Positions 1 through 64,000 of a DNA stretch of 64,000 nucleotides are shown here, one piece after another. Position 1 is the stretch's first letter. Each line of letters begins with the position of its first letter. Position numbers and translations under genes: made by a program. This DNA is from Utricularia gibba (taxonomy: Eukaryota; Streptophyta; Magnoliopsida; Lamiales; Lentibulariaceae), in NCBI GenBank assembly GCA_002189035.1, contig NEEC01000015.1:1922001-1986000 (forward strand), written 5' to 3'. The notes beneath the pieces were generated by a model. That model was given only the letters and a program-made list of their open reading frames with translations, ran no database searches and was not told the DNA's origin.

Positions 1-207
1 CCTTCTCATTTAATCACTTGGATGATTAAGAATTAATTACGCTTGAGTTTCCTAATCTCCCTTTTAATGCTTCTTGTAATCTGTACGTCTTATGGTATAG
101 TGCTGTCACACGCCCATTTCCTCATTAAATTAAAACTATTTCACATTAAATCGAAAACTAAATTGCAAAGTAATTATTTATAATGAATTTAATAATTAAA
201 CATGGGC

Positions 208-285
208 TGGGCCAGCATTAAAAAAATCGGGCCGTGGAAAGTATCCCGAGCCCAATGAGCTTGGTGACGGTGAGATACGTGGGCC
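208..285 (+). promoter_or_regulatory. Site II-type TGGGCC motifs upstream of the Ole e 1-like gene
   Basis: TGGGCC occurs at 208-213 and again at 280-285, about 190 and 115 bases before the ATG at 399. TGGGCY (site II) elements are known promoter elements of plant housekeeping and growth-related genes. Only the motif matches are seen; their activity is inferred. The rest of 1-398 is AT-rich and shows no other gene. Confidence 0.35.
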
Positions 286-398
286 CCACCTCTGAAAGGA
301 TACCAACGCGGTTTCTCTTCCTTCTTCTTGGGACTGCGCCTCCTCATTCTCAAGTGTGAGCGCCTTGAGTTAACTTGCTACATTTCCGTACGAGATCC

Positions 399-1029
399 AT
401 GGGGAACGTTTTGTTTGCACTCCTCGCATTCTGTGTTGTGCCTTCCATTGCAGCTGCTCGTTACGGCGGGGATCCTCTTTTGCTCAAGGGATCTGTGTAC
501 TGCGATACATGCCGGTGCGGCTTCGAGACTCCCGCCTCAACGCGCGTCGCTGGTAAACCGTCTCCCTCGTTCTTCTTTCCGATTGTCTTAGCTTTGCTGG
601 ATCTGAGAATGTAACGGTTGGGAATTCAAATCGGTTTACTGCTGTTTGTTTTGTTTTGTCTCCGTGTTTCATACGAGTAACATCTTTTTTGTTTCCTTGA
701 ATTCTGTAGGCGCGGTTGTGAGAGTAGAGTGCAGGAACAGGAAGACCTCTGAGCTAACCTACATCAAGGAGGCGGTCACCGATTCAGCGGGAAAGTACAA
801 TATCCTGGTGCAAGATGACCGCGGTGATGACATATGCGACGCCGTTTTGGTGGAAAGCTCAGATCCGGAGTGCAGCGTCCCAAGCGCCGGCCGAGACAGG
901 GCGCGCGTCATCCTCACGGCTAACAACGGCATGACCTCGAATTTCCGTTTCGCCAACGCCATGGGCTTCCTTAAGGCTACTCCATTGGCCGCCTGCTCCC
1001 AGATTCTTCAGAATTACCTGGAGGATTAA
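399..1029 (+). CDS. Pollen Ole e 1 allergen/extensin-like secreted protein
   Basis: Two exons, 399-552 and 710-1029, joined in phase 1 (G|GTAAAC ... TGTAG|GC), give 157 residues. The start is the first ATG followed by a hydrophobic signal peptide (NVLFALLAFCVV..AAA). The mature part opens with LLKGSVYCDTCRCGFET, the typical Ole e 1 family start with paired cysteines, and continues with an immunoglobulin-like beta-rich fold: VRVECRNR, then DSAGKYNILV and further cysteines (DDICDAV, DPECSVP, LAACSQI). Length and cysteine layout fit the family. These proteins are secreted to the cell wall; the biochemical role of most members is unknown. The family call is firm; no specific orthologue is claimed. 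Confidence 0.88.
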
Positions 1030-1689
1030 GGGGTTGGCAGTTTACTAATTACTTTACATTCCATTTAATTGTGATCCACATGGCTCGCTTTAACTAGGGG
1101 GTCTATGCCTATTAGTGTTTGCTAATCACTATAATTCCTGTTTTTCTACTATTTCCTTGTGACTTCATGAACTCGGTGTTAATGCAATGTTTAGAATGAT
1201 TTATGACTTACCCCGGATTTTTGTTACTCTTACTCATAAATTTACTGTAGTATGGCCCCTTGTGTGACATGTGATGATACCAAAAGGCCTCACTATGAAA
1301 GTGTTCCTCAAGCTTGTGAACTATGAATTGATTGACCTTCAACCCCGAAACGTGGCATCATTGGGCGTGGCTTATTTCATTTGGCCAAGGTGTGGGTTGT
1401 TAAATTAACTTTTTCTTTTTCAGAAAAAATGCCGTGGCCTTTGTCTGCTGTATATTCCGGCCAGGCCTGGCGCCACCGGTTCTGGTGCATAGACATGTGG
1501 GGGACAAATAGTGATCACGTTGAACTTTCTCTGTTGCTCCTCCATCCACTCTGAGTTCTCACTGCTTCACTTTGTTTCTTTCTTGTTCATGTGATCCCAA
1601 GGAGGTTGCTCTTTCTTTTTGTGTGTATTAATTTTCAAGCTTTTTTTTCTGGTTTTCCCGTGTTTTTGAGATGAAACAGGTTTGGTTTA
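1030..1689. other. Spacer with no recognisable gene
   Basis: 660 bases after the Ole e 1-like stop. No coding frame looks conserved. The last 200 bases are pyrimidine-rich and end in ATGAAACAG just before the ERF pseudogene. They could be the remains of its 5' leader intron, since some intact A-6 DREB genes have a leader intron, but that is only inference. Confidence 0.4.
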
Positions 1690-2130
1690 ATGGCCGCAAC
1701 CTTGGATGTTTATGATCCTTACAAAGAAGAGCTTCTTATTATGCAGAAGGCCCTTCAACCTTTTATGAAAACGTCTGCTTCACATCCTACTTGGTCTCAT
1801 GGCTAACTCAAAATCTGAAGCCGCTGTCTGTAACCCATTATTCTTGGATCCCCTTACGCAGTGTCAGGCTGTTGGCATCCATCCATCCCTCAGTTTCAGC
1901 TCCAGCAACGGATTCCCAATCAAAAGACACAGAAACGGGTGAGGCTTTTCAGGGGAGCGAGGGCGGCATAGCCCCTGGGGGCAATGGGTGGCTGAGATCC
2001 GAGTTCCTAGAAATAGAACCAGGCCCTGGCGCGCAACTTTCCCTCGCTATAAGCAGCAGTAGTCCACTGATTCCAAGCCCTTGAGTTCATCATCAGTTGA
2101 TGCAACACGGGGATCCAGAAATACCCAATA
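1690..2130 (+). pseudogene. Decayed AP2/ERF (DREB A-6, RAP2.4-like) gene
   Basis: The frame from ATG 1690 reads MAATLDVYDPYKEELL then IMQKALQPFMKTSAS, which resembles the N-terminus of RAP2.4-type ERFs (ELMxALxPFxKS). It stops at TAA 1804. Downstream, shifted frames still show a broken AP2 domain: RLFRGARAA at about 1938-1965, interrupted by TAG, then [15 protein letters not shown] at 1985-2029. The intact family reads LYRGVRQRHWGKWVAEIR.PRNRTRLW. Near 2077 the frame KPLSSSSVDA matches the conserved KPLxSSVDA block after the AP2 domain. At least one stop and two frame changes break it, so it cannot make a functional DNA-binding domain. The order of blocks is colinear with an intronless parent gene. 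Family call is strong; exact parent unknown. Confidence 0.8.
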
Positions 2131-2982
2131 TATGTATGTTGCCATCGGTTGTTGGAGAACGCTCCTGCCTCCGCAGATTGAGTTCATCACATAGTAAAAT
2201 ATCCCATGCTCATCGGGCCAGGGCCCAGGAATCACGAATTCCAGCCAACCCAAGGGTAAAACTGGGATTGTGTCAAAAGCCCATCGGGAGCCGGTTTCTC
2301 CGATGCGGCGAAACCCGACGGAGACAGAAAAGTAAATGACGTTGTGGTTGTACTGTTAGTCGACGATGACTGAAATCGAAATGGCCGGCGTCCACTGCAG
2401 CCGTATAAATTTGTTTTATTGCAACTATCTTTTTGGATGAATAAGAGCAATTGCCGTCTCTATTGCTCCTTGCAGCGGTAACCGTCACACCCCTTTGAGT
2501 TCTTAACTCCATGAGAGGAACTTGGAATCTTGGCGTATCTTTTTCCTTAATTGTCCGTTTGGTTGTCCCCTGCTCCATCAATTCACTGCATCCTACTTTA
2601 TTGCCCTTTTTTTTTCCTTTCGTTATGCTGAAATTAAATAATTGATTTTGAAAAAATAATATAAAAAATGTGGAACTTGGTACTGCTAGAGCGAGTGTAC
2701 TTGTGCTACTACTGTAGTAGGCGGTGGGTTTCGCTTGAGATTGCCAGCTCAGCAAACCGTGTAGCGTCATGGTCAGCGGTATTTAATTCTATTTCGGCGG
2801 CTGGATCACGCGCCTTCCCTCGATAAAACGCAGCACGAGATTCGTTTTCCAAGTTGAGGAGAGAGGATACTCTCGTGCTGGCTCTCGAGGTCTGCTGTCA
2901 AGTTCTTCTGCCGCGGGATTGAGGTTGTTGAGTAGGTGGATGAGCGGAGAGACGAGGAGAGTCCGCGATGTGATGCGATGCG
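2131..2982. other. Spacer and promoter/5' leader of the CAMTA gene
   Basis: No coding frame is supported. The first 250 bases may hold more ERF pseudogene 3' remnants (fragments such as ESRIPANPRV), too weak to call. The stretch 2620-2670 is A/T-rich. The last 180 bases are GA/CT-rich, as in many plant 5' leaders. Several out-of-frame ATGs (GATGTGATGCGATGCGATGG) lie just before the CAMTA start. Confidence 0.4.
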
Positions 2983-5900
2983 ATGGGGGAGAGCAGGCTT
3001 TGTGCACCTAACGCTCGGCTGGGTTCGTTTTGTGCTTTCTTGCTATCTTCCGTTCCTCATTTCTTCTAATGATGTTAGTTTACGGTTGCGGATGCTGTAG
3101 ATGTTGAGCAGATATTAGTGGAAGCGCAGCATCGCTGGCTTCGCCCTGTTGAGATTTGTGAGATTCTTCACAATTATAGGAATTACCGTCTAACCAAGGA
3201 GCCTCCGAATAGACCACCGAGTAAGATCTATTATTCTGAAAAATTTTTTGTTGTTGAGCATATCGGAACTGGTGCTGGTACAAAACGTTTGTTAAGTGAA
3301 GAGAGTGACGATGATTTACGTACATCTTTTAGGTGGCTCGCTCTTTCTGTTTGATCGAAAGGTGGTGCGCTATTTCCGAAATGACGGCCATAACTGGAGG
3401 AAGAAGAAGGATGGGAAAACTGTGAAGGAAGCACATGAACGACTCAAGGTGGATATTATTCAGCACCTTTTGCGAGATCGTACTGCTCGCCGTGTTTATA
3501 GAATTCTTACGAGGATGCCATCTTTCAGGTTGGAAGTGTGGATGTTCTGCACTGCTACTATGCTCATGGAGCGGAGCAGGAAAATTTTCGCAGGCGTAGC
3601 TACTGGTTGCTTGAAGAGTACGAACTAAAACGCTTGTTACTCTGCTGCAGTCTATAGGATTGATACCTTCAATTTTCGAAGGTTATCTGTTTTCATGGCA
3701 TGTTTAATCTATCTGAAGAATTATGTTTTCTCCAGGGAACTCTCTCATATTGTTTTTGTACACTATCTGGAAGTGAAGGTAATGATATAAATTCTTCTCA
3801 TTTATTTTTCAGCATCTGCTACTATGTCCGATTGTTGTATCCGAAACAATATATTTGTGAGGTTTAACTTTAAGAATTAGAATAATTTGAAAAATTTGAG
3901 TCTGAGATCTCTTTGGTCTGTGACCCTAATTTGCTGATCCTCGGTTGTTCATATTTCCTTGATGGTTAGCAGCTTACTCTTTCCAAATTTTATGGTTTGA
4001 CCTTTCATAGGGGAACAAAGAATCATGGTTTACAAGCAAGAATTCTTATAATTCACAAACTGAAGAATATGGGTACAACAACCACGAGGTGGTCAGTTCA
4101 TCAACATCTACATTTCAACCATTTTATCACAAGGGATGTTCACAAGTTTCTGATACAACCACTTTTAATGGCACTCCAGCTTCTGAATGGGAAGATGCCG
4201 AATCAGGTATTTTTCTAGACAGTTCAACATTTCACTGTTAATCTGTTGATGTGCTTAAAGTTTGATGTGATCTATCTTTCATTCTTCAAATGTGATAATG
4301 ACTTTCATTTGATGTTTCCAACATTGTTGACTCTTCAGAATACAGAAACTCTTCAAGTCCTAGTATCCACAGTAACGTTGATAGACAACCACTGATAAAG
4401 ATTGGAGTTGGCTCTGTTCCTTACCCTACTGCCCTTATGTCAAGTAATGTGCTAAAAGCCCAGTTATATATCCACGTGTTCGTTTTGTTTCTCATCTATA
4501 GTATGGCTCGTATGATCATCTTCTCTGATCCATTATTTGTGATAATATTCAGATGGAAACTATCAAGGACCGTTTTCAGCTAATTCTTCTTTGAATTTGA
4601 GATCACCTTCTCACGGAGGAAGTCATCAAAATCATGGGGCGCAGACTTGGCAGAACCTTGTTCAAAGAAACAAAGCTGGTTATCAATCTGATAGCTCACT
4701 GAAATTACCTCCTACCCAGTTAAGTGCATTAAGTACCATTCATGGCATGGTAATGAACTTCTGGATCATATTGTTTCTGGGATTACAAAGAAAAACACGA
4801 GCTCTTCAGATCATGTCAATGGCTTGGAAGATATCCAGGTATTAGGTGAAATCCCCTCATGGAAAAAAATGATTGTTGTATATTTCTTTTGATGCAGATT
4901 TAATTACATTTCATCTTGTTGATTACAAAAGTGTATTTTATTATAACGTGCATAGAAATTCCTGATTTTGAACGTTGTGCAGGTTTCTGATGATCATGCA
5001 CAACGCATAGAAAAATGTTCTGAAGATGAGAAGTCAGATAGGGTCATTAATTCCTTCCATGTTGACCATTCATCATTCAGGAAACCTTTATTCGACATTT
5101 GCCCTGAATTGAAAGCTGCAAGTGAACTAGACTTGGATGAGTTCATTGGGATAATCAATCCATGTGTGACTGACCAAGGATCTAACCCTATTCAGCTTGA
5201 ATTGGAGTTGCAAGCTCTGATAGCTGAAGGCGGTTCCAGAAATCATGTTCTGACAACACTGAGAGTGTAGAGATTGGTAAAAATTACACAGCATTGAGAA
5301 AACCTCTATTGAAGGGTATTCATGATGGTCTGCAGAAGGTAGATAGTTTTGATCGCTGGATGAGCAAAGAGCTTGGGGATGTTGCTGAACCAGCCAGTCA
5401 CCCCACTTCTGAGACATGCTGGGACAATGTTGGTGAAGATGGTGATTCTGGTATTCCTGTTCAAGTACCCGTAGAACAACTCTTTAGCATTATTGACTTC
5501 TCCCCAAATTGGGCATATACAGATTCCGGTGTTAAGGTTTGTCAATTGACATCTTTGAGCAATCTAAAAGTATTTATCTACGTTTTTTATATCAAAAGAG
5601 ATTATTGATACCATGGTTTTCTATGACGCTAGGTGCTTATTATGGGAAAATTTTTAAGGAGCTCAGAGGAGGTGAGAAAGCACAAGTGGGCCTGCATGTT
5701 TGGTGAACATGAAGTACCTGCTGAAATCATATCAGGTGGTGTTCTTAGGTGTCACACACCCTTGCACGCAAATGGACGAGTTCCGTTTTACATAACATGT
5801 TCCAACAGGTTGGCATGCAGTGAGGTAAGAGAATTTGAATTCCGCCCGAATGTTGAGAATGCTGGATGCACACATCTTGATGAAACTACCCTTCACATGA

Positions 5901-7407
5901 GATTCGGAAAGTTGTTGTCTCTAGGATCCAGCAGTTCACTAACTTATGTGCAGAGTTGTCCACTTGAAAGCTCAGACTTATGCAGCAAAATTATTGCATT
6001 GCTGCAAGACGACAAGGAGTGGGAAATAATGTTAAACTTTACCAACCAAGATGAGCAGAGTGGTAAGGATCAGTTACTACAGAAGCTTTTAAAAGAAAAG
6101 CTGCAAGTTTGGCTTATACAGAGGATTTCTGAAGGTGGGAATGGTGCTAGTGTGTTAGATAAAGGTGGCCAAGGTGTACTTCATTTTGCATCAGCTTTAG
6201 GCTATCAATGGGCTATAGTCCCCACGATCGCGGCTGGAGTTTGTGTTGACTTTCGCGATGTAAATGGATGGACTGCACTTCACTGGGCAGCATTTTATGG
6301 TAGAGAGCGTATGGTGGCCCTTCTCATCTCTCTTGGAGCTGATCCAGGAAAAGTTACTCATCCCACAGCCAAGACCCCTGGAAAAACTCCTGCAGATCTT
6401 GCCTCAAGTAACGGCCACAAAGGCATCGCCGGCTATCTGGCTGAATCAGCACTGAGCAGTCACGTATCTTTGCTCGAGTTGGATTCTGATAGAAGTTCAA
6501 GGGCAAGAGAAACAACATCCAAGTGGTTAGTAGCTCCAGTTAGTGATGGCCACGCAGCTCATGGGTCATTGAAGGAGTCATGGCTGCTGTGCACAATGCA
6601 ACACAAGCTGCTGCTCGCATCCATCAAGTCTACAGAATTCAGTCATTTCAAAGAAAGCAGCTTAGGGAGTATGGCGACACCCAACATGGTGATCGAGCTC
6701 TCTCTCTTCTGGCTTTCAAACCCAAGAAGACAGTTCAAAATTTTGAGCCTGTTCATGCTGCTGCCACAAGGATACAGAACAAGTTCCGTGGTTGGAAGGG
6801 CAGAAAAGACTTCCTCCTCACTCGGCAGCGCATAATCAAAATTCAGGTACAATTTCAACAATCGCCACATTGTTAGTAAATGTTTCACCTTCGCAAATAA
6901 CAACTTTTTAGTTTCTTTTTTTGAAACCAAAAGGCTGTTGTTAGAGGACACCAGGTAAGGAAACGCTACAGAAAGATAATCTGGTCCGTAAGATTTCTGG
7001 ACCGGGTCATCCTACGGTGGAGACGCAAGGGAAGAGGGCTGAGTGTATTCAAGCCTTCCAGTGATGACACAGAGGACGACTATGATTTCCTGAACGATGG
7101 TAAACGCCAGTCAGAAGTGAGACTGCAGAAAGCTGTTGCCAGAGTAAAATCAATGGTTCGATACCCCGAAGCCCGTGATCAATACGGCCGGTTGCTCAAT
7201 GCAGTCGCGGAAATGCAGGGAATGATGGTAAGATTCCCCTTTCTTATCCAGATCAAACCATTTTGTGCCAGAAGTCTCTTAGCCATCCTCCTCCTTCTCA
7301 TGCAGGCTGCTTACGAACAGATCCTCCACACCCCAGAAGCCGATCTCGATGACGACCTGATCCGTCTGGATGCCCTGCTTGAGGATGAGACTCTCATGGA
7401 GGTGTAA
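2983..7407 (+). CDS. CAMTA: Calmodulin-binding transcription activator (CAMTA2/3-like), with three apparent 1-base frame breaks
   Basis: Nuclear Ca2+/calmodulin-responsive transcription factor. Twelve exons: 2983-3022, 3101-3220, 3333-3448, 3529-3617, 3736-3778, 4011-4206, 4339-4443, 4553-4838, 4983-5536, 5633-6846, 6934-7227, 7306-7407. The CG-1 DNA-binding domain fills exons 1-5 (VEQILVEAQHRW, DGHNWRKKKDGKTVKEAHE, VGSVDVLHCYYAHG, HIVFVHY). A TIG fold spans exons 9-10 (IDFSPNWAYTDSGVK, HKWACMFGEHEVPAE). Ankyrin repeats lie near 6160-6450 (NGWTALHWAAFYGRE). IQ motifs start near 6610 and continue into exon 11 (TQAAARIHQVYR, ATRIQNKFRGWKGRK, VVRGHQVRKRY). The frame changes without an intron at about 4717-4731, 5228-5252 and 6573-6580; each needs one extra base. 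With these allowed the length is about 1053 residues, normal for CAMTA2/3. CAMTA3 relatives repress salicylate immunity and act in cold response (family knowledge). Possible pseudogene, but sequence error is likelier. Confidence 0.9.
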
Positions 7408-7991
7408 GGACACCCCCTCTTAGTGAACTAAGTACTCCAGTCACAAAGCTCTAAAGGTACAAAACTAAGCCAAGTGTATAAATGCAAGGAGGATTGTAGC
7501 CAAGCCATGGATAAATAGATGTAAAGGTGTGTAGTAGTTAAATGTAGCAGTCACAAAATCAGGCCTAATGCGGTTAGCCACTGTGTTTACTTACTGCTTG
7601 CTTAGAAAGAAGAGTTGGCCATTTAACTGATGGATAATATATTGGAACGGTTAAAATTGAAAGCATAATTATAATATAAAGTTTACAATACATATAAAAA
7701 ATTAAATTTTGGTTCTTTAAAAAATTAATACGAAATAATTGTAATTTTAACCGACATGGACTGTAAACGTAATAAAAAAATTAAGGAATAAAAAAACATA
7801 GAGGTTTTTCCTTAATTTTTCAGGTTTCATCAACTAACTACTAGTATCAATGATCATCTTATAGTTATTAAATATTATTTAACATAATTAATATTTCAAA
7901 TTGTTTATTATTTTACGATCCAAAAAAAAAATAGGGGGAGAATCTTATCTTGAATCGTGAAAGCAGTGCTGGTGTGGGAAAGCAAGGCAAG
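7408..7991. other. AT-rich spacer
   Basis: 584 bases between the CAMTA stop and the L29 start. The middle (7660-7930) is very A/T-rich with runs of A. No gene or repeat with clear ends was seen. Confidence 0.45.
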
Positions 7992-9337
7992 ATGACGATG
8001 AGTCTCTCCGTTTCAAGCTTCGTCTTCCCGAAATCAAGCTCTTGGAAAACCTCGGCGTCTTCGTCTGCTTTCCATGGAGTCAAAATGGGGCATTTGTGCC
8101 TCTCCGGCCGCGCTTACACATCTCTGGCAACTGGTCGTTCTTCGTCAGTGGTGATGATGGCAAAGAGAGAGGAGGAACTGAAGGAAATCCGGGCGAAATC
8201 AACCGAAGAGATAAATGAAGAAATTGTGGATCTTAAAGGGGAACTTTTTATGCTTCGTCTCCAGCGTTCTGCTCGGAATGATTTCAAACCCAGCGAATTT
8301 CACCGGATGCGCAAAAGGGTAACCCTCTTTTCGTTTCAAACTTGCGAAATCCCTACCTTTTCTACTTGGTTCTGAGTTTTATTTTTCTCCGTTTGTGCTT
8401 CATTGCCCTTAATCTGAAATCCGGATCAATTGCTTCTTGTGGGTGTAGCTTATTTTAGATTTGTTTGATTCTGGATTCAGTTGTGTGTGAGATTCATCCT
8501 TAAGTTTCCTGTTTTTGGCTGATTCAGGCTATGAAATGGGATGAAATAGAAACAAATTTAAAGGTTAATGGTGATAGAAAAAGTCATTCTGAAACCAGAA
8601 TTTCTACTATTTTCAAAGGGACTGTTCATCGAGTTTTTGGGATACCAGAATGTTTATTGTTATGCTTGAAGGACGTACTTGTGAAACCATGGTTTCTCCT
8701 TTTTAGGATGAGGAGCCTCCATTAGCTATGAGACAGTAGTTTCTTCTTTTAATATGGGAAAAGGCAATTGAATACAGTCAAATGAGACTCGTTTGCACTA
8801 TTTTAGTGTGCTTCCCATTTGAATGCATGCCAATTCCACAATTTCCCATTAATCTTTAACAGTGAAAGCTCTGTATATGAATTGCCTGCATTCCCTGGAA
8901 AAGCGAATGAAACCTTGAGATTGTTTCAACCTCAATCCACCGACCGCTTAGCTTAGGAAAACTGGATTACATCCTCCTTGCTCATCTGTTCATATGAAAA
9001 GCACATCATCATCAAGATCATTTGTAGAGGTTCTTCCTTCAGCTTATTTTCGGTGCAGCTTTGCCCCTAGTCAGATGCCGTCGAACTGCAAAACCCGTAA
9101 TCCGATTTATCTTGCTCTTACACACCCTTGACTGCTCATGTTTCGGTTGCTTGGTGCGTTTTGTGACAGGTTGCTCGAATGATGACTGTGAAGAGGGAGA
9201 GAGAACTGGAAGAAGGCGTTGGCCGGAGATTATCCCGAAAACTAGACAAGCAGTGGAAGAAGAGTATCGTTCCTAGACCTCCACCGTCGCTGTTGAAACT
9301 CCGGGAAGAAGAAGCCGCTGCTGAGGCCAAGGAATAA
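7992..9337 (+). CDS. RPL29: 50S ribosomal protein L29, chloroplastic
   Basis: Large-subunit protein (uL29) of the plastid ribosome, nuclear encoded. Two exons, 7992-8318 and 9170-9337, joined in phase 0 across an 851-base intron, give 164 residues. The first about 55 residues are Ser-rich and low in acidic residues, a typical transit peptide, ending near SSSVVMMA. The mature domain follows: KREEELKEIRAKSTEEINEEIVDLKGEL..LRLQ, then ARNDFKPSEFHRMRKRVARMMTVKRERE. The Lys/Arg-rich C-terminal extension LSRKLDKQWKKSIVPRPPP is typical of the plastid form. ATG 7992 is chosen over the next in-frame ATG at 7998; either is possible. The intron shows no convincing second gene. Confidence 0.92.
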
Positions 9338-9625
9338 GATGCCTGTGGAGCAGCAAATTCAGTGACTGGTGGCCTTCTTTTTGTTTTGTAATTTTTAGTA
9401 ATCTGGAATATTAGAAATGGGACCCCCACATTTTACTTTATTTTATATTGGGTCGCGGGTGTTAAAAATTAATTTTTTAACCCGTCGCATTCTGCACGTG
9501 TCAATTTCTGATTCAATGGGAAGTCAACATTCCCTGGTCTACTCCCAGTGATAAAACAAATCCCCTTTGCCTGATCTTCGTTCTTGCGAAGTCTGTTCGC
9601 CCAAATCCATTTACCGGTGATACTT

Positions 9626-10624
9626 ATGGCGTTTGTGGGCGATTCACGTCGCAACCCAGCCGCCATAAAGCCATCGGAATCTTCCTCCTCTGGCCCAGCG
9701 GGGACGCGGTGGTGCGTGGATCCCCGAACCCCCTTGATGAATCTTTCTGCGGTTCAAGCTCGAATGGACTCGCTCCAAAAATTCCTCTCCGATTCCGTTA
9801 ACAGCAACACCTTGCTTGGTCAGCAACAGATGGACACCGTGGCTTCTGAGATTTCATCGGCGATTCAGGAGATAATCGTCAATGGCGCTGCGCTCCTGTC
9901 TTCCAATTACTCAATTTCGCCATCGCAACCCAATCTGAATCCGGAACTGGGCCAGAGAAAAGTGGATTCGAGTCCAAAAATTCCGATCTCTGTAGATGAT
10001 TTGGAAGACTGTGAGATAATCGAGATGGATGCGGTTGAGTTGCTAGCGGAGAATGTCCATTTTTGTGAAATTTGTGGTAAAGGTTTCAAACGTGACGCGA
10101 ATCTGAGGATGCATATGAGGGCCCATGGTAACCAGTTCAAGACGCCGGAAGCGCTGGGGAAACCCAGAAAAAATGAAGATTCCAACAGCGGTAGAATCCG
10201 ATTTTCGTGCCCTTTCGTGGGCTGCAACAGAAACAAGCAGCACAAGAAATTCAGACCCTTGAAAACCGCGGTTTGCGTGAAGAATCACTTCAAGAGAAGC
10301 CATTGCCCCAAGACGCATTCTTGCACACGATGCAACAAGAAGAGCTTTTCAGTTATCGCGGATTTGAAAAGCCATTTGAAGCTCTGTGGCGAGAGCAAAT
10401 GGAGATGTTCATGTGGTACCAGCTTTTCAAGGAAGGATAAGCTATTTGGACATATGGCGCTTTTTGAAGGCCATATGCCGGCGGTGGGGGAGGAGCCGGA
10501 GAAAGGCAAGGCAGCGGCGGCGACCGCCCATGATAATGACTACTTTGATGACGGACTGTTTGATGGTTTGGATCCTATTGAAGACTACTGCTTTCAGCAT
10601 CTGATCAATTCACCTGATACTTGA
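9626..10624 (+). CDS. STOP1/STOP2-like C2H2 zinc-finger transcription factor
   Basis: Intronless, 332 residues from ATG 9626. Four zinc fingers of the STOP1 type fill residues about 145-300: HFCEICGKGFKRDANLRMHM; a longer second finger FSCPFVGCNRNKQHKKF followed by LKTAVCVKNHFKRSHC; CTRCNKKSFSVIADLKSHL; and CSCGTSFSRKDKLFGHMALF. STOP1 relatives control tolerance to protons and aluminium in roots, including malate-transporter expression (family knowledge). The protein is shorter than Arabidopsis STOP1, with a compact N-terminus, so it is closer to STOP2 or a STOP1-like paralogue. The stop lies only 124 bases from the stop of the convergent receptor kinase, so transcripts probably overlap at their 3' ends. 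Confidence 0.88.
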   Translation: MAFVGDSRRNPAAIKPSESSSSGPAGTRWCVDPRTPLMNLSAVQARMDSLQKFLSDSVNSNTLLGQQQMDTVASEISSAIQEIIVNGAALLSSNYSISPSQPNLNPELGQRKVDSSPKIPISVDDLEDCEIIEMDAVELLAENVHFCEICGKGFKRDANLRMHMRAHGNQFKTPEALGKPRKNEDSNSGRIRFSCPFVGCNRNKQHKKFRPLKTAVCVKNHFKRSHCPKTHSCTRCNKKSFSVIADLKSHLKLCGESKWRCSCGTSFSRKDKLFGHMALFEGHMPAVGEEPEKGKAAAATAHDNDYFDDGLFDGLDPIEDYCFQHLINSPDT

Positions 10625-10748
10625 TAGTTCAGGTTGGGTTCTTCTTCCTCTTCATTTCATGTACTGCACTTGTTGGTTACAAGCCTGCGATGATTTGTGT
10701 GAACAAAGTATTCAAATAATGAATAGAGTTGCAGATTCCCCGTTCAGA

Positions 10749-13641
10749 TCAACGACCTCCGGACAACTGAATGGCGTCCTGGTTACAAATGGAGTCCTCT
10801 GGCCACTCCATTCTTCTCTGCAACCGCTCAAACTCCAGCTTCCTTGTGATCTCCTTCTGCTCCCAGGCTTCCCATTTCTGAGCCAGGCCTTCACCCTCCA
10901 GCATCTGCACAACTTCCGACATTGCCGGCCGATCCTCCGGTGAGGACTGCGTGCATAACAGGGATATCTGAACCATCACCTCCACTTCTTGCATCTCGAA
11001 GTTGCTACCTAAGTTCATGTCCACTATGTTCTCCAGTTTCCTCTGACTTTGAAGCTTTTTCACCTTCAAGATCATGTAGGAAGAATTTCAACACACCAAT
11101 TTCTCATTGTGCTGGGCAAGATGTCACATAAGAATCTGGACAGGAGGTTTAAAGGTGGTCGATAGCTCACAAGATCAAGGAGTAAGACATCATCTTCTTC
11201 TTCTTCCATGCGTGAGAAATCTATGGCTCGTTGGCCAGTTACTAGCTCCAACAGCATTATCCCATAACCAAAAACATCGGTCTTCTCAGATGATTTTCCT
11301 GTAGACAAGTATTCAGGAGCTATATGGCCCAGAGTTCCACGAACTACAGTCGTTACGTTAGTTTTCCTCACATCGACAAGCTTGGCCAACCCAAAATCGC
11401 CGACGACGGCCTCAAACTTGTCGTTAAGCAGCACATTTGCGGCTTTGACATCACGATGAATGATCTTGGGATTGCAGTGTTCGTGAAGGTACTCCAAACC
11501 ACGAGCTGTTCCCAGAGCTGCTTTCTTCCTGGTTGACCAATCCAACGCAGGCTGCCCTGGTTTCAGATCTGGCAGAAAGTGCAAGACAGGGGAAATATGT
11601 GATCAGGGAGGGGGCTGATGTGAGAGCAATAGGAACTAGTACCTCGTAGACGAGAGGCAACGCTCAAATTATGCATGAAGGGGTAAACCAAGAGGCGTTC
11701 TGTAGGTGTGGTGCAAAAGCCGATAAGCCGTAGAAGATTCCGGTGAACTGCAACGCTTATCATCTCCACCTCACGTTGGAATGCGGCATCACTCGCAGGA
11801 CTCTTGAAATCGGTCAAGCGTTTCACGGCAATCATTGTGTTATCAGCAAGAACTCCTTTATAGACTTTTCCAAATCCTCCCTGCCCAAGAACGTTTTCTT
11901 CACTAAAGTTGTCTGTAGCGAGCTGTAGTTCTATCCAAGAGAATCTCTTCAGCTGGCCAAATCCAAAGCTCTGGGCTTCACCTGAACATCAGAAACGCAA
12001 ACGAAATAGAAGATTTAAATCAACGTACAAGTTGGCATGAAGAAAGGGAATGAAGTGCTGTAAGAGCAAGTCAAACAACAACCTGCAACATCAACAAAAA
12101 CATCAAGTTTACATCGCCTGCTATGAGGGAGCCGCAGAAACAAATAGAGAATGCACCCAAGAAGCAAAATGAGAAAGAATGATGCCACAACAGTTCCAGT
12201 TGCAATGCCCGCCCAAGATTTTCGATGTTCTGTATAGATAACACGAATCAGCATTTTCTACTCTCATATCAACCTAAGAAACATTGAAATTATGTAATTA
12301 GTAACTACCTAGCTTTTCAGATGCACAAAGATGAGGAGAGCGGATGCCACAGTTCAAGTGGTTTCCTGTAAAACTGATGTGTGGAACTTAAAGGGACTAC
12401 AGTACATATACATGTAGCACGAAACTGTGAAGAATGTTAAATCTGAGCTCATACTTGTGTTTTGGAACCTTAAATAACTTATCTGGTATATTCCCAGTAA
12501 GACGATTCGAGGCAAGCTGACTGCACAGAAAGAAAGAAACAATGATGAATGAAGTGGATAGTTCAATAAACATGAGCAGGTGATGGTTGATATGCATCCA
12601 ACCATCAAGAAACTGCCATTTTATGGGGTGACTGAGAGATACAGTATAGAGTCAGCTTACACTTCTGTCAAGTTCAAAAGATTTGAAAGTGAGTCGGGAA
12701 TCTCCCCAGAAAGATGGTTGTGGCTCAAGATGCTGCTTAGACGAAAAAGAATCTCAGTCGAGAAGAAAATGGAGACATGCTAACAGAGCAACTACTTACA
12801 CGATGCTTACAGAAACGTTAGCTTCTCGAGATTGCCCAATGAAGATGGAATCTCTCCAGATAATTGATTATTCTCAAGATTTAGCATTGTCAAGCTAGTT
12901 ATATTCCCAAATGTATCAGGTATCTGGCCGTGGATGCTGTTCCCTTGCAGGTCTCTGAATTATAAACTAATTATCAAGAACTCACGCAAGGGAGTATCAA
13001 TCCATGAATTTCTACAGATGTCCAAGGATAAGGGAAACTGCGGGCACGTGAGTGTTTGTACATACAATGCAGTTAGCTTCTTCAAAATCCCAATTCCTGG
13101 TGACAGGACACCATTAAATCCCATGTTGGGCAATATCCTTGACAATCAAAACCAACCACTAATTGAGTTCATCGAGTATTAATGCCTGATAATGTAGCAA
13201 AAACGCTTGGAACAGCATGAAATCACTCTCAGGGGGAACTGGAAATACAAAAGTTAAAAGGCATACACTGATGTTACATTGTTAGTATCGTCACATGCAA
13301 CCTTAGACCAAGTGCAAGGACTGATTTGATAAGGATTCCAATCATGAAGCTGATTTTCAGATGCATTCAACGCACGTCTCAGCGCATACAAAGCTTCTCC
13401 TGTTACAGTAATTAATATTAGCATATGCCTAGATCCATCCGTCAGTTAGCTAAGCATTTTCACAAACAGCTGCCAGCAATCAACACCAGAGAAGATGATA
13501 AAGCAAAAATGGAACCTTGCTCATCGGCAGCCACAAGAACAGAAAAATATACCAACGCTAAGATTCCAAGCAGCACCCCCTGCTGGGAGATAACCCCTCG
13601 AGTTTTGCCGCCGAGATCTCGATTCCGGAGAAACAAAGCAT
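10749..13641 (-). CDS. LRR receptor-like kinase, subfamily II (At5g10290/At5g65240-like), with a frame break in exon 1
   Basis: Plasma-membrane receptor kinase. Exons in transcript order: 13641-13516, 13399-13267, 13137-13066, 12954-12811, 12732-12661, 12520-12455, 12373-12309, 12229-12083, 11981-11643, 11568-11171, 11063-10749. A signal peptide ([16 protein letters not shown]) precedes the LRR N-cap ([19 protein letters not shown]) and about five LRRs on 72- or 144-base exons, as in SERK relatives. The membrane span is [20 protein letters not shown]. The kinase has [16 protein letters not shown], an RD-type [14 protein letters not shown] and APEY. It ends in AIQLSGGR, shared with At5g10290-type kinases. 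Total 625 residues if one base is restored in the G5 run (C5 at 13576-13580 on +); as written, ATG 13641 runs into a stop after 27 codons. Ligand unknown. Confidence 0.88.
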
Positions 13642-14422
13642 TCCTGGAACTAAAACTCCGTTAGTCGAAACAGACCTTTCCCAGTATTCGCAAGAAGAAA
13701 TGGACATCATAGTGGCCGAGAAACAACGCAGTCCCCAAACCGCGAATCCCTCAGTCGCAACCGACGTATCTTCTTCCAAAAAACATGGTTTTCCCTTACT
13801 GGACACATCATATTTCCAACCATGCTCCATTTTCTTGATTCTTCTAGCATTTATTGCCACTTCCCCGGAGTCGAGAAATTTCATGATGTTCAGCGTAGAA
13901 CGGGAACTCTTGTTCCGTTTCTCTTCACCCCACATACACAACCCCACCAAAATCTTGTTCTGCCACGGATTCTGAACCCAGAAAAGCTCATTGTTAGAGG
14001 TGTAAAAATGGAAGATCACTTCAGAAAAGAAGCCAAATTCTCCCTATTCAATTCCATGATAATGGAACCCGAATCCGACGCATGGTAAGTACATTCCTTC
14101 AGCATTCACACCCATAGACACAAAAGTGAGGTATCGGGCACCACCCCCACCGGAGATGGGGGCATTTTGGGACATTTTCTTATTCTAAAGCAACCTATAA
14201 GAAACCGACAAGCATTCAGGGAATTTGTGATTGATAGAGACATCTCACCAATCCTTAGCTGATGTATTTTCTGGTGCGAGAAAAAAGCTGACGATGTGTT
14301 TTTGTGCCGTCAGCCAGGCGATTGTTCTTTTCCAATTCCGTAGCCAACTCATTGGAAATGGGAATCATAACCTGAAATTGCAGTCTGACGGGCGGCCGCC
14401 ACGAGTAATGTGCTAGTAGAAT
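13642..14422. promoter_or_regulatory. Divergent intergenic region between the LRR kinase and the peroxidase
   Basis: 781 bases separate the two start codons, which point away from each other, so both promoters must lie here. On the minus strand the frame of ATG 13641 stays open back to an ATG at 14019, adding up to 126 codons; that part resembles no kinase N-terminus and is more likely 5' leader. No clear TATA box was identified for either gene. Confidence 0.45.
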
Positions 14423-15568
<1,146 letters not shown>

Positions 15569-15708
15569 GTTTGGTCTGTAATAATGGAGACAATGCACAC
15601 CAAAAAAACACGTAGAATATCAACGTATGTCGTTTGAAAGAAGCAGTGTAATTTATGCATGGGATGGTGAATCCGCAGTCAAGAAAATGTTGGCTTTACA
15701 CCTGTGAT

Positions 15709-15876
15709 TTAAGGGTATTGCCAAGAAGCAGCAACTACGACCTGGAGGCGGCCAATGAGAGTGCGGTACTCTGCGGGATCGGCCTGGGCCTTGGCAACTC
15801 TCTTCTTTTTCTCCGCTACTCTGGCTAGCTCTTTCTTTGCAATGCCAATGGGGTCACCGGCCTTCGGATCCACCGG
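15709..15876 (-). other. Unrecognised conserved-looking small ORF/exon
   Basis: Read on the minus strand after a good acceptor (TTGTTGCAG at 15885-15877), the frame gives about 55 residues ending at TAA 15709-15711: VDPKAGDPIGIAKKEL, then ARVAEKKKRVAKAQADPAEY and RTLIGRLQVVVAASWQYP. The composition (charged helix, few rare codons) looks like a real protein C-terminus. No in-frame ATG precedes it; the same frame meets TAG at 15891-15889 and another TAG further upstream. A possible leader exon (ATG near 16013, MTGN..) and a U-rich 80-base intron can be seen, but the phases do not join. It may be the last exon of an unrecognised small gene, a gene broken by an indel, or a pseudogene. I do not know the family. 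Confidence 0.35.
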
Positions 15877-16254
15877 CTGCAACAAGTTCTACCGCATTCG
15901 ATCAATAAACTGCACGAAGGTGTATAAAAAATCAGCAAACTTCAATCGCCGTTGAGAGGAAATCTAGGAAGAAGGACTGAACTCGTACAGTTTCCGGTCA
16001 TCGTCAATCTCCACACTTCGTCGGATTAGAAATCTCGAAGTTTAAGAAGAAAAGCAATTGAACGTGTTCAACGCAGAGCTCTAGGGCACAAAACAATTCT
16101 AGAAGAAGCCAAAAACCATTAACCATGAAAATGGGCCTTCATTGCGAAAGGAGATTCTAATATGGGCCTAGAGCGGTAGAGCCCATTCACAGCACGCTCA
16201 TAATGCGGCACGTGAAAAATGAAAACCGAAAACCAGAGTGCCTTCTTTACGTCG

Positions 16255-17125
16255 CCGACGAGAATGCCATCGGCGTGAGATGCGCTTCCTGGAGAATTAT
16301 TTCGTCGATCGAGCAGGGGAGGAGAGTCTTGGCAACGAACGCCATGTTTCCCTCTTCAAAGACTACAGATATAAGGTAGAATAAGGGTTATCCTCCATTT
16401 GCGATGGCATTTTGAAACTTGTTGATTCGAAACTCATTTGCCCGGCGTCCAGTGGCGATTCTAAGGTCTTTTACCCAGTGATGAAAGGCGATTATCATCG
16501 ATATCTTGTGGAGTTTAGAATTTAGGGCAACGCGTAAGGAAGCAGCCGAAAACACACTCTCTGCTTATAAGTCTGCCCAGGTCATGATCCTACCTTTAAA
16601 TATTGGTTCCATCCTTGTCCACTATGCTCGGACTTTGATCTCATCTATCAACAAAGAAGATTGTTTTGGAGGCCATACCATTTAGATCGTGGTGAAGTTG
16701 TTAGAAATACAGGAACTTTTCAGTGAAGCCTAATCAAGTCTTGGCTTGCGTTGATGTATCGCCCTTTTATGAATGAATACTGGTTCATTTCATCATTGTT
16801 GAGTACCTCGTTTGTCCGGGGTGTGCAGCACATCGCCAATGCTGAACCAACTCCGGCCCGGCTTCCCACTCAACTTCTCTGTATTTCATCCACTACGAGG
16901 TTTTCAAAGCAGGTAAGCTCTAAACTGATGTATAGTCAGACGGATTCATTGATCTGGGAGGTTCATTTGACAGCCCTGTTTGCTATGCTACCCTTTCTAG
17001 GCCTTCGATGAAGGGATTGCGGAGGTAGATACCATCGGCGAAGAATCATACAAAGACACCACTCTCATCATTCACCTCCTCAGCAACAACCTCTCTAAGC
17101 CGGTCTGGATTCTACTACGTCTTTT
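16255..17125 (+). pseudogene. Decayed, intron-containing 14-3-3 gene copy
   Basis: Three blocks of 14-3-3 sequence lie in order. Block 1 (about 16259-16580): NAIGVRCASWRIISSIEQ; then, after a frame shift, EESLGNERHVSLFKDYRYKVE, a stop, [35 protein letters not shown], another stop, and EAAENTLSAYKSAQ ending at a conserved donor. Block 2 (about 16829-16915): IANAEPTPARL and LNFSVF in shifted frames. Block 3 (about 16999-17110): [19 protein letters not shown] followed by [12 protein letters not shown]. Intact 14-3-3 proteins read the same blocks (KNVIGARRASWRIISSIEQ; GDYHRYLAEF; AFDEAIAELDTLGEESYKD). The N-terminal exon is missing. Retained splice junctions show duplication by DNA rather than retroposition. 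Stops and frame shifts rule out function. Confidence 0.85.
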
Positions 17126-17507
17126 CTACTTTGACTGGATGTTTGGCGGCTATTTTCGTTCTATTCTTAATATATTCTGCATTGGGAGGGAAAAAAGATG
17201 GAATTTTTTTAAAGGGAGGAAGAAGCTTTATCCCAATGGGCAAGTTGACAACTCGCCGGCCTTATCTAGTTTGTGGCTAATTACCATTGGGCCCCCAGAG
17301 GACGCCCTGGCGATCTGGACATCCCTGTCCCACATTGTCCCGTTCTTTAATACTTTATAAAAACTGCAGCATCAAGACAACTACAATGCCTTCGTTGGAT
17401 TTTTCTTCTTTTTTCCACGCGCGAAAGTGCAGGATGATACATACAAAAACATTCATTGTCATCAATATCTGGTTACTTGATATTGATGTTGATTCCGGGA
17501 AGCGAAG
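17126..17507. other. Spacer between the 14-3-3 pseudogene and the HD-Zip gene
   Basis: About 380 bases; no further 14-3-3 exon was recognised. The right end is probably the 3' untranslated region of the HD-Zip gene, which is transcribed leftward. Confidence 0.35.
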
Positions 17508-18596
17508 CTACTGCCTTTCAAAGGTCATTGGGGTGTTCCCAAATGGATCCCAGTCGTTATCTGTGGAATTATGCCAGTGAAGTGTAGGCGCTTGATCCAC
17601 GGAAAACAAACAACTGCAGGAGTCTTCTTCTTCTCCTAACAAACTGTGCTCCACATCCCCATCTCCATCAGCCAACTTGAAGCAACTAGGAGTAGGAAGA
17701 AAACAGGAAACCGCAGTGTTGTTGTCATCGTTGTTCATGACTCCACTAGAATCACTGTCGTAAGATCCACCTGAGAACTGAACAGGAACTGTAACCAGTT
17801 TCATCTTCTCCGCTATAGCTTCTTTTTTCCTCTCTTGAATCTAAAGCATATTAACAAAAGGTGAAAGACTGGGAACAGCTTTTTGGTTTGAAGTTTTTGT
17901 TAGCAAGACAAAAAGGGTCGTACTTTTGTTTTAGTCTGGATTTCACCGTCTTCATTCAGCTTAGACTTGAGTTCTTCGATCTGAAACAACAACCCAGATC
18001 AACAAGTTGAAAAAGAAGCAAACTTGGGAGTTTTTTTAAACCTCTGTGAGAAAAGCTTGGTTTTCAAGCTGGAGTTTCTCCATATCGTGTTTAAGGGAAT
18101 TGCAGTTGGATTTTAGGACAACGTAGTCTCTCTCAAGTTGCTTGGTTTTCCACCGGGCACGGCGGTTTTGAAACCAAACTGCAACCTGCCGGGGTTGCAG
18201 ACTGACTTCAAGGGCTAACTTCATCTTCCTCTCAGGACCCAGCTTGTTGTCAACTTCGAAATTTCTCTCCAGTTCTTTGACTTGATTAATGGTCAACCTC
18301 CTTTTCTTCTCAAAAACTGGGTTTAATTCTTCATCTAACATGGTCCCAAACTCCCTGATCAAAATGGGTCCATTTCCTTGATTATTCTCACCTACAGAGG
18401 TTACAGAGGAAGATGAAGAGATCAGACTTGCTGAAAATGGTATCTGTAAAAGGAAGAATCTTGTTTTGAACGATTTCCAGATACATTTACATTTTGAAAT
18501 ACTCAGCAGGAAAAGCAGTAGAGAGTAAGTACCTGTAGAGGTGGAAGAGATGGGCATCAATGTACTGAAGGAATCAACACCGTAGAGTTTCTTCAT
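17508..18596 (-). CDS. Homeodomain-leucine zipper class I transcription factor (ATHB5/6/16-like)
   Basis: Exons in transcript order: 18596-18533, 18430-18042, 17980-17924, 17840-17508; 280 residues. The start [14 protein letters not shown] matches the MKRLxSSDSLxxLM start of the ATHB5/6/16 clade. An in-frame ATG at 18629 would add 11 residues. The homeodomain runs from [20 protein letters not shown] to [21 protein letters not shown], followed directly by the leucine zipper ([20 protein letters not shown] .. IEELKSKL), which crosses two introns. The C-terminus is acidic and ends [16 protein letters not shown]. Exon 2 uses the second of two nearby AGs (TTTTCAG|CAAG); only that choice keeps frame. 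Class I members bind CAATNATTG as dimers and act in ABA and light responses (family knowledge). Confidence 0.92.
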
Positions 18597-19844
18597 CCTT
18601 GTTGGCTTAGCTGAAACCACTGTCTTCATCCGTGTCTGCGAGAAATGAAAAGGGGTGTGAGTGTGATTGGTTTGTCTTCCTATGAGCCAATCCTTTTGCA
18701 GATATACAATCCCGAGAGGCACAATTCTCTATGCGTTTGAAAGCATTGTGCAGTCTTTTCTCTTTAGTGTGATTCAGTCTTCTCCTTCCTTTCTCCTCTG
18801 CTACTCCAATCTCCACCGCCCACCTAAGCAAAAGTTAAATGCTTTTACAACTCAAACCAACAAGCCGAAGCTAAAGAAAATAAGCCCAAGAAACACATGG
18901 GACTCACCAAGAAGCAGAAGTAATAAGATTTCGCAGTTTCGACCTCTATATTCACACGGTTGGTTAGAAAATGTTTTTTCTACCTATCAATTTGAAGTTG
19001 AGGAGGGCCCGGAGAGAAAAGGTTGAGTTGATGCGAGAAAATCAGTGAACTGCCGCACTGACCACATGGCTTTTCAAAAGCGCAGCATCTTTGAAATGAA
19101 CCCAACCACGGTCTCTTAACGTCCTTGGAATCTAACTAGGGTCAGTTCCGTGTCAGCAAATGAAAGGAACCCGAGATTTTAACAAAATGGAACTTCTTCA
19201 TCCCCATCACACACCCATTGATGTGTTGAGATCCATCTTGCTGTGCTCCAGAAGAATCTGCCCGTATCTTAGTGCGCGCCATTCACAGAATGAGACATAA
19301 GTCTTATCTGAAAACAAATTTCCAGCTCAGAGATTCGCCTCATAAAGTTCAAATAGATAACAGGTATCCCAACCAGGAAAAGAGTTGATTCGTGCCTTGA
19401 TATTCAAGAAAAACGGCAGAGATGATGAAAAAAAATACATGCAAATGCAAAAATTAAACACGTGGAAATCAGCTATTACTGATGAAGATTGATTTTTGGT
19501 TTAGGCAATTCTTCGAAAACATAGAGTGCTAAAACTGGAAACACGCCGTCCAACACAGAATATAGTAGTTACATACATATTCACATCCACTGTTTGCAAA
19601 AGCTTTCAACCAGCAATCATGCACCAAATGGACGCCATCTCCCTCCTTCAATCCTAAAAGCAAACAAAGCCGCATCCAAAAGATAATAAAACCATGGACA
19701 CAGCCTCGATATCATATCAACATTTCAGGTTTGAAGTCAAGAAGAGCATGGTGACTGATTTACTCAAAAAGGTAAAATAAAAGTACTTCCTTTCTGAAAA
19801 ACATTTCAGGTTTGGAGTGCACAGTACTCAGCTCATTGAAAAGC
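18597..19844. other. Spacer including the HD-Zip promoter
   Basis: 1.25 kb to the left edge of the MITE. On the minus strand the frame upstream of the HD-Zip ATG is open to 18722, so a longer N-terminus is possible but unlike the family. Beyond 19020 no coding frame, RNA gene or bounded repeat was recognised. Confidence 0.4.
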
Positions 19845-19852
19845 AATGGCAC

Positions 19853-20345
19853 CAGTGTTTTAAAATGGGTTGAACCCATTAAACCCTTTAACTATGGGTT
19901 GAATCGGATTCATTAATTTTGAATTATATTTATCAAAATATTAGAATATAATTATAAAATCATAATTTAGTATATCAAAATATTGAAAATATAAAAAATA
20001 AAAATATATCTATCAATAATTGATGCAATTACATTAAAAGTTTTATCAAAATCATATTTATCATTTCATATCTCATTCAAATAATGTATAATTTAAATAT
20101 AAATAATTATTTTCTACTATCAATATAAATACATATATAAAAATATAATTATTAAGATTTATTTTGAAATATATATCAAATATGTATAACATATTTTATA
20201 TTTATTCATAATCATTATCATAAAATAAGTAATAAAAAAATAAAAAAATAAAAGTAATGAATACAATTGGATCCAATCCATCAAAACATGAGTTCGGATC
20301 GAACCGGGTTCAACCATGGGTCGAACCCAGGTTTTTAAAACACTG
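19853..20345. mobile_element. hAT-type MITE with 8-bp target-site duplication
   Basis: The element is 493 bp. Its left end reads CAGTGTTTTAAAA and its right end is the exact inverse complement (TTTTAAAACACTG). The similarity continues inward: GGGTTGAACCC on the left against GGGTCGAACCC on the right. The flanks are a perfect 8-bp direct repeat, AATGGCAC, at 19845-19852 and 20346-20353. CAGTG-type termini with 8-bp duplications define hAT-superfamily non-autonomous elements. The interior is A/T-rich with no transposase frame. The perfect duplication points to a fairly recent insertion, between the HD-Zip and ZF-HD genes. Confidence 0.92.
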
Positions 20346-20353
20346 AATGGCAC

Positions 20354-20748
20354 TGCTATCACCCCAGGCACTGCAATAAAATTTGCAAATAGTACTTGAA
20401 GCTTCAAGGGCAGGCCGTACAAAATATATGGGCCTAGGTCCATGAAGCCAGATCGGCCCAATAGCTATTCCACACCTTCTAGGGATGTGCTCCTCTGTGA
20501 AATCATCTCGTGCACCTCCGCCACCCTTCTCCAATCATTCACATTTTCCTGAATTTGTTTATTTATCTCCTAATTTCGGAGAATGTGATTAGTTTAATCA
20601 AAGAATTTGGGACTGAATTTAATCTAATTATAGAGATGATTTAAATGGCAACCGCTAAATTTAATATTTATTAAATAATTGTTTTTTATATATTCCCTAC
20701 GGAGATGCTCTGAGTAAGCTGCTGGGTGTCATTCCGCTCTTCGAAGGG
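20354..20748. other. Promoter-side spacer of the first ZF-HD gene
   Basis: About 395 bases between the MITE and the ZF-HD ATG. GGCCCA (inverse of TGGGCC) occurs near 20455-20460, and the last 150 bases are AT-rich. A TATA-like TTTTTATATATT lies near 20682-20693, about 60 bases before the ATG. No gene seen. Confidence 0.35.
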
Positions 20749-21417
20749 ATGGAGTTCGAGGATCAAGATGCCGGCCACGATGAACTCCCGATGAGCACAA
20801 ACTCAGGTGGGGGCAGCTCCACGGCGGCGAAGGCGGAAAACTACGTGCCTCCACCTGAGACGAAGTCCAATTACATGGAGTGTCTGAAAAACCACGCCGC
20901 CTCAATCGGCGGTCACGCCTTCGATGGCTGCGGCGAGTTCATCGCTGCGGGGGGAGACGGAACTCTGCAATCCTTGAAATGCGCCGCCTGCAACTGCCAC
21001 CGCAATTTCCACCGGAAGGAAAACGAGCCAGGCCCGTCACCCCTCTACCTACAACAACGGCAGCAAATGCTACTCGCAGCCAGTCATCATAACCACGGCC
21101 ATTACGGGTACCGTGGGCAGAGTGGGTATTTCCACGTACCGCCGCCGCTTCTGGCGCTTCCGTCGAGCTCCAGGGAAGACGCGGACGAGCGTCACTCAAA
21201 CCCAAGTGGGAAAAAAAGGTTCAGAACAAAGTTTTCACAGGAGCAGAAGGAGAGAATGCTGAGCTTCTCGGAGAGCTTGGGGTGGAAAATTCAGAAACAG
21301 GATGAAGAATCTGTGCAGCAATTGTGCAATGAACTGGGAATCAAGAGGCATGTTTTGAAAGTGTGGATGCATAACAATAAGCGCACCCTCAGTGGCGGTG
21401 GCGGTAAGAAAACGTAG
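20749..21417 (+). CDS. Zinc-finger homeodomain (ZF-HD) transcription factor
   Basis: Intronless, 222 residues, as usual for this plant-specific family. The ZF-HD dimerisation domain is near residues 41-95: [20 protein letters not shown] then LKCAACNCHRNFHRKE, with the conserved Cys/His ligands. The homeodomain is near residues 155-215: KKRFRTKFSQEQKERMLSF, GWKIQKQDEESVQQ and [12 protein letters not shown], with the diagnostic WMHNNK in helix 3. The linker is rich in His, Gln and Pro. ZHD proteins act in development and stress, often as heterodimers. A second, clearly different ZF-HD gene lies at 39418-40302 on the other strand. Confidence 0.93.
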   Translation: MEFEDQDAGHDELPMSTNSGGGSSTAAKAENYVPPPETKSNYMECLKNHAASIGGHAFDGCGEFIAAGGDGTLQSLKCAACNCHRNFHRKENEPGPSPLYLQQRQQMLLAASHHNHGHYGYRGQSGYFHVPPPLLALPSSSREDADERHSNPSGKKRFRTKFSQEQKERMLSFSESLGWKIQKQDEESVQQLCNELGIKRHVLKVWMHNNKRTLSGGGGKKT

Positions 21418-22547
21418 CTCAAAACTATAAAACCCTATTTCTCAAAGATTCGATCTTTTCGCCAATTCTTCCGTATTACCCGGCTACAAGTCTTCCGCCA
21501 CTTCTCCTCCGACATGCTTTCGTCATTTCCCGACGTGAGGTTATGCCGACGATGTTGTATTTACCACAATCGCTTTACTTTTGTTCTCACCGGTTTGTCT
21601 TCACTACGATTACGCAACATGTCTGATCCTAGAAGACCGTGCGCATTGGGAAGGAAAATCAGGATTCCGGGCTCATGTGCTTATCTATCGCTGAGGACTG
21701 AGGAGTCATCTTCTGAAACCGCGTATGCTTCCTCCATTGATATTCACAATCAGAAGTTAGTAATTAGATTGTAACTTATCTGTTTGATGCTGTGAGGAAA
21801 GCACACTCTTCATGGGGTGATTATTTTTAGTATTTCTTTTTTTACTTTTAGAAATAATACTTATCTTGTTTTTTAAAAAAATTAGTCGTTAATATTCATT
21901 TAAAAAATGATAAAAATTCGAGTAGTGGAGCTTTGAAAATTGGGAATATTTAATCAGATACCATATTTAAGAAATAAGACCTTGTTTGGTTATTATTCAA
22001 AAAATATTTTTCGAGAAATTTTTTTAATAAAATGAAAATCATACATCCGTATCTTATTGAAAATAAAAAATATTTTTAAATGTTTTATTTTTAAAGACAT
22101 AAATTGGTTATTTTTTATAATAAAACTATTTTTAATACTTTTCTAAAAATATCATATTAACAAATTGAATTGATAAAAAAATTATTTAATTTGATTCATT
22201 TTTTCGAGACTCAATTCTAAGAAAATAAAATTATTGAATTTTTTAATTTTTAAAAAATAAGAATCACTTCTAAATTTATAATTCTTGTTTTAAATAGAAA
22301 TTAAAAAAAACTGGAAAATCTTTTTTCACATAAATTAATAAACATTTATAAATCGAATATATTTTGGGAGTCGGCTGACTGCGCATTAAGAAGGCATCAC
22401 AAAAATATAGAATTGTGGATTTTGCCCTTTTCCGATCTCCCCTGTCTCCAGGCTTCTCCGACCGGAACGGAGAATCTGCTCATGGGGTTACCAGAAAAAC
22501 CCGACCCGATTCTGGACTCATTAGGGATACCAAAACTGCGAGACTTG
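21418..22547. other. AT-rich spacer with a possible worn MITE
   Basis: 1.13 kb between the ZF-HD gene and the cyclin D stop. From about 21830 to 22350 it is extremely A/T-rich. The segment from ACCTTGTTTGGTTATTATTC (about 21979) to the region near 22340 has a MITE-like left end (CTTGTTTGGTT), but I could not find matching right-end inverted repeats or a target duplication, so it is not called. No gene recognised. Confidence 0.35.
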
Positions 22548-24174
22548 TCAATTATGGTCTTCTGCATTTATGGGTTTCTCCAATTTCCTTCTTTTACAAT
22601 CAGGTGCCGTGTGGGATGAGCTCGCGCATGACCCTGCCTCGCTTTTATTGCTGCGTATCGCCTCCCCAGCCGCCGCAGAGACAGAGGCAGAAGTTACGGT
22701 AGAGGTAGAACTAGTGGTGGTGGCGCTGGGACAAGGCCTGGGTACTCTTGAGCTTCGCATCAGTTGTAGGCATTTCATCACTCTGTTCTGCAACATCCCC
22801 GTGACACACACAAAAGCAACAGATAATGTAAAAAGAAAGATTCTGTTTTTCGATGGCAGCATTAGGTATTTATGATGTGGGGTGCCATTGCAATTTACTA
22901 CCTTCTCTACTTGTATGAAGCAAGACAGCTCCTTAGCAGAAGCGTCCGCGGTTTGCATTTCGCTTGAAATGTGAATGGCGACAGCAGCTGCTATCTCAGA
23001 TGGCCTGAATTCCAAAAAATCAATCCCTGCATTCAATTCACACCGAGCTCTGAATCGAACGTACTCTTTTTCACAGAATGGTGTATTGAATTTTGGGTAG
23101 CAAGGTCCCAGGATCACACCTTTGATGATGGTGGAGACTAGCTGGGTTGATCTGGCAATCCTTGTGTTCTGGTGCAAGAGTTCTTCCTTCTGGTTCATCT
23201 TACACAGAAAAAACTCGACGAAGTTTAATGGGGTGTGAGGCTTAATGTTCCATTTCAAGTGGTTGAGCAGTAGCATCTCCATTCTGTAAACTGCCTTCGC
23301 CTCAAACAAGAACCTGGGTTCTTCTTGCTGCCCACACTGTGAAGAAAAGCATGAATTCAGATTCGAAAAACTGAGATAACGAAAGGGAAACACCAATCAT
23401 ATCCAGAGCTTCACCTGTAAGTCAACAGCATTAGGAACATCAACCTCGTCCACTTTGGCAGCAAGTAGTAAGGAGGCAACTGCTACCAATTGAGATGCCC
23501 ATGGTTTACCTTTCTGTGAGGCAAAGCTATGAGAAGAGATAGCAAATGGCGAGCATCAAGAACTTATTTCTGACTTACTGGTAGATCATACTCCGACAGG
23601 AATCTATCAAAGTAATTCACAGCAGAACACAAGCAAATCTCCCCGAAGCCATGGCGAACACAAGCCTGATAATCACAAGAGATAGTAAAAGGGATGGCGA
23701 AGAATGAAGGAATCTTTCACATTTGCTTTTGTTCTTCAGGCATGAAAACTGACTAATGGGGGAAATTTCAACATCAGAATCAAGATTTGGGAAAAGGGTA
23801 TTCCTTGTTTCCAAACATAGAACCGAAATGAATGTAAGATTCCTCACCTTGAGAATCCAATCTATCGCCTCTTCTCTCAAGCTGGAGTCAAGTTCTCCGC
23901 TTCTCAATCGCTGGAGATAATCATATCTGGGCAGGTATTCCTTCTCCCGCTCAACTATCCACCCAAACCACTCATCGCTCTGCAGTGGCAACTCGATCGG
24001 AGGCACTGATTCCTTTCCGCCATTCACAAAGCTTGCGCCTTTTTTTCCACTCCACACACGCGATCGAAAATCCTGAGCCTCCCCGAGAAACCCATCACCA
24101 AGACTCAAGCTTTCGGCCTCTTCATCGCAGAGAAGGTCCGCCACAACGCAATCGACGCTGTCTCTCTCACCCAT
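22548..24174 (-). CDS. CYCD: D-type cyclin (CYCD2/CYCD4-like)
   Basis: G1/S regulator that partners CDKA. Exons in transcript order: 24174-23848, 23665-23579, 23513-23415, 23336-23120, 23026-22902, 22787-22548; 364 residues. Near the N-terminus is LLCDE, the LxCxE motif that binds retinoblastoma-related protein. The cyclin box is spread over exons 1-4: YLPRYDYLQRLRSG, REEAIDWILK|ACVRHGFGE, AVNYFDRFLSEYDLP, QLVAVASLLLAAKVDEVDVP and AVYRMEMLLLNHLKWNIKPHT. The C-terminal cyclin fold has GIDFLEFRPSEIAAAVAIH, typical of CYCD2/CYCD4. The tail is Ser/Thr-rich and ends CKRRKLEKPINAEDHN. MGERDS at 24174 is the chosen start; MGVVPP at 24192, or an ATG at 24351 in the same frame, are alternatives. Confidence 0.9.
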
Positions 24175-25945
24175 TGGGGGAACAACACCCATCACCACTG
24201 GAATAAATATGAATGGAGTTTTCCTAACGACGTTATGTTCTGAGGCGTTCCTGTCACACCCCTCGGTAGCGGTACCCGAGATGCGACACCCAAAGTTGAA
24301 CGGGGATTGATTTCTCTGCAAAACATTCACATTTCCAGCAGCGAGCAGCACATGCCAAAGCCATTCCCATGAAGAGCTTCTTCACCCAAACTACAAAATC
24401 AAACTTCACATAGACAATGGCAGTTATTCACCTAGAAATTCAACCACACCATATGCTAATGGAACAAGGTGCACCCAATGTGACATGTGCTTTGTGTAAC
24501 AAGGCATGCATAATATGACTGCTTTTTTTTCCTAGTAAATGAAAAATAATATAAAGTTGGAATTTACTTTTTCTGTGCATTCAATCATGTAGGTGATGGA
24601 TGTGTCATGTGTGTGATGGTATGCAGAGGAATGAATAATGTATTTTGACCACATTGTGCAAGACACCCAACATGCACAATAATAAAAGACAGGTAATTTT
24701 TGAACATATGTTCACTTTTTCAAGAGTAAAAATTATTCTTCTTAAAACATAATTTATTATTATTTTTTTATTAAAAAAATCATCTTATTTGTAGATCTAT
24801 TTTTAGTTTTATAAATATTATCTTAAAATAGTTTTACTGAATATATTTTTTATTTTTTCTTTAAAAAAAAATGAGGTGTAAATATTTTCTAGAACATACT
24901 ACGAAAAAAAAACGAAGGGGGTAGGTTAAAATTAAATAAATCAAGTATTTTTTTTCAAAAAAAAATCAATGTTTTGCTATTGAGTTCAATGAGGTGGGTC
25001 CAAGAGTGAAAAATATCATGATACTAATAATATTATAAGATTTTTATATAACAAGAATCACACCACCAATCGGACGATAATAGCAAAAATCAAATGGATA
25101 ACAACGAAAATTAACAAAATAATCCATCCATTAAACCTGATGGCTAACATTTCGAAAAAAATGGAGGACTTGATTGTTATTTCGACAAGATATGGGACTG
25201 AATTACTACCATTCTAAAAGATATGGACTAAGTGGCTTATAACCCTACATGTGAATAAACAAGTGTTGGGCCCACCCGGTCACGGAATCTATGAATAAGT
25301 CTATGGAATTTTGAAATTAAAGATAAGATGGATTAGTTAGTTAAAGATATGGGATGAATAAGTACATCCCAAATTTTCGACTGTGAGTTAGTTGGGAAGA
25401 GGTGAGAGTGCCTAGGCGCTCATCCACGAACTCTTCATCCTTACTCGCGGATGAAAATGCGCTAGTAAGTTGAATTTTACAGAGAATGTTCCCTGTGAAA
25501 TGTCAGGATGGAAAGCTCCTTGATATGCAAGGGGTCTCTACGATCCTGTCAGCTCCAGAGATAAGCATCCCTAAGACGCCTCCAAGGAGAAGCATACGAC
25601 ATTCACATGAACAAAACCAAAATAAGTTCTGACATTCTGCACAGAGGCATTTCCACCATGTTTCTAATTTTTAAGTTATGGGGTAGAGCTATTAAGTACT
25701 CTAGAGAAGGGAAATGGAAGTAGTTTGTCTCAGCACTAACCTCACTTGGAAAATTTGAATGTTTTCCGAAACCCTTTATTGCTACTAAGGAAACTTAACT
25801 CTTCACCATGCACAGAGGAATGCCGAAGGAAATGGGAGAATTTCTAGGCATCCCATTAGCTTCTAACTTACAGTTGTGAAGCTGAAGGCAGCGTTCTCGA
25901 ACTCCGGCGGAACAATGTCTTTCATCGGTAAGTTCGTGCTGTTTA
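24175..25945. other. Spacer between the cyclin D and LBD genes
   Basis: 1.77 kb. The cyclin frame remains open to an ATG at 24351, which could extend the protein, but the extra sequence looks like leader. From 24540 to 25100 the DNA is A/T-rich with homopolymer runs. No protein similarity, tRNA or bounded repeat was recognised. The last 100 bases before 25945 should be the LBD 3' untranslated region. Confidence 0.4.
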
Positions 25946-26627
25946 TTAGGGTAGCAGAGAATTAAAGCGCTCTGGGATGTTCCTAACCAAAAATGAAGAA
26001 ATGTGAGATGTACCTGGAAAGGTTGTCGCCGATGACGTTACTGATTGACCTCAAATCGTAGTCCTCGTACGACAAAACATCTTGAATCAACTTGAAATCA
26101 CCATTCGAGGGTTTCTGATGGATGATGTCGTAGTGATCATGAGAGTGTCCCCATAAGTCCATCCGCAGCGGCATTTCTAGTTCCATTTCTTTTATCCCTT
26201 TTCTTTCTTGTTCTCTGAACATTCTCAACAGCATGTAGATGTACTCAAGCTCTTTCGAGGCGTACTCCAGTTCCCTCCTGAGATGAAGGATGACGATCCA
26301 ACAGCCGTGAACCGGGTTCCTCCGCCGCATTTCGGATTCGTAGATGATGGTGGCCATGGCGGTATCCCTATCACGAGCGTTTTTCAAGTTCCTGAGTATC
26401 TTGGTCGCATTGGAAACCCCGAAAAGACGATGCACGCTTTGGAATTTTTTGTATTCTTTGGCTGGGAAATAGGGAGCCAATACACAAGACGCCGTGCACT
26501 TTCTCCGCTGGTGCTTGCAAGCGGCGCACGCCTGATACGGCATGGGAGTGGAGGAGTGCCGAGGTGGCAAGACCTCGTAACAAAGAAATTTGCTTTCCCT
26601 GGGGAGGTTACTATTATTTAAAACCAT
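25946..26627 (-). CDS. LOB-domain (LBD/AS2-like) transcription factor, class I
   Basis: Two exons, 26627-26014 and 25982-25946, joined in phase 2 across a short 31-base gap (AG|GTACAT .. GTTAG|G). 216 residues. The zinc-binding block is CAACKHQRRKCTASCVLAPY (C-x2-C-x6-C-x3-C). The GAS region follows (PAKEYKKFQSVHRLFGVSN). A coiled coil ends the domain (LRRELEYASKELEYIYMLL). HLFGVSNATKILRNL-type sequence places it with the LBD22/24/27 group. A 31-base intron would be far below the plant minimum. The alternative is that exon 1 simply reads on past the donor to ISHFFIFG and stops at 25983; I keep the spliced model only as a possibility. MPYQACAAC at 26543 is an alternative start. Confidence 0.82.
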
Positions 26628-27251
26628 CTGGGTGACTGACTGACTGACACGTGGAGGTAAGATGGTGGGATCGTTACTGATACGACCAAGTCAGAAAACG
26701 TGATCTCGGTAGTTTTGTTGAGGGAGACGCTGATTTAAAAATTATTTTTATAATTCCGGCACGGGAGGCATTTCATAAAATGGGGAAGTAGAGGGGTACA
26801 ACTGCAAAAACATAAAAATACGGAGAGAGAATGTAACAAACAGTGTCTGAAGAGTGAAGAGGGAGAGTAATGGGTTGCTGCTCCGCCTGCATCAAACAAA
26901 GCTTATGTCGAGACACTATTCCATCCAGCATTTCTAACTCAGCAGCGCAATGGCCTGTCGCATTTGTTTATGGGAGTCTTGGGTAGCTAACAGTAAGCAT
27001 TTGAGGGTTAAATCTTTGAGCTGGTAAATGAATCCTACCTGCTTCTCCTGCAGGCCCAGCTGAGTAATTTTGGGATTTGCATGACTGAACTGAGGAATCA
27101 TACATTGCTGTAATATGGTTTTTGGTACCTAGTGATCAGGCAATTAGAAGCTTGCAGTAGTTGATAGTTGACAGGGAAAAGGAATACCAGAAGGAAATAA
27201 GGGAACTACATTTAGGAGGGCGTTGTTACTCTGTAGGTGTTTATTTATCTG
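26628..27251. other. Spacer with a short orphan reading frame
   Basis: 624 bases. An ORF of 38 codons on + from ATG 26870 starts MGCCSACIKQSLCRD, which resembles an N-myristoylation and palmitoylation start, but nothing downstream continues it by a clear splice. It is not called as a gene. The right end is the 3' untranslated region of NDUFAF7. Confidence 0.35.
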
Positions 27252-29746
<2,495 letters not shown>

Positions 29747-30303
29747 CTCCGACTATCGCCTCGCCATTCCTTTCAGGCTTTCAGCGCAACACGGCGAATA
29801 AAACAACAACAATATAATAATAATAATAATTTCCAGCTTTTTCCCTTAATTTTCATTCCTAAAATGATTATATTTGAAATCAATTGAATTTCTTCCAATA
29901 AAATACAATCAACTGCAAATATGTCGTAATCATCAATCTTGCTTGCATCTGACGCCAAGATCATTTTTTTCTATTGAAATCCTCGAAGCCGCCACAGGCA
30001 GCCGTCGCTCGCTCCTTGGTTCCGCTCGTCTCACCCAACTTTTGCAGGTAGCTTCGATATGTCATTCCATTTTAATTTCTTTGCCTTCCCCTTTTCTTGG
30101 ATCTGCGATCGTTATGTGCTGGGGTTTCTGCTGTCTGTGTTTTTGTGTGTGTGTGTGTGTGTGTGTGATCTCACTGCATGATTACGTACTTGTAGGTTCT
30201 CGTCTATTATTATTTTACGATCATGTGCTGATTAAAAAAATCAATGCATCGGCGTCGTTTTAAAAATACAAGGTGTGGTTTTTAGCTTTTGTAGGTTGTA
30301 AAG
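29747..30303. promoter_or_regulatory. Divergent promoter and leader intron shared by NDUFAF7 (-) and the RAD6-type E2 (+)
   Basis: 557 bases separate the two start codons. On the E2 side a leader intron is likely: donor CAG|GTAGCT at 30047/30048 and acceptor TTTTGTAG ending near 30294, only nine bases before the ATG. It contains a (TG)12 microsatellite. This leaves roughly 220-250 bases for two promoters firing in opposite directions. No TATA box was recognised, which is common for housekeeping pairs. Confidence 0.5.
30144..30167. repeat. (TG)12 microsatellite in the E2 leader intron
   Basis: Uninterrupted TG dinucleotide run inside the inferred 5' leader intron of the ubiquitin-conjugating enzyme gene; likely length-polymorphic. 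Confidence 0.9.
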
Positions 30304-31549
30304 ATGTCAACTCCGGCTAGGAAGAGATTGATGAGGGACTTCAAGCGGTTACAGCAGGACCCTCCGGCGGGGATTAGTGGCGCCCCATATGATAGTAATA
30401 TTATGCTATGGAACGCTGTTATATTTGGGTATGATATGCTGCTGATGAAAAGTGTAATTGTTATTTCTTTGATGAGATATTCATCATTTGCTGATTGATT
30501 GCAGGCCTGATGACACTCCGTGGGATGGAGGTGAGAAGAGTGTTGTTATAAAGTAATGAGTTTTTTATAACAAGTTGTTTAAATGCTTGCTATTGCTCTC
30601 CCCAAGTGTGCCTACTTGATGGCTGCAGGAAAGTCCTTCATTCCTTGTTCTTGTTTAGTCAGTTTATCACTGGTATGCCTCTTGTTTGCTTATAGGTACG
30701 TTTAAATTGACACTTCAGTTTAGTGAGGATTACCCAAATAAGCCTCCAACCGTGCGATTTATATCCAGGATGTTCCACCCCAACAGTAAGTAACACTTCT
30801 GAAAAAAAAGATCAAACTGTCTCTAGTTATTTGTTAACTGAAAAATTAAAAGTCTGTTTCTTTGTGCCATCTGTTGACATGTGTTGCTTATGTTTGTCTA
30901 TATAACCAGTCTATGCAGATGGAAGTATCTGCCTAGATATTTTACAAAATCAATGGAGCCCTATTTATGATGTGGCTGCTATACTTACATCCATACAGGT
31001 AACCAACCTATCAGCTGTACAATGAACCCCCTTTCACTTAATAATGAATACGCAAACAATGAAGCCTTATCAGTTGAACGAAGACCTAACTATGATCTGA
31101 TATGGCAACACCCTGAACGAAGACCTAACCATGATCTGATATGGCAACACCCTGAAATGTATTATCCTAAGAACCAGAACATCCCTCATGTGTTTGCATG
31201 AAGTGTGTGTATCTGAATGGCTTTTGAAACATAACGTAATGGCATGGAAAGTGTTCAACTTTCTATGACTGGATCTTGATCTTAATCATTGGAGACGATA
31301 TGCAACTGTAAATGTTGTAAATATCATCAGGGTTTAACTGTTTTCTACTTGGATTTTAATTTTCCTTGCGTATTTGATGATATGCTACTCATTTTTCCTC
31401 CTCTGTTATGCCTATCTCAGTCACTGCTGTGCGATCCAAATCCCAACTCACCGGCAAACTCCGAGGCAGCACAGTTGTTTAATTTGAACAAGCGCGAGTA
31501 TAATAGAAAGGTGCGTGAAATTGTGGAGCAGAGTTGGACAGCAGACTAG
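30304..31549 (+). CDS. UBC2: Ubiquitin-conjugating enzyme E2, RAD6 type (UBC1/2-like)
   Basis: E2 that works with HUB1/HUB2-type E3 ligases to monoubiquitinate histone H2B, and in DNA-damage tolerance (family knowledge). Five exons: 30304-30428, 30505-30530, 30696-30785, 30910-30998, 31421-31549; 152 residues, exactly the plant RAD6 length. [20 protein letters not shown] is the conserved start. Further blocks are [29 protein letters not shown], the active-site stretch [17 protein letters not shown] with the catalytic Cys, and the end [19 protein letters not shown]. It lacks the acidic tail of yeast Rad6, as other plant copies do. All junctions keep frame with no sequence breaks. Confidence 0.97.
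31075..31152. repeat. 39-bp tandem duplication in the last E2 intron
   Basis: Two adjacent copies of a 39-base unit, 31075-31113 and 31114-31152, beginning TGAACGAAGACCTAAC and ending GGCAACACCC. They differ at one position (T/C after CCTAAC). It lies well inside the intron, away from the splice sites. Confidence 0.95.
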
Positions 31550-32652
31550 GCTGTTAATTGTATGCAACAAGAGAGACCGAATTCCTCATCAGGACTTCTC
31601 TCTGTTGCTGATGATGGTTCCTGCTTGTCTGAAATGTGCGATTTTTAATAGTTTCTGCGTCGGATGCTCTTTAGTATCCACAGTTGTTTCATGAATGTAT
31701 CAGTTCCTTATACCAGGGAACTTGGAAACGTATCTCAGCAGTAAACTTCTCATGAACACTCTTCCATAATGTATATAGTGTACGTACATTTATTCTGTGG
31801 TTTATGCTGTGCTGCAAGTTCCATTGAACTGAGAAAATGGTGGTATGATCCACAGTGAGCTTGAACTACTTGTTTCACGCTAAATGATAGGAGCATACCA
31901 TACCTTCTTTGTCTCCAGCATAAGCCTTCACCAGTTTCTTCCAGTTTACCGGCATTCTTCTTCAACATGTGTTTTTGGTTGAAAGTCGAACCGCCGGTCC
32001 AGGTCCCAACTTATCTGTCAAACAGGGTATGAAAAGACATTCAAGTCATGCACACAGAAACCTTTCATCAGGTTTCCTCTGCAGCTTGTGGGCCAGTAGA
32101 AACAGTGGCCATCCCAACATGCTGCAGATACAGAAGTCTCAGATGAACTGCACTGTGTTGAGTCAGATTCAGTACACTGCTTTTACTGCCATGTAAATGT
32201 TTAGACTCATTATTGACAACTTGTCATGTACTGGAGATTGAAGCAAAAAACGAGTTTGCAAAGAGTAGGCGTTGTTATCCCAACGTGTGTGTACTGTATT
32301 TACTGTGAAAATTCATACATCTCCGTCGTGACCAGAGATTGAGATGACTGCCTGTTTGTTTTCCTGATGAGGTTCCGGTGAGTTAAATGGATCTCATCGG
32401 AGAACAGTAACACCATTAAAACAAACCCTTGTTGATTAGTGAAACATCCACCCCACCCGCAAGAAAAGAAGAAAGTCAAATGTCTGTGCGAAAACTTTTC
32501 TTGAAAGGACAATAATATTGCATTGGATTCCATGGCTTCTTCGTCAAAAGTAAGATTCGTATTCGAAACACAAAGACCTGCGACTGAACATCAGCAAATC
32601 TTATAGCATCCCTCCATCAGGCACCGAACTTGGGTTCAGTTAACTTGACCAC
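31550..32652. other. Convergent 3' spacer between the E2 and PRE genes
   Basis: 1.1 kb holding the 3' untranslated regions of both genes. Several short ORFs occur but none resembles a protein. No repeat or RNA gene recognised. Confidence 0.4.
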
Positions 32653-33158
32653 TCAGATCAAGGCCCTTATTATTGCAGCCTGAGGGCTGTCTGAGTCAAC
32701 GGTGGAAAGCAGCTGGGACAGCCTCCCGCTCAGATCATCCACCTCCCGCTGCAGATTTCTTATGTACTCGCAGGTCTCCTCAAGCACCTTACTCGCCGAG
32801 CCCTGAAGGAATTCAATAATACTTAAAGATACTGTTTGTCGTTCATTCATTTTCGCTTTATATTTCTAACGACAACAACCCATTGACTTGATAAGCATCT
32901 CGCAGGCTTCAGAACGAGAATAGAATTGTTTTTTATACGACGATACTAAACCAAGTATTGCTCTATATTCCAAAAATGTGAATGAAGATCCGAAAGGGTA
33001 GACATGAATCTGGAGATCAGAGGGAGACATGGACTTGCCTTGGAAGGGGAGGGACGGGGAAGGAGCTGGTTCAGTCTGGAGACGAGTTGCAGGATGTCTT
33101 CATCCGATATTCTCACATTCCCAGCGGGATGGCGTGATGATCTTCTCCCCGACGGCAT
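32653..33158 (-). CDS. PRE: PRE-type atypical (non-DNA-binding) bHLH protein
   Basis: Two exons, 33158-33039 and 32802-32653, give 89 residues, the usual size for PACLOBUTRAZOL RESISTANCE proteins. Helix 1 is [18 protein letters not shown]. Helix 2 is [20 protein letters not shown], continuing [11 protein letters not shown] and AAIIRALI at the end. The basic region lacks the Glu/Arg residues needed for E-box binding, so these proteins act by sequestering other bHLHs such as IBH1 and HFR1, promoting cell elongation under gibberellin and brassinosteroid (family knowledge). The intron starts with GC: AAG|GCAAGT, the exact GC-AG consensus, and ends TTCAG|GGC. No GT donor nearby keeps frame. TATTTAT at 33193-33199 on + reads as a TATA-like ATAAATA on the coding strand, about 35 bases before the ATG. 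Confidence 0.93.
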
Positions 33159-34995
33159 TTCTGTGTGTGTGCTCCTTTCAGTCGTCCCTCCCTATTTATG
33201 GACACCCAGAGAGGGAGAGAGAGAGTTTCTGCTGGTAAAAGTGAAGCAGTCATTAGCTGGGAAGCAATAAAACAATGGCGCCTAATCTAGGGTTAGAAAG
33301 TGAGAAAGAAGCCTCACCATGCCCATAAAATTTTATCAATCAAGAATTTATCTTTCCTCTACTACTAACCCTAAATAACATTTTTAAAGCCAATGTATCA
33401 AATATAATTTTTATTTAAAATACGAATAATTTAAAATAATTTACAATTCCAATAGTAGAGACGAGCTCTAAAAACAGAAATGATGTGGCCCTGAACCGAG
33501 TTGTGCATATTGTATTCCCGAAATAGGACAGTATATTATTCGTAGTGTAATTACTGTCCTGTCCTCCTGAAAAACCCATATTAAAAAAAAAAAAGGAAAG
33601 TAAGGTCATCCGTGTAATAAAAAAAAGTGGGTACCAAGACAACAGTGCAGTAACCTCGGGTGGGCCCCGGCGTGCGTGACTCCATTCGCAAGAGCATGTG
33701 ATCCACTTGTGTTCATGGCCTTCCCGGTCCACTCAACTTGCCTTTAAAAACCCAATAGCTGATGTGGAATTAGAACTTTTCGTTTATTGAAATATAATAT
33801 AATTTTATATCGAATTCGTTATTATGTAATTCAAAAATTAAAGAAATAAAATTAAAAATGAGTAATTGAATACAAAAAGTATTTATGTTAATTTCCAAAT
33901 AAGAATTGATTTTATAAATAAAAAAATCAAAATTTAAAATTATTTATCGAAAAATTGATTTTGAAAGAGTAGGGTAATCGTTCAGCCCCATCCCATCCAT
34001 GTGAAAATGTTGCCTAGATTCTCTTGGACAACCGTAAAACGGAAACTCCTCATTATATTATTTTGGACATTAAAATAATACTCTTCCATAAATGCCCTCT
34101 TTTGTGCGTGCACGTTTCACCCATTTATTTTATGATTCGAGGATGTCATTTTTATATTTTTAATAAACATAAAATATTGACATCTGTAGATACATGTAAT
34201 ACGGGTGATATGAATTATAACATAATGAGATAAATATTCATCCCTTTATATATATATATATATGTAAAAGATAATCAATTATTTAATGATTCTATTTTAA
34301 GTATGCGTGTCTCATAAAAAAAACCATAAATAACATAATTCATAAATGGAAGGGTCCACGTGAGTTGGGCTGGTACGGATGGTGATTAGCTCAAAAGCAA
34401 ATCGCTCAATAAACTATCTTAGCCCATCCTGGTGGGGTTGGATTGGCCTCTACCAACCAAACAAACCAATAAATAATAATAATTATTATTTTTTTTCATA
34501 TTTTCACTAGTAATCTTTTACTGATCCCTAGTAAGACGTTTAATAATATATTTAAAATTTGGATATATTATATAATTTAATAAAATCATCTCACCTCCTG
34601 TTTTATCCAAGGCCAAGTATTGGCTAGAATTTACTATCAAACATATATTTTAAAAGTAACAAAATAATTAATTAAAGGGTGGGTGCTACCAAATAGAGTT
34701 TTAAAGAGTGAATATGAAGAATAATAGAGACACTTGCCACGTGAAGAGGTGCATGGGCCATGCAAGTGGCATCTCGGACGGACACTTGGGGAAGCTTATG
34801 TTTTGAAGCTTGGGAAAACATGACCGGATGCCCCTTCTCGTTTGTCGGTTGGTCAGGTACCATGTTGTTGATTACATAGAGATGAGTTGATAGAATCCCA
34901 CTTTCCAATTTAAAAGTATGTTACAGACTATCAACGTCACCAGACATGTGACTCACACAAGGTTCCCAACCCAAACATGCTCACAAATCAACTTA
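33159..34995. other. AT-rich spacer
   Basis: 1.84 kb upstream of PRE. It includes a GA-rich run (33209-33226), poly-A tracts near 33580, a (TA) run at 34247-34263 and a CACGTG-type G-box in GCCACGTGAAG near 34737. No protein-coding or RNA gene recognised. Confidence 0.4.
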
Positions 34996-35449
34996 GGAGT
35001 CTATTTGGTACAACTTCTTATTTACTAGAAGCATTTCAAGATGTAATTTTCAGATAAAACACGTGCTGCTTCTAATTTACATGAAACTGAAATAATGAAG
35101 TGTTTCGATTTTTTTAGAAGCTAGGGTACCTCTGTTCCAAACAAAATTGAAGCGTTTCTAGAATCATTTCTTTGAATTTATTTTTTTAAGCGATACCAAA
35201 CATATCTTTAATACATGTTTTATATACTTTCTTATCAAATAAATTTTATTTATGTTTAAAAAATAAATTGTTTACAAAATAATACTTCATACCATTTCTC
35301 TTTTTACTTCTCAATCTTCTTTTCCTTTTCTTTATTTCTTTAAGAAATGAGAAGTAACGTCATCATTAATTTTCATTCTTTTTCTTTTAAACAATTTCTC
35401 ATTGTAAAGAAAATATAATTTATTACAAGAATTCATGCCGAACAAGTCC
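34996..35449. mobile_element. Candidate Tourist-like (PIF/Harbinger) MITE
   Basis: The left end reads GGAGTCTATTTGGTACAACT and the inverse complement of the right end reads GGACTTGTTCGGCATGAATT; about two thirds of positions agree. Both ends are flanked by TTA (34993-34995 and 35450-35452), the 3-bp duplication expected for Harbinger-type elements. The 454-bp interior is A/T-rich and non-coding. The inverted repeats are imperfect and a 3-bp match can occur by chance, so this is a candidate only. Confidence 0.5.
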
Positions 35450-35452
35450 TTA

Positions 35453-36593
35453 ATGTTACCATGAGATGTTAATATTCATTCTCTTTTTGTAATATTGTTA
35501 ACTTTGCATACTCGAAATTTCAAGATCTTATATTTTGATCACGTGTTTCAATTTAACTTGAATATCTAATATCACAATTCAAGTTGTCTTTTTTCTGCAT
35601 CATATTATCAGTTTACAAAATCTGATATAATATTTTTCCGATTTAATCAAACTATTTGATATAAATTACTGTAACATCTGTATTTAAAAGCATATTTAGC
35701 CCATACAGTGTACCAGACAGTCTCGAGTTGGCCCTTGCAGTGGGGAGTTTTCATACCCGCCAAAGATGGATGGCCCGACATGTTTGCAACGCCCACCATG
35801 ATAGATACCACGGCATGGCATGGCTTCGTCGCCCACCGAGGGAATGCCTGTCTGAAACTAGAAACAAAGCTGGCCTGCCATAAAAAAAGCTTATAATCGA
35901 TCAAAACAACATGAGAAATACCCAACTTAACCTCAAAAACCAATAAAACGGACCATCTTCACCAAAGAGAGAAAAGGGTTCAAACGTCTTTTCCTAACTC
36001 ATCACTTGAGAACAATGATGAGTAGATCTGGATCTGGAACGAGAAATGATGGGAGCCTTTCTATGGGCATCTCCATTGCTGGGCGCCCAAATCCGACGTG
36101 GCACTTGGTTCAGTTTTATCCACGACCTTCGTTAATATTGCAGTCTTAAAAATTCGGATAAAAACTGTTTTTACCATTTCTATTTATATGGGTAAAGATC
36201 TATTTTTTGTTTTCAAAACCTAACTTTTTAACACTCCCCTTCCGCTGCTTTATAAAAATACACAAATATTAAGTCCTAAAAAAATCAAATATCGGGATAG
36301 AAATATGAAAGTTGATGAAATGAGAATGTGTTGAATTATTTTTCAATTCACAATCTCTCTTTTTTTTTCATTAATAGAAAATTGAATAATTTATATAATA
36401 AAAAATTGAAATGTTTTGGGCGGGAACATGATGACACATGAATTGGAGGGTGTTTGGCCCATTTAAGAGGCCCAATTTGGGGAGTCCGGCTCGGCCGGCA
36501 TCCCTGGCCCAGCCCGTCTATCGAGAAACAAATTCAAATTTCAAATTAATTTGCGTCTTGAAACTGCAGCGGCAACGCCTTGGCTTTCTGCTG
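35453..36593. other. Spacer and distal promoter of alpha-tubulin
   Basis: 1.14 kb. GC content is higher at 35700-35880, with short open frames on both strands (for example WPLQWGVFIPAKDGWPDM) that match no family I know. No bounded repeat found. Confidence 0.35.
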
Positions 36594-36602
36594 TATTTAT
36601 AA
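36594..36602 (+). promoter_or_regulatory. TATA box of the alpha-tubulin gene
   Basis: TATTTATAA lies 80 bases before the tubulin ATG in a GC-moderate context (CTG-TATTTATAA-CCCC). Transcription would start near 36630, leaving a leader of about 50 bases. Motif seen; function inferred. Confidence 0.55.
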
Positions 36603-36681
36603 CCCCTCCGTAAAACTGCATCCATACATACGTTCAAAACAGTTTAGCGCATCGTAGATTCTTCAGAGAAAATTTGCGAAA

Positions 36682-38512
<1,831 letters not shown>

Positions 38513-39417
38513 AGCGGTACGTTGGTGCTGTCTGTAAGGAACTCCCGTCATTTTGCTCCTGTTATTCGGTGCACTGTTTTCCTTTTGTCGATTTGTAGAA
38601 GATGTCGTCTACTCCTTTTTCTGTATCTGCGTTTCTTTAGAGCGTGAGACAACAGGCTTTGAAGCCCATTTCTCAGTTCTTTTCATCACCATGGTTCTGG
38701 TACACCCCCCCACACACACACACAAGTGATGCGATGAAATGAGAACATACAAGGGGCGTTTGATATTAGCACGTGGAACACATGGCAACTTCCACGTTCC
38801 CCCGAACTGCCGTGTCGTGTCCGGTGGCCTAACTTCATTGTTTGTAATAGAATACATGGAGCGAAATTTGAAGCGGAAAGCGTGCGCGGGTTTGAATACC
38901 GTGGCTTCTCATCCCTGGGTTTTCCAACCGGAAAAAGGGTAAGCAGCAATGATGGCCCCTCGTGCCCTAACATGTGCCGACTCTCCCTCGCATCCCCAAC
39001 TCACAATAAATGCCCATTCTACCCCTAGCCCCCTCAACATCATCAACAACTGCGCGAGACTACTAAAACACTGATTTTATGGAAAATAGAATGTTCTTAA
39101 GTGGTATGTTAATTCTTGAGGGTGTAGTGCTACGGCTGCTACTAATGGAATGGAATGGAGGATTTGGGGGTGTGATTATGCATTGGATTCCGCGAGGAGT
39201 AAACGAGAGGCGTGTCGGCAAGTACAGAGGCAGATGGGTGGAGTTCCATGATAACAATAATTAGGTATTTATGAAACACAACCAGAGCCGCTGAGGATAA
39301 GCGAGGAATGACATAGCAAGATTCGATTTTTAGCCGAAATGATTAGCGGGGTTCGTCCGACGGCTACACATGCGGAGGAATTGGGGAAAAAGATTCTTCA
39401 CTTGGGTTGAATTTTGA
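38513..39417. other. Convergent 3' spacer between alpha-tubulin and the second ZF-HD gene
   Basis: 905 bases with both 3' untranslated regions. A C/CA-rich run (CCCCCCCACACACACACACA) lies near 38704-38722. Short ORFs on both strands show no family likeness. Confidence 0.4.
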
Positions 39418-40302
39418 TCACCATGGGGAGGACCCGTTGGTCTGAGATCTGCTGGTGTTGGTGTCCACATGATTTTGAGCGTTGTCGTTGCTGTCGCCGC
39501 GGGTGGCGGAGGAGAGCGGAGTGGTGGTGGCGGAGGATGAATTTAGGAGAAGATTTTGATCCCTTTTGGCGAAGGCGTGCTTGTTGTTGTGCATCCAGAC
39601 CTTGAAAACTGATTTGTCGACACCGATTTCTCTGCAGAATTCATTTATTGTGTCCGCTTCGCTCTTCTGCATTTTCCATTCTATTTTGTCAGCCAGCTCC
39701 AGCATTTTCTCCTTCTGATTCTGGGTGAATTTCGTGCGGAACCGCTTCCGGGAGAGCGAACCGTCGGAACCACCGGGGAGCAGGGGCATGTGGGGTGCGG
39801 AGGGGAAGTAAGTGGATGAGATCGGCGGCGGCGACGGGGAGTTATTTGGACTACTGACCATCTGGGGCGGCGGCGGCGGTGGGTGGTGACGGTGGTTCGG
39901 CCGGTACTCGAGCGCCAGCATGGCCGCCGGAGGCGCGTGCGGGTCATCATTCTCACGGCGGTGGAAGTTCCGGTGGCAACCGCAGGCGGCGCATTTGAGC
40001 GAAGTTGGATCCGATGGGTTCACCGCCGGCGAGGGCATGAACTCGCCGCAGCCGTCGACGGCGTGACCTCCAAGCGCCGCCGCATGGTTCTTCAGACATT
40101 CCCTGTACCTAATGACAACCGGGTGGTGGCTGAGGTTGTGGTACGCCGGCGCCTGTATCCTCATCCCCCCGTTTCTGCACGGCGACTGGATCCCCGCTGT
40201 CGGAGTCTCCACCTCCGCAACTGTAGCTTGCACTGTCGAACTGCTCTCAATCTCATTAACAAAATTGAAACTTTTCACACTCGCCCCAAAATCTCTTGCC
40301 AT
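39418..40302 (-). CDS. Zinc-finger homeodomain (ZF-HD) transcription factor
   Basis: Intronless, 294 residues. The zinc-finger dimerisation domain is near residues 66-125: [20 protein letters not shown], then [17 protein letters not shown] Pro/His-rich linker follows. The homeodomain is near residues 187-248: [39 protein letters not shown] and [12 protein letters not shown]. The tail is Ser/Thr/Asn-rich. The protein is longer and distinct in linker and tail from the ZF-HD at 20749-21417, so the two are not recent tandem copies. The layout resembles ZHD5/ZHD6-type members; that placement is tentative. Confidence 0.93.
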
Positions 40303-41419
40303 CCCTTAGAAATTAGGGTTCTTTCTTTAAAGGGAGCCTCAGCCTTGAGACACAAAGATAGAGAGAAGGTGGAAGAAGATGATGAGGGTGATAATGAGAA
40401 CAGAAATCTTCATTGTCATGTGGTCTTGCTTCTTAATTATTAATATTATTTAATAATTCAATTCCCAGAATATAAAAGTATACTCTTATCTCATTAAATG
40501 GAGGAAAAAGGGCTGCCATGTCCCTTTACTCTATCAATCCCTTGTACTAAAGAATAAAGTTGTTGGAATTTAAAATCACAACCCCCTCATAAAATTATTA
40601 TTTTTAAATAAACCCCTCTTTGGGGAAACTAGAAGAATATATGTAAATATTACTTTTCCCAGGGCAAGCAAGTATAAAAGTTACTTTTAGGGGGTGAAAA
40701 TATTAATTTTGTATGTCTTTCTACAATTGCACTGCGGCCTCTATATTTATGTTTTTCACTAATTCTATCTCTCTAAGCAATCAGGGGAGCGAAAATACAA
40801 ATATAACAGGCCCCCTATAAAAAGGGAAATACCAAATTCGCCTCTGAGGTTTGTGAATGTTGACGCGAGCCCGGTAAATGGCTAAAATTCCCCATAGCTA
40901 ACCTTGAAAGCACTTTTGTGAGTTTCTGAATGCCTCGGAAGAAAATGAAATCGTGGGGTTTTGGGGGACTAGATTTAGGGTTCTTCTTCTATTTTTATGG
41001 TTGAGTTTAGGGTATCTGTTGCTACAATCACAAGCTGGGCCTTGCTTCTGAAGAGAAGGGTGTGACTGAGGATCGACGAAATGCAGTTCAAATCAGGGAG
41101 TTGGGCAAAAGAATGCCTATTCTTTGGCGTTTAAGCAGTCCAGTTTTTAGGCGTATTGTTGTTTGCCCAGTGAGTGATATGGCCTTCATGATACAGCAAT
41201 TTCAAAACTCAGCAAGTCTGGCCTGTTACTCGTGCGACCCTCCTGATGGCCGGTGCCCTGGTTATTCTCCTGGTAGGGGAGTTGGCAAAACCACCGAAAA
41301 TGCCATTTTGCAGGGTCACGGAAGGGATAAGGCCTCAAGGAAGTCGGGGATGGCACATCGTCGTGGTTCTAACGGTGTGCAGTCGATAAGTCAATCGAAG
41401 TGCGGGGGATCAGAGAAGA
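40303..41419. other. Spacer upstream of the second ZF-HD gene
   Basis: 1.1 kb. From 40430 to 40830 it is A/T-rich. From 40860 to 41420 it is less so and carries a 120-codon frame at 41062-41424 that shows no recognisable domain. It may be the eroded 5' part of the EF-hand pseudogene next to it, but no motif supports this. Confidence 0.35.
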
Positions 41420-41429
41420 AATAGGACGC

Positions 41430-41640
41430 TGATGATAGATTCTCAAGGACGGAAATCCGGGGATGGATGAAGTTAAAGAAGCTCTTGATACCTTTGGCAA
41501 GAACAGAGACGCGTTCATTGATACAGGGGAGTTGCAGCAGATCCGCTGCAGGATGGGATCCAGAGGAGGAGTTGGGATAGATGATTGACTGCAGGAGGAC
41601 GACGACTCGGGTGATCGACGACAACGATGGGGCACAGGCC
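41430..41640 (+). pseudogene. Fragment of a calmodulin-like (CML45/46-type) EF-hand gene
   Basis: The + frame at 41465-41570 reads DEVKEALDTFGKNRDAFIDTGELQ in outline: DEVKEALDTFGKN, then RDAFIDTGELQQI. It matches the first C-terminal EF-hand of CML45/46-like proteins (VxEAFDxFDxNxDGFIDxxELQ). The loop has lost its first Asp (GKN for DKN) and the central Gly (DAF for DGF). After TGA at 41586 another frame gives CRRTTTRVIDDNDGAQ, matching the start of the next EF-hand. Stops, shifts and lost Ca2+ ligands mean a non-functional remnant. No intact N-terminus was found. Confidence 0.6.
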
Positions 41641-43991
41641 TGTGTGCACTACGGGCCCCGTCGCGGGCTCTGCCGTCGCCGGGCTGGCCTTCCCCGCCAC
41701 CGGAACCGCCTTCTAATTTGGACTGGACGTGATGGGCTGGGCCCGCAAGTAAACGTCTACTAGATTACCGTTATACCCTCCCTGCTTCCCCTTCCTGTTC
41801 TTCGTCTCCGAACCAATTCTCTGCCGTCGTTCACCAGTCAGCCCGACTTCGCACAAGAAAAAGCTGCAATCTTGATACCTTTTTTTTTTTTTTTTTTTTT
41901 ACATATGACTACAAGAGTCGTTCCGGTCGGCGTGCCCTCTCGAATGTGCCTCAGTTGTCATCTCCGTCGACCAACATTACAAGAATTCTACTTTGTCGCA
42001 TTGGTATGAATCCGTGGTCAGTATTTTTACAGAACAATCGTCTGTCCGATTGGTATCAGTATAACCATGACATTGTAACATATTTTATGAACCTTCCACA
42101 GCCTCTTCGAAAATATTATTTAAGAGATGGCTGGTTTTCAATGGCAGAAGTCAAGAATCCCTCTAGCTGGGTCGCAGAAAGGACTACGCCTTTTGAATGA
42201 AGTGAAAGAGCAGTTAGAGAACTTGTGGGTACAAGAGAAATTTAATTGATCTGCCTAACTCCAGCATGGTTCCTGCCCTACGTACACAGAGTGTTAACTC
42301 CCACTGAACCACACCATGGTCTCACTTCCTTCAACAATCAGTTTCCCCATTGGTCATTACCCCCTCTCTTCAAACATTCAGCGGAGCTCCATTTATTTCC
42401 CTCTTCCCCTCCCTCACTTCATTCACCTTTGCCCTCCTAATTACCTTCTTCCCCAGCCCACCTTTCTTTACCGCAAGATGGCTCCTTCTTCCCTCCATCG
42501 TTAGCCTTGCATGGGCGGACTGGGCCGTGAAGCGCAGCCAAGGATGACTTGCCGGCGCAACAGCGCATGTTTGAGCTCCGGCAAGTCGTTTTTGGCTACG
42601 TCTCTCCCCAGTTCTTTCATGTGAGATTTCCGGTGGTCATATCCAATGAAACCTAGATGAACTCAAGCGCATGCAGCGATGATACAATGTCCTTTATCCT
42701 GTTACATACTGAGATCCAAAACTTGAGCTTCCTGCAGTGGGAAAACTCGCCAAAAATGGAGGGCGTTCAGTTAGGGTTTCTTCCTTCGATTAGCTCATGT
42801 GTGTTACTGTAGAGATCACCCCAAGGTTAGGGTTCCTGAGATAGTTTTAGTGCATAATTAAACTGAACTAACCGATCACATTCTTACATTTTTATATCAT
42901 ACTTGATTTATTTATGTCTTTCCATTTGTAAAATATTTGGTTATCTCTCTAATCATATTTTTTAAAACTTTCTCTTATATACGTGTTTTAAAAATATATT
43001 TATAAAAATAATAATACTTTGAATATTGATTTGTATAATAAATACGTTTTCAACTATATTATTGATCTAAAAATAAATAATTCAAATACGTAATTAATTA
43101 AACCTTAATGTAAATAACGACATATTAGGGATAGGCGTGCCCATGCATCTTTGGCACGTGTGTAAATTGTCTACGTAATGACGGATTATCCTTTTCATTT
43201 AAAATTTTAAGGCATTGACCCTCACGTCCCCGTACGGTCAATTAATAGGAAGAGGTGCGATGCATCTCTTCCAGTGCGTGACGGCACTATCTCCACGTGC
43301 CTTAATTTATTTTTAATGCCATTTTTTCTATTGATTTAATTATATTACGACGTACAATCCCTAATAAATGAGAGTTACGTGCAGTATTCGACCCGCGGGT
43401 TCTTGACCCGACCCGACGAAAATGCGTAACAGGATCGATCTCCTTGGGTTCCCCTCGTGCTTGAATTCCATGGAGCCACGCTTCGTTTTGAGGTATTTGA
43501 GCAGAATATCCTCATGGAGCGATGTATTAAAAGAGAAGAATCCGATGATCCCGAGTGCCGTTTGCGACTGAAATTCGGTGGCATTAATTGTTGCTGGGAG
43601 GGGGCGTAGATCTCTGAAATTTTGGAGCCGACCGTGATTTGTCATCCTCCGTGACGCCATTGGGGTTTGGCGTTTTGCGTGGGTTGTCGTATTGGGTGGA
43701 GAAATTGGGGTCCAATATAGACCCAATTTGTGAATGGATTCTTGTCTGTTTCGATGGAGAAGAAATGGATGGCTTTGATTTAACTGATCCTCAGCCAACT
43801 TTGCACATACAGGAAATACAGATTACAGTTGAGAAGCTTGTAGAGTCAAGGGGGCTTTTACTTTTAGGGATAAGTATGATGTAAGATGGTGGCGTAGAAT
43901 TCGACTACGATTGATGGCGTGGTGATTCTGCTCAAGCGCTTTTGGTTTCGATATAATTGAAGTTCAGTTCGGTTATTCTGTGAACTGGGAA
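41641..43991. other. Spacer up to the NAC gene
   Basis: 2.35 kb. A run of 21 T lies at 41880-41900. The frame at 42006-42200 (MNPWSVFLQNNRLSDWYQ..) is open but unrecognised. 42850-43120 and 43290-43350 are A/T-rich. No gene, RNA or bounded repeat is supported. The final few hundred bases are the NAC promoter and leader. Confidence 0.4.
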
Positions 43992-45012
43992 ATGGACGGA
44001 GAGCGCGACGAAGCGTTGATTCTGCCGCCAGGGTTCAGGTTTCATCCCACGGATGAAGAGTTAATTACTCACTACTTGTCTCCGAAGCTTGTTGACAGCA
44101 ATTTCAGCAGCATAGTTATGGGAGATGTGGATTTGAACAAAGTTGAGCCTTGGGATTTGCCCTGTAAGTTATTTGTTTCTGTGTTTGCATGTAGTAAGGT
44201 GTTCCATGGTGGGACTGACTGAATGATGAATTTTTCAGGGAAGGCGAAAATAGGGGAAAAGGAATGGTACTTTTTCTGCATCAAAGACAGGAAATACCCC
44301 ACTGGTTCGAGAACGAACAGAGCAACTGAAGCTGGGTACTGGAAAGCAACTGGAAAAGATAAGGAAATTTTTCGGGGGAAAGTGTTGGTGGGAATGAAGA
44401 AAACTCTTGTTTTCTACAAAGGAAGAGCACCTAGAGGAGAAAAGACTAACTGGGTTATGCATGAATACAGAGTAGAAAGCATGGATTCTTCCCACAATCC
44501 CTCCTCTAGAGTTGCTAACAAGGTAAAAAGAGCATCTTTTTTCTCCCCCCCGTTTTTGTTTTGTTCTTCTTAGGATTGACATAGTTTGTTCGACTCGACA
44601 GAGTGAATGGGTGATTAATAGAGTGTTTAAGAAGGGCTCAAATGGGAAGAAAGTACACATCTCTGGTTTATCTGAATCACCGTCATCTTGCTCCTCCGTC
44701 CAGCCGCCGTTTATCGACTTACCCTCCACCGCCGTAGCCGAGGTGACCAGCTTCTCCAACTCTCAGGAAGAGAGGGAAATGGGCGGCGAACTCAGCCCAT
44801 TCGAGGGTCATTCGAGTTGCAGGGAATCCGTTTTCCCGCAAGATCAGTCGTTCCTCACTCTGTTGCTGGAAAACTACCGCTCCTACGCGAGACAACACGG
44901 TGGGGAGGACGGATTCTTGCCTGAAAGTGATCTGTCCGCAGCCTTTGCAGATGGATTCCGGCCTTGGTATGAACAAGAATACCTGATCACCGACTGGATC
45001 ACTAACCGTTAA
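43992..45012 (+). CDS. NAC domain transcription factor (NAC79/NAC100/CUC2 group)
   Basis: Three exons, 43992-44163, 44239-44522 and 44602-45012, at the two standard NAC intron positions; 288 residues. The start ATG gives [19 protein letters not shown]; an upstream in-frame GTG is ignored. NAC subdomains A-E are complete: [84 protein letters not shown] and WVMHEYRVE. This sequence type belongs to the NAM/CUC and ORE1/NAC79/NAC100 clade, many of whose members are cleaved under miR164 guidance. Here the equivalent site is degenerate (see separate entry). The tail is acidic and ends [15 protein letters not shown]. Confidence 0.93.
44738..44758 (+). promoter_or_regulatory. Degenerate miR164 target-like site in the NAC coding region
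   Basis: CCGAGGTGACCAGCTTCTCCA encodes EVTSFS(N) where relatives encode EHVPCFS. Compared with the perfect complement of miR164, the 9 bases pairing with the microRNA 5' end are intact, but about 6 of 21 positions mismatch, including the one opposite microRNA position 10. Cleavage normally needs pairing at positions 10-11, so slicing is unlikely. The comparison uses the known miR164 sequence from memory. Confidence 0.5.
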
Positions 45013-45825
45013 GTTTCTAGTACTCTGTAAATGGTGAATACATACATACACACACACATCCACAAGCTTCAACATTGCTGTCAAGCAACAAAAGCACAGT
45101 AGGGTTTGATTGGCTTTGGCCTTTGTATTGTATATTTTGTGATTAGTGACTAATGTGGCTAAGCCTTTATATTTTACAACTGCTATTACTTGCAATTATA
45201 AATTAATAAAAATAATAATAAAACAGCAACATCGGTTTGGCTGATTCGGGTGGACCGGTGTGAAACCGGTCCAGCGGTTCTTCCGTGCCTGAATTCCTTC
45301 GCTAAAGTGGATTCTCTCAACCAAATCCATCCTCAGAATCTTGTAAAGCTACGTCCATCCTGATTTCAACTACTCTCCTTTTCTGAGTGCCGCTTCTTTA
45401 TTGTAATTTCCTGGCGCCAGCTTCAATTGTCTTCAATTTTTGAATTCTGTGTATGGGTTTTAATATTTTTGTGCCTGCATACAGGAAGGATTGTCTACGG
45501 TTGGCAAAAGCAAGGTGAAACGCCGTAGATGACCGATTTACGACAAGATAGGGAAAAAGTGTAAGTGCTCAACTATGACATGGGCTTTTCGTGTTTACTT
45601 TCTTGGTTTTGTACTCGGAGATCAATTCCTACTTCTGTTTTTTTTTTTTTTTCCTAAATTGGTGCCTGGTGTTAATCCTGAAAATAGGATAGTTTAACAT
45701 GCTGATTTTTTTGAAATACACGATCTTGCATTGTATGGGTTGCAATGGTTGCTTGTGGTATGCGAGCTACTTCGGATTTAACATAACAACTTGTAAAGCC
45801 TTTTCTCCAGAATTCTATAGCAATG
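45013..45825. other. Spacer and leader of the phosphatidate cytidylyltransferase gene
   Basis: 813 bases. A CA-rich stretch (45044-45063) follows the NAC stop. Downstream the DNA shows exon/intron-like texture (CATACAG at 45479-45485, a run of T near 45640), suggesting a leader intron for the next gene; its borders are not certain. Confidence 0.4.
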
Positions 45826-48648
45826 ATGCAGAGGGATAGTGGACCAGTTCGGCAACGCAGGCGTAGAGCCTCAAATGAGGTCCGTTTGGTTTCGATATAT
45901 GAATTAAAACTAGGCCTTTTTGAAAATGAAGTGTATATTGTAATCGCGTGTTGCTTCATTTTGAAGCTCTATAAAGCATGTTTTAATCAGGAACTCTTTG
46001 ATTTTGTTAGAATCCAAGGGCAGGTATGCTGAGTTGTGATAAAGTTGAGTGTTGTTTTATGTTGGAGAAGACAAGTCATTTTACTTATCGTAGACCATGT
46101 AAAAGCAAATTACTCTTGTTTTGAAAAATTAACAAAATTTTCTATGCTCCAGACTCCGAATGAAGTTGGAGACACAAACGGGGTTCATTTGCTCGTTAAT
46201 GACAGTGGGAAGTACAAGTCGATGCTAGTGCGTGCATATTCAACATTTTGGATGATTCTAGGGTTCGCCTTGACTATATACATGGGTCACCTTTATATAT
46301 GGGCAATGGTGATTGTGGTTCAAATTTTTATGGCAAAGGAACTGTTTACTTTACGAAGGAAATCTCATGAAGAGAACAGGCTTCCAGGATTTTGGCTGCT
46401 GAATTGGTGGGCAACTTAGTTCCTCTCTGGAATTTTAAGTTAATCATGTTCTCATTTTTTACTGTTGTGTATTTTCAAAATATTATCTTCTTTTGGTTTG
46501 CCAATGGATCCTCAATCATAGCATGCCTATATATTAACATGTTCTCAGGTACCTGGCTTGCTGACATAGCTTTTTGTGGAATCAGTGTTCTAATTCTGGA
46601 ATAATTGTGCAGCACTTTATGCTTTTTTGTTTTTTCATATGTTAACCGAAAGGTTCTCCGTCTAAGTGTTTTTCCTAATTGTGAATCTGCTGCTTTTTTT
46701 TTTCCCCTTCAGGTACTTTTTCTTCACAGCCATGCTATTTGTCTATGGACGTATTCTCAACCAGCAGCTTGTGAATACTGTAACAACAGGGAATCATTGG
46801 TACAAACTTGTTGGCATGATCAGCAAATATCATATGGTTACGTGCTACTTCCTGTACATTGCAGGTGCTTGAAAATAATGCAGTTCTTTGCGTTTTCTTA
46901 TATTTTTTTTTCTGTAATATCCAAGTAAGGAAATACATACTTGATTATCAGCAGGCCTTTGGTAATTTAGAAGGGCTGATATATCTCAGCAATAAAATCT
47001 GGAAAAAGAATGAATATTGTCTGTTTTTTTGGATACAGGTTTTATTTGGTTTATTCTCTCGTTGAAGAAGAAGAGGTACAAGTATCAGTTTGGCCAATAT
47101 GCATGGACACACATGATACTGATTGTGGTGTTTGCTCAGTCATCTTTTACAGTGGCGATTATTTTCGAGGGAATTTTTTGGTAAACATTGTGTTTATTCT
47201 GTTTTGGGCTTGCTTTTGGTAATTTAAAAGCTATTCCTTAAAAAGTTTATTCTTTTTTGAATGTTCTGTTTTTTTATGACTTCGAGGTCCTACTTACCTG
47301 TGCTGTTTAAATGAATAGTTGTATTGTTGTTTCAAATATGAGTTTGGCAACAATGCAGGTTCCTTCTTCCTGCATCACTAATAGTCATCAATGACATCGC
47401 GGCTTATATTTTTGGATTCTTCTTTGGGAGAACCCCTTTGATCAAGCTCTCACCAAAGAAAACATGGGAAGGCTTTATTGGAGCATCTGGCACTTCTATA
47501 ATCTCTGCCTTTGTGGTGAGCAGTTTGTCTAGTTTTTGTCAGTTGAGGTCGGAATACTGGATGTTCATAGATGAGGATGTTGTTCAACTCTCAAAAAGTG
47601 TTTGCGCATCATTTGAACGAATAGTTATTTTCTTGAGCATTAAAATGGATCCATCAGATCTTTAATAACGGGATCATTCAGTGTGCTGCATTTCTTTCTT
47701 CTATATTTATAAAAGCTCAGGTGGATTGCTGTAACACTTTTTTCTTATCATTCGCAGCTTGCCAACTTTTTGGGTCAATTTCAGTGGCTAACTTGTCCTA
47801 GGAGGGTAAGTGATGGCTTGCTCCAAATTTTCTCTCAACATGTTTTTATTCTTTAAAGTTGATTGGAATGCACTCCTTTGTAGGATTTATCAACTGGCTG
47901 GCTTCATTGTGATCCTGGCCCGTTGTTTAAGCCTGAAACATTCACAGTCCCAGAGTGGTTTCCTAAATCGGCAAGTTCCTGACCTATTTCCTTAATTTAG
48001 AAGCATCTCCGTATATCTGATTCTGAAGTATGTTTTGTAGTTTCATGGGAGCAAAATCTCTATCTTGCCTGTTCAGTGGCATGCCCTATGGCTCGGTCTT
48101 TTTGCTTCGATCATAGCACCGTTCGGAGGATTTTTTGCTAGTGGCTTTAAGAGGGCTTTCAAGATCAAGGTTTTGACACCACCATCCTCATGACTGTTTT
48201 TCTTTTTCTTTTTACTTAAATATCATTTCTAGTATCCATAACATCTGTACAGGATTTCGGCGATAGCATTCCTGGGCATGGTGGAATGACCGATAGAATG
48301 GATTGCCAGGTAAATACCATCCTTGCATCATCAGTTGCCTACTCTGCTCATCTTGTCATGTATTTCATTGATACTAATCTGCAGATGGTGATGGCCGTTT
48401 TCGCATACATTTATCATCAGTCGTTTGTCGTGCCACAGTCCTTATCGACCGAGACCATCATGGACCTGGTAGATAACCTCACAATTCGCAAAATCACCAA
48501 GCAACTTATCTCGTATGCAAATCCACCTATCTAGTTCTCATTTTTTGTGTAGATTATATCAAGTCTCACGATGGAGGAGCTACAAGCGCTGTACACGAAA
48601 GTGGGTCGTATAATCATGGAGAAGCAGTTGAGATCGCCTACAAGCTGA
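45826..48648 (+). CDS. CDS1: Phosphatidate cytidylyltransferase (CDP-diacylglycerol synthase)
   Basis: Makes CDP-diacylglycerol from phosphatidate and CTP, the precursor of phosphatidylinositol and phosphatidylglycerol, in the ER. Eleven exons: 45826-45879, 46153-46406, 46713-46864, 47039-47180, 47359-47515, 47758-47805, 47884-47970, 48041-48169, 48253-48309, 48385-48468, 48553-48648; 419 residues, the size of Arabidopsis CDS1. Several membrane spans are present ([33 protein letters not shown]). Family blocks: [61 protein letters not shown] and the signature [19 protein letters not shown]. The exon 7/8 intron begins with GC (AAATCG|GCAAGT); nearby GT choices break frame. An ATG one codon earlier (45823) is equally possible. 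Confidence 0.94.
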
Positions 48649-49210
48649 AGGAAACAGTCAATGGCAGTACCAATAAATCTTACAGCCCATTGCCTTGTTT
48701 TTTCTCTCCTTCCATCTCCCTCTTGCGCCTGTACAGTAACATCGCACCACTAACTCTGATCACAGCTTTTCACTGATCCAACATTTCTGATACCCGTTGC
48801 TTCTGTTGTAGAGGGATCTTACGACCTTTATACAAGATACTTGAAGCAATACACATTGAATGAAGAACGAGTTCCTTGATAGGAACAACTGATTTACATG
48901 AAATTGCACATCTTGCTTTATAAAATAGTTGTTGAAAAACGCCATGCAAACTGTAGCACAGGTTCACCATGTGTAAGAAAAAAAATACAGTGACAACATT
49001 ACAACATCACTTGGACATTCTGCCTACTTGAGACAAGCTACGTACAAGGTGATAGGTATACAAATTGAAAATTATTCACATTTCTAATTCATGAAACTGA
49101 CAGCACCATATCATATATTTCTTTTTCCCCTGTTTCACTTCTTGAGTTCCAGTATTTTTCTCCCTTGGGTTTGAAATCGGCAAAGAAGCAGCTTCTACAA
49201 ACTATAGGTA
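48649..49210. other. Convergent 3' spacer between CDS1 and WRKY
   Basis: 562 bases with the two 3' untranslated regions. Short ORFs only; nothing recognised. Confidence 0.4.
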
Positions 49211-50976
49211 TCATGCTATTACCTCATCTCCCTTGAGGTGTAGAGTATCTGGTTTTTGTTCCGGGATCACAGGATGAGATTGCGATGCTCCGCTTCCTGG
49301 CATTGTTTTGAATGGCTGCGAACTTGTGCTTGCCGTGGGATGAGGATGGCTGCCGCTTCTCCCCAGGGGGAGGTCATGGGTGTGCTTTCCCTCGTATGTA
49401 GTTATGACAGATTTGGGGTCAGTTGAGGCTCGCTCAACATGCTTGCGAACTTTGCAGCCCGCATACGTGCATCTGTAGTAGCTCCTGCAAGGAGTTGGTT
49501 TATTTTGACTTCAGAATCCATGTTCATTCTTTTACATTAATGAATCCTCACCTCGGATAAGGATTGCCCTTCACTACTTTCTGCCCATATTTTCTCCATC
49601 TGTATCCATCATCCAAAAGATCAACTTCACTTCTTGTCTTCAGGACGATCTTTGATTCCATTACAGTTTGATGTGCCTGTCCGATTTCTGTGCTCCTATT
49701 TCATATAAAAGAAACCATTATACAGCAGCCAGGGATGGCAACAAGATGCAGATAACAGCTAACCTTCTTTTGGCACTAGGCATATCTTCCTCTTTCTCCA
49801 CAGATGCAGCATTGTTTTGAAAATCACTAGGCATGGTGCCATACTCAAATGGCTCTTGAACAGTTTCTTGGAAGCTTGAACCCTCAGATGGGAAGCTTAC
49901 AACTCCTTGAAGTCTGTTGCCTTCAGTATGCTCTTGTGATGGTAAAATAGGCCTCTGCTGGGAGACTCCTGTTCCATCCATGGAGCCATGCTCCCTCACC
50001 CTTTTACTAGGCTGAGGCAGATCATGGTTATGCTGCCCCTTGTACGTAATCTCGGATATTCGACCATCTATGGATCGTTCTACTTTCTTCCTGACAGGAC
50101 AATCTGGGTGTGTGCATTTATAATAACTCCTTGGGCACTCACTAGCCTTGACTTGTTTCTGACCATATTTTCTCCAGTTATACCCATCATTGACAGGTTT
50201 ATCACCAACAGAAGAAGCAGTTTTATGATCAGACGACGATACTAAGCTCTGTTCCTGAGGAAAAGATGCTAAATTCTCAAGAGGCGTATTTGTTGGGTTG
50301 GCTTCAGATGCTTCCACAGAAGAGGGCAACTCTTGCTGCTGAACTTCGGATTGCATCTGTTTGAATGACTGAGAAAGAGCTGCCTGTGCAGTAACATGAG
50401 CCAGAGCTTGCTGGTGTGACATTCCAAAGGGGCTCTGCTTCAAAGCAAATGCAATTCTCAATCTCAATACTTATGATACCAAACTTTATTCTAAGAAACC
50501 CTATTTATAAAATGGCCAGATCAATTTCCCAAAATTCGATTTGCAGACAGCTCAAAATCATACCTGAAGTGGGGACAAGAGCACAGGGGAGTTGAGCAAA
50601 CCAGAGGGGCTCATTCCCAGCAATAGAGGACTAAGGTTCTCCGGCAGCTGGCGTGGCGGAGCAACTACCAAACTAGGTGGGCGGTTCCGTTGAAGCCCAC
50701 GTTCCTTATCTTTGTCGAAATCATCCTGGGAAAACCCACCGGCAAAAGGAGGCGGCTTGGGGCAGCGAGCGGCGAAGCCATAGCTCCGACCAAAAGCTGG
50801 GAGAAGGAGAAGTGAGTTTGGTCGGGAAACAGAGAGGAAACCAAGGTCATGGGGCCTGGGCTGAAGCTGCCGTTTGCGAAAAACATTTCCATGGAGGCAC
50901 GTGGCGGCAGATGGATCTTCGGCTTGGGCTTGGAAGCTGCTGAAGCTGAAGAAGCATCATCCTCCTGGTGACCCAT
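49211..50976 (-). CDS. WRKY transcription factor, group I (WRKY3/4-like), with one apparent 1-base deletion in exon 1
   Basis: Four exons in transcript order: 50976-50564, 50434-49764, 49695-49552, 49484-49211. Two WRKY domains: the N-terminal one [20 protein letters not shown] ... GQHNHD in exon 2, and the C-terminal one [21 protein letters not shown] ... GKHTHDLP, split by the conserved intron after PYP-R. Both carry WRKYGQK and C2H2 ligands. The N-terminus has the group I blocks [29 protein letters not shown] and [15 protein letters not shown], plus [13 protein letters not shown]. After MASPLAA the frame shifts at a CCCC run (GGGG on + near 50764). In the next frame it continues [20 protein letters not shown] to a good donor. 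One more C gives 500 residues. WRKY3/4 act in defence against necrotrophs (family knowledge). Confidence 0.93.
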
Positions 50977-51337
50977 TTCTGGAATCCTTTTAACAACTTC
51001 GCGTCCAATTTCTCCGATTGCAATCAAAAGCAGATGCTCTTTATGCACGCCAATCCACTTATTTTAGACGTGTAAAGAGCGGAGGGAGATGGGCCACTGC
51101 GACCGAATTTAACAGCGAGGTGGAGAAACGAAGTACATCACATTTAAAGGTAACTAACAGGCGACAACATTAAAGTTCGGAAACAACATTGAAATTCAAA
51201 GTTCCAAAATGCAATCCTCAGTGCTATTGCATCATTTAAATATTCCGAAACGCTAGAAATTGTGGTTGCTCATGCTCTGTATGCATAAACTCAGCAGTGG
51301 AACGCGAAAAACAGCAGCAAGTCTTGTGTGCCAAAAG
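50977..51337. other. Promoter-side spacer of the WRKY gene
   Basis: About 360 bases between the WRKY start and the tRNA. On the minus strand the WRKY frame is open back to an ATG at 51048 (24 extra codons), probably leader. Nothing else recognised. Confidence 0.35.
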
Positions 51338-51409
51338 AGGTCCCACCGGGATTCGAACCCAGGTCGCTGGATTCAAAGTCCAGAGTGCTAACCACTACAC
51401 CATGGAACC
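51338..51409 (-). tRNA. tRNA-Gln (anticodon UUG)
   Basis: A 72-base cloverleaf on the minus strand. The acceptor arms GGTTCCA and TGGGACC pair, with discriminator T. The D arm is in TGGTGTAGTGGTTAGCA, the anticodon arm is CTGGA-CTTTGAA-TCCAG with anticodon TTG, and the T arm is CTGGG-TTCGAAT-CCCGG with one wobble-type mismatch. Box A (TGGTGTAGTGG) and box B (GGTTCGAATCC) promoter elements are intact. No intron. It sits between the WRKY promoter and the 3' end of the GAUT gene. Confidence 0.95.
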
Positions 51410-51967
51410 GTGAATATGAGGGGCCATTGGACGATCATTAATCAACAAACATTAAGAATTACCAATCTCGAAGAAAGTAAAAGAAATTTTATTTATCATC
51501 ACACAAAGCCCAACTCAATGTAAGAAAGAATATAAATGTGTGTGACAATTGACAAGGATAGGGAGGGGTAGTATAGGTAATTCCCTAACTCAACCGTAAG
51601 GACTAACCAAAAGAATCAACCCCGGAAAGTTGGTGAACCATCCACAAAAAAACACAAGTAAAACAAATGAGGATGAGCAGAAGATGGATTGGGAGTCATG
51701 GTGCTTCTGGGCAACACCAGCAATTCAATGGAAAGCTCCAAATCACTTCAGATGGGAAGAGGGCAATCCGCCTTTATCAACATGTGAACAAATCTGCTAC
51801 TTTACACAGAGTAATAGAACGCATTCCCTTCTGACTGACTGGTCTGTATCAAGGAAGCTGTGGCAATGGAGGTGAACTTTCAACTGCAAAAAGATGTCCC
51901 CCATTCTGCGCATCCCCGCCGACAAAAAATTCCGTACCACTTGAGCGAGATGGGCTTTGGAGATCAA
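51410..51967. other. Spacer between the tRNA and the GAUT stop
   Basis: 558 bases; open frames here on + run antisense into the GAUT gene and show no family likeness. The right half should be the GAUT 3' untranslated region. Confidence 0.35.
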
Positions 51968-54436
51968 CTACTCCAGTACGTGACAATTCCTGATGAACTC
52001 GTTGGAGTAGTTAACGTACTTGGTCCAGAACGGTCGGAGATGCTCGAACCCGATTTCCAACCATGGCTTGGACTGGCCGTTGTAGTGAATTACAGCGGCC
52101 CTCTTCACGTTTTCTACATTGGTATTGTTCTGGTATCCCAATCCAAGCATGTGCCAGGAAGGATCGATAGGTTGGACATGGCCCCTGAATGCGACTAGAG
52201 CGGGGGGAGTGTTCCTAGTTTCCACAGCGTCAGGTTAGATTTCAGATTCTGCAAGAGTGAGGAAAAGATGCAAAAAATGTTATCACAGCACAGCAGATGA
52301 GTGAAACGGTGTCATGGGAAATGTGAAAGATGGACATGGTTTACCTCCTTGACCCATGTATGATATGTACTAATGATGTTTGTTTTCCTCCAGGCGTGCA
52401 AGTCAAATATATTCATCCCATATGCCCATGCACAATCATCTGGATTCAAATTCTTTGCCACACGAGGATTCGAGAAGTTGAAATAGTTTCTGAAGTGCTT
52501 CGACATAACCCATTTATCTTCACCTCTACAGGTTTCAACAGCGCCATTAACCTTTCCATTGAGATCAATGTCCCAGAGAGGACTCAAATCGCGCTGAATT
52601 ACAACATCATCATCCAAGAAAACCACCTTGTCAAGGTCTGGAAACAGCTGCATAATGCAAAGGTTTGTTTTAGTCTCACCAAGAACAATAAGTCGATTCT
52701 AGAAAATGCTTTGAATACCAGCTTTAATCCAGAAAAAAACAGAAGCACGTATGTTAATTAAGATAAACATACACCACACAGAAGGCTTTAAAGGGCTAGG
52801 GAAAGTGCTTACTGAAGATTATACAAAATGAAAACAAATTTCCCATACGGTAATAAATCAGATAATATAATTAGAACTCACATTACTTCATAGGATGCTT
52901 AGAGAAATTTTTCCTTTGAGATTACATGTCTCTTTTGAAACATCCAAGAAGAAAATGGAAACGAGAATTCATCCAATTATACAACACAACTTGTAAGACA
53001 AAAAAGGCACAAGCAAGTCAACCCCCCAACATGAAAACCTGTATACTCAATTAAAAAAAAAAAAGAATCACCTCTGGAAGGTATATACGAAGGTGATTGA
53101 GCAAAGAGATGTATTTCGGACTTCTAGCCTGTAATTTAGAAGCAAATGTCCGAGGAGTTGTTACACTAAGATTGGCACCAGCAATGTGATTTCCATGGTA
53201 GTAATTCCGAATAGCATAGTGGCTTTCCACGGCCTCAAGAACTGGGACATTCTCTCTGGTCAACCAATCAAATTGATGTACACCTTTCACTTCAACTATG
53301 GCTGGAGAAACCGAGTTTAATGCAAACCATGCATGCATGGCTGCATAGGTTTTCTTATCAGTTATGACATGGAAAACAATTTTCTCGGGATATTGAGATG
53401 ATTGAACAGCAGATGCAACAACAACAGAGGCTGCCAAAACATTGTCGGTGGACACGACAAGGTGATGGTAGGAATTATCAGAAAGCAAAGGAAGCAACTC
53501 TGGTGAAGGTAATTGCCGCCGTGCATATGCATTGGAAGAATACTCATCAGTCAGCCTCAATGAAAGGCAGTGAATGGATTTAGGAAGTGCACTTGCAGCA
53601 AAATGTTTATTCATCAGCTCAGCAAATTTGGCTTCTCGGATCTCGCCTTCAAACTTCTCCATCTAAAAGAAAAAAACAACATGGTAAAAAAAGGATGGAA
53701 AATAGCCCATATCCAAAGCGAGTCATAAATTAAATCTCTCGTTAATAAATTTATCAAACAAGATAGCATGAATTCGTCAAGAAATATACCATTCCCTTCA
53801 AAATGAAAGCAAACTCCCTTGAGCTGTACTTGTTTTCCTTCATTTCAGAAACAAGCTGATGAAAGGAGTTCGGGATCTTTAGATTTTCTGGTACTTTCTC
53901 AGAGTTAACTTGATTTAGTATTTTGGAAAAGTCCTTGACCAGCCTCTGTAAAAGTAGGACAAATAAATGGTTAAAAAATGGGCTCCTTACAAGCGAAACT
54001 GTCTCATAGTCCAACCAGATAAACTAAAGAAAACAAATACCCAGAATCGTCGCTTCTACCAAGAAGTTTGGGCCCCAATCGTCGTCCTAAGCAATCTGAA
54101 GACATGGAATCAGACCAAATTAGGCATAAGACCAGTGAAATAATTGGTCCCCTACGGCGAAGGAAAAATGATTATAAGCAGGTACAAGGGGAGAAAACAA
54201 TTACCGAAGGATGAACACTTGTTGACGCCTTCAAGTGTGATAAGCGCGGTAAGAATGAACACAAATGGCAACAAAAAGGAAAGTATCAAAATGGTGTGAA
54301 AAAATGCGCGATAAGAAAGCTGTCGAGCTGCGAGTTTGATCTTCATCAAGTCTCCACCATATCCATTACCATTTCCTCCACTGTTGCTGGAAGATATAGT
54401 TATACTTCTCATGCTAGGCGAGAAGCGCAGCTGCAT
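51968..54436 (-). CDS. GAUT: GAUT13/14-type galacturonosyltransferase (GT8), with one clear and one possible 1-base deletion
   Basis: Golgi type II membrane glycosyltransferase for pectin synthesis. Exons in transcript order: 54436-54205, 54095-54041, 53943-53790, 53662-53072, 52647-52345, 52248-51968. A cytosolic tail (MQLRFSPSMRSITISSS) precedes the membrane anchor (FFHTILILSFLLPFVFILTA). The GT8 catalytic part has VFHVITDKKTYAAMHAWFAL, the DxD motif KVVFLDDDVVIQRDLSPLW, NGAVETCRGEDKWVMSK and YGMNIFDLHAWRKTN. The end, FEHLRPFWTKYVNYSNEFIR, fits GAUT13/14. In exon 6 the frame shifts within GTLPP/ALVAFRGH at a C6 run (G6 at 52202-52207 on +); one more C restores it. At exon 2/3 either an AGAG|G acceptor loses one Arg (SG-LVKDF) or a G is missing from the GGG before the donor. 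About 538 residues. Confidence 0.93.
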
Positions 54437-55612
54437 CTTCCTCCTCCACCCCCCACTATCCTAACAACCGCCGGCACCACCACCGCCGGCAATAGTATAA
54501 AAGACAAATACTCCTCCAATCAAACCTCCCCTCAAATCCCAAAAGCACGAGGATACGGCAACCTTCACCATAGATCCGCCTCCCAAACCATTCTTTTATT
54601 CCAAGATCCTGATTTCCAAGAATTCCGCCACCAATACCAATCCCGTATTCCACAAACCCACAACCCTATCCACTATTCCCGCCCTCCCCGATTTCTTCCA
54701 ATTCCTTAACCAAATTCAAATCCAAATCCCCAAAAACCGGAAAAAAGAAAAGAAACGATTTGAAAACGAAGTAATCAGCTACATCGGTCGCGGCAACGCA
54801 AGTCAATCCCTGTTCCGGCCGTTTCCATGGCCGTCGATCGAATTTCCTTCCCCGGATCGGGAGTCCCAGTGAAAATACGATATGGGGATAGAAAGAGGAG
54901 AAAAAGATATATGTATTGTGCTTGATCCTAATTTGCCAGCTGTTCTCCTTAATGCGCCATTCTTATGCAAATTGGAATTTTTGTCCAAAATGCATCGCTT
55001 GTTGAAAATTCAAAAATAAAAATAAATACAAATATTTTTCCCCGTTTCTAATTCAAGATATATTGCTAATGTTCGGGACCATTTTCGATCAATCATTTAT
55101 CGATAAATATTAATTATAAAAGCACCCATCAATTCTCAAAATATTTTAAACTGCGATTTTTTTTTATCAAAAATTAATTAAATTTAAAAGTTAGATAATT
55201 ATTTTTATTTTTCATTATAAAAAATAAAATGAATAAAATATATATTATTTTTTATAAAGTGCATAAATTTCAATTTTTGATGAGGCGAGGCGGGTGACCG
55301 GGTGACTGGGTCAGGGGAGCCACTGGTTCCGGTTGTCTACGTCATAATAATAATAATATGGGTGGAGTATTTATGTGTAATATGTTGATAAGCCTTTTTA
55401 CCTACCGTATTTGAATCTGACCACCTTAATGCCCCTCATCCACTATTTTCCATTTTTTTTAGGAAAAAAAATATTAATCTTCTTCCGGAGACACGTCATC
55501 AGATATATTAAATTTTATTTATTTTCAAATAAACCGACACCCTAACCGAAGCTAACCATATTCAACGGGTTGAACTTGACCCGTTCTTTCGATTCGGATT
55601 TTTATAAAGAAA

Positions 55613-55613
<1 letters not shown>
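54437..55613. other. Divergent spacer between the GAUT and MPP genes
   Basis: 1.2 kb. 54440-54990 is C-rich on + (CT-rich leader of GAUT read leftward) with long antisense open frames that are not genes. 55010-55260 and 55480-55520 are A/T-rich. A TATA-like TTTATAAAG at 55600-55608 precedes the TG repeat. Confidence 0.4.

Positions 55614-55654
<41 letters not shown>
55614..55654. repeat. (TG)20 microsatellite upstream of the MPP gene
   Basis: Uninterrupted TG run of about 41 bases, six bases after a TATA-like TTTATAAAG and some 250 bases before the MPP start codon. It could therefore lie at or just after the transcription start. Confidence 0.93.
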
Positions 55655-55655
<1 letters not shown>

Positions 55656-55743
55656 GTGTACGGATGGGAGGGGAGGATGGGACATGGGCTGGTCATGTTG
55701 CTTTCGGGCTGATATGGGAATCCGGCCCGCTTATTATGGAAAA

Positions 55744-55759
55744 TGGGCCTAGTGGCCCA
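55744..55759 (+). promoter_or_regulatory. Inverted pair of site II (TGGGCC) elements before the MPP gene
   Basis: TGGGCCTAGTGGCCCA: one TGGGCC at 55744-55749 and its inverse complement at 55754-55759, about 150 bases before the ATG. Site II elements are enriched in promoters of plant nuclear genes for mitochondrial proteins, which fits the downstream gene. Binding is inferred. Confidence 0.5.
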
Positions 55760-55904
55760 TGGCGTTACGGGGAATCCAGCTACAACGACGCCGTTTTTTG
55801 CTCATGGTTTCCCTTATCTCGCCTGCAACTGACGACTGATTTCGTCCGTGCGGATTTAGCCCTAATCGCACATCTGCGATCGTCGCTGACATTGTGACGC
55901 CGCT

Positions 55905-58671
55905 ATGACGATCCGGAAGCTGCTGAGCCTCTCTCGTTCCATTCGAAGGCCTGAAAGGGCATTTGCGCCAATCCGTGCACTCACCACGGATGTTGCGGCT
56001 GTAGCCGACGCCTACGCTCCATCGCCGCTGCCACCTACGGCGATGATCTACGACAGGCTGGCGGAATCCGTAAATCAGAGGCTCGCACGCCTTGAAAATC
56101 CCGATAGTCGGTTTCTCCGGTACAACTCACCTTACCCGTCGGTAAAATCGCACATCGATATTCTTTCGGCGCCGGTTACTCTAGTCACTACCCTGCCAAA
56201 TGGTCTTCGAATTGCTACCGAGTCGAACCTTGCTTTGAAAACGGCAACAGTTGGTGTATTTATTGACGCAGGATCGAGGTTTGAGAGCGATGTCACGAAT
56301 GGCACCGCACATTTTCTGGAACATATGATATTTAAGGGAACTGAAAAAAGGAAGGCGAGAGAATTGGAGGAGGAAATTGAGAATATGGGTGGGCATCTGA
56401 ATGCCTATACTTCTAGGGAGCAAACAACATATTATGCGAAAGTGTTGGATAAAGATGTGCCTCGTGCCCTTGACATTTTAGCTGATATTCTTCAGAATTC
56501 CAAATTTGAAGAGGCTAGGATTAATAGGGAGAGGGATGTTATTCTGAGAGAGATGGAAGAGGTAATTTTAATATTGGATGTGTCGAGTTATGCACCAGTT
56601 TACGTCCTCATTACTGTGAAGTTTCCAGCTTTGTGGATTGGGTATCCTTGTAGGAAAGTTGCTTGCTTTTTTGAAACTATTACTCAACTTAATGCGTTTT
56701 TATTTATTTTCTGAACTCTTTTTATTTCTCCTTGGTGCTGCAGCTCCGTGTTCTCTTCCTCATCTTATTGTTCTTGTTGCTCTGAGATCCATCTGTAGAT
56801 AATCCAGTTTTGCAGACGACGAACTTAGATAGGCTGAAAGGGAAAATATTTTTTAGATCTTGTAGTTTTTAACTTAAGAGTGACATTGTTGGATTGATGG
56901 TAAAGTATCAGGAAGCCCACTTTTTTTAGGTTTGATTTGCGTGAGAGGGCGGTTATTCTTTTTCATACCGATCGAATTGTGTAATTTTTGAATTGGTCGG
57001 AAATGTTTTTCTTTTCCTAGTCCAATTGCTATATTTTCTGTGGTGATTGCAGGTGGAAGGGCAAACAGAAGAAGTTATATTTGATCACCTACATTCCACT
57101 GCGTTCCAGTATTCTCCTCTGGGTAGAACAATTCTTGGACCAGCGGAAAATGTCAGGAGCATAACACAAGAGCATCTGAAAAACTATATATCCACTCACT
57201 ATACACCTCCTCGCCTGGTAATTTTCCGCATTTCTAATTGTTTCCAGATTTGCATATCTACAGTTCACTAGCATAAAAGATTCTCATTCATCCTTCATTT
57301 GAAATACCCAATGCAATTATCGTTTTTCAATAATGTAGGTTGTTGTTGCATCTGGCGCTGTTAAGCATGAGGAATTTACTGAGCAAGTGAAAAAACTCTT
57401 TACAAAATTGTCGTCAAGTCCAACAACTGCTTCTGAATTAGTTGCTAAAGAACCTGCAATCTTTACTGGGTCTGAGGTATTCTCATCCTACCTTTTGTTG
57501 CTTTCCAATACTTTTATGTTTGCGTAGTAACATAAATGGCCATGTAGGTGAGGATGCTTGATGATGATATCCCGCTCGCCCAATTTGCAATTGCATATGA
57601 AGGTGCATCCTGGACAGATCCGGATTCTATTCCTTTGATGGTCATGCAGTCAATGCTGGGTGCTTGGAATAAAAGTGCTGGTGGGGGGAAGCACATGGGG
57701 TAAACACTAGCGCCATGACTTCACTGGACGTTGTCTCCCGGCCTTTTTTGCCATTGACTGTATATTTTTTTAATAATGCAGTTCAGAGCTTGCACAGAAG
57801 GTTGCCATCAATGAAATTGCTGAGAGTATAATGGCTTTCAATACCAACTACAAAGATACAGGCCTGTTTGGTGTTTATGCTGTTGCTAAGGTTGTCCTTT
57901 GGACTCTTGAGCACTGTTCTGTAAAATTTTTGAAACCTGTTTTTATTTTTCAAAATTATTTTAGAAAAGTAGAATTAAGAAGTAAAAGTAACCAATTCCT
58001 GTTTCTTATAGCCTGATTTTTGAGTGTTAGTCACTTTTTCTTTCACTTCTTTATAGCCTGATTGCTTGGATGATCTGTCCTTCGCAATCATGAATGAAAT
58101 CACCAAATTGTGTTATCGGGTGTCAGATGCTGATGTGATACGTGCCCGCAACCAGGTATCTGTTTAAAGGGCTTACTATTTTCTGCTTGAAATTATGCCT
58201 TTTAATCAACCGGTCGGCTTCTCTGCAGTTGAAATCGTCTCTGCTTCTTCACATGGATGGCACCAGTCCTGTGGCCGAGGACATCGGGCGCCAGGTGCCT
58301 TTTTTTATTTTAAAATTTAAAACTGCACTACTACACCCATGTCCTTCCTCAACATTCTCTATTTGCAGTTACTTACATACGGCAGAAGGATCCCGTATGC
58401 AGAGCTCTTTGCTAGAATAGATGCTGTAGATGCAAGCACAGTGAAGAGAGTTGCAAACAGGTTTTTATGCGACAAAGTAAGGACGTTTTTTGGCCGTGCT
58501 ATGTTATTTTTCGGGTGCATAAAATTATACTTGCCTCTGAGTTTACGAAGGGTAGCTAAAATAGGGAGTTGGCTGAATTGGCAGGATGTTGCAATCAGTG
58601 CGATAGGCCCCATCCAGGGATTGCCGGACTACAATTGGTTCAGGCGCCGAACCTACTGGCTGCGTTATTAG
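55905..58671 (+). CDS. MPPB: Mitochondrial processing peptidase, beta subunit (also a complex III core protein in plants)
   Basis: Zinc metallopeptidase (M16) that removes mitochondrial presequences; in plants it is built into the cytochrome bc1 complex. Nine exons: 55905-56561, 57053-57217, 57339-57476, 57548-57699, 57782-57890, 58057-58155, 58229-58294, 58369-58476, 58585-58671; 526 residues. The N-terminus [20 protein letters not shown] is an Arg-rich presequence. The inverted zinc motif HxxEH is HFLEH in [17 protein letters not shown], and the third ligand Glu lies downstream in the [19 protein letters not shown]-type block (here [19 protein letters not shown]), so this is the catalytic beta subunit. 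The end is [14 protein letters not shown]. Every junction keeps frame, with no breaks. Confidence 0.96.
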
Positions 58672-59314
58672 GCTCCGGGTTCGTTTGGTCCGGGACTCGT
58701 GAAGTGGCACACTACTTCAAATTGATTATTCCTCTTTTTGCTCTTCGCTGTAATTCGAGAATAACAAAACCTGGCAACCAACGGTGAATGTGTGCTGGTA
58801 CTTCCCATATGGATACGCTGTTTCTTGTGCAGTGCAGGCTCACAATAAATTTATGGCTCCCGTGATCCTTACTGTCACATAATGCCTAAGCAAAAAGTAC
58901 TACTGGCCAATGATGCCTTCTTTGTATTCTGGCCATGTGCTGGTAGTTACTTTGGAGGAAAGTGAGATTGAAAGTACCCCAAGTACCAGCCAGTTTAGGA
59001 ATGCCAATGACAATTTATAAATTATGTAACTCACAAAACTTGAAGATTACATGCTCATTAAACGATCTCTAATTTCTCATCAATCACAGCCATCAGGGGG
59101 CACAATTTAAACATTCACATCACTTGAAAATTCTAACAAAACCAAAAACTCCAGAAGGAATCTCCAGGAGTAAACGTCTTGAAGCGGCTCTTTCTTTTTC
59201 TATAGTTGTAGAGGAACTTAAAATTCTTCAGAACAAAAGATGATCCCCACACACAACAGGTTACCTGCTTCGACAAGTCCTTCCCTAAAGGCACCAAGGG
59301 AAATCCCGAGCTGC
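58672..59314. other. Convergent 3' spacer between MPP and WDR12
   Basis: 643 bases with the two 3' untranslated regions. No further gene or repeat recognised. Confidence 0.4.
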
Positions 59315-62080
59315 TCACTGCAAAGAAACACCATTAACTCTGCAAAGCTTGGAGTCGGCACCACCGCTGATCACAGTATCTTCTCCCCACCAGTCAGCAC
59401 ATAGTATCTGAAATGCAATTTGACTGGTGTTATCGAGAACATTATAGACCCAAGAGAAATGAGAAGTAGACGCCACTTCAAAGAGAGTACCTTGTCATTG
59501 TGAGAGGCTAGCTCTGCTACTGGATGCTGCAGCAAAATGATAGTCAGGAAACTGGTGGGATGTGTAATTGCAATATGGAAGTCGTAACGTACCGTAGATC
59601 TCAAATCCCATAGCCTCACTTTTCCATCATAAGACGCGGCCATCAAGTGAAGCCATGATTTACGATGCCATTTGCAAGAAGATATCCATGAATTAGTGTT
59701 TTTTGATGACGAGAGTTGGAAAATGGGAGACGACGTTCCTGGTATAAATATATTAGATGATGCAGGATGTGAAATCAACTATATATTAAGTTATATTTGA
59801 AAAACCTGGCTTTCGAGGATCCCAAACTCGAAGAACAGTGTCAGAACAACCAGCGGCAATGAGTGCACAACCTTCACCCCCAATATCAAGACAGTTTATG
59901 ACCTTGCCACTGAACTATGCGGAGAAAAGAATCGACTCAGTTTAGCAAATGAGCAATGACAAAAAAATGACGGGCCATGATGAGAAGTCAAATGTGTTTT
60001 ACTAACGGGGAATCACAAACAACTCACAATATTTGAAGAATTTTGTTCAGTATCAACGTCCCACGTTCTGATAGAATAATCCCAAGAACCGGAATACACA
60101 GTTCCTTTCTGTGGCCAAGCGACAGCTGATACACATTGTGTGTGGCCCACAAATGTTGTTAGAGCCTCACCCTGCGGGCCAACATGTCATATTTTATGCA
60201 ATATAAATGCAAAAACTCGCATGCTGAGCATTCTGATGTTTGAATAAAGAAAGATTTACTGTATACTGGAAAAGAAAATCTCATGTATTATCTATGCGAC
60301 AGTACCTCATACTGAGCATCATTATCACTATCATCATTTTTCCTTCTCTTCACTGATACTAAACCAGCATCGGTGACTGAGATGTTAGTATCCCAAAGGC
60401 GTACACTACAATCCCAAGAACCAGAACACACCTAACAACAAGGGGCGAAAGCAAGAGAGGGTGTTGAATTCTATGAAAAAATCAATCCATCGAAAAAATG
60501 ACAGATGAAGAAAAAATCATGTACCATTTCACCAGAGGGGTCAGCTGCAATGCTTTGCACGGCAGCAGTATGGCCCCGCAATATCTTTGATGCCACAGTT
60601 TTCCTTGGTGGGTCTACCATATCATCTAGATCAACCTTCAGCAATAAAAACTATCAAGAAAGGCAGAAAAACATCATTATTAGAAGTAAATCTCATTAGA
60701 TACCTTCCATAGCCTTAAGGTCATGTCCTTAGAAGCAGTTGCAACCATTTGGACAGCATTGCTCTCAGCTGACACAAAATAGCATTACAATTGGTTATCA
60801 GGATGGTTTTTGTTAAAAGAACTTGACGCACAACATAAAAATACATTTATCTCGTACAAAATAAACACAATAAAAAAACAGTGGCCGAAAGGAAGTGATC
60901 GTTGTTTGTCAGAAGATTTAGAATTCGCTTGTACAAATAGAACTCAACAATTTCATTGGAATGGTGTAAAATATCCTGGTGCAAAAAAACTCATATAAGA
61001 ACGGTATAAGGTTATTGAAGAGAGCAATGACACAGAAGGCACTCATGAAATTAGTGAAACAAGAACCCCCTCTACCTTTTTTCTTGATATTACAAATGGA
61101 AGTAATTGGTCCAGAATGGCCCTCTAGTACATGGGTAAAAGCTCCAGAAGCTGTCCATACCCTAAAGGAAAGTAACCACGATAAACAAAACACAAAGAAG
61201 ACGATAAAAAGGGGAAACGAACGCATATATAAATGATTAAGAAAACAGATAAATATAATGGTTAGGAACCGAGCTACCTCCCAAACGAATCATAGCATCC
61301 TGTCAAAATGTACCTATCAGATGAAACAAAACAGAAGAACGTTATTACTTTTACGCTAAATACAAAACCCATGAAAAGCATTCTCCTTTAAAACAAGATC
61401 AAACCTAGGATTGGAACCATCCACCGCACTAACCCAGTCATCATGCAAAGACGACTCTGCTTTTTTGGGGACAATGGCTTTGATGTATTCAATTTCAAGC
61501 ACTTTTTCCTATAGCATGATATAAACAACAAAAATACCAAGCGCATGAAAAAAAGAACCCTCATTTCCAAATTGCGCATAGTAATTACATTGTTGGGACA
61601 AAAATGGTTCTCCTAACATTAGCAGATTAAAGCAACTTATAGTACGTACAGTAGAAATATATTTCTCAAGAAGAAATGCTTCAAGAGTTTTCCGCAACAG
61701 CTCGCTATTGATGATAAAATCGAAAGGTTCCGGTTTCCATTCCTCGTTATCTAAAAAGCGCCAGGAAAAAGAGCATCAAGTTCCAAAGAACAATCCATCT
61801 ACTATTACATTAGTAAACAGAGACGAATTTCCCCACGTCCACTAGTAATCAAGGGATAAAAAAAAAAAAAAAAGAAGAAAAAGTGAAACTCGGAAACATA
61901 TAACGTACCAGCTTCAAGGAGATTGTTAACGAGAATCGAAAGACCATGACGATTAATGTTAGCTGGTATGGATATAGAGACCGGCGGCACCTTGTACGGT
62001 GGGTTCAGCCTAGTGATGAAACGGACCTGCACTTGATTGGAGGTCTCCTCCGCCGCTACTCCGTCGCCATCGATATCCAT
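59315..62080 (-). CDS. WDR12: Ribosome biogenesis protein WDR12 homologue (NLE-domain WD40 protein)
   Basis: Part of the PES-BOP1-WDR12 complex needed for 60S subunit assembly in the nucleolus. Thirteen exons in transcript order: 62080-61909, 61750-61650, 61508-61405, 61313-61278, 61161-61076, 60768-60704, 60635-60525, 60431-60306, 60171-60028, 59914-59806, 59738-59593, 59526-59491, 59407-59315; 442 residues. The NLE domain starts the protein (VQVRFITRLNPPYKVPPV, SISIPANINRHGLSILVN). WD repeats follow: YILTGCYDSFGRVWTASG, VATASKDMTLRLWK, VCSGSWDCSVRLWDTN, VYSGSWDYSIRTWDVDTE, CSDTVLRVWDPRKP, MAASYDGKVRLWDLRS and CADWWGEDTVISGGADSKL. MDIDGDG at 62080 is the start; an in-frame ATG at 62095 is an alternative. 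No frame breaks. Confidence 0.95.
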
Positions 62081-62131
62081 TAGGCACACCACCAACGAGC
62101 AGGCAAGCCGGAAATTGACGGGCGACAGCCG

Positions 62132-62243
62132 TTAGGGTTCCACTTAAGAAAACTTCGTATTTCCCCATTTTGCCCTCCATTTTTCTTTTTTCTTTTTTTG
62201 GGAAATAGAAATCCATTTATTCAACCCGGCGGTCCTGGCCCAC
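62132..62243 (-). promoter_or_regulatory. WDR12: Telo-box and site II element in the WDR12 promoter
   Basis: On the coding (minus) strand AACCCTAA (62139-62132) lies 52 bases before the ATG, and TGGGCC (62243-62238) lies about 105 bases further out. The pair telo-box plus site II is a known promoter signature of plant ribosomal-protein and ribosome-biogenesis genes, so it fits WDR12 well. Motifs are seen; activity is inferred. Confidence 0.65.
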
Positions 62244-62636
62244 TTACCTTTAAATATTCTAGAAGATTCGTCCAAACGTCAATGTGTCAAGGCAAGGCTG
62301 GACATGTGAAGAATAATGAATCGGGAATCTTTGATTCTCAGGAGCCCTAATCAACATTTTGGGATTTGGAATTCCAAATTAGATGGGAAGTATGCATCGA
62401 AATTACTAAATGGATATTTTTCAAATTCTTAAAAAAAAAATAATGAATATCCCAAAGTCTTATTGAACACAGTATAATACACACAAGTACCGAATTTAGC
62501 ATTGACAGCCCCCAGGGCCTTGGGAGCTATCCAAACGTATGATACATATGACACGGTGGGGGACACGGACACGGATGCATGACCCAGTACGATATTAATA
62601 CTACTACACACGCTATTCTTCTTCGACCTTGCACTT
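62244..62636. other. Spacer between WDR12 and the alpha/beta hydrolase
   Basis: About 390 bases with a run of A near 62431; it should hold the hydrolase 3' untranslated region. No gene seen. Confidence 0.4.
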
Positions 62637-64000
62637 CTATACAGTCTGCTTGCTGCAGGAACGTTGATCAAGCAACAGAGGAAGTGATGCTGTTTTCGTC
62701 TGAGAAGCAAACTCAGCGATCAGTTTGGTGATCAGATACGGCTTCTCAACGTGGGGCATGTGCCCACAATCTGAAATTTGCCGGCACACGGCGTTGGGTA
62801 GTTCTCTTTTCAGTCTCTGGACATGGCATTCGAATAAGGCAGCATCAGTGAAAAACAACTACTCTTAGCTTCTTGTACATGTCTGGAGTGGAATGGAATG
62901 GAACTCACCTCAATAAGCTTTCTGTTCACTATCTTGTCTTGCTCACTGCTGATCAGGAGAGTTTTTTGCTTCACCTGCCCACGGGAACATGAAACGGCAT
63001 TGTGTTGGTGAAGTTGCTTCTATTCTACAGCATTTTGAATACGAGAGCTTAAATGCTTGTCACCTTTCGTATCTGGCTTGTGACGTTGTATCCTCCACTG
63101 AGCATGAAATTGACTGTGGCATCTTCCCACCATGGCAAAAGGCAGTGAAGGCGACCCACCTGTTTGGAAAAATGAAGATGGTTTTATCACAGCTAATTTA
63201 TGAACTGTTTGCAGAAAGAGATCACACACATTGGTGTATTCCAGCATCCGAGACACGGACATCCCCTCGAATACGAGTGTTTTGGAGTAACATCTCAAGG
63301 GCACGCTTTTCAACAGAGAGACCTGGTTTACCAGAGAATGCCGAGGTTGAAAATTTCGAAACTTGTGAAGAAAACTGGGAAAAGAATGTTACGGTGCCTG
63401 GAGGATTCAGTATTACCATTGCATATGCTAGTGGCTTTGGCAATTGTTTCAGGGATCCGGTTCCTTCCGCATAAACATTAGCATTGATCAGAACCAGCTT
63501 CTCAACCTGGAGAATAATGGCACCACTGATGAATCATGGAGACATGATAACTGCTGATTGAATGTGACTGAAGAAGATCTAATAAACGACTGCAGATACG
63601 TCAAAGAAAGCGCCCTGACATTAGTAAAAACTTACGGCTTCAGGATAATGTGTGGCAAAATCTATTGCAACTGCAGCTCCAAGGCTCGGCCCAACGAGTG
63701 TCATCGGCCTTTGGATGTGCGACTTCCAGAGCTGTTATGAAGTAAAAAGTAAGAGATCATGTAGCCTTGAACAGACATTGATGCATCTTGTATTTCTTAA
63801 AACTGCTTAAGAAAAAGTCAAAGCATACCTGGTAAAGGTGACATCTTTTTGCTGCTACATTGCAGGGAGGCCTCCTCTCTGGTAATAAAAAGAAAAACTA
63901 ACGTCTTGAAAAATCAGTTTGAAACATAGCTATAACCAGAGAGCGAAATTCCAGGGACGAACCCAAATCTGAGAACCCCCATCCAAGAACGTCAATTGCC
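62637..64000 (-). CDS. Alpha/beta hydrolase fold protein (3' part; 5' end lies beyond the window)
   Basis: Eight exons in transcript order: 64000(partial)-63963, 63878-63829, 63731-63636, 63506-63417, 63322-63230, 63159-63064, 62974-62909, 62816-62637. Visible order: AIDVLGWGFSDL|ERRPPCNVAAKRCHLYQ, the nucleophile elbow MTLVGPSLGAAVAIDF (Ser in GxSxG), VLINANVYAEGTGSL, LLKSVPLRCYSKTLVFEGMS, LHCLLPWWEDATVNFMLSGG, SSEQDKIVNRKLIE with the acidic triad residue (usual IWGExD), and ISDCGHMPHVEKP with the catalytic His. All junctions keep frame. The last 20 residues after AEFA are Gln/Ser/Leu-rich and not family-conserved. Similar plant proteins are annotated only as putative hydrolases, often plastid-targeted; the substrate is unknown. 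Confidence 0.87.

Follow-up and report, generated by a model that had tools for sequence, protein, structure and literature searches.

The window analysed here, a 64,000-nucleotide stretch of Utricularia gibba DNA (G000:C412:1922001-1986000 of a 100.09-Mb, 516-contig assembly), contains conserved genes whose reading frame changes inside an exon, which raises the question of whether these bases are absent from the plant or only from its assembled sequence. A first-pass annotation had listed eight same-sign breaks in six genes. We translated the eight sites in all frames and delimited each frame change with stop codons, from the last one in the downstream frame to the first one in the upstream frame. 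The open frame proved to be offset by -1 (modulo 3) at all eight sites, and homology or exon phase backs seven of them (three in CAMTA and one each in NDUFAF7, alpha-tubulin, WRKY and GAUT). The eighth, in an LRR kinase, was not confirmed. The sites are as follows:

4695..4846, plus strand: CAMTA break 1, -1 anywhere within an interval bounded by stops (earlier placed at 4725)
5228..5271, plus strand: CAMTA break 2, -1 within a 43-bp stop-bounded interval (earlier placed at 5240)
6547..6600, plus strand: CAMTA break 3, -1 at about 6577, just 5' of the IQ region and in no homopolymer
13557..13660, minus strand: exon 1 of the LRR receptor kinase, where a break had been claimed (13576-13580); a frame offset is seen, without confirmation from homology
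29479..29639, minus strand: NDUFAF7 exon 1, -1, the frame going from 0 to 2 inside a single exon, probably at a G4 run near 29610
38228..38240, plus strand: alpha-tubulin, a C4 run (38232-38235) lacking one base, flanked by NYQ and PTVVPGG
50664..50956, minus strand: first exon of a group I WRKY gene, -1, frame 2 to 1, probably at a C4 run (earlier placed at 50764)
52194..52234, minus strand: GAUT (GT8), a C6 run one base short at the GTLPP/ALVAF junction, within a 40-bp interval

Protein-to-DNA alignments were made with our own aligner, which permits frameshifts and GT-AG introns and penalises an insertion no more than a deletion, so that a bias toward -1 is not expected. The breaks in alpha-tubulin, GAUT, CAMTA-2 and CAMTA-3 are well localised. 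Those in CAMTA-1, NDUFAF7 and WRKY are real but coarsely placed, their earlier coordinates being plausible guesses. It had also been claimed that exactly one base is missing each time. Residue-exact alignment demonstrates this for tubulin, GAUT and CAMTA-3, the latter two compared with paralogues of the same genome, and at the other sites the change is -1 modulo 3.

In alpha-tubulin, the sequence reads TAC CAA CCC CTA CCG where Y-Q-P-P-T is conserved, and the coding sequence 3' of the break differs from three intact paralogues by 33-39 synonymous and only 0-1 non-synonymous substitutions. The GAUT ohnologue on contig C1 has one -1 break, at the same C run as the window gene, and the ohnologues show a Ka of 0.009-0.035 against a Ks of 0.35-0.47 on either side of it. 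Selection on the downstream frame is thus unrelaxed in both genes, where Ka past the break lies far below Ks. These downstream frames have been fully constrained to the present and are therefore not those of dead genes.

The three CAMTA breaks are supported in different ways. At the first, the phase of the upstream exon demands one frame and the downstream splice phase the other. Exon phases likewise require both frames at the second, where the frame after the break matches CAMTA paralogues (VDSFTRWMAKELGD...FSITFFSPHWTYSD). The third was resolved by frameshift-aware alignment against the paralogue L063 as a single -1 shift between KES and MAAVHNATQAAARIHQ, its position near 6577 being set by paralogues that read KDSLAAVCNATQAAARIHQ. 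A second CAMTA gene elsewhere in the genome (L061, G000:C2:5894700-5900100) has a -1 break of its own, before the ankyrin repeats. NDUFAF7 is single copy, with one locus in a genome-wide search. In the WRKY gene, the frame switch falls before RNRPPSLVV and the WRKY domain is intact downstream. Among the 20 long open reading frames scanned in the window, a Pfam domain lies within one open frame for a STOP2-like zinc finger, a peroxidase, an HD-Zip, two ZF-HD, a LOB and an M16 peptidase gene.

The same lesion recurs across the assembly. We surveyed tubulin and HSP70 exons from many contigs, 51.9 kb in total, and found four breaks among 18 functional tubulin genes (the window's included) and about eight among 18 HSP70 genes. 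These 12 breaks, approximately one per 4.3 kb, are all -1, with no +1 among them. Two beta-tubulins, L018 and L019, are both one base short at the same C run, and an actin gene on C1 has the same -1 frame offset in the search table. Altogether, about 20 of 20 homology-supported nuclear breaks share the -1 sign, which would occur by chance about twice in a million were both signs equally likely. Two further apparent HSP70 frameshifts (the second in L040 and the first in L042) proved false, as the BiP aligner seed held intron read-through, and another in L038 was left out for its closeness to an exon end.

One HSP70 break, on C304, is common to the near-identical contig C241 and adjoins a substitution, so that it may be a real mutation. 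C241 (31 kb) duplicates the HSP70 cluster of C304:2234-2246 kb at 99.5-99.8% identity (L036, L037, L048-L050), differs from it structurally by about 3.5 kb and is perhaps an alternative haplotype. The pair was tried as an independent re-consensus and set aside: it is too short and partly diverged, and it shows a few single-base indels that do not decide the matter.

The sequence around the breaks shows a clear preference. In the sampled exons, 4 of 36 G/C runs with a true length of at least 5 were broken, against none of 99 A/T runs of at least 5 (Fisher p = 0.004). Genome-wide, the depletion of long G/C runs is only slight at length 6. Five of the window's breaks had been assigned to G or C runs of 4-6 bases. 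The C4 of tubulin and the C6 of GAUT bear this out, the G4 of NDUFAF7 and the C4 of WRKY are probable placements, and CAMTA-3 lies outside any run. CAMTA-3 and several HSP70 breaks fall in runs of 3 or fewer, so that the error is enriched in runs and not confined to them.

Genuine decay in this genome looks different. One pseudogene of tubulin in this assembly, L027, carries seven frameshifts of mixed size, one stop and large gaps (80 gapped residues), and plastid-derived copies of atpA and atpB in the mitochondrial contig C515 differ from the plastid genes by indels of -1, -6, -1, -5, -5, +5 and +4. The breaks studied here, unlike those of L027, are accompanied by no stops or larger indels, and the combination of mixed lesions and relaxed constraint that marks a pseudogene was not found at them. 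About 14 kb of organelle genes (cox1, atpA, atpB, rbcL, rpoC1, rpoC2, part of rpoB and rps2) contained no break, as deep coverage would give; the contrast with nuclear genes is statistically weak, at about 0.05, and base composition confounds it.

The choice of organelle controls brought some side observations. A psaA/psaB match intended as a plastid control turned out to lie in C515, as a decayed copy of plastid origin, and plastid contig C516 was used instead; mitochondrial atp1 was likewise rejected, the C515 matches being the plastid-derived atpA and atpB copies. The plastid-derived sequence in C515 (267,500 bp; L058, L072, L073) includes a decayed psaA, a psaB with a full-length open frame of 744 codons and an rps14-like sequence, and its decayed atpA and atpB copies are 95-96% identical to the plastid genes. 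The mitochondrial cox1 (C515:183547-185854; L059, L060) has the tandem-cysteine motif LLLLCCSALVEVG, and its intron contains an in-frame ORF with LAGLIDADG-like motifs. The tandem-cysteine signature has been described for Utricularia and some Genlisea (PMC3141634).

Taken together, the same -1 losses occur throughout the assembly in genes that evolution has plainly kept intact, and they are therefore almost certainly consensus errors. We put the probability at about 95% that the frame breaks in the window are single-base deletions left over in a long-read consensus, most likely that of the PacBio RS/HGAP assembly of U. gibba. This was the cause proposed in the first-pass annotation, and it is upheld by the uniform sign of the breaks, by the rate in two unrelated housekeeping families, by the G/C-run bias and by the undiminished purifying selection. 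The pattern is what such errors lead one to expect: single-base and one-sided, assembly-wide whatever the gene's function, enriched in homopolymers and with no relaxation of selection downstream. The consensus step would under-count bases, most often in G/C runs and less often elsewhere, and with about one base missing in every 4 kb of nuclear exon, conserved genes would look frame-shifted. The frame changes, their sign and genome-wide frequency, the G/C-run bias and the continued constraint on the downstream frames are direct results, whereas the presence of the missing bases in the plant's DNA and their loss in the long-read consensus are inferred; the reading frames are presumably intact in the living plant. 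The U. gibba genome was assembled with HGAP at 88x, with a contig N50 of 3.4 Mb (PMC5793159), and difficulty with homopolymers has been documented for Quiver (PMC4853030). Some points count against consensus error: Quiver polishing at 88x would not be expected to leave as many as one break in about 4.3 kb, several breaks lie outside homopolymers, the HSP70 break common to C304 and C241 may be real, and the organelle contrast is weak. No new biology is needed or claimed.

Three other explanations have to be weighed. Some of the breaks could be mistakes in gene models (missed small introns, alternative starts or poorly conserved stretches) with no change of frame at all. The LRR kinase site invites this reading, as it lies 5' of the first conserved exon and of a signal-peptide-like segment, in a stretch that has no in-frame ATG and is unconserved in the nearest paralogues (L069-L071); an upstream coding exon is therefore equally possible there. 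The intervals of CAMTA-1, NDUFAF7 and WRKY, 150-290 bp wide, also leave room for it. Against it, an intron-aware aligner carries the residue-by-residue match of tubulin, GAUT and CAMTA-3 across the break with no intron, and the CAMTA-1 and CAMTA-2 exon phases need both frames. We regard such mistakes as an unlikely source of the breaks. It is less likely still, and in our judgement very improbable, that the breaks are real and very recent frame-shifting deletions, tolerated in a clonal plant with several ohnologues per gene. U. gibba is highly duplicated and substitution rates are raised in Lentibulariaceae, both of which speak for recent mutation, as does the HSP70 break common to two near-identical contigs. 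The raised-rate hypothesis for this family is discussed in PMC3141634. Real decay in this genome is mixed, whereas every break is -1, with no insertion among them; single-copy NDUFAF7 is affected; and lesions as dense as one in 4.3 kb of conserved exon would disable a large share of genes at once. The GAUT ohnologues share one broken C run, and so do L018 and L019, which argues further against independent recent mutations.

The DNA might also truly lack these bases. In that case the frame would be restored in thousands of genes, mainly at short G/C runs, by slippage during transcription or by programmed -1 frameshifting of the ribosome. The constant sign and the purifying selection on downstream frames would suit such a mechanism, as would the location of some sites in C runs of 4-6. 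No shared motif or slippery heptamer was found among the break contexts compared, however, and several sites lie outside runs; paralogues use other codons for the same residues and stay in frame; real pseudogenes coexist in the genome; and data of this type have a documented technical cause for such breaks. We know of no genome-wide recoding of this sort in plants, and we consider this explanation barely credible.

If consensus deletions extend to other genes at this density, about one in 4.3 kb of exon, roughly one in four average-length genes would, by extrapolation, look truncated or pseudogenised. Given this rate of missing bases, claims of gene loss, domain loss or dN/dS that draw on the gene models of this assembly need support from transcripts or short reads. 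We also asked if the truncated DCL3 published for U. gibba might be such an error and saw no sign of it, in view of the Dicer_dimer loci and of the transcripts and 5' RACE that PMC8333044 cites for the N-terminal loss. We found just three Dicer_dimer loci in the genome (C244:2027168, C3:1250835 and C255:2646411; L077-L079), which fits the published loss. As a separate observation on the assembly, five of about 22 contigs seen have lengths that are exact multiples of 2,500 (C1, 8,500,000; C2, 6,192,500; C409, 2,492,500; C505, 3,452,500; C515, 267,500), far above chance and probably a processing artefact.

The breaks can be set beside three known systems. Programmed ribosomal frameshifting, of which +1 shifts in Euplotes and -1 shifts in retroelements are examples, shares with them a constant direction and a conserved downstream frame, but the breaks have neither a common slippery motif nor a termination-site context, and their paralogues are intact in frame. 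Unitary pseudogenes and recent gene losses resemble them in presenting conserved genes that are frame-shifted; here, by contrast, the sign is constant, ohnologue pairs are broken at the same run, and mixed indels, stops and relaxed selection are absent. Compared with the residual indels known from PacBio RS/HGAP-Quiver and Nanopore assemblies, the breaks are unusual in their high rate (one in about 4.3 kb of exon), in affecting G/C runs far more than A/T runs and in lying to a sizeable part outside runs, but like those indels, which truncate predicted proteins, they are single-base, one-sided, homopolymer-enriched and spread over conserved genes.
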